Assembly: GCA_017470345.1 (NCBI GenBank)
Contig: JAFUEP010000030.1
Location: forward strand, 62,001 to 126,000
Reading direction: 5' to 3'
From: Prevotella sp.
Lineage (GTDB): Bacteria; Bacteroidota; Bacteroidia; Bacteroidales; Bacteroidaceae
Length of the DNA: 64,000 bases
The notes below the pieces were generated by a model. That model had not been told where the DNA came from, did no database searches, and saw only the letters and a list, made by a program, of their open reading frames with translations. A program made the position numbers and the translations under genes. How positions within the stretch are numbered: position 1 is the stretch's first letter; each line of letters opens with the position of its first letter. Shown piece after piece: positions 1 through 64,000 of the stretch.

Positions 1-1182
1 TACTATGTCAAAGGCATCGCAGCAGAAACCGCGACGGCCGATGCCTCCTTCGGCAACGCCTCGTTCAATATTGTGGACGTCGAGAACGGGGAGAAGTTCT
101 ACTGCTTCCAGGTGGCCGGCACTGACGGCAAGAAGATGCCTTCGGGCTACACCATCAAGAAGGGCGACGTAGTCGTTGTCTATGGTCCTATCTACAATTA
201 CAAGGGCAACACCCCGGAGACTGCAGGGAAGAGCGCTGCCTACGTCGTCAGCGTCAACGGCAAGAGCACAGAAGGCGGCAACGACAACCCGCAGCCCACG
301 AACAACTCGACGCTTAACAATCCCTACACCGTGGCACAGGCTCTCGCTACAGCCAATTCGCTAGACGACAACGCCACGACGACAGACTCGTACTACATCA
401 AGGGCAAGGTGACACGCAAGGCTAACACCGCCGATGAGATTGGACCCAACTCGGAGAAGAAGTACTCGGACATGAACTACTATATCTCCGACGACGGCTC
501 ACAGACCAGCGAGCTCTACGTCTACCGCGGCAAGTTCCTCGACGGTGCCGACTTCACTGACTATGAGCAGATCAAGGAGGGTGACGAGGTCGTCATCTAT
601 GGCCAGCTGCAGAAGTACATCGACGCCAGGAATGGTAATGCAGTCATCCCCGAAGTGAAAAACAGCAAGATTGTCAAGCTCAACGGACAGGTCGGCGGCA
701 ACGACAATCCAAACCCCAACCCGCAGCCCGGCGGACAAGGTGGCACGCTCAATGGCAACGTGCTCACGGTCAATGCTGCAGAGTTCGGATTCTCTACTGA
801 CGTGGCAGCCTCGACGGCCACGCTGACAGGCGGCACCAAGGTGACCTTCAGCAAGGCCAGCGGTTCGTCAGACCCGAAGTTCTACAGCGGAGACTATGCT
901 TCAGTGCGTGTCTATGCCAACAATACCATCGCCATCGAGGGCAGCAAGAAGATTGCCAGCATTGCCATCACGACGACAGACCCCAGCGGCAGCACGAAGT
1001 ATAACGGCAGCGACCTGGCCTATGCTGAGGGATCGGCACGAGTCGACGTCGTGAAGGAGAGCGACACCAGCATCAAGTTCGACGGTCTCAACAGCAACAA
1101 CGTGACCATCGTCAACTACTCTGAGAAGAACAGCGGAAACCAGCTGCGCATCAGCCAGATGGTCATCACTTTCGCTGAATAA
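1..1182 (+). CDS. Secreted protein with OB-fold-like repeats, 5' partial
   Basis: The frame is open from the first base, so the N-terminus and any signal peptide lie outside the window. At least two similar modules are visible. Each begins with YY(V/I)KG and contains a (V/I)K(K/E)GD(V/E)VVxYG strand pattern, which resembles the OB-fold-like repeats of secreted Bacteroidales proteins. The modules are joined by Asn/Pro/Gly-rich linkers ([12 protein letters not shown]). The last 130 or so residues form a separate Ser/Thr/Asn-rich, probably all-beta domain. No T9SS-like tail is seen at the end, which is ITFAE. The extracytoplasmic location is inferred from composition and linkers. No enzymatic motif was recognised and the family assignment is tentative. 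Confidence 0.6.
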
Positions 1183-1213
1183 ACACTTAACAAAAGAAAA
1201 AACGAGAGAAAAG

Positions 1214-1245
1214 TTTGGAGGTTCGGAAAAAAGTTCGTACCTTTG
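1214..1245 (+). promoter_or_regulatory. Bacteroidetes-type promoter of rpmE2
   Basis: TTTG at 1214-1217 is followed after 20 bp by TACCTTTG at 1238-1245. This is the -33/-7 arrangement of the primary sigma factor in Bacteroidetes. The L31 gene starts 37 bp downstream. Confidence 0.75.
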
Positions 1246-1282
1246 CAGCCCGAAATTATTTATCATCAATAATAACAAAGAA

Positions 1283-1537
1283 ATGAAAAAAGGTATTCAT
1301 CCCGAAAACTATCGCCCCGTCGTGTTCCGTGACATGTCCAACGGCGATATGTTCCTTACGAAGTCTACGGCAAGAACGACAGAGACCATAGAATTCGAAG
1401 GCGAAACTTACCCTGTGGTAAAAGTAGAAATCTCGAGCTCCTCACACCCCTTCTACACTGGTAAGAGCAAGCTCGTCGACACGGCCGGTCGCGTCGATAA
1501 GTTCATGAGCCGCTACGGTAAGGCTGCGAAGAAATAA
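1283..1537 (+). CDS. rpmE2: 50S ribosomal protein L31 type B
   Basis: This 84-residue protein begins [18 protein letters not shown] and contains [20 protein letters not shown], which is the type B L31 signature. The four zinc-binding cysteines of the C+ paralogue are absent, so this is the zinc-independent form. It is a component of the large ribosomal subunit at the bridge to the small subunit. It stands alone, with its own promoter upstream and a hairpin terminator downstream. The length is typical for the family. Confidence 0.96.
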
Positions 1538-1569
1538 AGATACAACCACACTTTTATCTAACGACACAC

Positions 1570-1615
1570 AAAGGTGCGTACAGGGTAGTTGCATATGCCT
1601 TGGCCGCACCTTTTT
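1570..1615 (+). terminator. Rho-independent terminator after rpmE2
   Basis: AAAGGTGCG (1570-1578) pairs perfectly with CGCACCTTT (1605-1613) across a 26-nt loop, and the stem runs directly into a T tract. It separates rpmE2 from the nuclease gene. Confidence 0.65.
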
Positions 1616-1644
1616 CGGTTTTCAGCATCTCAACACGAAACGCA

Positions 1645-2598
1645 ATGAAACTAAATAATCCTTTCGTCAGGATCATGATCACGGCGACGGTCATGATGGC
1701 CTTCGCAGCATGCGACGACACCGGCAACCTGCCCATCTTCGGACCCGACGATCCCGGCTACAGCAGCGCTGCCAATGAGAACAAGAATGACGCCAGTCAG
1801 GACGAGACACTCGCGCAGCTGCAGTTTCCAAAAGTCAGCGGCGGCACCAGCGAGGTGATCCACCACAGCACCTCGGACCTGGGCCTGAACTACTCCATCG
1901 AGTGGGACCATGCCCTGCGCGCCCAGCGCTGGACATGCTTCACGTTCAATGCCTCCAACTCGACGCAGAAGTGGTCGCGCAACCAGTGGTACCAAACGTC
2001 ATGGGGTAAAGATCCCTTCCAATTCGACCCGCTCGTGCCAGTTAAGGAGCAGCCTCTCGTGACAGGTGAGTTCAATAGCAGCTACTATCCCGGCACCAGT
2101 CGTATCTACGACCGCGGCCACATCTGCGCCTCGCAGGATCGCGTCTGCTCCAAGGACGCCAACGAGCAGACGTTCTACATGACAAACATGATGCCCCAGG
2201 TGAACGCCTTCAATGCCGGCATCTGGGCCCAGATGGAGATCATCCTGCGCGACCGCTGGAACCGCTCCAGCTTCCGCGACGTGCTCTACGTCGTCAAGGG
2301 CGGCACCATCGACCGCGAGAGCCAGATCCTCAGCCGCACCAAGAGCGGATTCATCGTGCCCCGCTATTTCTTCATGGCCCTGCTCTGCAAGACCGGATCG
2401 CAATATAAGGCCCTGGCGTTCTGGGTGGAGCATCTCAACGAAGACCACTCAGGCGACGATCTGTCGACCTACGTCGTCAACATTGACCGGCTGGAGCAGC
2501 TGACGGGCATCGACTTCTTCTGCAACCTTCCTGACGACATTGAAAAGGAGGTGGAGAGCACCGCCCGCTCACAGATTCTGAGGGACTGGAATCTTTAA
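1645..2598 (+). CDS. Secreted DNA/RNA non-specific endonuclease (lipoprotein)
   Basis: This is a nuclease of the NucA/EndA His-Me-finger family. The DRGH motif (in YDRGHICAS) supplies the general-base histidine, and TNMMPQVNAFNAGIW with its conserved Asn supplies the metal site. The start at 1645 gives a lipoprotein signal, MKLNNPFVRIMITATVMM ending in AFAAC. A longer TTG-initiated reading at 1600 would lie on top of the rpmE2 terminator and hide the signal peptide, so I rejected it. The product should be an outer-membrane-anchored or surface nuclease of 317 residues, probably used for nucleic-acid scavenging. It is transcribed alone. Confidence 0.88.
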   Translation: MKLNNPFVRIMITATVMMAFAACDDTGNLPIFGPDDPGYSSAANENKNDASQDETLAQLQFPKVSGGTSEVIHHSTSDLGLNYSIEWDHALRAQRWTCFTFNASNSTQKWSRNQWYQTSWGKDPFQFDPLVPVKEQPLVTGEFNSSYYPGTSRIYDRGHICASQDRVCSKDANEQTFYMTNMMPQVNAFNAGIWAQMEIILRDRWNRSSFRDVLYVVKGGTIDRESQILSRTKSGFIVPRYFFMALLCKTGSQYKALAFWVEHLNEDHSGDDLSTYVVNIDRLEQLTGIDFFCNLPDDIEKEVESTARSQILRDWNL

Positions 2599-2612
2599 AA
2601 GACTATAATTAT

Positions 2613-2644
2613 TTTGGTCATATCGAAAAGTTTACTTATCTTTG
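2613..2644 (+). promoter_or_regulatory. Promoter of the glutathione peroxidase-trxB pair
   Basis: TTTG at 2613-2616, a 20-bp spacer, then TATCTTTG at 2637-2644. The peroxidase start codon lies 37 bp further on, the same leader length as for rpmE2. Confidence 0.75.
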
Positions 2645-2681
2645 CAGACAGTAAAATCCTTATCAAACTTTTATACACCAG

Positions 2682-3233
2682 ATGAAAACCGTTTATGATT
2701 TCTCTGTCAAGGACAGAAAAGGCAAGGAGGTATCCCTGCGCGAGTATGCCAACGAGGTGCTGCTCATTGTGAACACGGCCACGAAGTGTGGCTTCACCCC
2801 TCAGTACGACGAGTTGGAGAAGCTCTATGAGAAGTATCACTCCGACGGCTTCGTGATTCTCGACTTCCCCTGCAATCAGTTCGGCCAGCAGGCCCCTGGC
2901 ACAGACGAGTCGATCCACGAATTCTGCAAGCTCAACTTCGGCACGGAGTTTCCCCGCTTCAAGAAGGTGAAGGTCAACGGCGACGACGCCGACCCGCTCT
3001 TCAAGTATCTGAAGGAGCAGAAGGGCTTCGCCGGCTGGGACATGGAGCACCCCATCGCCCACATCCTTGACGATATGCTTTCGAAGGAAGATCCCGACTA
3101 CAAAGAGAAGAGCGACATCAAGTGGAACTTCACCAAGTTCCTCGTCGACAAGAAAGGCATCGTCGTGGCCCGCTTCGAGCCCACCGCCAAGTTCGACGAC
3201 ATTGCCGCCCAAATCGAGAAACTTCTGCACTAA
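2682..3233 (+). CDS. Glutathione peroxidase family protein
   Basis: The 183-residue thioredoxin-fold peroxidase reduces peroxides. In bacteria of this type it is probably recycled by thioredoxin rather than glutathione. The peroxidatic cysteine is C36 in NTATKCGFTPQY. The FPCNQFGQQAPG segment and the KWNFTKFLVD segment (catalytic Trp/Asn) are both present, completing the usual tetrad. There is no signal peptide, so it is cytoplasmic. The thioredoxin reductase gene begins 18 bp downstream, which supports an oxidative-stress operon and a thioredoxin-linked role. Confidence 0.93.
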   Translation: MKTVYDFSVKDRKGKEVSLREYANEVLLIVNTATKCGFTPQYDELEKLYEKYHSDGFVILDFPCNQFGQQAPGTDESIHEFCKLNFGTEFPRFKKVKVNGDDADPLFKYLKEQKGFAGWDMEHPIAHILDDMLSKEDPDYKEKSDIKWNFTKFLVDKKGIVVARFEPTAKFDDIAAQIEKLLH

Positions 3234-3251
3234 GCCAGAGAAAGAGACAAT

Positions 3252-4187
3252 ATGAAGGAACACGTAAAATGCCTCATCATTGGCAGCGGGCCCGCAGGGT
3301 ATACCGCTGCCATTTACGCTTCAAGAGCCAACCTGGCTCCCGTGGAATACAGCGGAATGCAGCCGGGCGGACAGCTCACGCAGACCACCGAAGTAGAGAA
3401 TTTCCCGGGCTATCCTGAGGGCGTCATGGGCCAGCATATGATGGACGACCTGCGCCAGCAGGCCCTGCGCTTCGGCGCCGACATCCGCGACGGCGAGATT
3501 GTCGAAGTCGAATTCTCGGCCCGTCCCTACAAGGCCACTGACAGCGACGGCCGCGAGCTGGAGGCCGATACGGTGATCATCGCCACAGGCGCCTCGGCCA
3601 AGTATCTGGGTCTCGAAGACGAGAAGAAGTATGCCGGTCTGGGCGTCTCGGCCTGTGCCACCTGCGACGGCTTCTTCTATCGCAAGCGCACCGTCGCCGT
3701 CGTGGGCGGCGGCGACACGGCCTGCGAGGATGCCCTCTACCTGGCAGGCCTGGCCAAGAAGGTCTACCTCATCGTGCGTAAGCCCTACCTGCGCGCCTCG
3801 AAGGTGATGCAGCAGCGCGTCATGGACACAGAGAACATTGAGATTCTGTTTGAGCACAACACGCTGGGCCTCTTCGGCGACGGCGGCGTCGAGGGAGCTC
3901 ACCTCGTGAAGCGCAAGGGAGAGCCCGACGAGCAGCTGGTGGATATCGACATCGACGGATTCTTCCTCGCCATCGGCCACAAGCCCAACACCGACATTTT
4001 CCGCCAGTGGCTGCCCATGGACGAAGTAGGCTATCTGAAGAAGATTGACGGCACACCGCGCACTGTGCTGCCCGGCATCTTCGTTGCAGGCGACTGCGCC
4101 GACCCCACCTATCGCCAGGCCATCACGGCAGCCGGCACGGGCTGTCAGGCCGCCATCGAGGCCGAGCGCTTCCTGCTTGGACAATAA
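3252..4187 (+). CDS. trxB: Thioredoxin-disulfide reductase
   Basis: This 311-residue FAD/NADPH flavoenzyme reduces thioredoxin. The N-terminal FAD site is GSGPAGYTAAIYASRANL. The redox-active CATC pair lies at C135 and C138. The NADPH site is VVGGGDTACEDALYLAGLA, and the C-terminal FAD contact is GIFVAGDCADPTYRQA. Length and motif order match low-molecular-weight TrxB. It is co-transcribed with the upstream peroxidase and followed by a terminator. Confidence 0.97.
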   Translation: MKEHVKCLIIGSGPAGYTAAIYASRANLAPVEYSGMQPGGQLTQTTEVENFPGYPEGVMGQHMMDDLRQQALRFGADIRDGEIVEVEFSARPYKATDSDGRELEADTVIIATGASAKYLGLEDEKKYAGLGVSACATCDGFFYRKRTVAVVGGGDTACEDALYLAGLAKKVYLIVRKPYLRASKVMQQRVMDTENIEILFEHNTLGLFGDGGVEGAHLVKRKGEPDEQLVDIDIDGFFLAIGHKPNTDIFRQWLPMDEVGYLKKIDGTPRTVLPGIFVAGDCADPTYRQAITAAGTGCQAAIEAERFLLGQ

Positions 4188-4199
4188 TCGCAACATCAT

Positions 4200-4244
4200 G
4201 CACGGCGCTTCCCCTGCCAGTGGGCGAGGCACCGTGTTTTTTTT
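4200..4244 (+). terminator. Terminator after trxB
   Basis: CACGG (4201-4205) pairs with CCGTG (4232-4236), with further internal GC pairing, and is followed by a run of eight to nine T. Confidence 0.6.
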
Positions 4245-4278
4245 ATTCCTGTCACAAACTCATCCCCCTACTAAGACA

Positions 4279-6816
4279 ATGAAGAAAACTACGCTTTGCA
4301 CACTCGCCGCCATGCTTGCAGCAACAAGCCTGAACGCACAAAACACGCCCACCACGCAGATGGAGCGGCTGGGACGTGGCGTCGTGGCACTGCCAGCCAA
4401 GAGCAGCGGCATGTTCGTCAGCTGGCGCATGCTGGGCACTGACGACGAAGACGCCATCACGTTCGACCTCCTGCGCGACGGCACCACCATCGCGAAGGAT
4501 CTCTATGCCACCTGCTATAGCGACAGTCGCGGTCAGGCTACATCAACCTATCAGGTCGTGACGAAAGTCAGCGGCGAGCCTGTCGACACGTCTGAGGTCG
4601 TCACGCCCTGGGCTGACGGCCATCTGACCATCGCCCTCCAGCGGCCTGCCAACGGCACCGGCGGCTGCACCTACACACCCAACGACTGCTCCGTCGGCGA
4701 CGTCGATGGCGACGGCCAGTACGAAATCTTTCTGAAATGGGATCCGTCGAATTCGCATGACAACTCAGAGAACGGCACCACTGGCAACGTCTATATCGAC
4801 TGCTACCGGCTGGACGGCACCCGCCTGTGGCGCATCGATCTAGGACCCAACATCCGCGCCGGCGCACACTACACCCAGTTTATGGTCTACGACTTCGACG
4901 GCGACGGCCGGGCTGAGATGATGTGCAAGACCGCCCCTGGCAGCAAGGACGGCTTAGGGCTCGACGTCAACCGAGTGGCAACCGACGAGACCATACGCAA
5001 CCACAGTACGACGAGCAGTCATCGCAATAGCAACGGCCATATCAGCTCCGGACCAGAATATCTGACCGTATTTGAGGGACTGACCGGCCAGGCTCTGCAC
5101 ACCACATGGTATCTGCCAGGTCGTGCCGGCACTGGCGGCAGCAATGAGGACGGCTCCGAGCTGGGCAAGGTGAACACCTACCCCAGCGGATTCTGGGGTG
5201 ACAACGGCTACAACCGCTCCGAGCGCTACTTGGCAGCCGTAGCCTATATCAACGGACAGGACCGCCCCGCCTGCGCCATCTTCAGTCGCGGCTACTACAC
5301 CCGCGCCTATGTATGGGCCGTCAGCTTCGATGGCACCCGTCTTCACACGGAGTGGCTCCACGCCTCGCCTTCGGCCACGCAATCGGTGGTCTTCTCCAGC
5401 GATGTTGACGCCTCGCTGAGCTATCCAAAGTTCATCATCGACGGCGACGAACTGCAGCGCAAGGGGCTTCGCACTGCTGCCAAGAACACTGGCGGCACCA
5501 CGTCGGCTGACGCCCTGCCCAACCCGGACAACGGCCGCACTGGCATCACAGGCAGCAACACGATGTACAGCAACGGCAACCACAACCTCTCGATTGCCGA
5601 TGTCGACGGCGACGGCTGCGACGAGATACTCTGGGGCGCAGCAGCGCTGAACAATGACGGCACGATGCTCTACTCCACCGGCATGGGCCACGGCGACGCC
5701 ATCCATCTGAGCGACCTGCTGCCCGACCGGCCCGGACTGGAGCTCTTCGACATCCATGAGGAGCGCGTGCGCCAAGGTTCGTGGGACGTCCACGACGCCG
5801 CTACGGGCGAAATCATCTACATTGGCGGCACTGGAGCCCCAAATGGTGTCGACAACGGTCGCGGCATGTCGGCCGACATCTCGGCCGACTTCCGTGGTTT
5901 CGAGTTCTGGTCGAGCGACGACCGCACCCCGCGGCGCGCCACTGACGGCAAGTCGACCTCGCTGTCGCAGACGTCGCAGAACTTCCGCATCTACTGGAAC
6001 GGCGACCTTCAGGACGAACTGCTCGACGGCCACTATGCCCGCAACTCGAGCAACGCCTTCGACCACGTGGACCACATCTATATTACTGAAGGCGGCAACA
6101 GCTCGCGCATTGTCGACATGACCAACCGCTCGCTTTGCAATACGACAAAGATGACGCCCAACCTGCAGGCCGACCTCATGGGCGACTGGCGCGAGGAACT
6201 GGTGCTCTGGGACTATCAGAATCCCACCGAGCTCTATATCCATGCCACGAATATTGAGACGGGCTATCGCATCCCGACCCTGATGCACGACCACGTCTAC
6301 CGCATGGGCATCGCATGGCAGAACACGGCCTACAACCAGCCGCCTCACCTGGGCTACTATCTCCCTGACGCCATGAAGCCGCGTCTGCTTAAGGATGAGA
6401 AGACGTTTAACGTCACTGTCGGCGAACCGTTCGAGATGAACTTCCACAGCCGCTATGCCAAGTCCGGAATCCTGAGCGTACGGAAAGGCCCTGACAACAA
6501 GCTGACAACGGAGATCAAGGGAAGCTTCACAACCTCCAATAAGATCGCCTCTCTCAGTGGCACGTGCAGCCTGGAGGGTGATTATACGATTGGCTTCCGG
6601 CTGACGGGCTATGGCGGCGAGTCGGTGGTCGACACCATCATGATCCACGCCGTGCAGGCCGATGCCATTGAGGGCGTCGTCAATGACGCCACGTCAGGGC
6701 CGACGCAGATCTATGACGCCTTGGGACGTCGCGTCGACAGTTCCACCGACCGTCTGCCCAAGGGCATCTATATCATCCGCAAGAATGACAAGACGTTCAA
6801 GATCAACAAGCCATGA
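4279..6816 (+). CDS. Polysaccharide lyase family 11 rhamnogalacturonan lyase, T9SS-tailed
   Basis: This 845-residue secreted enzyme is predicted to cleave rhamnogalacturonan I by beta-elimination. The N-terminal region LGRGVVALPAKSSGMFVSWR and the repeated calcium-binding turns DVDGDGQYEIF, DFDGDGRAEMM and DVDGDGCDEILWG are characteristic of the PL11 (YesW-like) eight-bladed propeller. The start at 4279 gives a clear signal peptide (MKKTTLCTLAAMLAATS to NAQ). An earlier in-frame reading overlaps trxB and was rejected. The C-terminus (IYDALGRRV then LPKGIYIIRKND) is a T9SS sorting-type tail, so surface or extracellular export is inferred. Its unsaturated uronate products could feed the KduI/ExuT genes near 55-58 kb. 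Confidence 0.92.
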   Translation: MKKTTLCTLAAMLAATSLNAQNTPTTQMERLGRGVVALPAKSSGMFVSWRMLGTDDEDAITFDLLRDGTTIAKDLYATCYSDSRGQATSTYQVVTKVSGEPVDTSEVVTPWADGHLTIALQRPANGTGGCTYTPNDCSVGDVDGDGQYEIFLKWDPSNSHDNSENGTTGNVYIDCYRLDGTRLWRIDLGPNIRAGAHYTQFMVYDFDGDGRAEMMCKTAPGSKDGLGLDVNRVATDETIRNHSTTSSHRNSNGHISSGPEYLTVFEGLTGQALHTTWYLPGRAGTGGSNEDGSELGKVNTYPSGFWGDNGYNRSERYLAAVAYINGQDRPACAIFSRGYYTRAYVWAVSFDGTRLHTEWLHASPSATQSVVFSSDVDASLSYPKFIIDGDELQRKGLRTAAKNTGGTTSADALPNPDNGRTGITGSNTMYSNGNHNLSIADVDGDGCDEILWGAAALNNDGTMLYSTGMGHGDAIHLSDLLPDRPGLELFDIHEERVRQGSWDVHDAATGEIIYIGGTGAPNGVDNGRGMSADISADFRGFEFWSSDDRTPRRATDGKSTSLSQTSQNFRIYWNGDLQDELLDGHYARNSSNAFDHVDHIYITEGGNSSRIVDMTNRSLCNTTKMTPNLQADLMGDWREELVLWDYQNPTELYIHATNIETGYRIPTLMHDHVYRMGIAWQNTAYNQPPHLGYYLPDAMKPRLLKDEKTFNVTVGEPFEMNFHSRYAKSGILSVRKGPDNKLTTEIKGSFTTSNKIASLSGTCSLEGDYTIGFRLTGYGGESVVDTIMIHAVQADAIEGVVNDATSGPTQIYDALGRRVDSSTDRLPKGIYIIRKNDKTFKINKP

Positions 6817-6828
6817 AGAGGGCCTATC

Positions 6829-6849
6829 GTGCTATCATAAGGATAGCAC
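6829..6849. terminator. Hairpin between convergent genes
   Basis: GTGCTATC (6829-6836) and GATAGCAC (6842-6849) form a perfect stem between the convergent lyase and MG2-like genes. There is no T tract, so bidirectional termination is only probable. Confidence 0.45.
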
Positions 6850-6858
6850 CCGGGCCCG

Positions 6859-9666
6859 TCACTGACTGTGCAACAACCGACCGTCGCCGCTCACCCCGGC
6901 GGCGGTCATTCGTATGCGGGTCTCCTTGCCGTTGTTATAGAACGTGGCCGTGAAACGTCCCTCACTGTCGCTGACGGCATTAGGATTCCAGTAGAGCGTG
7001 CGGCGGTAGTCGGCTGGCGTTGCAAGCTCGCGCCTGCTATAGTCAGGCTGATAGAATCTCTCTGGCGCATTGAAGCCATGAAAGAGGATGTGGCGGTCGC
7101 GGAAGGTGGTCTGCACGCCGTCGTTGGGGATGGTCATCATCTCGACGGTTGCATCAGCCGTGTATCGCTCCTCGATCATCAGGGAGTCCTCCGTGCGCGG
7201 CTCATAGTCGGAGAATACGCGGATGTCCTGCAGTCGCTTCAGCTTCAGGTTTTTGTAGACCGACTGCGACGTACGGTTGGCCCTGAACACGCCAGCCTTC
7301 TCAGCCTCTGAAGCTCCCATGCTGACGGGCGAATAGTTGCGATAGTAAGTGGCGCCGTCGAGGCGTCCGTCGACGTGGAACGAGTTGTAGCGGTTCATGT
7401 TGCCATAGAGCAGCCGGCATACCTGGACGGGAAACTGACGGGCGTCGTAGATGCCGAAGGACAGGCCGCGGTCCGTGATGTCATTATACATGTCGTAGGC
7501 ATCGAGGACGAAGGCCGGCCGATGCCAGTCAACGGAGCGCCGCCCACGCCGCCGTCCCTTCACGTTGACATTGGCCAGCTGGTGAACATCGTTCTCCATC
7601 GACAGATCCGAGAGGGTGTCGATGAGCATTTCGGCATCATAGTCGGGCTGGTGCTTCTCGTAGAAGGTGTAGTCGTGGGTGAAGACGGGGTAGAAAAGGT
7701 CGCGCTTGACGTAGTAGTCAGGGTATTCATCCTCCCTGAAGACCTTGGCGTCCTTGCGTGATGCCATATTCTTTTTGACAGAATCGCGCTCACTGTAGGC
7801 CTTCATGTTCAGGTAGGCATCGCCATAGAAGGGTGGTATCTGGATGAGGAACCGCCCTCCGTCAGTCTTCTGAGTGGTACCGTAAATCTCGTCACCGATG
7901 ATCATTTCAGCCTCGACGAGCACCTCATGGCGCAGGTTTCCGTGGTTCACGCCCAAGACATCGTTGGCGCGTCCGATATCGCCCAGTTCATACGTATCAA
8001 GTTCCGAGTTGTCGTTAGTCGTCGGTGGTTCTTCAGTAGAGATAAGTCCTTCATCCTCAGCGACATCGCTAAATGGATCGAATGTATCTTCTTCTATGGC
8101 ATTATTACGGGCCCCTGTCATACCCACGCCATCCTGCCAGTGTCCCACCTCGTCAGGTTCAACGGGCGGGACGCCAAGCATCTTATAGACAGCCCCCTCG
8201 ACCGTCATGGCAGTCTCAGGCTGATAGCGCATTTCGCGCTCGCCCTTGACCAGCTCCTGCCATTTGTACTTACGCCATCCCTGCACCATCATCAGCAGGT
8301 CGAGGTGGCGCTGGTGCTGGGCGTCGTCGGCCTCGAAGTAGTAGGCCGGATGGGCAATGAATCCGCGCAACTCGCTCGACAGCAGCAGGTCGGTCATCAG
8401 GTTGCCGTCGTCGTAGGTCGGCTCGTCAGTATTGGTGTCACGTATGGAGATCGAGAATGTGGTTGGCTCGTAGACGCCAGCCAATCGGACAGGCAGCGTG
8501 ATGTGCTCATAGGGAGCATAGGTGTGGTTGGGGACGATGTCCGACGTGATGAGCTGGGCGTCGTAGTCATGATGATTGACGAAGAAGAGGCGGTCGGCCA
8601 TGATCTGACCGTCAGCGTCGAAGAGGGTCAGATCGTTGACGCCTGTGGGCAACTCATCGTACTGCAGCTCTATCGTCTGCGAGCCTTGCAGCAGGAGCGG
8701 CTTGAAGAAGACCAGCCGCCCACGGCACATGACGGACAGGCCCGCGCTGCGGCCCTCAAAATGAAGGGGCACTTTGACCTCGACGAAGCGGTCCTTCAAG
8801 CGGATCGAAACGCCGCTTTGCTCTGCTTGCGGGAGCGCTTCGTCCCACTGCTTGCCGCGCCACGTGAAGCGGGCCTTGAGGCGCTGCTTCCCCGGGGTGA
8901 CCACGAACGACCCGCGGCCCATATATTCCGTCTTGATTTCAATGGGGGCCATGCCGTCGCCCTCGACCGTCCCCTTGATGTTGACGGCCTCGCCGTGCTG
9001 GTCGGCGACCTCGAAAGCCACATGGTTCTCAACGCCCTCAATAAGGTGCCCGCCCTCGGGATAGAACGTCACGACGAGGTCGTCCTTCTTCACGCGGGGC
9101 AGCCGGGTCTTTGGCCGTTGATACATCCGTCGGGCGTCATAGTCGCCCGGCTCGTCGGGTTTGCTGTAGATGGGCAGCACCCGCGAGTAGAGCCCGTCCC
9201 AAAGACGGAAGTAGTCGGCTGCCATCTTGCGGTTATAGAAATGCCACGTGTCATGACGGCTGTAGCGATGTTCGCGCACGTTGAAGTTGAGCATCCAGCG
9301 GGTGTAGGCCCGCAGCTCATAGTAGCCCGAGTAGAGCGAGTCGCGCAGGGCAAACTGCCCGCAGGTGAAGCCGTTAGGCGCCACGATGATCTGCTGCCGC
9401 TCGACGAGCAGGCCGTCAGGCGAGAGCAGCTCGACGTAGAGCATGCGGCTCATGTCCGTCGGCTTCAGATTGTCGGCACGGACGACGTAGGCCTTATACC
9501 AAAGCGTATCTCCGACGAAATAGCACTGGTTGTCAGTGTGTACGTAGACCTTCTCCTGCACCTGGCTGTCCGATGCGGCCAGGAGTGCCTGATGGATGTC
9601 CTCGATATTGTCGGCCATCGCAGTCATGGCCGTCAACATCAGGAAAAGGGTCAAGAGTCGATTCAT
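6859..9666 (-). CDS. Large envelope protein with MG2-like N-terminal domain
   Basis: This 935-residue exported protein has the signal peptide MNRLLTLFLMLTAMTAMA. The N-terminal part (KVYVHTDNQCYFVGDTLWYKAYV, described here only by its first and last residues as one strand pair) matches the macroglobulin MG2-type beta domain of Bacteroidetes alpha-2-macroglobulin-like proteins. The middle carries acidic low-complexity sequence. The last 150 or so residues contain ATPADYRRTLYWNPN and FYNNGKETRIRMTAAG, another beta module typical of this protein class. No thioester motif or TonB box is seen. It has its own promoter but is the last gene of the sigma/anti-sigma cluster, so it may be a target of that system. 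The exact function is unknown. Confidence 0.65.
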   Translation of the reverse strand: MNRLLTLFLMLTAMTAMADNIEDIHQALLAASDSQVQEKVYVHTDNQCYFVGDTLWYKAYVVRADNLKPTDMSRMLYVELLSPDGLLVERQQIIVAPNGFTCGQFALRDSLYSGYYELRAYTRWMLNFNVREHRYSRHDTWHFYNRKMAADYFRLWDGLYSRVLPIYSKPDEPGDYDARRMYQRPKTRLPRVKKDDLVVTFYPEGGHLIEGVENHVAFEVADQHGEAVNIKGTVEGDGMAPIEIKTEYMGRGSFVVTPGKQRLKARFTWRGKQWDEALPQAEQSGVSIRLKDRFVEVKVPLHFEGRSAGLSVMCRGRLVFFKPLLLQGSQTIELQYDELPTGVNDLTLFDADGQIMADRLFFVNHHDYDAQLITSDIVPNHTYAPYEHITLPVRLAGVYEPTTFSISIRDTNTDEPTYDDGNLMTDLLLSSELRGFIAHPAYYFEADDAQHQRHLDLLMMVQGWRKYKWQELVKGEREMRYQPETAMTVEGAVYKMLGVPPVEPDEVGHWQDGVGMTGARNNAIEEDTFDPFSDVAEDEGLISTEEPPTTNDNSELDTYELGDIGRANDVLGVNHGNLRHEVLVEAEMIIGDEIYGTTQKTDGGRFLIQIPPFYGDAYLNMKAYSERDSVKKNMASRKDAKVFREDEYPDYYVKRDLFYPVFTHDYTFYEKHQPDYDAEMLIDTLSDLSMENDVHQLANVNVKGRRRGRRSVDWHRPAFVLDAYDMYNDITDRGLSFGIYDARQFPVQVCRLLYGNMNRYNSFHVDGRLDGATYYRNYSPVSMGASEAEKAGVFRANRTSQSVYKNLKLKRLQDIRVFSDYEPRTEDSLMIEERYTADATVEMMTIPNDGVQTTFRDRHILFHGFNAPERFYQPDYSRRELATPADYRRTLYWNPNAVSDSEGRFTATFYNNGKETRIRMTAAGVSGDGRLLHSQ

Positions 9667-9692
9667 GATGCAGTCCGTTTGTTTTTTCGCGA

Positions 9693-9723
9693 CAAAATTA
9701 CGAATAAAAAACGAGACTGCAAA
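9693..9723 (-). promoter_or_regulatory. Promoter of the MG2-like gene
   Basis: On the minus strand, TTTG (9720-9723) is followed after 19 bp by TAATTTTG (9693-9700). It lies 27 bp upstream of the start codon, in the gap after the anti-sigma/barrel gene. Confidence 0.65.
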
Positions 9724-9732
9724 AAACGACGG

Positions 9733-10902
9733 CTATTTATTTCTGCCAAAGTTGTAGCGAAGGCCCATCCGGAGGTCGAACTGGAGCTGGCGATCCTTGA
9801 AGACGTTCCGCAGGCTGCTGCCATTGTCAGGATAATAGCGGAGCGACGGCTGGACGTAGATGCTCGTGGCGGGCAACAGCTCATAAACGGCGCCCACAGA
9901 CACCCCGACAGCCATCTGCAGACGGTCGCGGCTGACGTGGCCCTCGCTGACGTGGGCTGCCATATTGACCATGCCCTCCACGCCTGCTGCGGCATAGGTC
10001 TGCAACCGCCTGGTATTCCATACGTTATAGCCCACGCTGAGGGGCACGCCCAGATAGTGCAGCTGCTGCTTTTCGCTGGTCACGCGGGTGCCGTAGCGAT
10101 GGGTGAAGGTCGACGCCACGTAGCTATAGTTCAGGCCCGACTCCAGCCACCAGGCAGCCGACAGGGGCATGCGCAGCGAGAGTCCGAAGGTGAGCGGGGC
10201 ATGATGGGTGGTCTCTTCGATGCTGTTCGAGAGATAGACGGGGCCCGATCGGGCGAGTGCAGACGTCACGGGGCCCATATACGAGGGGCTCATCCTGAGG
10301 GGCTCGATGCTGCCAGCGTCGCCCGCAGCGAGCAGGTGGCCTGCATTGATGGAAATCGACGGGCGGAAGGCTCGCCTGCGAATGACGGCGGGTCTGGCTG
10401 TCTCCGTTTCCTTGATTCGCACATGGGATGATGCGGGAGGCGTCTTGACGGCCTCAGCAGGCTTAGTCTGCTCCTCAGCGGGTGTCATCGCAGGGGTCTC
10501 TTGAACAGGCTCGACGGTCGTCTTCATATCCTCATTCTCAGTTGTCAGGGGCCTGACAGGCTCATGCAGATGCGAAGCAACAGGCGCAGGGCTATTATCC
10601 GCCATCAATGCCGGCTGCGCTGAAGGCTGCGTCGACGGGGCTGCTGTCGAAGCCATCGTCGACGGCTCTGCCTGGGCTACGACGTCGTCCACAGGGGCTG
10701 GTTCTCCCCCACCCCATATCATCCATCCGCCGCCCGCGAGCAGCGCCACGGCCGCCGCGCCAGCCAGCCAACGGCGCAAGGCCACACGACGGGCCACGGG
10801 ATGCAGCCGACGGTCGACGTCCTGCCACAGGTCGGCCGGCACAGGCTCCTCGTAGGAATCCATGCGCTGGCTGAGTTGTTCGGTCCAGTCTTGCTGCTTC
10901 AT
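9733..10902 (-). CDS. Anti-sigma-like/outer-membrane beta-barrel fusion protein
   Basis: The 389-residue protein has a cytoplasmic N-terminal segment of about 40 residues. It is followed by one membrane span (WLAGAAAVALLAGGGWMIWG, about residues 44-63). A long Ala/Pro/Thr/Glu-rich linker (about 70-180) comes next. The C-terminal half reads as alternating beta strands and ends YNFGRNK, consistent with a PorT/OmpA-like 8-stranded barrel. The start codon overlaps the sigma factor stop by 4 bp, which is the usual position of an anti-sigma factor. I infer that the N-terminus binds the sigma factor and that the periplasmic or outer-membrane part senses the envelope. How one protein would span both membranes is unclear. 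Confidence 0.65.
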   Translation of the reverse strand: MKQQDWTEQLSQRMDSYEEPVPADLWQDVDRRLHPVARRVALRRWLAGAAAVALLAGGGWMIWGGGEPAPVDDVVAQAEPSTMASTAAPSTQPSAQPALMADNSPAPVASHLHEPVRPLTTENEDMKTTVEPVQETPAMTPAEEQTKPAEAVKTPPASSHVRIKETETARPAVIRRRAFRPSISINAGHLLAAGDAGSIEPLRMSPSYMGPVTSALARSGPVYLSNSIEETTHHAPLTFGLSLRMPLSAAWWLESGLNYSYVASTFTHRYGTRVTSEKQQLHYLGVPLSVGYNVWNTRRLQTYAAAGVEGMVNMAAHVSEGHVSRDRLQMAVGVSVGAVYELLPATSIYVQPSLRYYPDNGSSLRNVFKDRQLQFDLRMGLRYNFGRNK

Positions 10903-11450
10903 ATCTGTCGTCGTTTGTAGTCGTTAATCATTTTGCCAAGCTGGCGTTTGGCTCTCAGGAACTGTGAGGCGGAGCTATTCTCGCGGATGCCCAACTGGCG
11001 GGCTATCTCCTTGTGGCTCAGGTGGTCGAAGACGTAGAGGCAGAAGACCGTACGATAGCCGTCGGGCAGGCTCTCGATCATCCGCTGCAGCACCTCCATC
11101 GGCACCCGCCCCACGTCGGGCTCCTCCGCTGCCACGTCTATCGACTCGGGCTCGCGGTCGACATAGAGCGCCTGCAGCCGTTTGCGCCGCTTCAGCCAAG
11201 TCACGGCCTCATTGCTCACCACCCGCAGTGCCCAGGCACGGAGGGAGCCCTCGCCACGATAATCAAAGTCGTCAACGTGGGACAGAATCTTGACAAACGC
11301 TTCCTGCAACACGTCGCGGGCGGCTTCCTCATCAGCCACCATGCGCATGGCCACAGCCATGGCCGCTCCGGCCAGCCGCAAATAGAGCTCTTTCTGAGCC
11401 CCGCGCTCGCCGTTGTGTATGCGTAACAGAAGTCGCTGCTCCGAGTCCAC
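10899..11450 (-). CDS. ECF-family RNA polymerase sigma factor
   Basis: The 183-residue protein has sigma region 2 (AARDVLQEAFVKILSHVDDF, then GSLRAWALRVVSNEAVTWLK) and region 4 (LPDGYRTVFCLYVFDHLSHK, then EIARQLGIRENSSASQFLRA). It is of ECF type because regions 1 and 3 are absent. Initiation is at a GTG 5 bp after the stop of the upstream lipoprotein gene. The downstream anti-sigma-like gene overlaps it by 4 bp. It probably directs an envelope-related regulon. Confidence 0.9.
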   Translation of the reverse strand: MDSEQRLLLRIHNGERGAQKELYLRLAGAAMAVAMRMVADEEAARDVLQEAFVKILSHVDDFDYRGEGSLRAWALRVVSNEAVTWLKRRKRLQALYVDREPESIDVAAEEPDVGRVPMEVLQRMIESLPDGYRTVFCLYVFDHLSHKEIARQLGIRENSSASQFLRAKRQLGKMINDYKRRQI

Positions 11451-11455
11451 GATTC

Positions 11456-12058
11456 CTACTTGATTCGTTCGGCATTAAGCATCAGATGGCCTGCGTTGCT
11501 GTCCTTGATGCGCTGTCCGTCGACGTAGATGTCAGTCAGGTGCAGCATCAGGCTCATCGTGCCGAGATAGCTGTTGAGGCTCACCTCGTTGATGTCCTTG
11601 AAGGCGACGCTGAGCTCATGGGTCGTGCTGCCTTGCGCGACGGTCAGGACATAGTCAGGCACGACGACGCCATAGAGCAGCGTCGTCTGTGAGTAGCCCT
11701 TCTCCTGGAGCGTCATCTTGAACGGCGGCTGTTCCTTCACCTCGCCGTCAGCCAAGCCGGCCAGCATCAGGAACAGGTCCACAGGCGCCTTCCCAACCTG
11801 CATCTCGTAGTTCGCCATGTTGAGCACGACCTCGTCGGCCCCCATGTCGGCTGCCTGACTCAATGCCGCGGCCTGGTCGGCTGAAGCGCTGAAGCTCGTA
11901 AAGCTCCATCGGCCGGCATATTTCACGCCATCGCCGCTCACCGCATCCGAGCTATTAACTGCTGGATTGACATAAGCGGCCTCGTCCTCTTCCGTTGAGC
12001 AGGCTCCTAACGCCAAGGCGCCAATGAGCCCTGCCAAAATGAAATAATGTCGTTTCAT
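11456..12058 (-). CDS. Small lipoprotein, DUF4840-like
   Basis: This is a 200-residue putative lipoprotein with signal MKRHYFILAGLIGALALGAC (lipobox LGAC). The start at 12058 was chosen because a longer reading from 12106 would bury the signal peptide. The mature part resembles lipocalin-like or DUF4840-type Bacteroidetes proteins of unknown function (NMANYEMQVGKAPVDLF, LHLTDIYVDGQRI). It is the first gene of a tight cluster with the ECF sigma factor 5 bp downstream, so it may be part of the stimulus-sensing side. The family assignment is uncertain. Confidence 0.6.
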   Translation of the reverse strand: MKRHYFILAGLIGALALGACSTEEDEAAYVNPAVNSSDAVSGDGVKYAGRWSFTSFSASADQAAALSQAADMGADEVVLNMANYEMQVGKAPVDLFLMLAGLADGEVKEQPPFKMTLQEKGYSQTTLLYGVVVPDYVLTVAQGSTTHELSVAFKDINEVSLNSYLGTMSLMLHLTDIYVDGQRIKDSNAGHLMLNAERIK

Positions 12059-12144
12059 ACCATGATTCTTTTTTATTAAAACAACATGAAACCTAAAATC
12101 TTGCATGCGGCATCAACTTTTTTATCGTTAATGCCTCTAATTTG

Positions 12145-12158
12145 TGCTGACGTCAGCA
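12145..12158. promoter_or_regulatory. 14-bp perfect palindrome upstream of the ECF operon
   Basis: TGCTGACGTCAGCA is a perfect dyad about 90 bp upstream of the lipoprotein start codon and 57 bp beyond the dnaA stop. It is a candidate operator. No matching regulator is known from this window. Confidence 0.35.
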
Positions 12159-12171
12159 TACGACAAAAGAA

Positions 12172-12197
12172 ATCCGGACCGACAGAGCCGTCCGGAT
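12172..12197 (-). terminator. Terminator after dnaA
   Basis: On the minus strand, ATCCGGAC and GTCCGGAT form a perfect 8-bp GC-rich stem with a 10-nt loop, followed by TTCTTTT. It sits 18 bp after the dnaA stop codon. Confidence 0.75.
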
Positions 12198-12214
12198 CAT
12201 AGTTTATTGGGGAT

Positions 12215-13624
12215 TTACTGCTTCAACTTGAAGGAGCGCTCAATGCTGCTGAGCTCATCGACAAAAGCCTTGTCGATCTTGAGGCGCTGCTCGACGGCCT
12301 GACAGCTGTGCAGCACGGTCGAATGGTCGCGGCCGCCAATGAGCTGGCCAATGCGCGAAGCGGGCATCTTGGTGAACTTCTGCGCCAGATACATCGAGAC
12401 CTGACGCACCTGGACGAGCTCGCGCTTGCGGCTCTTGCTGAAGACGTGCTGCTGCGAGACGCCATAGTGCTGGCAGACGCGCTCAAGAATGTCGTCGATG
12501 GTCAGCGGATGGTTGTCCACCTTGACGGCGCGCTTGATGATGCGCTCAGCCAGCCGCATGTCGACGTTGCTGTTGTAGACGATGCTGAACGCCAGCAGCT
12601 GATTGACCACGCCCTCCAGGTCGCGCACGGAGCCGTTGGCCGTCTGGGCAATGTAATGAATGACATCGGCAGGAATCTTGAGTCCGTCGCGGCGGCACTT
12701 CGAGTTGAGGATGTCGATGCACAACTGGAGGTTAGGCTTCTCCAGCTCAGCGATGAGTCCGCAGGTGAAGCGCGTCAGCAGCCGGTCCTTGACGCCGTCG
12801 AGGTCGACGGGCGGACGGTCGCTGGCCAGGATGATCTGCTTGCCGAGGCGGAACAGATGGTCGAAGATGTGGAAGAACGTGTCGAGCGTCCTTGGCGAGG
12901 AAGCCCACTCCTGAATGTCGTCGACGATGAGGACGTCGAGCGACTGATAGAAATTGATGAAGTCGTTGGTCGTGTTCTGGCGCACGGCATCCGTGTACTG
13001 AATCTGGAACAGGCGGGCCGAGACGTAGAGCACGCGCTTCTTCGGATAGGTCTTCTTGCAATGCACGCCGATGGCATTGATCAGATGGGTCTTGCCACAG
13101 CCGCTGGGGCCGAAGATGAAGAAGGGATTGAAGGTCGACTTGCCAGGATGCTCGGCAATGGAAAGGCCGACGGTACGAGGCAGCTTGTTGGAATCGCCCT
13201 CAATGAAGTTGTCGAACGTCTTCTTGACATCAAGCTGCGAGTCGAGCTCCTGCGGCACAACGGCATCAAGGACCGTGGGCGCCTTATTCCCGCGAGTGGT
13301 GGGCTGCATGGACTCGATGTCGGCCGACGGCTCGCTCTCCACGTCCTGCGTGAGCCGATGCTCCTTGTCGGTGACGAGACGATAGGTCAGCTTCACGTTG
13401 GTATTGAAGCTCTTGGCCAAGGCCCACCCCATCAACCGCACGTAGTACTGCTCCAGATATTCATATATATAAGGACTGGGGACCTGCACAAGCAGCGTCT
13501 TCTCCGAGTCATTGTACGACTCGAAGACGATCGGCTCGAACCACGTTCGATATGTCTGCTCTGTGACGTTCTGCTTGATCAGATGAAGGCAGTTGTCCCA
13601 TAGCGCCTTATGATTCTGTTGCAT
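12215..13624 (-). CDS. dnaA: Chromosomal replication initiator protein DnaA
   Basis: This is the AAA+ ATPase that opens the replication origin. Domain I is ALWDNCLHLIKQNVTEQTYR, followed by TWFEPIVFE. Walker A is GPSGCGKTHLINAIG and Walker B is VLIVDDIQEW. The C-terminal DnaA-box-binding signature is GGRDHSTVLHSCQAVEQRL. The length of 469 residues is normal. A GTG lies one codon upstream of the chosen ATG and either could initiate. The gene is not flanked by dnaN or recF. I saw no cluster of DnaA boxes beside it, so this window does not show the origin itself. Confidence 0.97.
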   Translation of the reverse strand: MQQNHKALWDNCLHLIKQNVTEQTYRTWFEPIVFESYNDSEKTLLVQVPSPYIYEYLEQYYVRLMGWALAKSFNTNVKLTYRLVTDKEHRLTQDVESEPSADIESMQPTTRGNKAPTVLDAVVPQELDSQLDVKKTFDNFIEGDSNKLPRTVGLSIAEHPGKSTFNPFFIFGPSGCGKTHLINAIGVHCKKTYPKKRVLYVSARLFQIQYTDAVRQNTTNDFINFYQSLDVLIVDDIQEWASSPRTLDTFFHIFDHLFRLGKQIILASDRPPVDLDGVKDRLLTRFTCGLIAELEKPNLQLCIDILNSKCRRDGLKIPADVIHYIAQTANGSVRDLEGVVNQLLAFSIVYNSNVDMRLAERIIKRAVKVDNHPLTIDDILERVCQHYGVSQQHVFSKSRKRELVQVRQVSMYLAQKFTKMPASRIGQLIGGRDHSTVLHSCQAVEQRLKIDKAFVDELSSIERSFKLKQ

Positions 13625-13696
13625 CACTGGCGGTTAATTAGTTAATGAAATTCTGCGCGGAGTATGTTTCTATCTCTCTGCTGATGTTTGCGTCTG

Positions 13697-13728
13697 CAAA
13701 GGTCGGAAATTTTTTTGAATCCTCCAAA
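13697..13728 (-). promoter_or_regulatory. Promoter of dnaA
   Basis: On the minus strand, TTTG (13725-13728), a 20-bp spacer and GACCTTTG (13697-13704). This is one mismatch from the TAnnTTTG consensus, in the position expected for dnaA transcription with a leader of about 65 nt. Confidence 0.6.
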
Positions 13729-13823
13729 TCTGCTTAAAACAAATGTTGTGTTTACAATTGTCGTAACTCTTTATTTTTTGGCCGTTTAGGTTGTTTCACG
13801 ATTTTTGTATAACAGCGCCTCTT

Positions 13824-14003
13824 GCCAAATTCAAAAACTCTATTTTTCAGCTATTTACGAATCGTAAAATTGCGGTTTCAGAAGATTTGTTATTTAGACA
13901 AAATAAAATTAACGAAGACCGCTCGTTTTTGAATATTCCTGACACGTCCGAAGGGGTATAATATGTAATAAAAATTCGCAATCAATGTAATGATTTTACA
14001 ACT
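13824..14003 (+). repeat. 180-bp direct repeat, copy 1
   Basis: This AT-rich block is repeated in the same orientation at 42408-42587 with only two substitutions (13932 A/T and 13992 G/A). It carries a frame of about 45 codons that is open in both copies (AKFKNSIFQLFTNRKIAVSE to PDTSEGV, stop) and an inner 15-bp dyad TTTACGAATCGTAAA at 13854-13868. No terminal inverted repeats are evident. The two copies bracket the regulator/giant-protein island. The rest of the dnaA-to-IS gap (13729-13823 and 14004-14084) shows nothing recognisable. Confidence 0.9.
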
Positions 14004-14084
14004 TCTTCCTGTTTTCGCGCTTCTCTGCCTCAAAAATTAAACTATTCTAAAAATCAGGCAGATGCGTTCCAAAAACTTGCAAAT

Positions 14085-15539
14085 TTGGGTGTCCCGTGCT
14101 AACTTTGCATCATGTTTATACGCAAGAAGCCCAACAAGTCCGGCACGGTCAGCGTGCAGGTTGTACAGAAGATAAAGAGCCGGAAACAGCGTGTGCTGAA
14201 GTCTCTTGGCTCTGCCCATCCCAACGACACAGCATCGTTGGAGAAGCTGATGCTGCAAGCATCGTCCTTCATTCAGGAGATGGAGGGGCCTTCTCTGCCT
14301 CTTATATATGAAGAGGAGGACGTGATAGACGGTTTCGTCAGCAGTCTGAACAACGCTCAGGTGCAGGTGGCTGGCCCTGAGCTGGTATTCGGGACGCTCT
14401 ACGACCGAATTGGCTATGGAGCCATCCGAAACAGGATGTTCCGTAACATTGTCATCTGCCGTCTATTCAACCCTGGCAGCAAACTGAAGACTGTGGACTA
14501 TATGGAGCGCTACCTGCATGTGACGTACAGCGTTGACCAGATATACCGTTTCCTTGACATCCTGTGCTACCGCAAGGAAGAAGAGGAGAAAGGCAACGAT
14601 GGCCGCAAGTCCGAGACCGCAGGGGAAGGAAGCGAGCCCACATCCACGTCCACGGCAAAGTCAAAGCAGGATGATTTCAAGACCCGCGTTGAGGACATCG
14701 CATACTCGTATACCAAGAAGATGGTCGGCGACGGCATATCCGTCTGCTTCTATGACATGACCACTCTGTATTTTGAGGCCGCAGAGGAGGATGACCTGCG
14801 TAAATGCGGCTTCTCGAAGGACGGCAAACACTCCTGCCCGCAGATATTCCTCGGCCTGCTCGTTGCCAGCGGTGGCAATCCCATCGGCTATGAGATTTAT
14901 GAGGGCAACATCTCCGAGGGGCATACCATGATACCGCTGATCAGGAAGCTCGCCTCACGCTTCGGCTTCAACAAGCCCATAGTGGTGGCCGATGCGGGGC
15001 TGCTGAGCAAGGCCAACATCGAGGAACTCACCAAGGACGGCTACCAGTACATCATCGGTGCAAGACCGAAGTCGGAGAGCGACAAGGTAAAGGAACAGAT
15101 TCTCTCCTTGGACATGAAGTATGGCGATGTCGTGGAAATAGAGAAGGACGGCGGAGTGCGGATTGTCCTGTCATGTACCGAAAGACGTGCCAAAAAGGAT
15201 GCACACAACCGACAGCGCGGACTGGCAAGGCTCCAGAAGAAGATGGCCAGCGGCAGACTGACGAAGCAGAACATCAACAACCGAGGGTACAACAAGTACC
15301 TCAAGATGGAGGGTGAGGTGACAATCAGCATCAACATGGAGAAGTATGAGGCCATCAGAGATAACCATCTACCGGGCACAGGAACTGATCAAGAACATGT
15401 ACGCCATTACCTACACTCTGCCGAAGTCAAAGCAAACCAAGCGGGTATATCTTGGGATGGACGATGAGCAGTCTGAGCTATGCCAAATGGTGGTGCCTGA
15501 TTGGCGATAGTAGCACCAAATAAGACGTGGGTGTCCCAA
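14085..15539 (+). mobile_element. IS1634-like insertion sequence, internally deleted
   Basis: The boundaries are inferred from imperfect terminal inverted repeats. The left end reads TTGGGTGTCCCGTG (14085-14098). The right end, reverse-complemented, reads TTGGGACACCCACG (15526-15539). The element carries one damaged transposase gene with a TAACTTTG -7 element at 14100-14107. No target-site duplication is visible across the two ends. The right end abuts the truncated regulator pseudogene and the left side carries unrelated DNA, so the element probably took part in a deletion rather than a simple insertion. Confidence 0.75.
14112..15510 (+). pseudogene. IS1634-family transposase, internal deletion with frameshift
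   Basis: The first 420 or so codons are intact: MFIRKKPNKSGTVSVQVVQK at the start, a first catalytic Asp region YDMTTLYFEA, and a second, VVADAGLLSKANIEELTKDG. After EKYEAIRD (about 15363) the frame shifts. The family's C-terminal end then continues in another frame (IYRAQELIKNMYAITYTLPK to CQMVVPDWR, stop at 15508-15510). The intervening segment, roughly 100 residues or more with the third catalytic acidic residue, is missing. The encoded protein should therefore be inactive. The element could move only with help from an intact copy elsewhere. Confidence 0.8.
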
Positions 15540-16288
15540 CGCGGAAAACAGGACGGTCGGGATGGTCGCGCAGCTCTCTGACGCGCTTGAGCATAGCTTC
15601 GCACACGGGTATCATCTTGGTCAGCCGATCATTCTCTACCAGGATGTGAAGTAGGTGCTTCGCAGTGTTCGTGTAGACAACGACTCCTTGGAATGAGTCT
15701 TCCTCTTGCAGCTCTTCAAGGATGGCATCCAGACGGTCGATGCCTTCGTCTGTCCTGCCGGTATGAGCCATAGCCTTAGCTATAGAACTTTCGGAAGAAG
15801 CGATGTCGCTGAAATCTCCACTGCTATGTGCAAGTCGCGATGCCTCTGTGGCATAGCGTATGGCAGCGGGATAGTTGCCTGAGGAGTGTTCAATGGTTGT
15901 CAGAAGCTGGTAGACACGTAACAAGGTGACGGAGTCGACTTCTTTTTTTTCGACTCGGCGTTTTGCTGTTGGCTTTCTGGTCGATGTCGTCCAGCAGTTG
16001 GAGGCATGTCTGTCGTGCCAAGGGATAATTGTCTAATCCGCCATATTGAGTGATAGCCTTCAGGTATTCGCCACGCATCGGAGTGATGTTGCCCACGATG
16101 ACAGCCGAATCAATTATCACCAATGCCCGTTCCGGATTATTGCGATGAATGCTCATGGCCTTTGGCTCGGTGTAGACGGTGTCGGCGCCATCAGGACGGC
16201 TGCTGTCGTCTGCGGACTGCTGGCAGCAGGTCAGCAGCATCGCCATGATGCTCCATATTATAGATAATGTGAGCTTCCGCTGTTTCAT
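15540..16288 (-). pseudogene. Third TPR-AraC regulator copy, frameshifted and 3'-truncated
   Basis: The 5' part (MKQRKLTLSIIWSIMAMLLT, lipobox region LLTCC, then DTVYTEPKAMSIHR) matches the intact regulator at 40002-41855 closely. The frame breaks in a run of eight T near 15943-15950 on the plus strand. It resumes in another frame (LRVYQLLTTIEHSSGNYPAA onward). Homology stops at RVRELRDHPDR near 15556, beside the right end of the IS element. The membrane span and the AraC DNA-binding domain are lost. A conserved promoter is still present upstream. It is the relic of a third cassette whose remaining genes are gone. Confidence 0.85.
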
Positions 16289-16366
16289 TGGTCGAAAGGT
16301 TTTTGGACGCATGTATATTTGGACTTTTCGGTAGTAGCCCTTTCAGACTTTTTCTCTAGTCGGGTG

Positions 16367-16397
16367 CAAAGATAAAAAATTCAATCTTTCTGCCAAA
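16367..16397 (-). promoter_or_regulatory. Relic promoter of the third regulator copy
   Basis: On the minus strand, TTTG (16394-16397), 19 bp, TATCTTTG (16367-16374). The flanking GGTGCAAAGATA context is the same as upstream of the intact regulator at 41925-41956. Confidence 0.6.
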
Positions 16398-16699
16398 CAA
16401 TTCTGAACTTTTCTATCGGGGAGACCTTCTCTTTGAACCGTTGTGCTACCCCGTATGGCTAAGGCAAGGTGGATGTTCCACCCCATGGAACAGTTGTTGT
16501 GAACGGTTCAAGCGCCCGTTGATTACGGTTCACTTCGGTGCCATCTTCCGTTCTGCCGGACTTTGTCACCTTTATCACAAGAATGCCACGCTTAACATTC
16601 TGATTATCAGTCAGTGTTGCAAAGGTGGCATTCTTTTTGCATAAAAATAAATTTGTTGTGTGAGGCGAATACAGATTGGCACCGGCGGCCGTCTGCTTC
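16398..16699. other. Structured intergenic region after dockerin gene 2
   Basis: No gene is seen here. GAACCGTT (16435-16442) pairs with AACGGTTC (16502-16509) around an inner hairpin GGTGGA/TCCACC. Further on, AGAATGCCAC (16580-16589) pairs with GTGGCATTCT (16625-16634) and runs into a T tract on the plus strand. The second could be a terminator for plus-strand transcription. The first may be a terminator-like or RNA structure. Neither is conserved at the other cassette. Confidence 0.35.
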
Positions 16700-17320
16700 C
16701 TATAGAAGCCCCTTGATGATGGTCACGACGTCGGCGATGGTGATGTTGCCATCTTTGTTTACGTCGGCAGCGGTCTTGACGAAGGTTGCTGGTGGCCTGC
16801 CTACGATGTAGTTTGCAATGGCTACCGCATCGGCGGCGTCCACCTTGCCATCACCATTGACATCACCGAGAATAACTGGATCCTTCAGTTTGATGACATA
16901 GGGGGTGTCCAAACCTACGATGGCGTTTGCCTCGAAGTTGAGTCCCTGGTCAACGACATATATTTTTCCGCCTGTATAGACCTTGAAGAAGATGGGCGTT
17001 GAACCCTCGCCAAAGACGGTGATGAACGCCATGTTCTGCTGGGTGGGGTCTACGACGTCCTTTCCCCTGATGCCATCGCTGGCATACACGGCCACAAGGG
17101 CATTGGTGACGGTCTGTCCATTCTTGTTCTCCACCACTGCCGTGAGACTCATGTTGTTGCTGTACTTGTGGCTGTCCACGAAATCGAAGATGCCATCAGG
17201 GTCTACTCGCTGGTTTATCTGCTCGTCGGTCTCTTCCTGAGCACTTGCTGCGGCAGGCCATATTATCAGGCCTGCCATCAGCACGAGCGTCCATTTGATT
17301 GCTTTTTTCATATTGTGCAT
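16700..17320 (-). CDS. Secreted dockerin-tailed small protein, cassette copy 2
   Basis: The 206-residue protein has a signal peptide (MKKAIKWTLVLMAGLIIWPA to SAQ). The middle domain of about 105 residues (VDSHKYSNNMSLTAVVENKN to NAIVGLDTPYVIKL) aligns with the last module of the adjacent giant protein (VDYHRFADNMTVIAQV to NATVGTIDAPFVL). The C-terminal 55 residues are a type I dockerin with two calcium loops, DVNGDGKVDAAD and DVNKDGNITIAD. It starts 4 bp after the giant's stop codon, so the two are translated from one mRNA. No cohesin is seen in the window, so the dockerin partner is unknown. Confidence 0.85.
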   Translation of the reverse strand: MHNMKKAIKWTLVLMAGLIIWPAAASAQEETDEQINQRVDPDGIFDFVDSHKYSNNMSLTAVVENKNGQTVTNALVAVYASDGIRGKDVVDPTQQNMAFITVFGEGSTPIFFKVYTGGKIYVVDQGLNFEANAIVGLDTPYVIKLKDPVILGDVNGDGKVDAADAVAIANYIVGRPPATFVKTAADVNKDGNITIADVVTIIKGLL

Positions 17321-17324
17321 GTTT

Positions 17325-20300
17325 TTACTTCTTGACTCTCTTCTGTCCGTTCTCAATGTACACTCCCTTCTTCAGGGTGGAGCGCTGCACGCCTTCGGTC
17401 TGACGATAGACACGTCGTCCCTGCAGGTCGTAGAGTCGGCCGTCAGTCCTGCCGGCACTGGCGTCGGTAATACCGGTGGTGGCGGCATTGAGCACGAAGG
17501 GTGCGTCGATGGTGCCGACGGTGGCATTGCTGACATACTCGAGCGTCGCGTCGCAGTCGTTAAGTGTGTATCCGTCATGCATGCGGAACGCCAGCTGTGT
17601 GTGTCCATCTCCCGGTATGGTAAGGAAGAGCAGTCCCTCATCGTCGCAGATGGCGGTCGTGCGGCACTCCTCACCTGCGAACACGCCCACTTCCACTCCT
17701 GCGGCGGGCATTCCGCCACTGATGACCTGCGCGATGACAGTCATGTTGTCGGCAAAGCGGTGATAGTCAACGGGCGTGAAGAAGCCGGACGACTGCTCCT
17801 CGTCATACTGCTGGAGCATGCGTGCCCCTGCAGCGGCAGCCGTTGCCTTCGGATAGCGGAACGTGCGCGCAGCAGCCACCTGGATCATGTAGCCCTGTCC
17901 GGGTGTGAGCGATGTCAGCAGTCCCTTCCACTTGCCGTTCTTGTAGGTGGCAAAGGCACTCTGGCTCTTCACGTAGTCGCCTTCCTGGGGCTCCATGTCG
18001 GCCAGCGCGTCGGTGACGCTCATGGTCTGCGAGGCGTTGTATGCCACCCAGTTCCATCCCTTGTTCAGTGTGATGGGCTTCTCCTGCGGGTTGACCTTTC
18101 GTCCGGTGAGGGCAATGGCGCGTGCCTCGTTCATCTTGACCTGATACATCGACTGGTTGCCCAGCTCGAATGTCTTGCCCATCCACTCTCCGCCGGAGTA
18201 GATCAGGTAGCGTTGCTGGCTCTTCACGATGCTGACGGCATCTTTCACTGTGTTGAAGACGACGGGTATCGTCATGTCATCTGGCTCGACGAAGAGCGAG
18301 AACCATGTCCACCCCTTGCCCAGCGCGAGCATCTGCTCCTGCACGTCGACAGTGGAGAGCATCAGCGGATTGTCGAAGTCGCCTATGATGGCATAGGACT
18401 GGAACGCTACGGTGCTGCTCGTCTGCACCACGGAATAGGTCTCGCCGGTCGATGCGTCGTAAGCCTTGAAGGTCACCTCCTTGCCTGCGTCGTTGGCATT
18501 CTCGGCATCTCCATAGATGATCATCATCACGAAGTAGGCGTCGTAGTCCTCGTCATAGACGGGGTGTGCCACTCCTCGGCACTTTCCGTCGATGAAGGCA
18601 GCTACGATGTCGTCGCAGTCCTCGCTGGGTACGCCCAAAATGTCGAGGCTTCCGATGAGGTTCATCGAGCTCTCATAGTAGCTCTTGTCCACTGCCCACA
18701 GGGGCTCCTCGCCACGCACGGTGACATGGATGGTGAGCGGCACTTCGATGCCGTCGGTGCCGGTGAGGTAGATGGTCTCCTCGTACTTGCCGACGGGCGT
18801 GGACTCGGTGATGGTGAAGGTGACGTTGGTCTTAGCCAGCGGGTTGGTGTCGCCGCTGGTGAGGCTGGCCTTCATCCATGCGGGTATGCCGTTGAGCGTC
18901 CACGAATGCATCGTGCCGCCGTTGTTCTGGATGGTGGCGGTGACGGTGGTGGAGCTGTTGGCCGGCTGGTCGACAGTCAGCTCGTTGGTCTCCCATACGA
19001 GTCGTTTCTGGTTGACGAAGGCGCTCCAGACGGCGGGCAAAGAGTAGTTGCCGTTCACGTCGCGGACGTCGCGGACGGTGAAGTTGAGCGTGCAGCCTTC
19101 GATAGTGGCGGGATCCTCGTCGATGCTGATCACCACCTTGGTGTCGCTGGCGGTGTAGGTGAAGCTGACGTTGGTCTCCGTTGGCTTGGTGCGCAGGGCG
19201 GGTGCCTCGTCGGTGTAGCTGAGCGTTGAGAGCCCGGAGTTGAGCGTTGAGAGCTCTGCCGAGAATCCGCTGCCAGTGAGGTCGTCGTTGGTGCCGACGG
19301 TGACCACCTGGTTGCCGCTGTCGAGCGTCTTGGTCTCGAAGGGATAGTAGGCTGCCAGGCCTGGCTCGCTGCCCGTGAGACGCACCTTGCGCTGCTTGGC
19401 CAGCAGGTCGGCATTCATCGTTGCGCTCCATACGCGCAGTTCGTCGACCTGTCCTTTGAAGGCGCGGTCGAAGGTGTATTCGGCAGTCTCAGCCGAGAAG
19501 GTGGTGCGTTTGGCTCCCACGAGCATCTTGTCGGAGGCGATGCTGCCCACGCCGGCGGCGCTGGTGGTTAGCACGCGCTTGCCGTCGACATAGACGGCTG
19601 CACTGCCCTGTCGCAAGATGTTCAGCGCGACGTGATGCCAGGCGTTGTCGAGGATGTTGCCGCTGGTGGTGGCCAGGGCCGTGGTCTGTTCGGCAGGCAT
19701 GTAGGCCTCCTTGCCGGTGAGTTGCAGCGTGCCGTCGGCATTGGTCCAGAGGGCTACGTCGCCCACCTGCACGAGTTGTGCCTCGGCGTTCTGCTTGTCG
19801 CCGCGCATCCAGAATTCCAGCGCATAGTCATCGACCTCGAAGGTCTGCAACTGCGAGGTATTGATGGCCATGTAGTGGTTGCCGTCGAGGCTGACGGCCT
19901 TGTTTGCATTGTTCAGATACCACGTCTCCTGCGGCATGGTCATGTGACGATTGCGGGCGTAGTCGCGGATGGTCTTACCTTCGCCCTCGTCCATCTTCCA
20001 GTAGCCTATGAGGTGGCGTGTCGATGGATTCTTGGTCTTCGAGCGGTTGAGCAGAGCCGTGGTCATGTCGTGGGCCTCATCCCATAGCAGCAGCTCGTGG
20101 ATGGCACCCTTGAGGCTCTTGCCCACGGCGAGCGGTCCGTTGCCCTCATAGGCGGCGACAACCTGTCCGCTGAAGAGTGATGTGGTCTCGGCATCGGTAG
20201 CGACGGTGGCGCTCAGCTCACCGCCAGTGTCGGTGTTCAGGTAGCTCAGGGTGAGGAAGGCCCACTTGCCAGTTGGCACCTTCTTGTCAGATGTATAGGT

Positions 20301-23300
20301 GTTGCTGCCCAGTGTGACGACCAGCTTGCCGTCGGCATCGGTGGCGACAGCCATCTTCGATGCTCCCGATCCATGACTGAGGATGGTGCCTGCGCCCTGA
20401 ATATTCACCCACATGTCGGCCGAGAAGTCCTTGCCGGCGAGGGTGATGTTGGCCTCGGTCTGTGCAGCTGTCTCAGTGTCTTGCATAGAGAGTGCCGTCT
20501 CATGGGCTATTTCTGCTCCGTTGAGTACGCCAGTCACACGGAAGTTCTGCTCCTTGGTGAGCTCACCTTTGAGTATGGCATCGTTAAAGGTGACACTGAT
20601 CTCGTCGCCGGCACTGAGGATGCCGTCGGTGGGTTCAGGCAGTCCAAGCGGCGTGGGCCGCTGCATGTCCTTCACCAGGGGCAGTTCGTCGCTGTAGCGG
20701 TAAACCTCGCCCGTGCCGTAAGTGCTGACGGAGGCGATGCGGAACAAGTAGTCGCCGTCGGCGAACGAGGCCATGGGCATCGTGTAGGTCACCTTGGCAC
20801 CTGTCTTGGGCAGCAGCTCGTTGTTCTGGGTAACGGCCGTGGAGTCGGTCACATATTCATGGAGCTGTGTCCAGCTGGCCGAGCCCTGCCTCTTGTACTG
20901 CAGGCGGAAGGCCTTCAGTCCGCGGTAGTTGCGGTCGAAGTTGGAGAAGGTCAGGTTGAGGTTAGTGCCCGTCTGTGTGTTCATCAACGTGTTGCTCAAG
21001 GCCAGCTCCACGGGCGATGACGATGGAATGAAGTGGGCCGAGATGAGCACCGTGTCGGCAATGACGTCCCACGTGCTCGTCGGGTCGAACTGACTCTGTG
21101 AGGCCAGTATGACGGCAATGTTCTCATAGTCGAGGATGCTGGTATTCGTCTGCTTCAGCTGCAGCTGCTTGGTGACGGTCTGCCCGGCAGGGATTTTGAT
21201 GATGCGGCTGTCGGTCACCACCTTGCCGTCGATGCTCAGTGCAGCACCGTCGGGGTTCGACTCGTCGTCGACGAGCAGGCGGTAGTAGACGTCCTCGTCG
21301 ATTTCCGAGGCGTTACTTAGGCGCAGCGTGTAGTTGGCCGTGCCGCCGGTGGGAATGTCGCTCACTACGGGCACGTCGACGTCAATCTGGGGTACCTCGA
21401 TCTGCATCGTGGCCTCCTGGATGACGGTGCCGGGTTTGTAGTACTTCGTCACCACCTTGTCCTCGTAGGGGCCGCTGGTCTGGCCGCCGCGGGTGCGGAA
21501 GATGGGGCCGTAGGCACCATACTTGTAGACATCGACCGTCAGGGCATCGTCGTCGCCCTCCTCCTTCAGCGTGTAGGCGAACGAGGTCTTCGTTGTGGTG
21601 CTGGTCTCATCTTCGCGGTGGTAGCCCGCCGTGGTCTCGGTACCAACGTCGAATATGACGCCTGTCTTCTTGATCTCTACACCCCATGTGCGGTTGAGGT
21701 GGACGCCAACGGCCACCTGTACGTCGTACTTGTAGCCCGTGGTTTCCTCAATCTCGACGCTGTTGGTGATGCTGGCGCCTGAGTCGAACGAGAAGTTCTT
21801 GTAGTCGACGCTGTCCTTTTCGGTGCGCAGCTCGTAGGCGCGCACCTTCTGCTCTTCATTGATATACAGGTACTTCTGCCAGGCTGCGATTTGGTTGTTG
21901 CACCACATCACGCTGTCCTGATAGTTCTCGTTCTCGTTGGGAACAATCATTTTGTACGACGGTCCATCGCTGCTGGGGGTCTCGATGCGGCAGTCGAGCC
22001 AGGCAGTATGGCACTCATAGACCTCTGGCGGGTTGTTCTCGCCGTAGCCCTCGTCGCCGGGCGAGCGTGTGGTCAGGTACTTGGGACGGTCGCCGTCGCA
22101 GGTGTGGCCCTCGACGTCGTCGACGGTGGTGAGCAGCGTGTTGCGCAGGGCCTCCAGATTGGGTATCAGCACATTCTCGATATAATTCTGTGTGTAGACA
22201 AACTCCGTGCCGAAGTTCATGCCCGTGGTGACGATGTCGGTCAGTCTGAGCTCCACCTCGTCGCTGGTGCCTATACGCTGGAAGCCGATGTTGCGGGCCT
22301 TGCCGAAGATGATGTTGGTGGCGGTGCCAACGAATACGTCGCCCTGTGCGCCGACATACTCCATAGCGTCGCTGGTTGAGATGGTCTTGGTGGCTGTCAC
22401 GGTGCGGCTCCAGGTGTCGCCAGCCTCACCCTCGATGTTAATCATGACGCCCACTTCGACGTCAGAGGTCGAGTGGATGTCGTTCACTGTGGCCACGCCG
22501 GGCAGCACACCTGTGATGGTCGTAGCGTCGACACCCAGTTTCGAGGTCGTGGTGAGGTGATTCTCGCTGCTCCACGTGCCCATGTTGGCCGTCGAATGGC
22601 TGACGACGGTGCCCGAGCTCCACTCTGCCGATGAACCCGTTCCGGGCGGGTCGCGCAGAATCATGTCCACCATGTCGGGGCCGCTGGTGATGAAGTTGTT
22701 GCCCGTGGGCATGGAGCCGAGGATGATGCCCTTCATGTCGTTGCCGCCCCACGTTTGGGTGCGGCCACCGATGGCGTAGCTCATGGAGATGGTACGCGTG
22801 TAGGGATCCGAGATGTTGGGCAGACCGGCCTTCCATGTGTAGGTGGCCTGGCCGAGGCTGTCTAACTGCAGTTGGTTGGGCTTCAGATCGGCCACCTGTC
22901 CGGCGGTGACTACGTCACCGTCGACCGTGCCGTCCTCGATGTAGACGGGCTGTTCGTCGGACAGCGCGTTGTCGATGTCCACCACGAGGTCCTTCAGGGG
23001 AACGGTGTAGACCACGTCCTTGGTGCCGTCCTTATTGGTGTACTTCTCGTAGGCTTCGATCTCGAAGGTGTATGGCTCGCTCTGCTCGAACACGGCACCA
23101 CCATATTTATATATAGGCTTGCCGCTGGCATCGATGGTGTAGATGTCCTGGATGTCGATACCGCCCATCTCGTCGAGCAGCTTGTAGCTGCTCAGGCCGA
23201 AGGCACCGTCGGTGTGGCCCGTCTGCGTGACGTTGAAAGTGGGCTCGGAGTGGAAGGTCTGCCGCAGCAGGGTGTTGTAGGTGAACACCTGGGCCTTGCC

Positions 23301-26300
23301 GTCGTCGGCATAGAGCGTGTCGGAGTAAGCAATGGCCGGGTTGCTGAGATCCACTGCGGGCAGGTTCTCGAACCGCACGTCGTCGTTCATAGGTACGTAC
23401 AGGCTATCCATCTGGTACATTACCGGCGGTAGCATGGCCGAGAACTCACCCGTTGCCGGGTCGGTAAGGATGAATATCTTTTGACAGTTGTCGCTTCCTG
23501 CACCGCGCCACGACGTGCTCTTGACCTTGGCCGATGCCGACGACACGGTAAGGGTACTGTCGCGAGTTTCGTAACTGTAGGTAGTCTCGTGCCGTACCCT
23601 CTCCACGTTCATGCGCGCGCCATTGGTGGGAATGAGCACCAGCTTGGCCATACCGATGTTGTTCTGGCTCAGGCCGAAGCCGATGGTCTTTTCGCCCTCG
23701 GTGTCGCCACCGACCACGCGGCCGGCGAAGTTGACAAGCGTCTCGTCGTAGAAATCGAGGTTCTTGATGGGTTGGTTGAAGGTGTGTCTGACACCAACGT
23801 TACCCGGGTCGGCAGGATAGCGGCCGGCGTCGGTGAAAACGTGCTTCGTCTTGTCCACGGTGATGAAGTGGTCGCCGATGGGCACGCTGATCTCGAACTC
23901 ACCATCCGCGTTGGTGGTGATGGGCTTGCCGTCCTTGGCACAGACCACGCCGTCGACCAGCAGGCTGACGCCCTCGACGGGATAGTCGGTGTCAGCGTAG
24001 AACACCTTTCCACTGACGGGGAACGATGAGATGTCCTCGAAGTCAACGCCCGAATGGTTGAGCGACGACTGGCTGACAAAGCGCGACTGCACAGACGGCG
24101 AGAACTCGTGTATGCCCAACGTCGGGATGATGCTGTAGTTGGTGCCCTCGCCCGAGAACGGCACGCCGCGGATGACGTAGTTGCCCACGGTGTCGGTGTA
24201 GGCCATCAGGCTCAGCTGGGCTTCGCTGGGGATATAGTTGGAGCTGGCGGCAGGCACCTTCGTCTGGGCGTGGCGACCGTTGGAGACGTCGTTGGTCTTC
24301 GAGAAGTCGTAGGCCAGGTTCTGGACGGTCAGGCCCTCGTCGAAGGGATAGTAGATGGCCAGGCCGGCCTCGTTGCCAGCCAGTGGGTGGTTGTAGTTCT
24401 TCAGGATGTCGGCCTCGCTGAGCGGACGGGTGAAGAAGCGGAACTCGTCGATGTAGCCCTCGAACCAGGTCGGGGAAACAAACTGTCCCACGTTGCCGAT
24501 GGCTAGACAGTTGGCATTACCCGACTTACTCCAGTCGGTGACGCGGCCCATGGCCACTACTTCCGACTTTAGCTTGCCGTCGGGACCTATCAGGTAGACG
24601 GTGAGGGTCTTGGCAATTGTGTCGTGAACTACGGTCAGGTGGCTCCACTGTCCGGCGGGAATGTAGAGGTCGTTGGTGTTGAAGCCGTCGCCGCCGAAGT
24701 AGCCGCTCAGCTTGTAGCGGTCGCCGGCCTGTTCGTAGTGTGCACTGATGGTGAGCGCCCACTCTACGTCGAGCACGCGGTAGTCTGTCTTGTCTTCCTC
24801 TACGTTCATCACCTCGCTGTTGGGGTTGAGGTACATCTGGATGGAGAAGTTGCCCGTGAGCAGCGACTTCAGCTCTTCATTGTCGGCAACATACCGCATG
24901 CCGGCACCGTAGCCGCTGAGCTTCACAGAGTGCATGCTGGAAGACACGCTGCCGTCCTCGCTCTGCCGCTTCAGGGTCACCTTGGCGCCCTCAACAGCCG
25001 TGCCGGTGCCATAGGAGATGCGTCCGCTAAGGATACCTGTCGAGATGCTGAAGCCGTCGATGGTGCGGGCATCGTCGACTGTGCGTGTCTCACCGTCCTG
25101 ACTCCAGATGATGACCTTGTACTCATAGAAGCTGCCGGGCTTTGCCTCGGTGTCGTCGTAGCTGTAGCCGCTGGCCGTGCCCGAGGTGGTGTAGATGTCG
25201 GCCCAGGCGCGCTCGTCGACGCTGTTCAGCGGTCGGCGCTGGATGATGAAGTTGGTGATGTTCGTGCCCACCTGCTTCACCGTCCACTGCAGCTTTACCA
25301 TGCCCGAGTAGCTGCCGCGCGAGGCGTTGAAGGTGAGAATCTTCGAGCCGCCGAGCTTCGTTGACACTGTGGAGCTGTAGATGTCGGTCTCAAGGACGTT
25401 GATCTTCAGGCGGTAGTAGTAGGTGCGGTTGGCCACCAGCCCCTGCCGGTCGGTGTAGGTGCCGTCGTTGGTCTGGCTGCTGCTAATGCTGATGGTATGC
25501 AGGTCAGTCCAATTATTGCCGTCGGTAGAACGCTGGATGATGAGCGAATAGACCTTGTTGCCCGAGGCATCGCCGATGGGTGTGTGCGCCCAACTGAGGT
25601 CAATCGAAGCCGAGTCGCTGCCGACAGAAGCCTTGAAGGCGTCCTTGGTGAAGGCCCATTGGCGCGTCAGCGTGTGGTCGATGCTGTCGGTCAGCTCGTT
25701 GCGCCGCTCGCCGCCCGTGGGGATGAACACCACTTTATAGGTATATTTCGTGGCATAGGCCGGAGCGGTGACCACCCAGTTGCGAGTGCCGAAGGCAATA
25801 CCGTCTTTCAGCGTGGTGCCGTCGGAGCGGTAAATGGTCCACGTGCCGTTGGAGTTGGTGCCCTCGTAGTCCCACGTCAGCTTCACTTCTTTCTTCCACA
25901 GGTCGTTGGTAGTGGCTTGCAGGTTCTTTGCACGGACGAAGCCGGGCACACTAGTGCTGTACCACTGGTAGTAGCCGACGTTCTGCTTGGGATAGTCCGA
26001 CGCCTTCCCCGTGCCCAGCTCGGAGTAGATGCTGGGCGAGAAGTCGTTGATGGCAACAATGTACTCGATGTACTTCGTCGCGTTGTTGAAGTAGTTGGAA
26101 CGCTCAGAGAAGTCTACTTCTTGATTCGCAAACGACACATTGCCTTTGGGATAGGTTGCTGGCGACAGCAGGTTGTCGGTCCACGCCAGGCCCGAGCTGG
26201 TGGCACCCTTGTAGGAGCCCACCTTAGTGGGACCATAGGCAGAGAGCAGGTTGCCGCTGATCTTCATCTTGGTGTAGTTCACCATCTCGGCTGTTGGGCT

Positions 26301-26921
26301 GCTTACGCCCAACGATGGCACGGCATTGAACTTCCACGTATACTCCTCCTCAGCGGGTGTCTTGAACGATTTCTCCGACCTCCACATACCGGCGATGGTC
26401 ACATTATATTGTGTACCCGCCACCAGCTTGTCGGCAAAGATGGCCACGTCGCACAGGTCGCGCTTGCTGCTGCCCGAGTGGTAGGGGTTGTGGAACATGA
26501 CGGTGTAGGTAATGCCGTTGATAGTCTTTGTGTAGTAGTCCATCCACCAAGTGTCGGTGGAACACTGGTTGTCGGGATTGATGCCCTCGCTGTTCAGACG
26601 CAGTTGCTTGGGCGAGCATACGTACTCGCCGTTGATGAACAGGGCGGGGCCGTCGGGGGCGCTGCTGGGAATCTTCGAGGCCCAGCTCGTTGGCTTCTGG
26701 TTGGTGAAGAAGCCGTTGTCGCCGTAGGTCTTGTCGTAATACATGACCACGAATCCCATGAACGGATTGGCAAGTGCGGGGTGATTACGAATCACATGCT
26801 CGGTGCTGGTGTTGAAGTGCCAGACGTCGGCCCATGTAGGACTGCTACCTCCGAGGAGGCATGCGAGAAGCAACAGCAGCACTCGCCACCATTGTTTCAT
26901 TCTATGTAATTCCTTTTTCAT
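17325..26921 (-). CDS. Giant multidomain surface protein with LamG and FN3-like domains, copy 2
   Basis: The 3,198-residue protein has a signal peptide (RVLLLLLACLLGGSSPTWA). Approximate order of domains: a unique N-terminal domain (32-330); three FN3-like repeats (340-630); LamG 1 (670-860); a carboxypeptidase-regulatory-like beta domain (970-1050); a middle region around RDPPGTGSSAEW (1427) and EEGDDDALTVDVYKYG (about 1790); two more LamG domains (2140-2540); an Ig/BACON-like domain (2640-2740); a DDIVAAFIDGKCRG module (2744-2855); two GW(T/N)W repeats (2865-3010); the module shared with the dockerin protein (3045-3140); and a T9SS-like tail (LYDLQGRRVYRQ to KKGVYIENGQKRVKK). It is probably exported to the surface as an adhesin or glycan-binding scaffold. 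No catalytic motif was recognised. Confidence 0.8.
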   Translation of the reverse strand: MKKELHRMKQWWRVLLLLLACLLGGSSPTWADVWHFNTSTEHVIRNHPALANPFMGFVVMYYDKTYGDNGFFTNQKPTSWASKIPSSAPDGPALFINGEYVCSPKQLRLNSEGINPDNQCSTDTWWMDYYTKTINGITYTVMFHNPYHSGSSKRDLCDVAIFADKLVAGTQYNVTIAGMWRSEKSFKTPAEEEYTWKFNAVPSLGVSSPTAEMVNYTKMKISGNLLSAYGPTKVGSYKGATSSGLAWTDNLLSPATYPKGNVSFANQEVDFSERSNYFNNATKYIEYIVAINDFSPSIYSELGTGKASDYPKQNVGYYQWYSTSVPGFVRAKNLQATTNDLWKKEVKLTWDYEGTNSNGTWTIYRSDGTTLKDGIAFGTRNWVVTAPAYATKYTYKVVFIPTGGERRNELTDSIDHTLTRQWAFTKDAFKASVGSDSASIDLSWAHTPIGDASGNKVYSLIIQRSTDGNNWTDLHTISISSSQTNDGTYTDRQGLVANRTYYYRLKINVLETDIYSSTVSTKLGGSKILTFNASRGSYSGMVKLQWTVKQVGTNITNFIIQRRPLNSVDERAWADIYTTSGTASGYSYDDTEAKPGSFYEYKVIIWSQDGETRTVDDARTIDGFSISTGILSGRISYGTGTAVEGAKVTLKRQSEDGSVSSSMHSVKLSGYGAGMRYVADNEELKSLLTGNFSIQMYLNPNSEVMNVEEDKTDYRVLDVEWALTISAHYEQAGDRYKLSGYFGGDGFNTNDLYIPAGQWSHLTVVHDTIAKTLTVYLIGPDGKLKSEVVAMGRVTDWSKSGNANCLAIGNVGQFVSPTWFEGYIDEFRFFTRPLSEADILKNYNHPLAGNEAGLAIYYPFDEGLTVQNLAYDFSKTNDVSNGRHAQTKVPAASSNYIPSEAQLSLMAYTDTVGNYVIRGVPFSGEGTNYSIIPTLGIHEFSPSVQSRFVSQSSLNHSGVDFEDISSFPVSGKVFYADTDYPVEGVSLLVDGVVCAKDGKPITTNADGEFEISVPIGDHFITVDKTKHVFTDAGRYPADPGNVGVRHTFNQPIKNLDFYDETLVNFAGRVVGGDTEGEKTIGFGLSQNNIGMAKLVLIPTNGARMNVERVRHETTYSYETRDSTLTVSSASAKVKSTSWRGAGSDNCQKIFILTDPATGEFSAMLPPVMYQMDSLYVPMNDDVRFENLPAVDLSNPAIAYSDTLYADDGKAQVFTYNTLLRQTFHSEPTFNVTQTGHTDGAFGLSSYKLLDEMGGIDIQDIYTIDASGKPIYKYGGAVFEQSEPYTFEIEAYEKYTNKDGTKDVVYTVPLKDLVVDIDNALSDEQPVYIEDGTVDGDVVTAGQVADLKPNQLQLDSLGQATYTWKAGLPNISDPYTRTISMSYAIGGRTQTWGGNDMKGIILGSMPTGNNFITSGPDMVDMILRDPPGTGSSAEWSSGTVVSHSTANMGTWSSENHLTTTSKLGVDATTITGVLPGVATVNDIHSTSDVEVGVMINIEGEAGDTWSRTVTATKTISTSDAMEYVGAQGDVFVGTATNIIFGKARNIGFQRIGTSDEVELRLTDIVTTGMNFGTEFVYTQNYIENVLIPNLEALRNTLLTTVDDVEGHTCDGDRPKYLTTRSPGDEGYGENNPPEVYECHTAWLDCRIETPSSDGPSYKMIVPNENENYQDSVMWCNNQIAAWQKYLYINEEQKVRAYELRTEKDSVDYKNFSFDSGASITNSVEIEETTGYKYDVQVAVGVHLNRTWGVEIKKTGVIFDVGTETTAGYHREDETSTTTKTSFAYTLKEEGDDDALTVDVYKYGAYGPIFRTRGGQTSGPYEDKVVTKYYKPGTVIQEATMQIEVPQIDVDVPVVSDIPTGGTANYTLRLSNASEIDEDVYYRLLVDDESNPDGAALSIDGKVVTDSRIIKIPAGQTVTKQLQLKQTNTSILDYENIAVILASQSQFDPTSTWDVIADTVLISAHFIPSSSPVELALSNTLMNTQTGTNLNLTFSNFDRNYRGLKAFRLQYKRQGSASWTQLHEYVTDSTAVTQNNELLPKTGAKVTYTMPMASFADGDYLFRIASVSTYGTGEVYRYSDELPLVKDMQRPTPLGLPEPTDGILSAGDEISVTFNDAILKGELTKEQNFRVTGVLNGAEIAHETALSMQDTETAAQTEANITLAGKDFSADMWVNIQGAGTILSHGSGASKMAVATDADGKLVVTLGSNTYTSDKKVPTGKWAFLTLSYLNTDTGGELSATVATDAETTSLFSGQVVAAYEGNGPLAVGKSLKGAIHELLLWDEAHDMTTALLNRSKTKNPSTRHLIGYWKMDEGEGKTIRDYARNRHMTMPQETWYLNNANKAVSLDGNHYMAINTSQLQTFEVDDYALEFWMRGDKQNAEAQLVQVGDVALWTNADGTLQLTGKEAYMPAEQTTALATTSGNILDNAWHHVALNILRQGSAAVYVDGKRVLTTSAAGVGSIASDKMLVGAKRTTFSAETAEYTFDRAFKGQVDELRVWSATMNADLLAKQRKVRLTGSEPGLAAYYPFETKTLDSGNQVVTVGTNDDLTGSGFSAELSTLNSGLSTLSYTDEAPALRTKPTETNVSFTYTASDTKVVISIDEDPATIEGCTLNFTVRDVRDVNGNYSLPAVWSAFVNQKRLVWETNELTVDQPANSSTTVTATIQNNGGTMHSWTLNGIPAWMKASLTSGDTNPLAKTNVTFTITESTPVGKYEETIYLTGTDGIEVPLTIHVTVRGEEPLWAVDKSYYESSMNLIGSLDILGVPSEDCDDIVAAFIDGKCRGVAHPVYDEDYDAYFVMMIIYGDAENANDAGKEVTFKAYDASTGETYSVVQTSSTVAFQSYAIIGDFDNPLMLSTVDVQEQMLALGKGWTWFSLFVEPDDMTIPVVFNTVKDAVSIVKSQQRYLIYSGGEWMGKTFELGNQSMYQVKMNEARAIALTGRKVNPQEKPITLNKGWNWVAYNASQTMSVTDALADMEPQEGDYVKSQSAFATYKNGKWKGLLTSLTPGQGYMIQVAAARTFRYPKATAAAAGARMLQQYDEEQSSGFFTPVDYHRFADNMTVIAQVISGGMPAAGVEVGVFAGEECRTTAICDDEGLLFLTIPGDGHTQLAFRMHDGYTLNDCDATLEYVSNATVGTIDAPFVLNAATTGITDASAGRTDGRLYDLQGRRVYRQTEGVQRSTLKKGVYIENGQKRVKK

Positions 26922-26971
26922 ATCAATAAAGATTTAAAAGTGATTTGACTGAAATATGTTGATGTTTGTAT

Positions 26972-27175
26972 CTAGCGCATGCCCTTTTCCTTTGCTCCCA
27001 GTTTTTGACTCAGCAAGTTGTGAAGCTCAATGTTCTTGCGTATCTCACGGACGATGACATCGTTCTTTTGTCGCAGCTCCTGTTGGCCATGCAGAAAGCG
27101 CCATAGCAGCACGACGTTGGTGACAACGAGCACGGCGATGATGCCAATGAGCAATATGAGCGTCTTGAAATACAT
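26972..27175 (-). CDS. Small single-span membrane protein, copy 2
   Basis: The 67-residue protein has one transmembrane helix (LILLIGIIAVLVVTNVVLL) near its N-terminus, followed by a charged helix (QELRQKNDVIVREIRKNIEL). It is paralogous to the gene at 39662-39859. The KNDVIVREI stretch matches the juxtamembrane KNRVLAREI of the neighbouring TPR-AraC regulator. It is the first gene of the giant-protein operon, 50 bp ahead of the giant, and has its own promoter and putative operators. The function is unknown. An interaction with the regulator is inferred from the shared helix. Confidence 0.75.
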   Translation of the reverse strand: MYFKTLILLIGIIAVLVVTNVVLLWRFLHGQQELRQKNDVIVREIRKNIELHNLLSQKLGAKEKGMR

Positions 27176-27197
27176 GATGAATTGTTGTTTGATGACG

Positions 27198-27229
27198 CAA
27201 AGATAGGTGTTATTTTTTTACCATGCAAT
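27198..27229 (-). promoter_or_regulatory. Promoter of the cassette 2 structural operon
   Basis: On the minus strand, ATTG (27226-27229), 20 bp, TATCTTTG (27198-27205). The -33 element is imperfect, as expected for an activated promoter. The same arrangement occurs at 39881-39912. Confidence 0.65.
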
Positions 27230-27235
27230 AGCTCA

Positions 27236-27266
27236 GACGAATTGGTGATTGGTTTAAGACGAATTC
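27236..27266. promoter_or_regulatory. Candidate operator repeats, cassette 2
   Basis: GACGAATTG (27236-27244) and GACGAATTC (27258-27266) lie 22 bp apart, immediately upstream of the promoter. They match the four-copy array of cassette 1. Direct repeats with two-turn spacing next to a weak -33 element are typical of AraC-family activator sites. Confidence 0.55.
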
Positions 27267-27402
27267 GTGTGAATCCATCCAGGCTATGAGACGTACGGAA
27301 AAACAGAAGGTCGAGCTTATGAGACATATAGAAAAGCAGGAATAGCCTCGAAGAGGACGTGGCTGATGGGCTGAAAGCTCATTAGCAGCGACCGCTGCCA
27401 AC

Positions 27403-27532
27403 GGACGCGACTCGGCAGAGTTTAAGCAAGCTTAACTCTGCTCTTACTGCTCCCGGAATTACGTTCCGTGATTACCGGACGCGACTCGGCAGAGTTTAAG
27501 AGCTTAACTCTGCTCTTGCTGCTCCCGGAATT
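27403..27532. repeat. Tandem duplication of the regulator 3' end and palindrome
   Basis: A block of 56-58 bp occurs at 27403-27460 and again at 27477-27532 (period 74). It spans the last codons and stop of the regulator gene plus the near-palindrome CAGAGTTTAAGAGCTTAACTCTG, given here by its arms CAGAGTT and AACTCTG. The downstream copy lies outside the gene. The dyad may act as a terminator. The region 27267-27402 otherwise shows only two TATGAGAC direct repeats. Confidence 0.7.
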
Positions 27533-29327
27533 GAGTGGGAGTGATGGCGTACTTCTGCTTGAAGTTGCGGCCGAAAGTGTTGAGACTGGGGAATCCGCTA
27601 TTACGTGCCACCTCGGCAATGGAGAGGTCGCTACGCTCTGTGAGCAGCTTGGCAGCATAAAGCAGACGACAGTCGGTGAGGAACTCGATGAGCGACTTGT
27701 AGGAACTTCCCTTAGCGAAGGCTGCTCCTATGCGCTCTTTCGGCAGGGAGAAACGATCGACAAGAGCCTGACGGTCGAGCTGCGGGTCAAGAAAGAGTTT
27801 GTCGCGCATAATGATTTGATAAAGATACGCGAACAGATCCTTGTCGGAGAGGTTGGCTAGGGAAGCATTACCCGTCGGCAAAGATGGTTCGCTTTCTTCT
27901 CCGCCGTCCACTGTAGTCATCAGATGCTTCAATGCTTCATACTTGTCCTTGTAGTCGATAGCCTCTGCAATCTCACGTGCCAACACGCGGTTTTTTCTGG
28001 ATGTCTCGCGCCGCTTGTAAAAGAAGTATGCAGCGAAGGCGATGGCAGCGAGAAGGCCTGCACTGATGAACCATGCATAGATGGTCATGATGTGCGCTTC
28101 GGTCTCAGCCTGCTGTCGAGCCTGTTGTTCCTCCTGCAGGTGGTAGACGGTGGCTAGCTCGTTGAGCTGCTCACGCTGGTTGCGCTGGCCGAGGCTGTCG
28201 CGAATGATGTGACCTCGGTTCATGTAGCCGATGGCTTCGGCCAGACGGCCGCGCATCTGGGCGGCGGTGCTGCGAAGGCCGAGACGGATAAGAAAGTTGT
28301 AACTGATGGTGTCGTCGTCGGCCATGCTGGCATCAAGGCGGGCCATCGCCTCGTCGAAACGCTGGAACTCCCCAAGGTGGTGGTAGGCGGAGATCATCAT
28401 GCGGTCGCAGTCGATGGTCTCACTCCACTTGGTCTTGAACATCTCGGCCTCGGCCTCACGGGCCTTCATGAGTAGTTCGGCACGTGCAACCGGTTTTAAC
28501 TCTCCTGCTTCTGCCGACGTGTACTGACGGGCGTAGGCTGTGGTCTTGAAGGCCAGCGTCTGACCGCGGGCAAAGTCCTCGAACTCCTTTGGGTCGAAGC
28601 CTTCGGGCATGCCGTCGAAGCGGTCGGTGTGCTGGACAAACTCATCGATGTTCTTCAGTGTTTGCTCACACAGTTCCACCATTTCGCCGTAACGCTTGTG
28701 GTCGAGCAGAATGTGCTGAAGGTGCCCCGCAGTGTTGTAGCTGGCTATCATGCTGTTGAACGTATTCATCTGCCACAGCTCGTCGATGGTCTTCTGCAGG
28801 CGGCCGATGCTTTCGTCGGTTTTTCCTTCGCTTGCCATGACAGAAGCGATATAGCCTTCCATTTGCCCGACGTCTGAGGACAGGCCTACGGCACGTGCCA
28901 GCCGTGCAGTCTCGGTGGCATAGCGGATGAGGGTGGCATTGTTGGCTGTAGTATATTCGATGGAGACGAGCAGCTTGTAGATATTCTCCAGCGTAAAGGA
29001 GTCGGTGCTCAATTCGGCGTCAGGGAGGTTCAGCAGGTCGAGGCATGTCTGGCGGGCCTGTGCATAGTTACAGAAACCGCCGTACTGTGTGATACCCTTC
29101 AAGTACTGTCCCCTCAGCCAAGTGATGTTGCCTATGGCGACGGCAGAGTCAATCAAAACCATAGCGCGGTCGGGGTCAGTGAGGTGGATGCTCATGGCTT
29201 TGGCCTCGGTGTAGACAGTGTCACGCCCATCTCCCTGCTTGTTGGCTCCTTGTTGGTGACTGTCAGTACAACCTGCCAGCATCAGCAGTAAGGTAAAACC
29301 GATGAAGTGTATTCTTTTTCTTTTCAT
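27504..29327 (-). CDS. Membrane-spanning TPR-AraC transcriptional regulator, copy 2
   Basis: The 607-residue protein begins MKRKRIHFIGFTLLLMLAGC, a lipoprotein-like export signal. A longer reading from 29465 covers a simple repeat and hides this signal. Residues 30-410 form TPR-like helical repeats (SVAIGNITWLRGQYLKGITQ, CLDLLN). A membrane span lies near 420 (FISAGLLAAIAFAAYFF). It is followed by the juxtamembrane helix KNRVLAREIAEAIDYKDKYE. An AraC-type HTH domain closes the protein at about 509-605 (DLSIAEVARNSGFPSLNTFG, RNFKQKYAITPTQFREQQ). I infer a periplasmic sensor with a cytoplasmic DNA-binding domain that activates the cassette directly downstream. How the N-terminal lipobox and the membrane span coexist is unresolved. 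Confidence 0.85.
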   Translation of the reverse strand: MKRKRIHFIGFTLLLMLAGCTDSHQQGANKQGDGRDTVYTEAKAMSIHLTDPDRAMVLIDSAVAIGNITWLRGQYLKGITQYGGFCNYAQARQTCLDLLNLPDAELSTDSFTLENIYKLLVSIEYTTANNATLIRYATETARLARAVGLSSDVGQMEGYIASVMASEGKTDESIGRLQKTIDELWQMNTFNSMIASYNTAGHLQHILLDHKRYGEMVELCEQTLKNIDEFVQHTDRFDGMPEGFDPKEFEDFARGQTLAFKTTAYARQYTSAEAGELKPVARAELLMKAREAEAEMFKTKWSETIDCDRMMISAYHHLGEFQRFDEAMARLDASMADDDTISYNFLIRLGLRSTAAQMRGRLAEAIGYMNRGHIIRDSLGQRNQREQLNELATVYHLQEEQQARQQAETEAHIMTIYAWFISAGLLAAIAFAAYFFYKRRETSRKNRVLAREIAEAIDYKDKYEALKHLMTTVDGGEESEPSLPTGNASLANLSDKDLFAYLYQIIMRDKLFLDPQLDRQALVDRFSLPKERIGAAFAKGSSYKSLIEFLTDCRLLYAAKLLTERSDLSIAEVARNSGFPSLNTFGRNFKQKYAITPTQFREQQEQS

Positions 29328-29348
29328 AGGTACCTGTGTTTGTGGATG

Positions 29349-29356
29349 CAAAGGTA
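29349..29356 (-). promoter_or_regulatory. -7 element of regulator copy 2
   Basis: TACCTTTG on the minus strand, 22 bp upstream of the start codon. No TTTG is found at the expected -33 position, because an AGAATGAAG-type simple repeat occupies it. Confidence 0.5.
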
Positions 29357-29429
29357 CAAAGAAAAATGAAGAATGAAGCATGAAGAATGAAGAATTTTGA
29401 TTCCGCATGACAAAATTATACGAAACAGT

Positions 29430-29461
29430 GCCAGCGGTTGACTCAGATGTCAGCCGCTGGC
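29430..29461 (-). terminator. Terminator of cassette 1
   Basis: GCCAGCGG/CCGCTGGC arms extended by TGAC/GTCA through one wobble give a stem of about 13 bp with a 6-nt loop. It lies 22 bp after the dockerin gene stop. The T tract is weak. Confidence 0.6.
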
Positions 29462-29482
29462 ACAAAGTGATGAGGAGCTGTA

Positions 29483-30103
29483 CTATAGAACGCTATTGAC
29501 GATGGCCACAGCATCAGCAATGGTGATCTTTCCGTCATTGTTCACGTCGGCAGCAGTCTTGACGAAAGTTGCCGGCGGCGTACCTACGATGTAGTTTGCA
29601 ATGGCTACCGCGTCAGCAGCGTCCATCTTGCCGTCGCCATTGACATCGCCAAGTATCACTGGATCCTTCAGTTTGATGACATAAGGGGCATCCAAGCCTA
29701 CGATGGCGTTTGCCTCGAAGTTGAGTCCCTGGTCAACGACGTATATTTTTCCGCCGGTATAAACCTTGAAGAAGATGGGCGTTGAACCCTCGCCATAGAC
29801 GGTGATGAACGCCATGTTCTGCTGGGTGGGGTCTACGACGTCCTTTCCCCTGATTCCATCGCTGGCATACACGGCCACAAGAGCTTCAGTGACAATCTGT
29901 CCCTTCTTGTTCTCCACCACTGCCGTGAGGCTCATGTTGTTGCTGTACTTGTGGCTGTCCACAAAATCGAAGATGCCGTTAGGGTCTACTCGATCGTTTA
30001 TCTGCTCGTCGGTCTCTTCCTGAGCACTTGCTGCGGCAGGCCATATTATCAGGCCTGCCATCAGCACGAGCGTCCATTTGATTGCTTTTTTCATATTGCG
30101 CAT
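29483..30103 (-). CDS. Secreted dockerin-tailed small protein, cassette copy 1
   Basis: The 206-residue paralogue of the protein at 16700-17320 differs at only about 20 positions. It has a signal peptide ending ASAQ, the same middle module (VDSHKYSNNMSLTAVVENKK), and a dockerin with calcium loops DVNGDGKMDAAD and DVNNDGKITIAD. It starts 4 bp after the giant's stop, as in the other cassette. A strong hairpin follows. Extracellular location and calcium binding follow from the family. The partner cohesin is not visible. Confidence 0.85.
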   Translation of the reverse strand: MRNMKKAIKWTLVLMAGLIIWPAAASAQEETDEQINDRVDPNGIFDFVDSHKYSNNMSLTAVVENKKGQIVTEALVAVYASDGIRGKDVVDPTQQNMAFITVYGEGSTPIFFKVYTGGKIYVVDQGLNFEANAIVGLDAPYVIKLKDPVILGDVNGDGKMDAADAVAIANYIVGTPPATFVKTAADVNNDGKITIADAVAIVNSVL

Positions 30104-30107
30104 GTTT

Positions 30108-33100
30108 TTACTTCTTCACTCTCTTCTGTCCGTTCTCGATGTAGACTCCCTTCTTCAGGGTTGAGCGCTGCACGCCTTCTGTCTGGCGGTATACTCGTCT
30201 TCCCTGCAGGTCGTAGAGCTCGCTGCCGGCGGTGTCGCCATTCACGCTGTTAATGCCTGTAACAACGGCATTCAGGATAAATGGTTCGTCGATGGTGCCT
30301 ACGATGGCATTGCTGGCATATTCCAGCGTAGCATCGCAGTCTGCCACTGAGCTGCCATCGGCCATGCGGAAGGTCAGCTGCGTGCGTGCGTCTCCAGGTA
30401 TGGTCAGGAAGAGGAGTCCCTCGTCGTCGCTGATGCCTGCTGCGCGGCATTCCTCACCTGCGAATACGCCAACTTCCACTCCGCTGGCAGGCAGTCCGTT
30501 CTGCATCACCTGTGCGATGACCGTCATGTTTTCGGCATAGTTGTGGAAGTCGACAGGTGTGAAGAAGGCGGGTTGCTCCACATACTCTTGGTACATGCGT
30601 GCTCCGGCTGCGACCGTTGCCTTCGGATAGTGGAACGGGCGGGCCTCGGACACCTTGATCATGTAGCCTTGTCCGGGGATGAGCGAGGTCAGCTTGCCCT
30701 TCCACTTGCCGTTCATGTATGTTGCAAACTTCGCCTGGCCCTTTACATAGTCGCCGTCCTGCGGGTTCATGTCGGCGAGTGCGTCGGTGACGCTCATGGT
30801 CTGCGAGGCGTTGTATGCCACCCAGTTCCATCCTGCGCTGAGGGCGATAGGCTTTTCCTGTGGGTTGACCTTCTTTCCAGTGAGGGTGATGGTGCGTGCC
30901 TCGTTCATCTTCACCTGATACATCGACTGGCTGCCCAGCGAGAACTGCTTTCCTAACCATGAGCCGTTGGAGTAGCTCAGGTAGCGCTGCTGGCTTTTCA
31001 CGATGCTGACGGCATCTTTCACTGAGTTGAAGACGACGGGTACCGTCAGGTCATCGGGCTCGACGAACAGCGAGAACCATGTCCATCCATTGCCCAGCGC
31101 GAGCATCTGCTCCTGCACGTCGACAGCGGAGAGCTGCAGTGGGGTATAGAAGTCGCCCACAAGGGTGTTCGACTCGTACTTCACCTCCTGGCTTGTCTGC
31201 ACTACAGGATAGGTCTCGCCGGTTGATGCGTCGTAGACTTTGAACTTCACTTCTTTGCCGGCATCGCTGCCGTTGCCGTAAATGTCCATCATCACGAGGT
31301 AAACATCGAAGTCTTCGTCATACTCTGGATGTGCCACTCCGCGGCACTCATCATCGATGAATGCAGCCACGATGTCATCAGCATCCTCGCTGGGCACACC
31401 GAGTATATCAAGGCTTGCTACGAGGTTCTCCGATCCATCGAAGGCGGTCTCATCGACAGCCCAGTCGGGCTCATCGCCACGCACAATGACGGAGATGGTC
31501 AGCGGCACTTCGATGCCGTCAGTACCAGTAAGATAGATGGTCTCCTCGTACTTACCGATAGGCGTTGCCTCTGTGACGGTGAAGGTGACCTTCGTCTCGG
31601 CCAACGGGTTGGTAGTGCCACTCTCCGTGCTGGCTGTCAACCAAGCCGGCATACCGTTGAGTGTCCACATCTGCATCGTGCCGCCCTTGTTGACGATGGT
31701 GGCAGTGACGGTGCTCGAGCTATTTGCCTTCTGATCCACTGCCAGTTCCTCATCCTTCCAGACGAGTGTGTTGCAGTTGACGAAGGCGCTCCAGACGGCG
31801 GGCAAGGAGTAGTTGCCGTTCTCGTCGCTCACGTCTTGAACGCTGAAGTTCAGCGTTGTGCCTTCGATGGTGGCAGGATCCTCATCGATGTTGATGACAA
31901 TCTTCGTGTCAGAGGCCACATATGAGAAGCTGACGTTGGTTTCCGTTGGCTTCGTCCGTAGTGCGGGTGCCTCGTCGGTGTAGTTGAGCGTTGTGGGCTC
32001 AGAGTTGGGAGTGACGAGCTGGGCCACCTTTCCGCTGCCAGTGAGGTCGTCGGGTATAGTGAGGGTAATCGGCTGGTTGTTGCCGTCGAGCCCCTTCTCC
32101 TCGAAGGGGAAGTAGGCCATCAGACCGCTTTCCTTGCCTCCTAGTCGCACCTTGCGGTTACTGCTCAGCTTTTCGGCATTGAGTGTAGCGCCCCAGATGC
32201 GGAGCTCGTCGATCTGCCCCTTGAACAAGCGGTCATAGCTGTAGTCGATACCGGTGGCGAACGTCGTGCGGCGAACACCCATCAGCAGACGGTCGGAGGC
32301 TATCGTTCCTACGTTCGAAGCATTGGTCGTCAGCACACGTTGACCATCGACATAAACGGCGGCTGCACCCTGTCGCAGCACGTTGAGTGCCACATGGTGC
32401 CAGGCATTGTCGGTCAGGCTGGGGCTGTTAGTGGCAAGCACGGTAGCATCAGCATCGTTGTATGCCTGTTTGCCAGTCAGCTGCAGCTGTCCTGTTGCAT
32501 TCATCCAAAGGGCAACATCTCCCATCTGCAACAGCTGTGTCTCAGCGGTCTGCTTGTCGCTTCGCATCCAGAACTCAACTGCATAGTCATCGTCGGAGAA
32601 GATGCCTAAGTCAGCAGTTGGAACGGTCAGATAGTTGCTGCCGCTGAGTGCGACGGCCTTGTTCACATTGTTTAGGTACCATGTCTCGGCAGACATCGTC
32701 ATGTGGCGGTTGCGGGCATAATCGCGTATGCTGGTGCCCTCGCCTTCGTCCATCTTCCAGTAGCCGATGAGATGACGCGTCGACGGGTTCTTCGTCTTCG
32801 AGCGGTTCAGCAGTGCGGTAGACAGGTCGTGGGCCTCGTCCCAGAGCAGTAGCTCGTGGATGGCTCCGCTAAGGTTCTTACCCACAGCGATCGGTCCTGC
32901 GCCCTCGTAGGCAGCAACTGCGATGCCGTTGAAAAGTGTGATGGTCTTATCATCCGAGGCAACAGAAGCGCTGAGGTTGCCTCCTGCGTCGGCTTTCGCG
33001 TAGCTTAAGGTCAGGAAGGCCCACTTTGCGGTAGGTACAGAAGCGTTCGATGTATAGGTGTTGTTGCCCAGTGTGACTACGAGCTGGCCGTTAGCATTGG

Positions 33101-36100
33101 TGCCGATGGTCATCTTCGAGGCTCCCGATCCGTGGCTGAGGATGGTTCCTGCACCCTGGACGTTCACCCACATGTCGGCTGAGAAGTCCTTGCCGGCAAG
33201 CGTGATGCTGGCTTCGGTCTGGGCGGTTGTCTCAGTATCTTGCATGGAGAGAGCCGTTTCGTGGGCAATTTCTGATCCGTTGAGTACACCAGTCACGAAG
33301 AAGTTGGCCTCCTTTGTCAGCTTACCTCGGAGGATGGCCTCGTTAAAGGTTAAACTGATCTCGTCACCTGCCTGCAAGATGCCGTCGGCGGGTTCGGGCA
33401 GTCCGAGCGGAGTCGGGCGGCGCATATCCTTTGTCAGGGCAATCTCGTCGCTGTAGCGATATATCTCGTCATTACCGTAGATGCTGACAGAGACGCAGCG
33501 GAAGAGATAGTCGCCGTCAGGGTCTGACATATTGTAATGATAGGTGACCGAAGCGCCTGTGGCAGGTAGCAGCTCTTTGCTTTGGGAGACTTCACCCTTG
33601 TCGGTGACATACTCGTGGAGTATTGTCCAGTTGCTGTTACCTGGCTTCTTGTACTGCAGGCGGAAGGCTTTCAGTCCGCGGTAGTTGCGGTCGAAGCCCG
33701 AGAAGGTCAGGTCGAGGTTGGTACCCGTCTGCGTGTTCATCGTCGTGTTCGACAATGCGAAGTCGACGGGCGACGATGACGGCACGAAGTGTGCCGATAT
33801 CCTGACAGTGTCGGAGATGACGTCCCAAGTGCTTGTCGGGTCGAACTGACATTGCGAAGCGAGCACCACTGCGATGTTCTCATAGTCGAGGATGCTGGTG
33901 TTGGTCTGCTTCAGTTGCAACTGCTTGGTGACGGTCTGTCCGGCAGGAATCTTGATGATACGGCTGTCGGTGACGGGACGACCGTCAATCATCAGGTTGG
34001 CACCATAGGGGTTCGACTCATCGTCGACCAACAATCGGTAGTAGACATCCTCGTCGATTTCTGAGTTATTGCTTAGTCGCAGCGTGTAGTCAGCTGTGGA
34101 GCCAGTAGGAATGTCGCTCAGGATGGGCACGTCTACATTGATCTTAGGCACCTCGATTTGCATCGTGGCCTCCATGATGGTGGTGCCAGGTTTGTAGTAT
34201 TTGGTCTCAGTCTTTCCTTCGTACGGGCAGCAGGTCTGTCCGCCACGTGTGCGGAAGATGAGTCCGTGGTTGCCGTACTTCAGCACGTCGACCGACAGGG
34301 CATCGTCATCGCCATCCTCGGCGAGAGTGAAACTGAAGGTACGCTCGTGGTGGTAGAGCGTGTCGGTGACGTGATGCTCACCGCCAAATGTCTCGTCCTG
34401 GATGTGGATGTTGAATCCGAAGCTGTTGATGGCCAGTCCAAACGTGTTGTCGAGCACAAGGCCACCCGATATCGTCCAGTCGCGTGTCGTCGTGGTGTCG
34501 TTCTCCACCGTCGTCTCGTAGTTGTAGGTACTGCCGGAGTCGAACGAGAGGTTGTCGCCAACGAGGTATTTCTTACGATTCTGGAATGCCTTCACCTTCT
34601 CCATTTCGTTGTCATGGAGGCGGTCTTTCCAGTTGGTCACCTGTTGGTTGATCCATGCTACGGAGTCCTCACAATAGGCATCCTGTGGCGACTTGAAAAT
34701 CTTGTAGGTGCCCTCAGTGCCAAAATTAGCGTTCTCGGGCGAGAGGGTTGTGAGGTAGACCGTGTGATCGGTATTGTTGACGTAGCTGTCGATTTCCTTC
34801 TGCGTTTTGGTCTTCAGGAAATTCTTGCGCATCAGTTCGTAGTTGGGCAGCATGACGTTCTCGATGTAGTTCTGGGTGTACATGAACATCGTCTTGAAGT
34901 CAATGCTCGTCTGAATGATGTCATCCAGACCAAGGTCGACGGTGCCTGTAGCCTGACGTCGGAGGTCGAGGTTACGCACTTTTCCGAATATGAGGTTCGT
35001 AGAGTTGCCGATGAAGACATCGCCTTGGGCACCTACGTATTCGGGTGCGGCCGAGGTGCTGATGGTCTTGGTGACGCTAGTCGTCTCGGTCCACGTCGTA
35101 GAACTCTCATTTTCGTATTCCGTCTTGGCTCCAACCTCGAGGTCATCGCACGACTCGATGGATTCTACAGTTGCGATACCCGTACCGATGACGATCGCTT
35201 TCTCAAATCCGAAGCGATGTTTGAAGCTCAGCTGGGCACTTTCGTGGAAGGTTGTGCCGGTGACCTTGCTGGTGGTCTTCGACGAGCCGCTCTTCCACTC
35301 AGCAAACGAGTTGGTGCCTGGCGGGTCACGCAGGACCATGGTCACCTTCTCAGGACCTGCGGTAACGAAGTTATTGCCTGTCGGCAGGCTGCCCAGGATA
35401 ATGCCTTCCATACCGTCGCCACTCCAGGGGTAGAGGCGTCCGTCGATGTCGTATAGTATAGATATGGTACGCGTGTAAGGTTGAGAGATGTTGGGCAGAC
35501 CGGCCTTCCACTTGTAGGTGGCTTGGCCAAGGCTGTCGAGTACCAGCTGGTTTTCCTCCAAGCCGGCAGTGTCGCCAGGTTTGTGCTCGTCGATATTCTC
35601 GAAGTATACTTTCTGCTCGGAAGAGAGTGCGTTGCTGATGGTGACGACATTGCCAACCAGGGGCACGTGGTCAACTACATCGTTGTCAGCATTAATGTAT
35701 TCCTCGTATCCTTCGATGAGGAAGGTGTAGGGGTCGCCCTGCACGAACAGCGGGGCTTTGTGGTCGGTGACACCGTAGTTGTAGCTGACTGTACCGTTCT
35801 TTACGCTGTACACATTGTCGATTTTGAGCTCGCCCTGTTCGTCGGTCAGCGTGTAGCTGTCGATACCGAACGAACCGTCGTCGCGACCTTGCTGCTTGAC
35901 GGTGAACGTGGCATCAGCGTGGTAGACTTGATTGACTTTTGTGTTGTACTCGTAGAGCTCATAGCTCGAGCGGTCGTCGTTGTAGAGGGTGTCGCTGAGG
36001 ATGTAGTTCGGATTTGTCAGGTCGATTGTCATGGAGTCGCCCACCTTCATGTTGCTCTTCTTCACCTTCAAGCTATCGATACTATACTTCAGCGGAGGCA

Positions 36101-39100
36101 ACATAGCCGAGAATTCACCCGTCTCAGGGTCGGTCTCGATGATAATCTTCTGGCAGTCGACAATCGTCTTTCCGCCCTTGCGACAGGACGTGCTGGCGAT
36201 TCGCTCCGTTGAGGAGGCAATATCGACATCCTTCTCGTTGTTGACATACCTGAAAGTGCCCAAGGTGTCTTTCTTGACGACGTTCAGGCGGTATGTGTCG
36301 TCCTGCGGCGAGAGCACGATTCTGCTAACACCGAGATTGTTATTGCTCAAGCCGAAGCCAATGGGTTTGTCGCCCTGTATGCTGCCACCCACGATGCGAC
36401 CGGTGAAGTTGACCAATGTCTCGTCAAAGAAGTCCATGTTCTTCTTCTCGTCGTCGAAGGTTACTTTCTTGCCCGTGTTGTTGGGATCGGCAGGATAGCG
36501 TCCGCCATCCGCAAACACATGGCCGCTCTTCTCAACGCGTATGAAGTGATCGCCGATGGGCACACTGATGGTGTATGAGCCATCCTCGCCTGTCTGGATC
36601 ACCTCGCCGTCCTTGGCGCAGATGGTGCCGTCGACGTAGAAGAAGGCTCCCACGACGGGATAGTCAGTGCCGGCGTAGTACACCTTTCCGCTGACGGGGA
36701 ACGACGATACGTCCTCGAAGTCGACACCGCTGTGGTTCAGCGACGACATGCTGACGAAGCGCGACTGTGCAGAGGGCGAGAACTCGTGGATGCCCAGCGT
36801 GGGGATGATGGTGTAGCTGGTGCCTTCGCCCGAGAAGGGCACGCCACGTACAGTGTAGTTGCCGATGGAGTCGGTGTAGGCCATCAGGCTCAACTGGTTG
36901 TCAGAGGGAGTCTGATCGACGCTGGCAGCAGGCACCTTTGCCAATGCGTGGCGGCCGTTGGCAGCACCGTTGGTTTTCGAGAAATCGTAGGCCAGTGTCT
37001 GCGAAGCGATGCCTTCATCCAGTGGGTAGTAGATGGCCAGATTGGGCTCGTTGCCTGCCAGCGGGTGGTTGTAGTTCTGGGAAATTTCCTTGTCGCTCAA
37101 AGCTTTGGTGAAGAAGCGCACCTCGTCTATGAAACCGCGATAATTATTGGTATTGTCCATTCCCGCTACGTTTCCGACGACGATGTTGCTAGCCTGCTTG
37201 GCTTTATCCGTCCAATTAAATGTTGCGCTGATGAGTTTTGTCATCGTCGTGTCGGGCGTATGGACTACAATCTTCAGACTATCGACTGAACTGTTGTACA
37301 CGAGGGATACGTGGCTCCACTGATTGGCCGGGATGTAGACTCCCGATGACTTGTAGCCCTGCAACCAGGGTTGAAGCTGGAATCGTTTGTTATTGGTATC
37401 AGCTATCAGATACAGACTGAACACATTGTAGCTGTCGAAAACGATATAGCTTGTGCCGTTCGAATTCATTTCCTCAGAGACAGGGTTGAGGTACATCTGA
37501 ACGGAGAAATCGTCGTTGTAGAGTTGCCTGATGGTAGCGGTGTCGGTCTGATACTTAAGGCCTGCTCCTGCACCAGAGAGGCGCAGGGCATGCATGCCCG
37601 TTGTCAGGTTACCGTCGGTGGTCTGCTGCTTTAGCGTCACTTTGGCATCGCTGACAGCGGCTCCCGTGCCGTAGGTGACGCGTCCGCTGATGACACCCGT
37701 GGCGACGCTGAAACCGTCGACGGTCTCCTCTAAGCCTGGCACTCTCGTCTCGCCGTTCATCATCCAGACCGCCACCTTGTATTCGTTGAAGCTGCCGGGC
37801 AGGGCAGTCACGTCGTCGTAGCTATAGCTGGCAGCAGTGCCCGAGGTGGAGTAGACTTCTGCCCAGTCGCGTTCGCTGCCGCTGCCCAAGGGACGGCGGT
37901 AAATGGTGAAATAGGTTGTGTTGGAACCCACCTGCTTGACCATCCACCTTAGCTTCACCATGCTGCTGTAGGTACCTCGGGTGGCGGTGAACTCGGTCAC
38001 CTTCGACATGCCTTCGAGCTGTCCGGTGACGGGTTCCGTCTCGTAGGTCTTTCCCATCACGTTGATGCGTAGGCGGTAGTAGTAGGTGACGAACAAATCT
38101 AGGTCTTGCCTGTCCTCGAAGCTGCCGCCGGTGGTTTCCGGGCTATCGATGGGAATGGTTTTCATGGGCGTCCAGTCCTGCTTGTCGGTGGAACGTTCGA
38201 CGGTCAAGTTGACCGGCTGTGAGCCGCTGGCATTGTCGATTCCAAGATGCGACCATGAGAAAATGATCTTGTCTTCGTAGGTGTTGGAGGCCGACAAGTT
38301 GGAGAAGAATAGTTCTGGCCTGGAGAAATTGATCTGCTTCTCATACGTCAGCTCGCTACGTGTGGTGCCCGAGGGTGATCCTGTGGGCACGAACACCACC
38401 TTGTAGGTGTATTTCGTGTCGTAGGCAAGGTCGCTGGAGGTATCGTCATACGACCAGGGGTCATCGTAGGAAATGCCGCTTTTGAGCAGCTTCGTGTCCC
38501 TATAGACACTCCAAGTGCCTGCCTTGCTTCGGCCACCCGATTCGTCGGCTGTCCATTCGAGGTGAATATACTTGTCATAGAGGTGTTTGGCGTAGCTGAT
38601 GCTGTTGGCACGTACGAAGCCCGCAGCCGTCACCGGATACCACTGATAGATTTTCACCTCGGGCATCGTGGCGTTGCCGTAAATCTTTTGGTCGGTGATG
38701 ATGTACTCTACGTACTTCGACTGGCTTCCCCAGTAGTCAGTGCGCTCCTCGAAGCCCAGCTCCAGATCGGAGAACTTGCCCAGACCTTTCTTATATGAGC
38801 CATAGGTGGTGAGATTGTCAGTCCACCCCAGGGTATTGTTGGTGGCACCGTTGTAGGTACCCACCGTCGTGGGGCCGTAGTCGCTCTTCAGGTTGCCGCT
38901 GATCTTCATCTTCTGGTAGCCCGTCATCTCGGCCGTAGGGCTACTCACTCCCAGCGTTCCCATCGAGTTGAGCTTCAGGCGGCTGTCGGTGGCGCTGGTG
39001 GAGAATGTCACCTCTTTCCACCATACGCCGTCTTTGTTGGTCTTCCAGCGGCCTTTCACCTTGATGGTGTGGGCGGCTCCCACCTGCAGCTTGTTGATAA

Positions 39101-39596
39101 AGACGAACATGTCAACATAGCGCTGGCCGCTCGTGTTGCTCGACGAAGTGCACTTTGGGTCCCAGAACTTAATGGTATAGGTGATGCCGTTGACGGTCCT
39201 CGAATAGCCGTTACCCCACCAGCCATCATTGTCGTTACAGGCATCCCAGCAGCCTTTTCCATTACCGTCGCCGCCATCGTCACTACTGGAATCGGGCCAT
39301 GCCAGCTCGTAGTCGGGCGAGCAGATGTAGTTGCCGTCGACATAGACTGCCGGACCTTTGTTGTTGCCTTCGGTCTTGTTGTGACAGAAGAAAGAGTCGT
39401 AGCCGTCGGCATCGTAGAAGAGGATCCTCACGCGATAGTAGGGATCGGCCAGCGAAGGGCTGCCAATCACTTTCGTGTAGGTCGACGTTGAGAAATCGGA
39501 TGCCGACCACGCCGGACTGATGCCTCCGATGAGGCACATGAGAAGCAATAGCGGCATCCGCCACCAATGCTTCAATTTTCGTAGTTTTCTTTCCAT
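30108..39596 (-). CDS. Giant multidomain surface protein with LamG and FN3-like domains, copy 1
   Basis: The 3,162-residue paralogue of the protein at 17325-26921 has the same domain order: signal peptide (MPLLLLMCLIGGISPAWS), FN3-like repeats, LamG 1 (about 669-862), a regulatory-like beta domain (about 969), the RDPPGTNSFAEW region (about 1425), EDGDDDALSVDVLKYG (about 1759), paired LamG domains (about 2110-2510), the GWTW/GWNW repeats, the module shared with the dockerin protein, and a T9SS-like tail (LYDLQGRRVYRQTEG). The LamG pair and the last 700 residues are nearly identical to copy 2. The N-terminal 330 residues and the region between RDPPG and GDDDA diverge strongly. It is likely exported by T9SS and presumably binds glycan or protein ligands. 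Confidence 0.8.
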   Translation of the reverse strand: MERKLRKLKHWWRMPLLLLMCLIGGISPAWSASDFSTSTYTKVIGSPSLADPYYRVRILFYDADGYDSFFCHNKTEGNNKGPAVYVDGNYICSPDYELAWPDSSSDDGGDGNGKGCWDACNDNDGWWGNGYSRTVNGITYTIKFWDPKCTSSSNTSGQRYVDMFVFINKLQVGAAHTIKVKGRWKTNKDGVWWKEVTFSTSATDSRLKLNSMGTLGVSSPTAEMTGYQKMKISGNLKSDYGPTTVGTYNGATNNTLGWTDNLTTYGSYKKGLGKFSDLELGFEERTDYWGSQSKYVEYIITDQKIYGNATMPEVKIYQWYPVTAAGFVRANSISYAKHLYDKYIHLEWTADESGGRSKAGTWSVYRDTKLLKSGISYDDPWSYDDTSSDLAYDTKYTYKVVFVPTGSPSGTTRSELTYEKQINFSRPELFFSNLSASNTYEDKIIFSWSHLGIDNASGSQPVNLTVERSTDKQDWTPMKTIPIDSPETTGGSFEDRQDLDLFVTYYYRLRINVMGKTYETEPVTGQLEGMSKVTEFTATRGTYSSMVKLRWMVKQVGSNTTYFTIYRRPLGSGSERDWAEVYSTSGTAASYSYDDVTALPGSFNEYKVAVWMMNGETRVPGLEETVDGFSVATGVISGRVTYGTGAAVSDAKVTLKQQTTDGNLTTGMHALRLSGAGAGLKYQTDTATIRQLYNDDFSVQMYLNPVSEEMNSNGTSYIVFDSYNVFSLYLIADTNNKRFQLQPWLQGYKSSGVYIPANQWSHVSLVYNSSVDSLKIVVHTPDTTMTKLISATFNWTDKAKQASNIVVGNVAGMDNTNNYRGFIDEVRFFTKALSDKEISQNYNHPLAGNEPNLAIYYPLDEGIASQTLAYDFSKTNGAANGRHALAKVPAASVDQTPSDNQLSLMAYTDSIGNYTVRGVPFSGEGTSYTIIPTLGIHEFSPSAQSRFVSMSSLNHSGVDFEDVSSFPVSGKVYYAGTDYPVVGAFFYVDGTICAKDGEVIQTGEDGSYTISVPIGDHFIRVEKSGHVFADGGRYPADPNNTGKKVTFDDEKKNMDFFDETLVNFTGRIVGGSIQGDKPIGFGLSNNNLGVSRIVLSPQDDTYRLNVVKKDTLGTFRYVNNEKDVDIASSTERIASTSCRKGGKTIVDCQKIIIETDPETGEFSAMLPPLKYSIDSLKVKKSNMKVGDSMTIDLTNPNYILSDTLYNDDRSSYELYEYNTKVNQVYHADATFTVKQQGRDDGSFGIDSYTLTDEQGELKIDNVYSVKNGTVSYNYGVTDHKAPLFVQGDPYTFLIEGYEEYINADNDVVDHVPLVGNVVTISNALSSEQKVYFENIDEHKPGDTAGLEENQLVLDSLGQATYKWKAGLPNISQPYTRTISILYDIDGRLYPWSGDGMEGIILGSLPTGNNFVTAGPEKVTMVLRDPPGTNSFAEWKSGSSKTTSKVTGTTFHESAQLSFKHRFGFEKAIVIGTGIATVESIESCDDLEVGAKTEYENESSTTWTETTSVTKTISTSAAPEYVGAQGDVFIGNSTNLIFGKVRNLDLRRQATGTVDLGLDDIIQTSIDFKTMFMYTQNYIENVMLPNYELMRKNFLKTKTQKEIDSYVNNTDHTVYLTTLSPENANFGTEGTYKIFKSPQDAYCEDSVAWINQQVTNWKDRLHDNEMEKVKAFQNRKKYLVGDNLSFDSGSTYNYETTVENDTTTTRDWTISGGLVLDNTFGLAINSFGFNIHIQDETFGGEHHVTDTLYHHERTFSFTLAEDGDDDALSVDVLKYGNHGLIFRTRGGQTCCPYEGKTETKYYKPGTTIMEATMQIEVPKINVDVPILSDIPTGSTADYTLRLSNNSEIDEDVYYRLLVDDESNPYGANLMIDGRPVTDSRIIKIPAGQTVTKQLQLKQTNTSILDYENIAVVLASQCQFDPTSTWDVISDTVRISAHFVPSSSPVDFALSNTTMNTQTGTNLDLTFSGFDRNYRGLKAFRLQYKKPGNSNWTILHEYVTDKGEVSQSKELLPATGASVTYHYNMSDPDGDYLFRCVSVSIYGNDEIYRYSDEIALTKDMRRPTPLGLPEPADGILQAGDEISLTFNEAILRGKLTKEANFFVTGVLNGSEIAHETALSMQDTETTAQTEASITLAGKDFSADMWVNVQGAGTILSHGSGASKMTIGTNANGQLVVTLGNNTYTSNASVPTAKWAFLTLSYAKADAGGNLSASVASDDKTITLFNGIAVAAYEGAGPIAVGKNLSGAIHELLLWDEAHDLSTALLNRSKTKNPSTRHLIGYWKMDEGEGTSIRDYARNRHMTMSAETWYLNNVNKAVALSGSNYLTVPTADLGIFSDDDYAVEFWMRSDKQTAETQLLQMGDVALWMNATGQLQLTGKQAYNDADATVLATNSPSLTDNAWHHVALNVLRQGAAAVYVDGQRVLTTNASNVGTIASDRLLMGVRRTTFATGIDYSYDRLFKGQIDELRIWGATLNAEKLSSNRKVRLGGKESGLMAYFPFEEKGLDGNNQPITLTIPDDLTGSGKVAQLVTPNSEPTTLNYTDEAPALRTKPTETNVSFSYVASDTKIVINIDEDPATIEGTTLNFSVQDVSDENGNYSLPAVWSAFVNCNTLVWKDEELAVDQKANSSSTVTATIVNKGGTMQMWTLNGMPAWLTASTESGTTNPLAETKVTFTVTEATPIGKYEETIYLTGTDGIEVPLTISVIVRGDEPDWAVDETAFDGSENLVASLDILGVPSEDADDIVAAFIDDECRGVAHPEYDEDFDVYLVMMDIYGNGSDAGKEVKFKVYDASTGETYPVVQTSQEVKYESNTLVGDFYTPLQLSAVDVQEQMLALGNGWTWFSLFVEPDDLTVPVVFNSVKDAVSIVKSQQRYLSYSNGSWLGKQFSLGSQSMYQVKMNEARTITLTGKKVNPQEKPIALSAGWNWVAYNASQTMSVTDALADMNPQDGDYVKGQAKFATYMNGKWKGKLTSLIPGQGYMIKVSEARPFHYPKATVAAGARMYQEYVEQPAFFTPVDFHNYAENMTVIAQVMQNGLPASGVEVGVFAGEECRAAGISDDEGLLFLTIPGDARTQLTFRMADGSSVADCDATLEYASNAIVGTIDEPFILNAVVTGINSVNGDTAGSELYDLQGRRVYRQTEGVQRSTLKKGVYIENGQKRVKK

Positions 39597-39661
39597 ATCG
39601 CTAAATATTTAAAGTTGATGATTATTTATAAAAAGGAGGATAATATAATGATGTTTTGGTT

Positions 39662-39859
39662 TCAGAACACGGCAGCACGCGAGATCCTGCGCCGCAGCTC
39701 CTCGCGGAGCTTGACGTTCTCCTGAATCTCGCGGATGATGGCATCGTTCTTCTCACGCAGCTCACGCTGGCTGCGCAGGTTGCGCCACAGCAGCACGCTG
39801 ATGATGACAACGAGCATGGCGATGATGCCGATGAGTAGGATGACAGTTTCAGATTGCAT
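39662..39859 (-). CDS. Small single-span membrane protein, copy 1
   Basis: This 65-residue protein starts MQSETVILLIGIIAMLVVII. One membrane helix is followed by a charged amphipathic helix (RELREKNDAIIREIQENVKL). An earlier ATG at 39883 lies on the promoter -7 element, so the ATG at 39859 is preferred. It is paralogous to 26972-27175. The KNDAIIREI stretch matches KNHVLAREI after the membrane span of the upstream regulator. The giant gene begins 65 bp downstream. Confidence 0.75.
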   Translation of the reverse strand: MQSETVILLIGIIAMLVVIISVLLWRNLRSQRELREKNDAIIREIQENVKLREELRRRISRAAVF

Positions 39860-39880
39860 ACGTACGTAAAAATGATGTTG

Positions 39881-39912
39881 CAAAAATAGGCATTTTTTCT
39901 CGTATGCGCAAT
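39881..39912 (-). promoter_or_regulatory. Promoter of the cassette 1 structural operon
   Basis: On the minus strand, ATTG (39909-39912), 20 bp, TATTTTTG (39881-39888). It is identical in geometry to the cassette 2 promoter and shares its GCAATAG-TCAGACGAATT flank. Confidence 0.6.
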
Positions 39913-39918
39913 AGTTCA

Positions 39919-39990
39919 GACGAATTCACGGACGTTTTCAGACGAATTCACGGATGAAAAGACGAATTCGCGGATGAAAAAGACGAATTC
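39919..39990. promoter_or_regulatory. Four-copy GACGAATTC operator-like array
   Basis: GACGAATTC starts at 39919, 39941, 39961 and 39982, that is, with spacings of 22, 20 and 21 bp. Each copy is followed by (A/G)CGGA. The array begins 6 bp upstream of the structural promoter and ends 11 bp from the stop codon of the regulator gene. The two-turn phasing fits cooperative binding of AraC-family dimers. Confidence 0.6.
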
Positions 39991-40001
39991 ACGGACGGAC
40001 A

Positions 40002-41855
40002 TCAAGTCATGTTGTCTTGCTGCTCCCGGTACTGTGATGGGGTGAGTGCGTACTTTTGACGGAAGTTGCGGCTGAAGGTGTCGGCACTCGAGAAACCGCT
40101 CTGGCGGGCTACGTCGCCAATGGACAGGTCGGGGTGCTCGGCGAGCAGCTTGGCTGCGTAAGGCAGGCGGCAGTCGGTGAGGAAGTCGATGAGCGACTTG
40201 AAGGGACTGCCCTTGCTGAAGGCGGAACCGATGCGTTCCTTGGGCACGTTGAAGCGCTCGACAAGTGCCTGGCGGTCGAGCTGCGGGTCGAGATAGAGCT
40301 GGTCGCGCAGGATGGCATCGCGGAGTTGGTTGAAGAGGGTGGTCTCTTCCGACTCCGTGCTCTCTAAGGATAATCCTGGCGTCTCTGGTTTTTCTGCATT
40401 TGATGAGGGGGAAGTCACTTCTGCAGGAGTAGGGCTGACGGTCTGACTTTTCTCCCACATCTCTTTATACTTGATGGCCTCGGCAATCTCACGGGCCAGC
40501 ACATGGTTCTTCTTGTTGGTCTGGCGCCGTTTGTAGAAGAAATACACGGCGAAGGCGATGGCGGCCAGCAGCCCTGCGATGATGGCAATGGTCAGCAGGC
40601 GGAAGAAACGGGCATCGGCCTCAGCCTCCTTGCGTGCGAGCTGCTCTTCCTGCAGGTGATAGACGGTGGCCAGCTCGTTAAGCTGCTCACGCTGGTTGCG
40701 AGCATCCAGGCTGTCGCGCACGATACTGGCACGCTCCAGGTATTCGATGGCTTCGCTGAGGCGACCGCGCATCTTTGCTGCCACGCAACATGAGGTGAGA
40801 CGAATGAAATTGTTGACGTTGATAGTATCATCTCCCATCTTGGCAGCAATGAGGGCCATGGCCTTGTCAAACCGTTCGAAATCGCCCAGATAGTGGTAGA
40901 CACCGCTCATCATGCGCTCGCAGCTCATGGTTTGGCTCCATGGCAAGCTTCGCAAGTCGGCTTCAGCAGCGCGGGCCTGGGCCATGTACTGTGGCCTCAT
41001 GCCGTCGCCTGCAGTATTGGCCAGACGTGCGTAGGCTGCAGTGAGATAGACCAGTGCATGTCCTTGGGCTAAGTCTGTGAATTCCGATGTGTCGAAGTCC
41101 TCGGCGATGCCGCTGAAACGATCAGGATGGTCGCGGAGCTCTCTTACGCGCTTGAGCATTGCTTCGCACACGGGTACAATCTCGGTCAGCCTATTGTTCT
41201 CGATTAAGATGTGAAGCAGTCTCATTGTAACGGTATGGTAATTCACTACTCCGTGGAAGGAGTCATCCTCACGCAGCTCGTCGAGAATGGGCTTCAGGCG
41301 CTCGATGCCTTCATCGGTCTTTCCTGTTCCTGCCAAAGCCTCGGCTATGTGCCCTTCGGAATCGGCTAAGTCTCTGAAATCACCATATTCATGTGCCAGG
41401 CGCGATGCCTCAGTGGCATAGCGTATGACGGCGGGAGTGTTGCCCGAGGTGTATTCGATGCTTGTCAGCAGCTGGTAGATGCGCAGGATAGTGATGGCAT
41501 CGGCCTCCATTATTTGACTCGACGCTTTGCTGTTTGCTTTCTGATCTATGGCGTTCAACACGTTGAGGCATGTCTGTCGTGCCAAGTGATAGTTGTTCAG
41601 TCCGCCATACTGGGTTATAGCCTTCAGATACTCGCCGCGCGTAGGGGTGATGCTGCCCACGATGACGGCCGAGTCAATCATCACCAGCGCCCGCTCCGGT
41701 TGTGTGCGATGTATGCTCATGGCTTTGGGCTCGGTGTAGACGGTGTCGAGACCATCTGCACGTTGGCTGCTGTCGTCAGCCGACTGCTGGCAGCAGGTCA
41801 GCAACATGGTTATGATGCTGCACATAATATATAATGTAGGCTTCGGCAGTTTCAT
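40002..41855 (-). CDS. Membrane-spanning TPR-AraC transcriptional regulator, copy 1
   Basis: The 617-residue protein starts MKLPKPTLYIMCSIITMLLT followed by CC, a lipoprotein-like export signal. An upstream in-frame ATG at 41879 is also possible. The N-terminal 400 residues are TPR-like (DTVYTEPKAMSIHR, GEYLKAITQYGGLNNYHLAR). A membrane span lies near 418 (AIIAGLLAAIAFAVYFFYK). The juxtamembrane helix is KNHVLAREIAEAIKYKEMWE. An AraC-type domain occupies about 512-617 (DLSIGDVARQSGFSSADTFS, RNFRQKYALTPSQYREQQ). It is the first gene of cassette 1 and is followed by the operator array. I infer that it senses a periplasmic signal and controls the small membrane, giant and dockerin genes. Confidence 0.85.
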   Translation of the reverse strand: MKLPKPTLYIMCSIITMLLTCCQQSADDSSQRADGLDTVYTEPKAMSIHRTQPERALVMIDSAVIVGSITPTRGEYLKAITQYGGLNNYHLARQTCLNVLNAIDQKANSKASSQIMEADAITILRIYQLLTSIEYTSGNTPAVIRYATEASRLAHEYGDFRDLADSEGHIAEALAGTGKTDEGIERLKPILDELREDDSFHGVVNYHTVTMRLLHILIENNRLTEIVPVCEAMLKRVRELRDHPDRFSGIAEDFDTSEFTDLAQGHALVYLTAAYARLANTAGDGMRPQYMAQARAAEADLRSLPWSQTMSCERMMSGVYHYLGDFERFDKAMALIAAKMGDDTINVNNFIRLTSCCVAAKMRGRLSEAIEYLERASIVRDSLDARNQREQLNELATVYHLQEEQLARKEAEADARFFRLLTIAIIAGLLAAIAFAVYFFYKRRQTNKKNHVLAREIAEAIKYKEMWEKSQTVSPTPAEVTSPSSNAEKPETPGLSLESTESEETTLFNQLRDAILRDQLYLDPQLDRQALVERFNVPKERIGSAFSKGSPFKSLIDFLTDCRLPYAAKLLAEHPDLSIGDVARQSGFSSADTFSRNFRQKYALTPSQYREQQDNMT

Positions 41856-41924
41856 AGGTCGAATGGTTTTTGGACGCATCTATGTTAGGACTTTTCGGTA
41901 GTAGCCCTTTTTTCTTGACGGGTG

Positions 41925-41956
41925 CAAAGATACTTAATTCTAAGCGTTCTACCAAA
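41925..41956 (-). promoter_or_regulatory. Promoter of regulator copy 1
   Basis: On the minus strand, TTTG (41953-41956), exactly 20 bp, TATCTTTG (41925-41932). This is a full consensus promoter. It is conserved at the third, broken copy (16367-16397). Confidence 0.75.
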
Positions 41957-42407
41957 TAATTCTGAAATTTTCTTTTTGTGGAAGTCATTGCCACATAGGC
42001 TTTCTGATTCTACCAAGTCGACCTATAAGCACTACCAAGGAAACACCGACTCAAGTTTAAAGCGAATTCAATCATTGCGTTCGCTTTATTCAACAAGTAG
42101 TCTGGAATAGTCTTTACAAATGCCCTCGTGAGAAGGATCCTCCTGTGCATCTGTGACCATTGGGACGAAAATATGTGAGTTTTAGCGTAGTTATAAGTGT
42201 CTATAAATAAGTGCGTTATGCATTTGGATCCTCTTTGCTGATCTGAAAAAAGACCAAAAATGGGCGTTTTGGGGCCCCAAAATGGTGATTTTGGGAAGCG
42301 TTTTTTGCGAAAAAACAGCAAACTAGATGGGACATCGTGGTCGCTAGTAGCCGAGTTTGCGGTCGCTAGTACGTAACTTTGCTATCGTTCTCATGTGGAA
42401 AACAGGG
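41957..42407. other. Intergenic region with overlapping palindromes
   Basis: No convincing gene is seen. TTTTGGGGCCCCAAAA (42267-42282) is a perfect 16-bp palindrome. It overlaps a second stem, CCCAAAAT (42276-42283) with ATTTTGGG (42288-42295), that runs into a T tract on the plus strand, so the two structures are mutually exclusive. GGTCGCTAGTA occurs at 42339-42349 and 42361-42371. TAACTTTG at 42374-42381 is a -7-like element pointing into the 180-bp repeat. Confidence 0.4.
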
Positions 42408-42587
42408 GCCAAATTCAAAAACTCTATTTTTCAGCTATTTACGAATCGTAAAATTGCGGTTTCAGAAGATTTGTTATTTAGACAAAATAAAATTAACGAA
42501 GACCGCTCGTTTTTGTATATTCCTGACACGTCCGAAGGGGTATAATATGTAATAAAAATTCGCAATCAATGTAATAATTTTACAACT
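42408..42587 (+). repeat. 180-bp direct repeat, copy 2
   Basis: It matches 13824-14003 in the same orientation with two substitutions. It contains the same short open frame and the same dyad (TTTACGAATCGTAAA). It lies between the promoter of regulator copy 1 and the MCE gene, at the other edge of the duplicated island. Confidence 0.9.
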
Positions 42588-42622
42588 CCTTGATTTTCAG
42601 TCATGTAAGGCAACCGACAAAA

Positions 42623-42701
42623 AGAAGCGGTGCTTTTCGGAAAGAGAAGCGGTGCTTTTCGAGTCGAAAAGGACCGCTTCTTGACATGAAAAGCGGTCCT
42701 T
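42623..42701. repeat. AGAAGCGGTnCTTTT repeat cluster and terminator
   Basis: AGAAGCGGTGCTTTTCG occurs at 42623-42639 and 42645-42661. An inverted version follows. AAGGACCGCTT (42669-42679) pairs with AAGCGGTCCTT (42691-42701) as a perfect 11-bp stem. The stem lies 44 bp past the stop of the minus-strand MCE gene and probably terminates it. The same unit recurs at 54484-54564. Confidence 0.7.
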
Positions 42702-42745
42702 CTCTGGGTTATCTGCATCTGATGTAAAGAAATATCGGAATTATG

Positions 42746-43648
42746 CTACTTCTCCTTACGGCCGAAAACCGACACGTTGATGTAGCGTTTTGGGTGCTGT
42801 TTGATGTCGCTCAGCAGCGAGTCGGCACTGGAGACGGTGGCCTGCAGCGAGCGGTAGAGCGTCGGGTCGCGCATCATCAGGCCCAGCGTGCCTTCTTGGC
42901 TGTTCAGTGCTGCGGTGGTCTGCTGGAGATTGCCGATGGTGGCGTCGACCTTCTTCATCGTCTGGTCGATGTCGAGATCGTTGAGCTGACGGGTCAGTCC
43001 CTCCGTGTTCGAGAGCACGCCGTCGGCCTTCTGCATCATCTGGGGCATCTGGCGGTTCAGCTGCGACGAGAGCTGGCTCAGCTGGCGCGTCGTCTGGGTG
43101 AGGCTGGCCGTGACGTTCTCCACATTGTGAAGCGAGTTGGCGATGGCCGGATCGGCCAGCAGGGCATTGAGGGATGCGAGGATGGAGTCGAGCTTGGGCA
43201 GCATCTGCTCCACCTGAGGCACCATCTCGGCCGCCTTGCTCATCAGTCCCTTCTGTGCGCCGCCCTCGATGGTGTCGCCCACGGCCAGCAGCTCCCTCAT
43301 GTCGTCGCCCAGCTTGAGCTGCAACTGAACGTTGCCGAGCAGGTCGCTGGCAATCTCCACACGCGTGCCGCGCGGCAGCCGAAGCTGCTTGTCAAGTCCC
43401 AGCACGGCCACGATCCGGTCCGGATGGTCGTAGTCGAACTGGATGCCTTCGACGACGCCGACCCGCAGGCCGTTGGCAAAGACGGGACTCGACACCGTCA
43501 CACCATTGATGTCGGAAAAACTTGCATAGTACTTGCTGTCAGATGAGAACATGGTGAGCCCTTTCAGATAGTTCATTCCGAAGAACAACACTACGATGGC
43601 CACCAGGGCCACCAGGGCTATCTTGACCTCATTCGTAAAGAATTTCAT
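42746..43648 (-). CDS. MCE/MlaD-family protein
   Basis: The 300-residue protein has an N-terminal membrane anchor (VKIALVALVAIVVLFFGMNY). It is followed by an MCE domain (DINGVTVSSPVFANGLRVGV, then LPRGTRVEIASDLLGNVQLQ, both described by segment). A long coiled-coil-like C-terminus follows (LTQTTRQLSQLSSQLNRQM). MlaD-type proteins form periplasmic rings that carry phospholipids between the membranes. The permease and ATPase are not in the window. It starts 7 bp after the amidase gene, in one operon. Confidence 0.88.
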   Translation of the reverse strand: MKFFTNEVKIALVALVAIVVLFFGMNYLKGLTMFSSDSKYYASFSDINGVTVSSPVFANGLRVGVVEGIQFDYDHPDRIVAVLGLDKQLRLPRGTRVEIASDLLGNVQLQLKLGDDMRELLAVGDTIEGGAQKGLMSKAAEMVPQVEQMLPKLDSILASLNALLADPAIANSLHNVENVTASLTQTTRQLSQLSSQLNRQMPQMMQKADGVLSNTEGLTRQLNDLDIDQTMKKVDATIGNLQQTTAALNSQEGTLGLMMRDPTLYRSLQATVSSADSLLSDIKQHPKRYINVSVFGRKEK

Positions 43649-43655
43649 AGTCGTG

Positions 43656-44912
43656 TTATCTCTTGTTACGTTTTTGCTTAAACTCCTGCAGCGCGGCCTG
43701 CGCGTCTACTTTCTCGCCGTTCTTGAAGGCGATGATGAATGCCTGGGGGAACATCTGTATCACCTCCTTGCGCAGGCGATAGATGGCATTATAGTCAGTA
43801 GAAGAGCCAACGGTGAACTTCCAGATGCCACGCTCCTTGTAGGAATCGACATCGGTGAGACCCTTGAAACGGCGGTCGCCGGCCTTCAGCTGGCGGTCGC
43901 TGGTCATGAACTGCACCTTGAACACGGGGTCATCGCTCTCTGCCGCAGCTGATGAAGCAGGGGCCGACTGCATAAGCGGCGTGATGGCTGGCGCTGCTGA
44001 CTCCGTCGGCAGGCCGGCTGCAGCTGGTTTCTCCACAGGCTCATTCTTCTCAGGCTGGCTTTTCTTCTCAGACTGTGCGGGCTCTGCTACAGGCTGCTGC
44101 GTCTGCACGGCCGAGACGCCGGCCCACCCGCGGGCTTTCTTATATTCCACGAAAGCATTAAACATGCCCCGCGCATACTTGTCAGTCGCATCGCGAGAGT
44201 TCATGAAGGCCTCTTCGTCCTTCGTCGAGATGAAACCCAGTTCCACAAGGCAGCCAGGCATCGACGTCAGTCGGAGCACAGCCAGGTTGTCCTGATGGGC
44301 ACCCATGTTCTTGCGGCCTGTTGCCTGACAGACGTAGCGCTGCATGAGCCGGGCCAGCTCGGCACTGCGCTCCATGTTGTCGTCCTGGATGAATTCGAAC
44401 ATGATGTCGCTCTCGGGCGAGTTGGGGTCGTAGCCCTGATAGCGCTGCTGATAGTTGTCCTCAAGCAGGATGACGGCATTCTCGCGCTTGGCCACTTCCA
44501 AATTCTCTACGAAGCCTTTGCTGGAGCCGCTGACGCGACCACGTCCGAGGGTATAGGTCTGGAAGCCACGGGCCACATGGCCACGCGGCAACGAATTGAT
44601 ATGTACGGAAACAAAGAGGTCGGCTTTCTGCTTGTTGGCTATCTCGGCCCGCTGCCATAGCTCCAGGAAGCGGTCGGTCTTTCGCGTATAGACCACACTG
44701 ACGTCAGGACAGTTGCGCTCCACCATCTCGCCGAAGGCCAAGGCGTACTTCAGCGTGAGGGTCTTCTCCTTGGTTACCGCCCCGACGGCTCCCGCATCGC
44801 GGCCACCATGTCCGGCATCGATGACGAGCACAAACTTCCGCTTCTGGGCAGCAACAGCGGTAAGGCCTGCCAGCAACGCTAAAATAAGAACTGTATAGAA
44901 TCGTCTAAGCAT
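43656..44912 (-). CDS. N-acetylmuramoyl-L-alanine amidase (Amidase_3) with SPOR-like C-terminus
   Basis: The 418-residue protein has a signal peptide (MLRRFYTVLILALLAGLTAV). Its zinc amidase domain contains FVLVIDAGHGGRDAGA, the SVHINSLPR histidine motif, and the catalytic-site ELGFIS. It hydrolyses the bond between muramic acid and the stem peptide. A Gln/Glu/Pro-rich linker precedes a C-terminal domain (FKVQFMTSDRQLKAGDRRF) that resembles SPOR-like peptidoglycan-binding ends. An in-frame start at 44966 was rejected because it precedes the signal peptide. It is co-transcribed with folB and the MCE gene. Confidence 0.9.
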   Translation of the reverse strand: MLRRFYTVLILALLAGLTAVAAQKRKFVLVIDAGHGGRDAGAVGAVTKEKTLTLKYALAFGEMVERNCPDVSVVYTRKTDRFLELWQRAEIANKQKADLFVSVHINSLPRGHVARGFQTYTLGRGRVSGSSKGFVENLEVAKRENAVILLEDNYQQRYQGYDPNSPESDIMFEFIQDDNMERSAELARLMQRYVCQATGRKNMGAHQDNLAVLRLTSMPGCLVELGFISTKDEEAFMNSRDATDKYARGMFNAFVEYKKARGWAGVSAVQTQQPVAEPAQSEKKSQPEKNEPVEKPAAAGLPTESAAPAITPLMQSAPASSAAAESDDPVFKVQFMTSDRQLKAGDRRFKGLTDVDSYKERGIWKFTVGSSTDYNAIYRLRKEVIQMFPQAFIIAFKNGEKVDAQAALQEFKQKRNKR

Positions 44913-44969
44913 AAGTATCGTATTATGACGTGCAAAATTACACATTATTAACGACATTCCGCCCAATTG

Positions 44970-45341
44970 CTACTGAGTTTTATCATTTATTAAGTATAGC
45001 TCAACGCCAGCGCCGTCGCAATCGGCCCCCATGGGCGGGTTCAGCTTAGTGATGCTCAGGTTGACGGACTGCACTTCGGGCCAGCGCTGCACGATGGCTC
45101 GGGCGATGCGGCCCGCCACATGCTCCAAAAGGTTGGAGGGCACGGCCATCTCACGCCGGACAAGATCTGAGAGGTCGGCATAGCTCAACGTGTCGGCGAC
45201 GTCGTCAGTCGCCATCGCACGCGAGATGTCATACTCCACACTGAGGCTCACCTCGAAGTCGCCACCGACCACCCGCTCCTGGGGCAGTACGCCATGGCAG
45301 GCCCGCATCCGCAGACCCGCAATAAAGATCCGGCTATTCAT
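44970..45341 (-). CDS. folB: Dihydroneopterin aldolase
   Basis: This 123-residue folate-pathway enzyme converts dihydroneopterin to 6-hydroxymethyl-dihydropterin. The motifs are ACHGVLPQERVVGGDFEV, LSYADLSDLVR, NLLEHVAGRIARAI (catalytic Glu region), and LNPPMGADCDGAGVEL with its conserved Lys-x-x-Pro loop. The ATG at 45341 overlaps the end of the upstream gene by 8 bp. A TTG three codons earlier is less likely. Confidence 0.94.
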   Translation of the reverse strand: MNSRIFIAGLRMRACHGVLPQERVVGGDFEVSLSVEYDISRAMATDDVADTLSYADLSDLVRREMAVPSNLLEHVAGRIARAIVQRWPEVQSVNLSITKLNPPMGADCDGAGVELYLINDKTQ

Positions 45342-46023
45342 CGCCACCAACGGTCTGATCGTCGTTGTCGGCCTGGCCGGGGAGGTATTTCTTCAGGGCC
45401 CGCTCCACGCCGTTCTTCCACGTGTTGATGCTCTCGTCGTGAAGCTGAAGCGAGGCGACGAGCTTGATGACATTCTCGATAGGCATCCGATAGCGCAGCA
45501 CACCGGAGATGAGCTTCGCATAGTTCCAGTATTCCGGATTGAAGCGCTCCGAAAGGCCTTCGACGGTGATCTTATAGCCACGGGTGTTCTCGAACTGGAA
45601 GTCGTAGCGCTTCGTGCCGTCGCTGTTGGCCTGTTTGATGATACGTCCCTTGGAGACAGACTTCGGGATCATGATGCCCTCGTCGTCGTCCTGCAAGCCT
45701 GTAAATATTTCATAAGGATAGCCGTCAAGCAGACCCACGAGGGCCACCCACTTCTCCTTGTTGTTCTGAAAGCGAACCACGTCGCACTCCAGTACCTGCG
45801 GACGCACCTCGGTGACCTGAGGAGCTGCCGTGGCCAGCATGCGACCAGCCGGCAACAGTTCGCGCAGCTCGCCAAGCAGGCGCTGGATCTGCTGCGTCCC
45901 CACTCCGTCGGGGTGGCTCCGCTCACGCTCTGCCAACTGTGCGGCCACCTGCTGCTCGCCGCCACAGGCTTCCAAAAGAGCCTGCAAAGCCTCCTCTAAT
46001 GTGTTTGCATGTTGTTGTTCCAT
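45334..46023 (-). CDS. Stand-alone C-terminal domain of class II ribonucleotide reductase (NrdJ-like)
   Basis: The 229-residue protein matches the C-terminal part of the B12-dependent reductase of Bacteroidetes: RPQVLECDVVRFQNNKEKW, KRYDFQFENTRGYKITVEGL, FNPEYWNYAKLISGVLRYRM, and ESINTWKNGVERALKKY. The catalytic core is absent, and so is the cysteine-rich zinc end that normally follows. The N-terminal 75 residues are unique, and the gene has its own promoter, so it does not look like a simple truncation scar. No core reductase is adjacent. It may act with a reductase elsewhere, as the split NrdJa/NrdJb of pseudomonads does, or have another nucleotide-sensing role. Confidence 0.7.
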   Translation of the reverse strand: MEQQHANTLEEALQALLEACGGEQQVAAQLAERERSHPDGVGTQQIQRLLGELRELLPAGRMLATAAPQVTEVRPQVLECDVVRFQNNKEKWVALVGLLDGYPYEIFTGLQDDDEGIMIPKSVSKGRIIKQANSDGTKRYDFQFENTRGYKITVEGLSERFNPEYWNYAKLISGVLRYRMPIENVIKLVASLQLHDESINTWKNGVERALKKYLPGQADNDDQTVGGDE

Positions 46024-46049
46024 ACAATACTTTAAATGGTTTTATGGTG

Positions 46050-46080
46050 CAAAGATACTGAAAAGCAGGCAATTTACAAA
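46050..46080 (-). promoter_or_regulatory. Promoter of the nrdJ-like/folB/amidase/MCE operon
   Basis: On the minus strand, TTTG (46077-46080), 19 bp, TATCTTTG (46050-46057), 27 bp upstream of the first start codon. Confidence 0.7.
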
Positions 46081-46120
46081 AAAAATATAGACAAAATGAA
46101 TCCGTTTGTACTTTTTTTTG

Positions 46121-46128
46121 TAACTTTG
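46121..46128 (+). promoter_or_regulatory. -7 element of the M6 protease operon
   Basis: TAACTTTG is preceded directly by a T-rich tract, the same context as glnS (60441-60448). TTTG at 46105-46108 is too close for a standard -33 element. Confidence 0.55.
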
Positions 46129-46159
46129 CAGCCTAAATCTTAATAACTTAAGACATACA

Positions 46160-48274
46160 ATGAATAAAATATTTACTACGATAACTTTGCTTTTTGTAGC
46201 TTTAGGCATGACGGCCATCCCCGCAAAAAAGGGGATTTGGAACACATTGAAGCTGTCCGACGGAAAGGAAGTGAAAGCCCAGCTCATGGGCGATGAGCAC
46301 CTGCACTACTGGATGACTGACGACGGCGAGAAATACGTGGCCGACGGCGACATCTACGTGCCTGCCGACATGGAGCGGATGACGACCCATGCCCTCAGCC
46401 GCCGCGCCAGGGTCCACGCTGCAGCCAGAAGCCGGATGCGCAAGGTGGCGATGGGCGCCAGGACGCACTACACGGGCAAGAAGAAAGGACTCGTGATCCT
46501 CGTGGAATTCAAGAACACAGCTTTCAAGGCGGCCAACAACCTGGCAAAGTATAAGCGGCTGCTCAACGAGGATGGCTACAGCGAGGGCAGCTTCCGCGGC
46601 TCCGTCTCCGATTATTTCAAGGCACAGAGCAACGGCGTGTTCGAGCTCGACTTCGACGTCGTAGGCCCCTACCCGCTCCTCAACAACTACTCGTACTACG
46701 GACAGAACGACTATAACGGCGACGACCAGCACCCTGACGAGATGGTCGTGGAAGCCATCAAGGCTGCCGACAGCGAGGTCAACTTCAAGGACTACGACTG
46801 GGACGGCGACGGCCAGGTCGACCAGGTCTTCATCGTCTATGCCGGCAAGGGCGAGGCCGACGGAGGATCCTCGGCAACCGTCTGGCCACACATGTATCAG
46901 CTCAGCGAGACTGACATGCAGACGTCGCTCGACGGCGTACTCATCGACACCTACGCCTGCGCCAACGAAATCGACGCGAGCGGCAGCATCGAGGGCATCG
47001 GATGCTTCTGCCATGAGTTCTCCCACTGCCTGGGCTACCCCGACCTCTACGACACCGTCGGCAACAACTGGGGAATGGGCTCGTGGGACCTGATGTGTGC
47101 AGGCAACTACAACGGCGGCACCTTCTGTCCGGCCGGCTATTCGGCCTACGAGAAATGGATGGCCGGATGGCTCGAGCCGATCGAGCTTTCCGACAAGGAC
47201 TTGGACGTCAAGGGTCTCAAGCCGATGAGCCAGCACGGTGACGCTTACATTATATATAATAACGCGAAGGAAGACGAATACCTGCTGATTGAGAATCGGC
47301 AGCGCACCGACTGGGATGCCGAGCTCCCAGGCCGCGGACTGATGATCACGCGCGTCGACTTCGATGCCGACATCTGGGAGTTCAACATTCCCAACTCCAT
47401 CCTGACGGCCTCGTCGCCATACGTCATGTATTACGACTATCCGACCAACGACCACCAGCGCCTGACCATATTCCATGCTGACAACACGAGCTCGACGTAT
47501 AACGAGTCGACCGACCTCTATCCCTATGGCAGCAAGGACAGTCTGACCAACACATCGACCCCCAAGGCCATGTTCTACAACAACACGAGCAGCGGCAGCA
47601 AGATGCTCAACAAGGGCATCACCAAGATCAAGCAGAACAGCGACGGAACCATGGACTTCCACTTCCGTTCGACGGCCACCGAAGTCGATCAGCAGACGAC
47701 GCCCCAAGACGGGCTCCTCTTCTACGAGTCGTTCAACAAGTGCGACGGCAAGGGCGGCAACGACGGCACGTGGACAACCACCATCGCCAGCGCTGCCATC
47801 GCGACCGACAATGCCGGCTGGGACTACCTGAAGGGCTATGGCGGCTACCAGTGCGCCCGCTTCGGCAATGGCAGCACCCTCGGCATCGTCACCACGCCCA
47901 CCATCTCGCTGGGCGACGGCTATGCGAAGCTGACATTCAAGGCAGCCGGATGGAACACTGACGGCACCACACTCCAGCTCGAGGTGAGCGACGGCGCCAC
48001 CATTTCCCGATCGGCCGTCGAGCTGAAGCCGTTCGAATGGTCTGATTATACCTGTACGATCAAGGGAAAGGGCACGACGAAGCTGACCTTCACCCCCGTC
48101 CAGAGATTCCTGCTCGACGAAGTCAGAGTGGTCAACCTTGACCCCACAACGGGTATCGATGACATACAAAGTGACAAGGCTCCCGCCCGCTACTACGACC
48201 TGCAAGGACGCCTGGCGGAACATCCCACTAAGGGAATCTATATCTTAAACGGAAAGAAAATCATCATCAAATGA
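46160..48274 (+). CDS. Secreted M6-family metalloprotease, T9SS-tailed
   Basis: The 704-residue protein has a signal peptide (MNKIFTTITLLFVALGMTAI). The zinc motif HEFSHCLGYPDLYD begins at about residue 285. It is the M6 (immune inhibitor A-like) form of HExxHxxGxxD and is followed by the Met-turn-like GSWDLMCAG. The C-terminal part is a beta domain followed by a T9SS-type tail (YYDLQGRLAEHPTKGIYI). It is expected to be an exported endopeptidase, possibly acting on host or food proteins. It is the first gene of a four-gene operon, and its stop overlaps the nitroreductase start by 4 bp. Confidence 0.92.
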   Translation: MNKIFTTITLLFVALGMTAIPAKKGIWNTLKLSDGKEVKAQLMGDEHLHYWMTDDGEKYVADGDIYVPADMERMTTHALSRRARVHAAARSRMRKVAMGARTHYTGKKKGLVILVEFKNTAFKAANNLAKYKRLLNEDGYSEGSFRGSVSDYFKAQSNGVFELDFDVVGPYPLLNNYSYYGQNDYNGDDQHPDEMVVEAIKAADSEVNFKDYDWDGDGQVDQVFIVYAGKGEADGGSSATVWPHMYQLSETDMQTSLDGVLIDTYACANEIDASGSIEGIGCFCHEFSHCLGYPDLYDTVGNNWGMGSWDLMCAGNYNGGTFCPAGYSAYEKWMAGWLEPIELSDKDLDVKGLKPMSQHGDAYIIYNNAKEDEYLLIENRQRTDWDAELPGRGLMITRVDFDADIWEFNIPNSILTASSPYVMYYDYPTNDHQRLTIFHADNTSSTYNESTDLYPYGSKDSLTNTSTPKAMFYNNTSSGSKMLNKGITKIKQNSDGTMDFHFRSTATEVDQQTTPQDGLLFYESFNKCDGKGGNDGTWTTTIASAAIATDNAGWDYLKGYGGYQCARFGNGSTLGIVTTPTISLGDGYAKLTFKAAGWNTDGTTLQLEVSDGATISRSAVELKPFEWSDYTCTIKGKGTTKLTFTPVQRFLLDEVRVVNLDPTTGIDDIQSDKAPARYYDLQGRLAEHPTKGIYILNGKKIIIK

Positions 48275-49011
48275 AGAACTTATTGACTCGGCGCTCCATC
48301 CGCAAATACAGCGAGCGCCCCGTCGACGAACAGCTGCTGGGCCGTCTCCTCAACGAGGCGGCCCGCACGCAAACTATGGGCAACCTGCAGCTCTACAGCG
48401 TCGTCGTCACCCGTTCGCAGGAAATAAAGCAGAGGCTCGCCCCGGCCCACTTCTCGCAGCCGATGGTCACCGAGGCGCCCGTGGTGCTCACTGTCTGCGC
48501 CGACTTCAACCGCACGTCGCAGTGGGCCCGATGCCGCAAGGCTGAGCCGGGCTACGACAACCTTCTGTCGTTCCTCAACGCCGCCATCGACGCCTTGCTC
48601 TACACGCAGACGCTCTGCTGCCTCATGGACGAGGAGGGACTCGGCTATTGCTATCTGGGCACCACCGTCTACCAGCCCCAGCAGATCATCGACACGCTGC
48701 AACTGCCACGCCTCGTGATGCCCATTGCCACGCTTACTGTGGGCTGGCCGGCTGAGGAGCCGCCGCTGAGCGACCGCCTGCCGATGGAGAGCTTTGTCCA
48801 CCAGGAGACCTACAGGGACTATTCGCCTGCCGACATCGACCGGTTCTATGCCTACAAAGAGTCGCTGGCCGAGAACCGACACTTCTGCGAAATCAACCAT
48901 AAGGAGACGCTGGCACAAATATTCACTGACATACGCTACACGAGGCGCGACAACGAAGCCATGTCGGCAACGCTGCTCGACACGCTCCGCCGTCAGGGTT
49001 TCCTCGACTAA
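48271..49011 (+). CDS. Nitroreductase family protein
   Basis: The 246-residue cytoplasmic flavoprotein begins LLTRRSIRKYSERPVDEQLL, the FMN-binding N-terminus of the family. It also has AARTQTMGNLQLYSVVV and GLGYCYLGTTVYQPQQII. Length and arrangement resemble the NfsA-like branch of NAD(P)H-dependent FMN reductases. Its stop is followed after 13 bp by the GH2 gene. The link between this redox enzyme and exported hydrolases is not obvious. Confidence 0.88.
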   Translation: MKNLLTRRSIRKYSERPVDEQLLGRLLNEAARTQTMGNLQLYSVVVTRSQEIKQRLAPAHFSQPMVTEAPVVLTVCADFNRTSQWARCRKAEPGYDNLLSFLNAAIDALLYTQTLCCLMDEEGLGYCYLGTTVYQPQQIIDTLQLPRLVMPIATLTVGWPAEEPPLSDRLPMESFVHQETYRDYSPADIDRFYAYKESLAENRHFCEINHKETLAQIFTDIRYTRRDNEAMSATLLDTLRRQGFLD

Positions 49012-49024
49012 GCCCCACCCTACT

Positions 49025-51526
49025 ATGCACAAAAGACTAAACCTAATGACATTGCTGGCCCTGATTGCCAGCGTCCCGCTCGTCGCTCAGATATCGTTCG
49101 GACAGGCCGAGCTGATGAACGACGACTGGCTGTTCCTGCGAGTCGACACAGCCTGGAACATCACGGAGTCGGCTGAGATGAACCGCAATGACTATGACGA
49201 CTCCCAGTGGCGCCGCCTCTCGCTGCCTCACGACTGGTCCGTCGAGCTGCCCATGTCGCCTGACAAAGGCTCTTGCCAGGGCTATCTGCCTGGCGGCATC
49301 GGATGGTACAGGCGCCATCTGACTCTCCAGCCAAGAGAAGGCGAGGTGGCCTACATCTACTTCGAGGGAGCCTACAACCACTCCGAGGTCTATCTCAACG
49401 GCCATCTCTTAGGGCGCAGGCCCAGCGGCTTCGCCTCTTTCTATTATAACCTCACGCCTCATCTCCGCTCCGACGGCGACAACGTGTTGGCCGTCCGCAT
49501 CGACCACAGCGAAGATGCCGACTCGCGCTGGTACACCGGCTCGGGCATCAATCGCGACGTGTGGCTCATCCGCGCGCCTGAAGTGCACCTCGCCCCGTGG
49601 GGAACGACCTATCGTCTGAAAAGCATTGACAAGAAGCGGGCCGTCGTTGAGGTCGACGTCGAGACCACTGACGAACGCGCCACGAAGAGCGACATCAAAC
49701 TGAAGGCCGTCGTGGAGCTGAAAGACGCCGATGGCAACACCGTCGCCACCACATCGACCCCCATCCATGCTCAGGAAAAGAAGACCGTCCTCCTGAAGGT
49801 CAGCAACCCTCAGCGCTGGACCCTCGACCGCCCCTATCTCTACAAGCTCGTCACCCGCCTTGAGAACACAGCAGCGGAAGCAAATTTTTCACCTTTCACT
49901 CTTCACTCTTCCCTTCTTGACATTTCGGAGGTCAAGACGGGCCTGCGCACGCTCGAGTTCTCACCCGAGAAGGGCTTCGCCCTCAACGGCAAGTGGATGA
50001 AGGTGAAGGGCGTCTGCCTGCACGACGATGCCGGATGTCTCGGCACGGCCGTTCCACGCGAGGTGTGGCGCGAGCGCCTCGTCGAACTCAAGCGGCTGGG
50101 CGCTAATGCCATCCGCATGAGCCACAACCCACACGCCCCGATGGTCTACGACCTGTGCGACGAGCTGGGCCTGCTCATCATGGACGAAGCCTCCGACGAG
50201 TGGGAGTTTCCCAAGCGCAAGTGGTTGAAGGGCTGGAACAAGGGCGTGCCCGGATTCCAGGGAACCTACACCTACTTCGAGGAGTGGATCGAGCGCGACG
50301 TCGCCGACATGGTCAGGCGCGACCGCTGCCATCCCTCCGTCTTCATGTGGAGCATCGGCAATGAGGTCGACTATCCCAACGACCCTTACTCCCACCCCAT
50401 CCTCGATGGTGGCACAGGCGGATTCACCCAGCCCATGTACGGCGGCTATAAGCCCCAGCAGCCCAACGCCGAGCGCATCGGGCGCATCGCCCAGCGGCTG
50501 GCGGCCGTCGTCCGCAGCATCGACACCAGCCGCCCCACAACAGGAGCCCTGGCCGGCGTCGTCATGTCGAACGAGACGGCCTACCCATCGGCCATCGACG
50601 TCGTAGGCTACAACTACACTGAGAGCCGCTACGAGGAAGACCATCAGCGCTATCCCGACCGCATCATCTACGGATCAGAGAACCGCCACGACCTGGCAGC
50701 ATGGCAGGCCGTCGCACAGAACGACCACATCTTCGGACAGTTCCTATGGACAGGCATCGACTACCTGGGCGAGAGCGGACCGTGGCCCGCACGCGGATCC
50801 TCAGCCGGACTGCTCGACCTGAAGGGAGAACGCAAGCCCATCGGCTGGTATCGGGCGATGCTCTGGAGCGAGGAACCCATGTGCTACGTCGGAACCTATC
50901 CCCTGCAGCGCCCCGGGCGCCAAGGAAGACGGCAGCAGGAGTGGGTGTCGCCCTATGCACCGAGCCTATGGAACTATGAGGAAGGACAGCCCGTGCGCGT
51001 CGTCTGCTATTCCAACGCCCCAGACGTGACGCTCTCCCTCAACGGGCTGACTATCGCAGAAGCCGCCAAGACCGATTCCGCCACAGGGATCAGATATTGG
51101 GACATCGACTATCAGCCCGGCACGCTCAGGGCTGAGGCCATGTCTGACGACGGCGTCGTCACAGCCGTCCACGAACTGAAGACCTGCGGGCAGCCACAGG
51201 CCCTGCGGCTCAACGTGACACGGCATAAAGGCGACCGCGTGGCCATCATCAACATTGAGGCCGTCGATGCCGACGGCCATCCTGCCCTGTTGGCCGATGG
51301 CGACATCATGCTCAGCATCGAGGGACCGGCCCGCCTCCTTGGCATGGAGAACGGCGACCTGGGCCACGACCTGCCCGTGGCCGGTGCCACAGACCACCGT
51401 CGGTCCGGCCACCTGCGACTCAACTTGGGCCGACTGACCGCCTACGTCGCACTGGACGGGACGACGGCTCCCGTCACCATCCGGGCCACGTCGCCATTGC
51501 TCAGGCCTGCCGAAGCCAACCTATGA
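49025..51526 (+). CDS. Glycoside hydrolase family 2 enzyme (beta-galactosidase-like)
   Basis: The 833-residue exported enzyme has the signal MHKRLNLMTLLALIASVPLV. It has the GH2 order: jelly-roll sugar-binding domain (LPHDWSVELP, WYRRHLTL, YTGSGINRDVWL), Ig-like domain, TIM barrel and C-terminal beta domain. The acid/base is E447 in WSIGNEVDYPND and the nucleophile is E552 in YGSENRHD. An earlier in-frame reading overlaps the nitroreductase and was rejected. A short low-complexity stretch (ANFSPFTLHSSLLD), coded by a TTTCACTCTTCACTC-type simple repeat, lies in the Ig-like domain. The natural substrate is unknown. Confidence 0.92.
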   Translation: MHKRLNLMTLLALIASVPLVAQISFGQAELMNDDWLFLRVDTAWNITESAEMNRNDYDDSQWRRLSLPHDWSVELPMSPDKGSCQGYLPGGIGWYRRHLTLQPREGEVAYIYFEGAYNHSEVYLNGHLLGRRPSGFASFYYNLTPHLRSDGDNVLAVRIDHSEDADSRWYTGSGINRDVWLIRAPEVHLAPWGTTYRLKSIDKKRAVVEVDVETTDERATKSDIKLKAVVELKDADGNTVATTSTPIHAQEKKTVLLKVSNPQRWTLDRPYLYKLVTRLENTAAEANFSPFTLHSSLLDISEVKTGLRTLEFSPEKGFALNGKWMKVKGVCLHDDAGCLGTAVPREVWRERLVELKRLGANAIRMSHNPHAPMVYDLCDELGLLIMDEASDEWEFPKRKWLKGWNKGVPGFQGTYTYFEEWIERDVADMVRRDRCHPSVFMWSIGNEVDYPNDPYSHPILDGGTGGFTQPMYGGYKPQQPNAERIGRIAQRLAAVVRSIDTSRPTTGALAGVVMSNETAYPSAIDVVGYNYTESRYEEDHQRYPDRIIYGSENRHDLAAWQAVAQNDHIFGQFLWTGIDYLGESGPWPARGSSAGLLDLKGERKPIGWYRAMLWSEEPMCYVGTYPLQRPGRQGRRQQEWVSPYAPSLWNYEEGQPVRVVCYSNAPDVTLSLNGLTIAEAAKTDSATGIRYWDIDYQPGTLRAEAMSDDGVVTAVHELKTCGQPQALRLNVTRHKGDRVAIINIEAVDADGHPALLADGDIMLSIEGPARLLGMENGDLGHDLPVAGATDHRRSGHLRLNLGRLTAYVALDGTTAPVTIRATSPLLRPAEANL

Positions 51527-51657
51527 AAATATTCTTCAAGGTTCAGAATAAGCAAGAAGAGAGCGAAAAGGATGATCAGAGAAGGGAGACCTACGGATAT
51601 TGCCGATATAATAGAAAGCAGATGAGTGATAGCATAAGAACAAAGACTGTAGAGGCA

Positions 51658-54483
51658 ATGAAAGACAAAACGACTTTTCTCAGATTGCTGGCACTGTTCT
51701 TTCTGCCAACGGTGTGCAGCATGGCTTGGTCTGCCAATACGATACAGACCATCAGTCAGCTAAACAGAACGACGACGATCTCCGGAAACATAGACTATAC
51801 CATCACCGGCAACACGCCATTTGGCACAAACGGTGCTGTCAACATCACGAATATCGAGCATGCCGTGCTCATCCTGTCCAAGGTGCGCCCCTCAGCTGCC
51901 ATGACCTTGCTGCCGGACCATGTGAAGATCAACGGCGCACAAGCCGTCGACGGACAGAACTGTCAGGTGAAGATGTACGGCCAAGGCACTATCATTATGC
52001 CTTATGCCAGCGACATCAAGCCGCTGACCGTCTATTCTGGGCAGAACTTCTCAGGTGAGGCCGTCAATGACTTCGGGCTGGAGGACACCAATGGCTTTAT
52101 GAACACGCTGACCGACGCGAAGCTCAACAACCGCATACGCTCGTTCCGGCTGAAACGTGGCTACATGGTCACCTTCTCGCTGCGCCCCGGCGGATATGGC
52201 TACAGCCGTTGTTTCATTGCTGCCGACCAGGATCTGGAGATAGCCAGCCTGCCAGCCGTCATGGATGAGAAGATTTCATCTTACCGGCTGTTTAAGTGGA
52301 ACGACACGAGCAAAAAGGCCTTGGCCACTGCCGACGGCGATTTCACGATCTGTTCGACTCTCAACGTGACGAGCACCTATACCTGGGGCGTCGGTCAGGA
52401 CATGGCACCGGACGTAGAGAGCGTTCCCCACCATATCAAGGAGAACTGGCCGACCGCCTCGGAGTTGGGAGTGGCTACCTGGTCGCCACACATGAAGACC
52501 AACAATGAGCCGCAAAACACGAATGACGACCCATGGGTGAAGCAGAGTGTCAGCGAAATCCTTGCCAACTGGGAGGGACTGATGGCCACGGGCATGCGCC
52601 TCTGTTCACCCTCTTCATGGGACGGCAGCGACTACTGGAACGGTACCGGCTTTCTGAAGGAGTTCTTCGACAGCATCGATGCACGCGGCTGGCGATGCGA
52701 CATCATTGACCTGCACGGCTATTGGCTGCTGAGCAATTTCCAGACTAACATCCCCAATTGGTACAATGCCGTCAAACGGCCTGTATGGGTGTCAGAGTGG
52801 GTATGGGGCGCCTCATGGAACACCAATGGTGCCTTTGCCGACGGCGTCACGGAGGCCGAGAACGCTGCCAACGTCAAGAGTATCTGCGAATATATGAACG
52901 GCCTGCCCTATGTGGAGCGCTACTACTATTGGAACAATGAGGCCGACATCTCGAAGCTCTACAAGAACGGGACACTCACCGCGGCTGGCGAATACTATGC
53001 TGCGATGGACCCCGGGCTTGGCTACACTGGAGCAGCCGGCTATGTGCCTGCCGAGCCGACCATCAAGGCCCCCGTCCTGACTAATGTCACAGCCGCAGGC
53101 AAGGTCAATCTGAGGTGGAGCAATGACTACGGCGATCTGTATCAGAGCATGACGCTGGAATACAGCAGCGACGGCGGCTCGTGGCAGACCGTGGCTACCT
53201 TCGGCCAGAATGACGTTCTCGTGACATACACCCACGAGGCAAGCATGGGCGGAGGGCTTTATCGTGTCCGGGCCGTTGACTATCTGGGCAGTGAGCATAT
53301 CTCAGGAGTGGCAAACGTGACGAGCGGCAACGTGTTCTACCTCTACAATGTGGGTGCACAACAATGGCTCACGTCGGGCAATGCTTGGGGCACGCACGCC
53401 TCACTGGTCTCCTATGGCGGCATCGATGTGATGACGACGGAGGGAGCCGACGGCCAATACACCATCGACACGCAGCTTGTCAATGGGGATAACCACTTCA
53501 TGAATATGCTCGACAACGGTCCCTGGATGGATCAGACTCAAGGCCAATGGACTTTCACCGAGTGCGGCGCCGACGGTGCTTTCCTGCTGACCTGCAACGG
53601 TAAGAATCTGGCCTACGATGGCACAACGACGTCACTCGTTGGCAGCGACGCCACTGACGCGGGCGCCCAGTGGCTGTTCATGACCCGCGACGACCGTATG
53701 GAACAACTCAGCAAGGCAACGCCGGCGAGTCCCGTCGACGCTTCATTCCTCATCGTCGACAACGACTTCGCCCGCTATAATGACACGCGACGTGCCTATT
53801 GGCAGGGAGGGCCTGTGGTGGGAGGCCATTTTGACGGGACAAGGGGAAACCAATGCGCAGAGAAATATAACACCACCTTCGATGTCTTCCAAACCATCAG
53901 CGGTGCTCCAGCAGGAGTCTATAGGCTGGAGGTGCAGGGCTTCTATCGCAACGGAGGCTATGCCGATGCTGCCACGAGGCACAACAATGGGACTGAAAGT
54001 CTCGATGCCGTGCTCTATGCCAACAACGCGAGCGTGCCCCTGCAGTCGATCTTCTCAGAAGCAGGAAAGCTTGACGTCGGCGTGACGACCAGCGGTATTG
54101 ACGGTAAGTTCCCGAACAATATGGATGACGCCGCTCTGTTCTTCCTGACAGACACGCTCTATGTGAATGCGTTGGAGTTCACACTCGATGAAGGACAGGA
54201 CCTACGCATAGGCATACGAAAGTCCAAGACTACGGCGAGCGACTGGACCATCTTCGACAACTTCCGCCTCGTCTACCTTGGGCCATCTCCCGTGCCCTAC
54301 GATGTCAATGGCGACCGCAAGGTCAACGGCGACGATGTTGTCTGCATCGTCCGTCATCTGATCGGCCTGACGCCCGACGACTACCATGCCGATGTCAGCG
54401 ACATCGATGGCAATGGTGTGGTGAACATCGCTGACGTGGCCTGCCTCATCAGTATACTCGTGAAGAGTACCAGTAGCTTTTAA
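51658..54483 (+). CDS. Secreted glycoside hydrolase (GH128-like catalytic core) with dockerin
   Basis: The 941-residue protein has a signal peptide at MKDKTTFLRLLALFFLPTVC. Another in-frame ATG at 51523 overlaps the GH2 stop (ATGA) but would precede the signal by 45 residues. A beta-rich N-terminal domain is followed by a TIM-barrel-like core. WSPHMKTNNEP carries a clan GH-A type acid/base (E284) and VWVSEWVWG a nucleophile (E380). An FN3-like domain, a fascin/ricin-like region and a galactose-binding-like domain (APAGVYRLEVQGFY) follow. The end is a dockerin with DVNGDRKVNGDD and DIDGNGVVNIAD. The family call rests on the core motifs. A beta-1,3-glucan substrate is only a guess. Confidence 0.75.
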   Translation: MKDKTTFLRLLALFFLPTVCSMAWSANTIQTISQLNRTTTISGNIDYTITGNTPFGTNGAVNITNIEHAVLILSKVRPSAAMTLLPDHVKINGAQAVDGQNCQVKMYGQGTIIMPYASDIKPLTVYSGQNFSGEAVNDFGLEDTNGFMNTLTDAKLNNRIRSFRLKRGYMVTFSLRPGGYGYSRCFIAADQDLEIASLPAVMDEKISSYRLFKWNDTSKKALATADGDFTICSTLNVTSTYTWGVGQDMAPDVESVPHHIKENWPTASELGVATWSPHMKTNNEPQNTNDDPWVKQSVSEILANWEGLMATGMRLCSPSSWDGSDYWNGTGFLKEFFDSIDARGWRCDIIDLHGYWLLSNFQTNIPNWYNAVKRPVWVSEWVWGASWNTNGAFADGVTEAENAANVKSICEYMNGLPYVERYYYWNNEADISKLYKNGTLTAAGEYYAAMDPGLGYTGAAGYVPAEPTIKAPVLTNVTAAGKVNLRWSNDYGDLYQSMTLEYSSDGGSWQTVATFGQNDVLVTYTHEASMGGGLYRVRAVDYLGSEHISGVANVTSGNVFYLYNVGAQQWLTSGNAWGTHASLVSYGGIDVMTTEGADGQYTIDTQLVNGDNHFMNMLDNGPWMDQTQGQWTFTECGADGAFLLTCNGKNLAYDGTTTSLVGSDATDAGAQWLFMTRDDRMEQLSKATPASPVDASFLIVDNDFARYNDTRRAYWQGGPVVGGHFDGTRGNQCAEKYNTTFDVFQTISGAPAGVYRLEVQGFYRNGGYADAATRHNNGTESLDAVLYANNASVPLQSIFSEAGKLDVGVTTSGIDGKFPNNMDDAALFFLTDTLYVNALEFTLDEGQDLRIGIRKSKTTASDWTIFDNFRLVYLGPSPVPYDVNGDRKVNGDDVVCIVRHLIGLTPDDYHADVSDIDGNGVVNIADVACLISILVKSTSSF

Positions 54484-54549
54484 AGAAGCGGTACTTTGAC
54501 ACAAGAGAAGCGGTGCTTTGACACAAGAGAAGCGGTACTTTTCCTTGGG
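54484..54549 (+). repeat. 22-bp tandem repeat (AGAAGCGGTnCTTTGACACAAG)
   Basis: Units start at 54484, 54506 and 54528. The first two differ at one base, and the third diverges after CTTT. The core AGAAGCGGTnCTTT is the same as in the cluster at 42623-42701. Confidence 0.75.
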
Positions 54550-54568
54550 AGAAGTACCGCTTCTTAAT
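54528..54568 (+). terminator. Terminator of the M6/GH2 operon
   Basis: AGAAGCGGTACTT (54528-54540) and AAGTACCGCTTCT (54552-54564) form a perfect 13-bp stem with an 11-nt loop, followed by TAATTT. The repeat unit itself supplies the first arm. Confidence 0.75.
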
Positions 54569-54626
54569 TTCGAGGAACTCGACGGCAGGTTCACGCTGCT
54601 TTCCTCAGTCTGTCGCACAAGAGCGC

Positions 54627-54926
54627 TTAGTCGCCGTAGACCCTTGTAGTGTGCTTGATGACAAGACCCAGGAAGATGCTCTTGTCGATATACTCCACCT
54701 GAGTGACGTTCTTGATGCCGCCATTCTCGGCAGCCTTCTTGATGTTGTTCTGCTCGCCCTGCGACGACCACAGGCCGAGGATATAGGTGCTGGTGGCCTC
54801 GCCCATCTTCTGTCCGATGGGGGCCTTGTCGGCCAAGGCAGCGCCGCTGTTGATTGTTGCGCAACTGCCTAATGTGAACACTGCGAGAGCTGCTGCAGCA
54901 GCCATTCCCATAAAATGCTTTTTCAT
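54627..54926 (-). CDS. TRL-like family lipoprotein
   Basis: The 99-residue protein has a lipoprotein signal (AAALAVFTLGSC). The mature part has GATSTYILGLWSSQGEQN-like sequence (here GEATSTYILGLWSSQGEQNN) and ends SIFLGLVIKHTTRVYGD, matching the TRL-like family of small bacterial lipoproteins. The family name comes from proteins first noted near tRNA-Leu genes, but no tRNA is seen here. The function is unknown. It is a single gene on the minus strand. Confidence 0.8.
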   Translation of the reverse strand: MKKHFMGMAAAAALAVFTLGSCATINSGAALADKAPIGQKMGEATSTYILGLWSSQGEQNNIKKAAENGGIKNVTQVEYIDKSIFLGLVIKHTTRVYGD

Positions 54927-55017
54927 GTGTGTGTGAGATTTTTGGTTGATTATTAGTTTAACAGCGGATGAGGACGCTCACTGCGTGGCGGAGGCGTCCC
55001 CATCGTGCTTATTCTGA

Positions 55018-56478
55018 TTAGTCCTCAATCATGATAGGCTTATACTTAGGCACGAGCGTCTTCATGATACACCAGCCGATGAGGTAGGCCACGGAGCAGA
55101 TGCAGAAGACCACCATGTAGGCGGCGGGCTTGCCGTCGAAGCCGAAGAACGAGAAGGCCTCACCCTGATCGGCTGCCCACTTGAAGAACTGTCCGGACCC
55201 CATGTTGATGGCCATGGAGCCCAGTCCGCCTGTCATGGTGCCAAGGCCTACGATGGTGCCGATGGTCGACTTGGGGAACATGTCGCCGATGGTCGAGAAG
55301 AGGTTGGCCGACCATGCCTGATGACCAGCTCCGAGCAGACCGATGAGGATGGCGGGCCACCAGGCGCTATAGGTGCCAAGGGGCTGAGCGAGCAGTCCGA
55401 GGACGGGGAAGCAGGCGAAGATGAGCATGGCGCGCATGCGTCCGAGATAGGGATTCATGCCCCGCTGCTCGACGAAATACTTGGGCAGGTAGCCGCCGCA
55501 GATGCTGAGCACGGTGACGATGGCGTAGAGGGTGAAGATGAGGGCGATGCCCATAGCCGAGTCGCTCGTGTAGCCATACTGGTCGCTGAAGTAGGCGGGA
55601 GCCCAGAAGAGGAAGAACCACCAGACGCCGTCGGTCATGAACTTGCCGACGAGGAAGGCCCATGTCTGCTTGAAGGTGAAGCACTTGAAGAACGGTATGG
55701 TCTTCTCTTCCTTCACGGCTGAACGGTCCTGGACGTCAGCGAGGTCGTCGACGTCCTGCTCGATATAGTTGAGCTCGGCCTGGTTGACACGCTTGTTCTG
55801 GCGGGGTTTGTCGTAGAGCCATATCCAGAGAGCCATCCACACATAGCCCAGCACACCGATGACGATGAAGGCCATCTCCCAGCCCCAGGCACGTGCCAGG
55901 AGGGGGATGGTGGCAGGTGCGGCGAGTGCGCCGACCGAAGCGCCGCTGTTGAAGATGGAGGTCGAGAAGGCGCGGTCCTTCTTGGGGAAATATTCGGCCG
56001 TGGCCTTGATGGCGGCGGGGAAGTTGCCGGCCTCACCGACGGCGAGGATCAGGCGGCAGGAGAGGAAGAGCCACACCGAGATGGTGGCGATGGCCACGGC
56101 AGCGTCGCTGCCAGCCTGGACGAGGCGCAGGGCTTCGATGCTGTCGTAGCCCTCAATCTTCATGGCAGCCCATCCGCAGCCTGCATGGAGCACAGCACCC
56201 GTAGACCATACGAAGATGGCGATGAGATAACCCTTCTTGGTGCCCATCCAGTCGATGAACTTGCCGGCGAAGAGGTTGGCAATGGCGTAGAAGAGCGAGA
56301 AGAGGCCGGTGATCGTGCCGTAGTCGGCGTCCGACCAATGGAATTCGGGCGCGATGAAGTCTTTCCACGTGAGCGAGAGAACCTGGCGGTCCATGTAGTT
56401 GACGGTGGTTGCCAGGAAGAGCAGCGCACAGATGACCCAACGGAAGTTGGACATTTTGGTAGTTTGAATCGGTGTCAT
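55018..56478 (-). CDS. exuT: MFS hexuronate transporter (ACS family, ExuT-like)
   Basis: The 486-residue inner-membrane protein has about 12 membrane helices. The ACS-family start is present (VNYMDRQVLSLTWKDFIAPE), as is the helix 2-3 loop FAGKFIDWMGTKKGYLIAIF. GEAGNFPAAIKATAEYFPKK is the diagnostic anion:cation symporter motif. It should import galacturonate or glucuronate with protons. Two genes upstream is KduI of the same pathway, and the PL11 lyase lies elsewhere in the window. Whether the substrate is a saturated or unsaturated uronate is not determined. Confidence 0.88.
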   Translation of the reverse strand: MTPIQTTKMSNFRWVICALLFLATTVNYMDRQVLSLTWKDFIAPEFHWSDADYGTITGLFSLFYAIANLFAGKFIDWMGTKKGYLIAIFVWSTGAVLHAGCGWAAMKIEGYDSIEALRLVQAGSDAAVAIATISVWLFLSCRLILAVGEAGNFPAAIKATAEYFPKKDRAFSTSIFNSGASVGALAAPATIPLLARAWGWEMAFIVIGVLGYVWMALWIWLYDKPRQNKRVNQAELNYIEQDVDDLADVQDRSAVKEEKTIPFFKCFTFKQTWAFLVGKFMTDGVWWFFLFWAPAYFSDQYGYTSDSAMGIALIFTLYAIVTVLSICGGYLPKYFVEQRGMNPYLGRMRAMLIFACFPVLGLLAQPLGTYSAWWPAILIGLLGAGHQAWSANLFSTIGDMFPKSTIGTIVGLGTMTGGLGSMAINMGSGQFFKWAADQGEAFSFFGFDGKPAAYMVVFCICSVAYLIGWCIMKTLVPKYKPIMIED

Positions 56479-56596
56479 GTTTGTTATGTTAGAATTTAAA
56501 CTTTAGATTTTAGAAGTATCGCCTACGGCGAGTAAAAGCTAATATGTAAAACGTAATTGCCAAAACAAAGGAAAAACGTAGTTACAATCATTCGGT

Positions 56597-56965
56597 TTAA
56601 GAAGTGCACATGTTTTTACGCTTTGTCTTGATGATAGAAACAAGCCGTCGCTTAAGTTCCTCGCCATCGTCAAAAATTGACTTAAAAGCCTTTTCATCCA
56701 AGTCATTGACTTGCCTTAACAAACGTAGCCAATAAAGCGTCTCGTTACATTCTTTCAAGGAGATGTAAATCTTCGCCAAGAAATCATGGTCGCTTATGGC
56801 GCATTCTGCTTCTGCATAGTTTGCACCGATACTCATCCCGCTACGCATGATTTGATCTACGATGTGACGGCCTTTATGTTCCTTGTCAAGGAAACGACAC
56901 AAATTGATAATCCTTGTAGCAAACATGAGACATTTCTCATCAAACATCTTGCTGAAATCACTCAT
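56597..56965 (-). CDS. Four-helix-bundle protein (S23/IVS-encoded family)
   Basis: The 122-residue all-helical protein has RIINLCRFLDKEHKGRHIVD, QIMRSGMSIGANYAEAECAI and SDHDFLAKIYISLKECNETL. These are the hallmarks of the four-helix-bundle family first seen in 23S rRNA intervening sequences and related to the accessory proteins of diversity-generating retroelements. It stands alone here, with no rRNA or reverse transcriptase near it. The local base composition is more AT-rich than in its neighbours, which suggests recent arrival. The function is unknown. Confidence 0.85.
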   Translation of the reverse strand: MSDFSKMFDEKCLMFATRIINLCRFLDKEHKGRHIVDQIMRSGMSIGANYAEAECAISDHDFLAKIYISLKECNETLYWLRLLRQVNDLDEKAFKSIFDDGEELKRRLVSIIKTKRKNMCTS

Positions 56966-57044
56966 AGCAGAGCATCTTAACTAATACATCCTACTCGCTG
57001 AAAGCGACACTTCTAAACTCTTAATTCTTAACTCTCACTTCCCG

Positions 57045-58025
57045 TCATTGCAGGTCAATGACGGGAATGTTGTCCTTGTCGTTATAGTAGAGGTTCTCGC
57101 CTGCCATACCCCAGATGAAGGTGTAGTAGTAGGTGCCGGCAGCGGCGTGGATCGACCACTCGGGCGACATGATGGCCTGCTCGTTGTGCAGCCAGACGAC
57201 GCGGCTCTCCTGGGGCTCACCCATGATGTGGGCAATGGTCTGACCCTCAGGCAGGTTGAAATAGTAATAGGCCTCGATGCGGCGGCCGTGGGTGTGAGGC
57301 GGCATCGTATTCCAGGCAGCGCCGGGGTTGAGCTGGGTCAGTCCGAGCTGCAGCTGGCAGGGGCCTTCCTCGAGCACGTCGTTGACGATGAGCTTATAGA
57401 CGGTGCGGTTGTTGCACTCCTCGAGCGAGCCGACAGGTCCCCAGACGGCGGCCTTCAGCGAGCCCTTGCGGCCGTCGAGCGTGATCCACTGCGTCTTGTA
57501 GTGCTGATGGGCCGTGGCCGAGTTGAGGTAGAACTTGGCAGGCTTCTGGGCGTCCTTCGAGCGGAAGAGCACCTCCTTGTTCACGTCCTTGTCCTTGGCG
57601 ATATGTCCGCGTCCGATGTAGAGGGCCTCCTTCGGCGCCAGGGCATACTCCTTGCCGTCGACGATGACCCATCCTTCGCCCTCGCCGCAGTTGACCACGC
57701 CGAGTTCACGGTTGTAGAGGAAATACTTGTCCTTGATCGTGGGGTCCACGTCGAGGCCCAGCTCGAGGAAGTTCTCCAGCTTCAGGTCCTTTGTCACAGG
57801 CATGGCGCCGCCATAGATGAAGCGGTCGTAGTGGGAGTAGGTCAGATGGATCTTGTCGGCCTCCATCACCTTCTCCATGACGAAGCGGTCGCGCAGCGTC
57901 TGTGTGTCATAGTGCTTGACGTCCTGCGGATGGCAGGCCGTCTGAAACTTCACGTCCTGCTGTGCCTGGGCGGAAGCGAATGCCGTGGCCAGCAGTGCTA
58001 AGGAAATAAATGTTCTTTTCATCAT
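57045..58025 (-). CDS. kduI: 5-dehydro-4-deoxy-D-glucuronate isomerase with signal peptide
   Basis: The 326-residue cupin enzyme of pectin catabolism interconverts 5-keto-4-deoxyuronate and 2,5-diketo-3-deoxygluconate. The metal motif is [16 protein letters not shown] (His-x-His-x4-Glu), with a further ligand region ([20 protein letters not shown]). KduI is normally about 280 residues and cytoplasmic. This protein has an N-terminal extension, [20 protein letters not shown], that reads as a cleavable signal peptide and shifts the motif by about 48 residues. Periplasmic action is inferred. It lies between the S23-like and GxxExxY genes. Confidence 0.9.
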
Positions 58026-58110
58026 ATTTGAATTTTAAATAAATAATCTTCTGTCTATATTGAAACAAATTGACGTAATTAACGTAATTGTTAAGTAATT
58101 TACATAATTT

Positions 58111-58539
58111 TTATGTTATGTAGTCTCGATAATTATCTTGGTTGAGAAGAACGAACTGATCGTAGTCAGACAAATAAAGGTAGCGCTCGGTATGAAGACT
58201 TGTTTCTCCAAAATTGAACAAGATTCCCCTATGTTGCTTCGTAATACGCATATAATTGAATAGTTGGGCACGATGATCGGAATTCACTTCGTCAACTGAT
58301 TTCAACTCAATGACGATATTTTTGAAGAAGAAGTCAGCGTAATAAACTTTGTCCAATTGCTCGCCTTTGTAATATGTGTAAAGTGGCTTCTCCTTTTCCA
58401 CAACCATCCCCCTATTCTTGAATTCCTTGGCCATACACTCTTGGTAGATAGGCTCAGACATACCACGGCCCAAGATGTTATACACCTCCATGGCTACGCC
58501 CACTACCTCGTACATGTCCATGTATTCGCTTTTCGTCAT
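58111..58539 (-). CDS. GxxExxY protein, PD-(D/E)xK nuclease-fold family
   Basis: The 142-residue protein has the family motif GRGMSEPIYQE (GxxExxY with Ser-Glu-Pro-Ile-Tyr). A nuclease-fold core YYADFFFKNIVIELKSVDEV follows, with the Asp and Glu-x-Lys of the PD-(D/E)xK type. QLFNYMRITKQHRGILFNFG is the conserved C-terminal half. It is a small orphan gene of unknown biological role that is common in Bacteroidetes intergenic regions. AT-rich composition like that of the S23-like gene sets it apart from its neighbours. Confidence 0.86.
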   Translation of the reverse strand: MTKSEYMDMYEVVGVAMEVYNILGRGMSEPIYQECMAKEFKNRGMVVEKEKPLYTYYKGEQLDKVYYADFFFKNIVIELKSVDEVNSDHRAQLFNYMRITKQHRGILFNFGETSLHTERYLYLSDYDQFVLLNQDNYRDYIT

Positions 58540-58612
58540 TATTAATTATAATAATTACAGAAGAATTATGCGTATTACGGCAATTCGTTTCTACAAGTCC
58601 CAATACAATTCA

Positions 58613-60052
58613 TTACTTCTGATTACTTTCCTCACGGACGATGCGCATGCGGTTCCACGCCACCATGCCGATGGTGATGAGCGTCAGGACGCCCATGCCG
58701 ATCCACTGCATGTACTTCACGCAGGCATAGATGACGTAGCCGAAGAGCGAGGAGGCAAAGTCCATGGCGCCAGCCTGGAAGCCCTCGGGAATCTGGGCGG
58801 CCTTGTCCTGAGTGGCCTCAAAAACCGTGTTGGCAGCCAGGGTGAAGGCAGGAGCCATGTCGGTAACGAAGTAGAGTCCGATGGTCACGGCCACCAGTCC
58901 GATGATGAACGTCTTCACGACATTACCCTTGGTGAAGGGCAACACCATGACAAAGACATAGAACATGCCGGCCAGCGAGGCCAGCGGCAGGAACTGGTTG
59001 CCCGTCTTGGACAGTGCGATGGCCAGGATGAGCGTCACGGGGATGAGCAACAGCGAGACGACGAGGGTCGTCGGATGGCCGATGACGAGTGCGGGCGACA
59101 TGCCGATGTAAACCTTCTTACCGTTGAACTTCTTCTTCACCACTTCCTGCGTCTTCTCCGAGATAGGCATCAGGCCGTCGATGAACAGACGGGTGATGCG
59201 AGGGATGAGCTCCATGACGGCACCCATGGTGACGCCCAGGAAGAGCACTGACTTGACGATGCTCATCACGGCATCTGTCGTCGACTCAAACGTGGCGGCA
59301 TAGGCTGAGAAGTTGATGAAATGGTCGAAGTGGGCTGCGGCGCCGATGAGGGCTCCGACGATGACGCCGAGCACCAGCGGCTCGCCCAGCACGCCGAACT
59401 TCCGCTTCAGTCCCTCAGCGTCGATGTCGAGCTTCGAGAAGCCCGGGATGCGGTCCAGCAGCCAGTTGATGGCGATGGCGAACGGCGTGAAGCTCTGGCA
59501 GAAAGGCTGCGGAATCGAGATGCCCTCCATGTTTTCATAATAACCCTGGAAGCGGTCGGCGGTCAGGTCGGCCATGACGAGCGTGACGATGTAGCACGAG
59601 ATGGCGGCAAAGTAGCCCCAGAGCAGACTCTGGTCCATGACGAAGTAGGCCACGGCACCGATGAAGGCGAAGTGCCAGTAGTTCCACAGGTCGATGTTGA
59701 CCGTACGGGTGCACTTCGTGATGAGCAGCAGGAAGTTGATGCCCAGGCAGATGGGGATGATCAGGGCGCCCACGGCCGTGTTGTAGGCCACGGCCGCCGC
59801 AGCGGGCCAGCCCATGTCGAACACCTTCAGGTCGAGGTTGAAGATGCGTGAGATGGCGTCGAGCGGCGTGTTGAAGTTCGTCGTCAGCAGGGCCGTGACG
59901 ATGCCCAGTCCGACGAATCCGACGCCGACGTAGAGTCCGCTCTTGAGCGACTTGCCGAACTTCATGCCGATGCACAGACCGATGATAGTAAAGAGGATGG
60001 GCATCATCACCGATGCACCCAGACTGATAATGTAGCTAAAAACTTGTTCCAT
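58613..60052 (-). CDS. PTS galactitol-type EIIC component (GatC-like), orphan
   Basis: The 479-residue inner-membrane protein has about 10-12 membrane helices. MPILFTIIGLCIGMKFGKSL, NLDLKVFDMGWPAAAAVAYN and TVNIDLWNYWHFAFIGAVAY are conserved in the galactitol/SgcC EIIC family. EIIC forms the sugar channel of a phosphotransferase system. No EIIA, EIIB, HPr or EI gene is nearby, so either the partners lie elsewhere or the protein works as a non-phosphorylating carrier. Its start is preceded by a long leader and distal promoter. It lies beside uronate genes, so a polyol or sugar-acid substrate is plausible. Confidence 0.85.
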   Translation of the reverse strand: MEQVFSYIISLGASVMMPILFTIIGLCIGMKFGKSLKSGLYVGVGFVGLGIVTALLTTNFNTPLDAISRIFNLDLKVFDMGWPAAAAVAYNTAVGALIIPICLGINFLLLITKCTRTVNIDLWNYWHFAFIGAVAYFVMDQSLLWGYFAAISCYIVTLVMADLTADRFQGYYENMEGISIPQPFCQSFTPFAIAINWLLDRIPGFSKLDIDAEGLKRKFGVLGEPLVLGVIVGALIGAAAHFDHFINFSAYAATFESTTDAVMSIVKSVLFLGVTMGAVMELIPRITRLFIDGLMPISEKTQEVVKKKFNGKKVYIGMSPALVIGHPTTLVVSLLLIPVTLILAIALSKTGNQFLPLASLAGMFYVFVMVLPFTKGNVVKTFIIGLVAVTIGLYFVTDMAPAFTLAANTVFEATQDKAAQIPEGFQAGAMDFASSLFGYVIYACVKYMQWIGMGVLTLITIGMVAWNRMRIVREESNQK

Positions 60053-60316
60053 TTATTTGTTAATTTGTTTATTTCGGGCGTAGATTTGGTGCAAAATTAC
60101 ATATTTTTTTTCTAATAGCATTACTTTTTCCAAAAACTTTTCATAAAAAGGCATCCTTCAGTCCGCTTTCGCTTCATATCTTGGCGTAAAGATGGTGGTG
60201 CAAAACTATACGGTGAATACCAACAAACATGTCCCCACGTTTCACAACGAGGGGACATCTCCCTAACAGGTATTAGCCTTTTGTCAATAAAGTTATTGTA
60301 TTCTGGATAACGCTTG
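60053..60316 (-). other. Long leader of the PTS EIIC gene with hairpin
   Basis: About 255 nt separate the consensus promoter at 60317-60348 from the start codon. The leader contains a perfect hairpin, ATGTCCCC (60229-60236) with GGGGACAT (60251-60258). It also contains two -7-like elements, TAGTTTTG (60201-60208) and TAATTTTG (60092-60099), on the minus strand. No known riboswitch was recognised. Confidence 0.4.
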
Positions 60317-60348
60317 CAAAGTTAGGCGGTTTGGCCAAAATGTCCAAA
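60317..60348 (-). promoter_or_regulatory. Consensus promoter upstream of the EIIC leader
   Basis: On the minus strand, TTTG (60345-60348), 20 bp, TAACTTTG (60317-60324). Confidence 0.7.
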
Positions 60349-60440
60349 TAAAACGATATGTTCTACAACACTTTTCAGTTTTTTACGCCTTTTCATGCAA
60401 AAAACTACGCAATCTGACGGCCTAACTCCCAACTTTTTTG

Positions 60441-60448
60441 TAACTTTG
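60441..60448 (+). promoter_or_regulatory. -7 element of glnS
   Basis: TAACTTTG directly follows TTTTTTG (60434-60440) and is followed by GCAGAC. The start codon is 30 bp downstream. The expected -33 TTTG is absent. Confidence 0.6.
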
Positions 60449-60477
60449 CAGACAAAAATCATATCACAAAGAAAAAT

Positions 60478-62301
<1,824 letters not shown>

Positions 62302-62319
62302 CATCTTATATATATAATA

Positions 62320-63741
62320 ATGTATAGCACAGACGACGAATACTTCGATAGCGACGAGTTTCGCGAGATGCTCGCAACATACGAGGAGGCTGTCAGCCAA
62401 GGACAGCCCGTCTTCCTCGATGCCGACGAGCTGGCCGAGATTGCCGACTACTATCAGATGACGGGCCATGCCGACCAGGCCGACGAGGCCATCACGCTGG
62501 CCCTGAGTCTGTCGCCTGGTGCTGTCATGCCGCTGGTCTACAAGATCCACGAGGCGCTCTACTACGGCCGCACCGACGAGGCCGAGCAGCTGCTCGACCA
62601 GATCATCGAGAAGGATTCGCCTGACTACGTCTACGCTCAAGGCGAGATCATGCTGGCCAAGGGGCAGGACCGCGAGGCCGACGCCTTCTTCAAGGATCAG
62701 TTCAAGACGATGCCCCCATCGGAATATCAGGACTTCATCATCGACGTAGCCAACATCATGCAGGACTACGGCTATGCCGAACGGGCCATGCAATGGATGA
62801 AGCGGGCCCATCATGAGGACTCCGCCGAATACAAGGAGCTCATGGCCCGCACCCTCTTCGGGCTGGGGAAATACGACGACAGCGAGAAGCTCTGGACTGA
62901 GCTCATCGACGACAACCCCTTCTCGAAGCGCTACTGGAATGCGCTGGCCTCCGCACAGTTCATGAACGAGGACTACTCCAACGCCGTCGAGTCGAGCGAA
63001 TATGCCCTGGCCATCGACCCCGAGGACCCCGACGGACTGGTGGCCAAGGCCAACAGCCTCTACCGGCTGGGCAACTACGAGCAGGCCCTCGAGTTCTTCC
63101 GCAGATACAGCGAGCAGGTGCCCGACGACGAGTTTGCACTCATGAACCAAGGCACGTGCCTGGTCAACCTGGAGCGCACCGACGAGGCCATCCGCATGCT
63201 CAGCCGGGCTTTGGAGACGGCACCCGCCGACTCGCCCTACCTGCCCGACATCTATCAGGAGCTCGCCTTCGCCTACAGCGAGAACGGCCGTTACGACGAG
63301 GCCATCCGATGGCTCGGGAAGACCGAGCCCCTCGAGTGCGACCACGTGCAGGTGCTCGTCGTCAAGGGCCACATCCTGCTGGCCGCCGGCCGCATGAAGG
63401 AGGCCGAAGCCTGCTTCCGCGACGCCGTCCTGGCCAGCGACAGCCCTCATCAGACGCTGCTCCGCATCATCGTCTCGCTCTACGACAACAAGTACGTCGA
63501 GACGTCCTATGCCCTCTTCAAGAAGTTCTTCCTCATCGTCCCCGAGGGCTTTGCCGAAGGCTATGCCTACATGGCCCTCTGCTGCTACGACCTGAAGAAG
63601 TGGGACGAATTCCTCCACTATCTGAAGGAGGCCTGCCTGCTGAATCCCAAGGAGTGTCAGATAGCCCTCGCCCATCTCTTCCCGGAGGACGTGAAGCCCG
63701 AGGACTACTATCAGTATATGATTACGAACTTAAAAAAGTAA
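62320..63741 (+). CDS. Tetratricopeptide-repeat protein
   Basis: The 473-residue soluble protein begins MYSTDDEYFDSDEFREMLAT and consists of about ten TPR units, for example HADQADEAITLALSLSPGAV, AVESSEYALAIDPEDPDGLV and RTDEAIRMLSRALETAPADS. There is no signal peptide or membrane span. TPR proteins of this architecture are conserved beside glnS or dedA in Bacteroidales and probably serve as scaffolds, but the partner is unknown. It starts 18 bp after glnS. Confidence 0.85.
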   Translation: MYSTDDEYFDSDEFREMLATYEEAVSQGQPVFLDADELAEIADYYQMTGHADQADEAITLALSLSPGAVMPLVYKIHEALYYGRTDEAEQLLDQIIEKDSPDYVYAQGEIMLAKGQDREADAFFKDQFKTMPPSEYQDFIIDVANIMQDYGYAERAMQWMKRAHHEDSAEYKELMARTLFGLGKYDDSEKLWTELIDDNPFSKRYWNALASAQFMNEDYSNAVESSEYALAIDPEDPDGLVAKANSLYRLGNYEQALEFFRRYSEQVPDDEFALMNQGTCLVNLERTDEAIRMLSRALETAPADSPYLPDIYQELAFAYSENGRYDEAIRWLGKTEPLECDHVQVLVVKGHILLAAGRMKEAEACFRDAVLASDSPHQTLLRIIVSLYDNKYVETSYALFKKFFLIVPEGFAEGYAYMALCCYDLKKWDEFLHYLKEACLLNPKECQIALAHLFPEDVKPEDYYQYMITNLKK

Positions 63742-63760
63742 ACAGAAACCTAAACCACCC

Positions 63761-64000
63761 GTGATCACATCCCTGCTCAACAACCTGAACTACGGCACCA
63801 TCCTGCTGCTGATGCTCCTCGAGAGCACCGTCATCCCCGTGCCGTCGGAGCTCGTCGTCGCCCCCGCCGCCTACCATGCCGCCTCGGGCTCGCTCAACGT
63901 CGTGCTCGTCGTCCTCTTCGCCACCATCGGTGCCGGCATCGGAGCCAGCATCAACTACGTGGTGGCGCTCTACGTCGGCCGACCCGTCATCTACCGATTT
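63761..64000 (+). CDS. DedA-family membrane protein, 3' partial
   Basis: The frame starts at a GTG 19 bp after the TPR stop and is open to the end of the window (80 codons). LLMLLESTVIPVPSELVVAP is the DedA signature. It is followed by a second membrane helix and VALYVGRPVIYRF. DedA proteins are inner-membrane lipid or polyprenyl-phosphate transporters. The C-terminus is outside the window. Confidence 0.88.
   Translation, partial: MITSLLNNLNYGTILLLMLLESTVIPVPSELVVAPAAYHAASGSLNVVLVVLFATIGAGIGASINYVVALYVGRPVIYRF

What the first reader, a model, noticed from the sequence alone, without database searches (positions are those of the whole stretch)
15540..41855. Tandemly repeated four-gene surface-protein cassette
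The order TPR-AraC regulator, small membrane protein, ~3,170-residue LamG/FN3 giant, dockerin protein occurs twice on the minus strand with identical spacing (4 bp between giant and dockerin gene in both). A third regulator is a relic. Each giant takes about 9.5 kb, so the unit is costly but was kept and duplicated. A dedicated membrane regulator per unit suggests independently controlled surface variants. I do not recognise this as a described system.
Basis: partly seen in the sequence, partly recalled or inferred. Interest (0 to 1): 0.9.

Follow-up and report, generated by a model that had tools for sequence, protein, structure and literature searches.

The report
Shuffling sensor-controlled giant surface-protein cassettes
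A rumen Prevotella-type bacterium carries, wedged between two ordinary neighbouring genes, a row of cassettes that each appear to pair a membrane sensor and its own DNA switch with one enormous, probably surface-exposed protein, and related bacteria carry the same cassettes with sensors and giant proteins reassorted.

Summary
In detail: two minus-strand cassettes (regulator, small membrane protein, ~3,180-residue LamG/FN3-like giant, dockerin protein, 4 nt between the last two) plus a relic third regulator beside an IS1634-type transposase. Three things go beyond it. (1) Between regulator and small gene lie direct repeats 22 bp apart abutting a Bacteroidota-type promoter. Such pairs occur downstream of this regulator family at 44 of 64 loci (2.25 expected), and half-sites co-vary with the regulators' DNA-binding domains. 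(2) The small protein resembles the regulator's own transmembrane/juxtamembrane segment. (3) The 29 kb array is an insertion between mlaD and dnaA, which lie 21-855 bp apart in 31 of 31 same-genus pairs found on one contig. The order recurs (regulator+small+giant at 9 of 58 giant loci) but is not obligatory: 44 of 58 giants lack the regulator nearby, and the regulator module also fronts other genes. Regulator and giant trees conflict. Best reading: a portable membrane sensor-activator module coupled to a probably surface-exposed giant, reshuffled by recombination. Activation, export and the small protein's role are inferred; ligand and giant function are unknown. The paper searches found no description.

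The parts
40002..41879 (-). Regulator A: invariant lipobox-like cysteine, periplasmic TPR-like helical solenoid, one TM (about 428-450), juxtamembrane helix, AraC HTH (start at 41855 or 41879)
   Evidence: topology inferred
39919..39990 (-). Operator-like array A: four GAATTCGTC copies, starts 22, 20 and 21 bp apart
39881..39911 (-). Promoter A: TTG-N20-TATTTTTG
   Evidence: consensus match; transcription start not tested
39662..39859 (-). Small TM protein A (65 aa)
30108..39596 (-). Giant A (3162 aa): signal-peptide-like start, FN3-like, LamG x3, unassigned central domain, C-terminal repeat domain, weak T9SS-like tail
29483..30103 (-). Partner A: domain shared with the giant's C-terminal region plus type I dockerin
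27504..29327 (-). Regulator B (607 aa from ATG; open frame to 29465)
27236..27266 (-). Operator-like pair B: GAATTCGTC and CAATTCGTC, 22 bp apart
27198..27228 (-). Promoter B: TTG-N20-TATCTTTG
26972..27175 (-). Small TM protein B (67 aa)
17325..26921 (-). Giant B (3198 aa)
16700..17320 (-). Partner B with dockerin
15540..16312 (-). Relic third regulator, broken reading frame, cut at its 3' side; an intact relative heads a whole third cassette in L247
14112..15467 (+). IS1634-family transposase beside the relic
13628..42745 (.). Extent of the insertion between mlaD (42746-43648 -) and dnaA (12215-13627 -)

Best explanation
Each cassette is a self-contained, membrane-sensed surface-protein operon. 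Shown from sequence: a regulator with a helical TPR-like part, one membrane helix and an AraC domain; 22-bp-spaced direct repeats abutting a promoter; then small TM protein, giant and partner. Inferred: the TPR-like part is a periplasmic sensor; when it binds its unknown ligand, the AraC domains bind the repeats as AraC does at araI (analogy recalled) and activate the operon. The small protein, made first, carries a copy of the regulator's TM and juxtamembrane helix and so probably joins the regulator in the membrane and tunes it, most likely as negative feedback. The giant and its partner are exported, perhaps by the type IX system, as an adhesin-like pair. Arrays grow, shrink and exchange sensors and cargo by recombination between cassettes. 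This array was inserted between mlaD and dnaA.
For: Repeats: 44 of 64 distinct regulator loci have a 14-mer pair at least 11/14 alike at 20-23 bp spacing (2.25 expected from shuffles), 31 at 13/14 or better (0.00 expected), with the peak at exactly 22 bp. Real-promoter control: 16 of 20 promoters downstream of the regulator versus 14 of 203 other intergenic promoters. HTH-half-site co-variation: r 0.464, 0 of 5000 permutations (35 loci, near-duplicates not removed). Promoter-anchored pairs stand before 8 of the 9 giants that have regulator and small gene. The operator-promoter pattern occurs only twice in the own genome. Small protein versus regulator TM/coil: hhalign E 5e-8 and 2.9e-7. In 13 giant cassettes small-protein divergence tracks regulator TM/coil even after removing HTH (partial r 0.476, p 0.007). 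In L241 the regulator's TM/coil is 96% and HTH 84% like regulator A although the sensor is only 43-45%. Insertion. Exchange: conflicting trees (AU p 6.65e-5 and 8.24e-8; clades chosen after seeing the trees) and a chimeric regulator in L248. Export: T9SS sorting domain over cut-off in giants L245, L290 and L292; SprA in 17 of 20 genomes searched. Model: solenoid, then a single helix 374-479, then HTH.
Against: No expression, binding or localisation data. HTH-half-site and small-TM/coil correlations are confounded by linkage and shared ancestry. In the wider set of 19 pairs the small protein tracks the sensor (r 0.786) as well as TM/coil (0.773) and HTH (0.823), so the TM/coil preference holds only within giant cassettes. 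hhalign between TM segments can be inflated by hydrophobic composition. 20 of 64 regulator loci show no such pair. The window giants' T9SS tails score below the curated cut-off (17.8 and 15.3 versus 23), three of six relatives' tails also fail, and SprA was not found in the own genome (61.55% complete). 44 of 58 giants lack the regulator. No promoter-anchored pair was recognised before the giant next to the regulator in L245 and L246, and in L271/L309 the giant lies directly behind the regulator. The small protein could as well activate as inhibit. The giant's central domain matched nothing and its structure job did not finish.
Confidence: 0.6

Rival explanations
1. The regulator and the giant are merely neighbours: the 22-bp repeats serve another factor or another purpose and the giant is expressed independently.
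For: 44 of 58 giants have no regulator nearby. 20 of 64 regulator loci have no recognised pair. No expression data exist.
Against: Repeats follow the regulator family into other gene contexts and their half-sites track the regulator's HTH. Reg-less giants in G034, G033, G041 and G045 show no promoter-anchored repeats, although one G034 giant has a perfect 22-bp pair about 420 bp upstream without a recognised promoter.
Confidence: 0.12
2. The small TM ORF is not a regulator partner but a leader or an export or assembly helper for the secreted cargo.
For: It is early in the operon. A second, unrelated-looking kind of 58-68 aa TM protein occupies the same place in L113, L177, L178 and L219, so some small TM protein may be needed for other reasons. 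In 19 pairs it tracks the sensor as well as the TM/coil.
Against: Similarity to the regulator's TM/juxtamembrane segment; in 13 giant cassettes it follows that segment (r 0.555) more than the sensor (0.319); it also occurs with non-giant cargo.
Confidence: 0.3
3. The giant and the dockerin protein build a cellulosome-like complex for fibre binding, the dockerin docking on a cohesin.
For: Dockerin_1 at 3.8e-13 in the partner; 21 dockerins in the genome; carbohydrate-active enzymes in the window; many relatives come from rumen samples.
Against: No Pfam cohesin in the own genome (incomplete) or in giant A. Where a partner is recognised, 23 lack a dockerin and 5 have one.
Confidence: 0.12
4. A simple tandem duplication of one operon, slowly diverging, with no cassette movement or exchange.
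For: Same order and spacing in A and B; dockerin proteins 91% alike.
Against: Giants of other genomes (L248, L249, L242, L297) lie closer to B than A does. Regulator and giant trees conflict. Cassettes have different flanking genes in other genomes. The array is absent from the mlaD-dnaA site in the other genomes tested.
Confidence: 0.06

Closest known systems
Porphyromonas gingivalis FimS-FimR two-component system (PMC11053733, passages read)
   Same: Periplasmic TPR sensor in the inner membrane controlling a surface protein; weak profile match of regulator A to FimS (7.5e-4, 17.9 bits, far below the model's cut-off)
   Different: FimS has a histidine kinase and works with a separate response regulator; here sensor and AraC DNA-binding domain are one protein and no kinase domain was found
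AraC-family activators at tandem half-sites (araI type, recalled)
   Same: AraC HTH; about two-turn-spaced direct repeats next to the promoter
   Different: Membrane-tethered with a TPR-like sensor; 22 bp spacing next to a Bacteroidota -33/-7 promoter
Hybrid two-component systems of Bacteroides polysaccharide loci (recalled)
   Same: Periplasmic sensing, AraC-type output, local targets; profile hit to PDB 12aw, a hybrid two-component protein (3.8e-11)
   Different: No kinase or receiver domain found here; target is a giant protein, not a SusC/D locus
MgrB-PhoQ small-protein feedback (PMC2789325, PMC8404706; starts of abstracts in the listing)
   Same: Small membrane protein under the control of the system it may tune
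   Different: Here the small protein resembles the regulator's own TM/juxtamembrane segment; its effect is untested
T9SS-exported Bacteroidota surface proteins
   Same: Large multidomain protein with a sorting-type tail (over cut-off in three relatives, below it here)
   Different: Not tied to such a regulator cassette in the papers searched

Membership tests
AraC-family regulator | C-terminal double-HTH DNA-binding domain | tested here: met
   PF12833 1.7e-14 and 4e-14; SoxS structure 4.6e-15 with the profile; helices 508-624 in the model
TPR sensor protein | Solenoid of paired antiparallel helices or TPR sequence motif | tested here: met
   TTC29 (1.3e-5) and designed-TPR (5.9e-4) matches with the profile; successive helices 46-370. 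Pfam TPR only at E 1.5.
FimS-type sensor kinase | Histidine kinase domain | tested here: not met
   No kinase domain in Pfam or NCBIfam scans
Membrane lipoprotein | Lipobox cysteine | tested here: inconclusive
   Cysteine 30 invariant in 9 of 9 and 16 of 16 aligned regulators (the two window rows are in both); no signal predictor run
T9SS cargo | C-terminal sorting domain TIGR04183 over cut-off | tested here: not met
   Window giants 17.8 and 15.3 bits, cut-off 23; three of six giants tested from relatives pass, 30.3, 38.8 and 32.0; L241, L247 and L302 do not
T9SS cargo | Translocon present in the genome | tested here: inconclusive
   SprA in 17 of 20 genomes searched but not in the 61.55%-complete own genome
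Cellulosome | Dockerin plus cohesin scaffold | tested here: not met
   21 dockerins, no PF00963 cohesin in the own genome (genome incomplete)
MgrB-like feedback protein | Small TM protein inhibiting the sensor that controls it | not testable with these tools
   Architecture only

The most novel reading that the evidence does not exclude
A new class of portable bacterial control module in which a membrane one-component sensor carries its own two-turn tandem operator and drives an operon whose first product is a truncated copy of the sensor's own membrane helix. In these bacteria the module has captured a family of giant surface proteins, and sensor, operator-reader and cargo are reassorted between strains, so each strain shows its own set of separately sensed surface giants.
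Probability: 0.35. Interest if true: 0.82.

Novelty: new variant of a known kind. Interest (0 to 1): 0.64.

Why it matters
It gives a testable rule, seen across the genus, for which membrane regulator controls which neighbouring operon in Prevotella-type gut and rumen bacteria: read the half-sites after each TPR-AraC gene. It would show how very large surface proteins are put under separate sensors and reassorted between strains. It also proposes that small membrane proteins can arise as copies of a regulator's own membrane helix, which can be tested directly.

Tried and rejected
Simple recent duplication was rejected. An obligate four-gene unit was rejected. Repeats as chance or as a feature of all promoters were rejected. 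A cellulosome was disfavoured. IS ends: no inverted repeats found in 13600-15700, so the element's limits are undefined. No tRNA, and no Rfam family over its gathering score, in the window. The giant's central domain gave no match in phage records, no convincing Pfam or NCBIfam family and no convincing solved structure (best E 0.31). I suspected a pore-forming-like fold from its Ser/Thr-rich stretches (impression only), but its structure job did not finish, so nothing is claimed. A second regulator subtype with an inverted repeat instead of direct repeats was not resolved. Paper searches that found no description: (listings only, apart from passages of PMC5831590).

Full report
OBSERVATION. 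On the minus strand, cassette A is regulator 40002-41879, small protein 39662-39859, giant 30108-39596 (3162 aa) and dockerin protein 29483-30103. Cassette B is regulator 27504-29327, small protein 26972-27175, giant 17325-26921 (3198 aa) and dockerin protein 16700-17320. The giant-dockerin gap is 4 nt in both. Identity between the paralogues is 51% (regulators), 58% (giants) and 91% (dockerin proteins). The giants are most alike in their C-terminal half. A third regulator is a relic (79% and 70% identical to regulator A in two frames) ending beside an IS1634-family transposase.

DOMAINS. The regulators have an AraC HTH. TPR is missed by Pfam (E 1.5), but the profile of alignment A4 (16 sequences) matches TPR proteins in the PDB (TTC29 1.3e-5). 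An AlphaFold2 model (mean pLDDT 79.7, pTM 0.54) shows successive helices 46-370, one continuous helix 374-479 that includes the TM segment, a low-confidence linker 478-508 and the HTH. A lipobox-like cysteine is invariant in 9 of 9 and 16 of 16 aligned regulators. The giant has LamG (three stretches) and FN3-like domains (14 of 27 aligned members, window included, at E up to 0.1). Its C-terminal tail scores below the T9SS sorting-domain cut-off in both window giants; of six giants from relatives, three picked for their canonical-looking tails among them, three pass. The dockerin protein's N-terminal domain is similar to a domain near the giant's C-terminus (30% over 124 residues, 7e-11). Residues about 1280-1900 of the giant have no convincing family or solved structure.

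OPERATORS. Between regulator and small gene, A has four GAATTCGTC copies, starts 20-22 bp apart, and B has two copies 22 bp apart. In both, the last copy ends 7 bp before the TTG of a TTG-N20-TANNTTTG promoter. I searched 249 genomes of the genus with the regulator profile: 73 had a hit at E up to 1e-40. I took the DNA downstream of 60 of the listed hits, nine earlier loci and the two in the window (71). After removing 7 near-duplicates, 64 remained. Of these, 44 have a repeat pair at 20-23 bp (at least 11/14 alike; 2.25 expected from shuffles), 39 at 12/14 (0.35 expected) and 31 at 13/14 (0.00); 20 have none. The commonest spacing is exactly 22 bp (33.3 of 54 weighted), and 32 of 64 are anchored to the promoter. 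As a real-sequence control, 16 of 20 promoters downstream of the regulator but only 14 of 203 other intergenic promoters have such a pair; five of the eight control hits at 12/14 or better lie in front of giants themselves. Half-sites vary with the regulator's HTH (35 loci, near-duplicates not removed; Mantel r 0.464, 0 of 5000 permutations); linkage and common descent also contribute to that correlation. In the own genome the operator-promoter pattern, at up to 3 mismatches, occurs only twice, at the two cassettes.

SMALL PROTEIN. It is a 60-94 residue single-TM protein (starts uncertain) found in many loci. Profile comparison aligns it to the regulator's TM and juxtamembrane helix (E 5e-8 and 2.9e-7), and some single-sequence hits fall inside other regulators. 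In 13 giant cassettes its divergence follows the regulator's TM/coil (r 0.555) and HTH (0.629) more than the sensor (0.319); TM/coil still counts after removing HTH (0.476, p 0.007). In the wider set of 19 pairs this preference disappears: sensor 0.786, TM/coil 0.773, HTH 0.823. In L241 the regulator has a different sensor (43-45% identity) but TM/coil 96% and HTH 84% like regulator A, next to an A-type operator, small protein and giant. The suggested role, a membrane partner that tunes the regulator, is inference. Other small TM proteins occupy the same place elsewhere.

RECURRENCE AND MODULARITY. A scan of the species-genome collection found 376 stretches encoding a relative of the giant; the best 80 gave 74 loci, mostly rumen and gut Prevotella-type MAGs. 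The census therefore covers the closest relatives only. Of 73 giants counted, 58 have at least 2.5 kb upstream: 14 have the regulator within 1.5 kb, 11 the small gene, 9 both. Of 58 with over 1 kb downstream, 28 have a recognised partner, 5 of them with a dockerin. Some of these loci overlap or come from one genome, so they are not all independent. A promoter-anchored repeat pair was recognised before 8 of the 9 giants with both regulator and small gene; L245 is the exception. Exact order including a dockerin protein occurs in L241 and L297. L246/L298 hold several operator-small-giant units behind one regulator. Giants without a regulator in G034, G033, G041 and G045 lack promoter-anchored repeats, though one G034 giant has a perfect 22-bp pair about 420 bp upstream without a recognised promoter. 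The regulator module also fronts what look by eye like secreted proteins, lipoproteins or RND efflux genes.

HISTORY. In 31 of 31 same-genus pairs (30 genomes) with both genes on one contig, mlaD and dnaA lie 21-855 bp apart; in the window they are 29,121 bp apart. Two further genus genomes with dnaA had no mlaD on the same contig. Eleven order-level pairs are 286-539 bp apart, and ten order-level genomes had no same-contig pair. So the array is an insertion. In L247 a stretch 99.6% identical to the end of dockerin gene B is followed by DNA 94% identical to the relic and an intact regulator heading a full cassette; its 5' neighbour differs, so a mis-assembly at that end cannot be excluded. L248 carries cassette B at 98.7% with a regulator whose first 45 or so residues match A and the rest B. 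The regulator tree joins A with L247, the giant tree joins A with L241, and both conflicts are significant (AU p 6.65e-5 and 8.24e-8, the tested clades being chosen after seeing the trees).

COMPARISON. The nearest described sensor is FimS of P. gingivalis (PMC11053733, passages read), a periplasmic TPR sensor kinase controlling fimbriae; no kinase domain is found here. MgrB (starts of abstracts in the listing) is the nearest analogue for a small feedback protein. No paper describing the combination appeared in searches of an open-access library, which lacks most subscription journals.

VERDICT. A real, recurrent and apparently undescribed combination of two known kinds of parts. The sequence evidence for the operator-like repeats is strong; activation, feedback, export route and biological role remain to be shown.

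Noticed in passing
G000 whole genome: 21 type I dockerin domains but no Pfam cohesin in a 61.55%-complete genome. [quoted passage not shown]
   Followed up: partly
window 54484-54541 and 42619-42661: 22-bp tandem repeats sharing AGAAGCGGT, one directly after a glycosyl hydrolase gene with a dockerin (51523-54483), one upstream of regulator A; unlike the cassette operators in sequence.
   Followed up: partly
L168, L170, L174, L191, L196, L114, L116: A second subtype of the regulator is followed not by direct repeats but by an inverted repeat (ATGCACGCATTTGG ... CCCAAATGCGTGCAT or close variants), terminator or palindromic operator.
   Followed up: no
L110 (G022:C36), L164, L190, L163, L112: Short regulators with what looks like only a TM plus AraC domain, without the TPR sensor, occur alone (L110) or downstream of the longer ones: TM-only, TM-HTH and full versions coexist.
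   Followed up: partly
   Followed up: partly
L113 (G028:C31): The same regulator plus 22-bp repeats precedes a different small TM protein and genes that look by eye like an RND efflux system.
   Followed up: no
G196:C254 (L223-L226): Contig with two regulator-giant units, further giants, one giant split in two frames and partner copies.
   Followed up: partly
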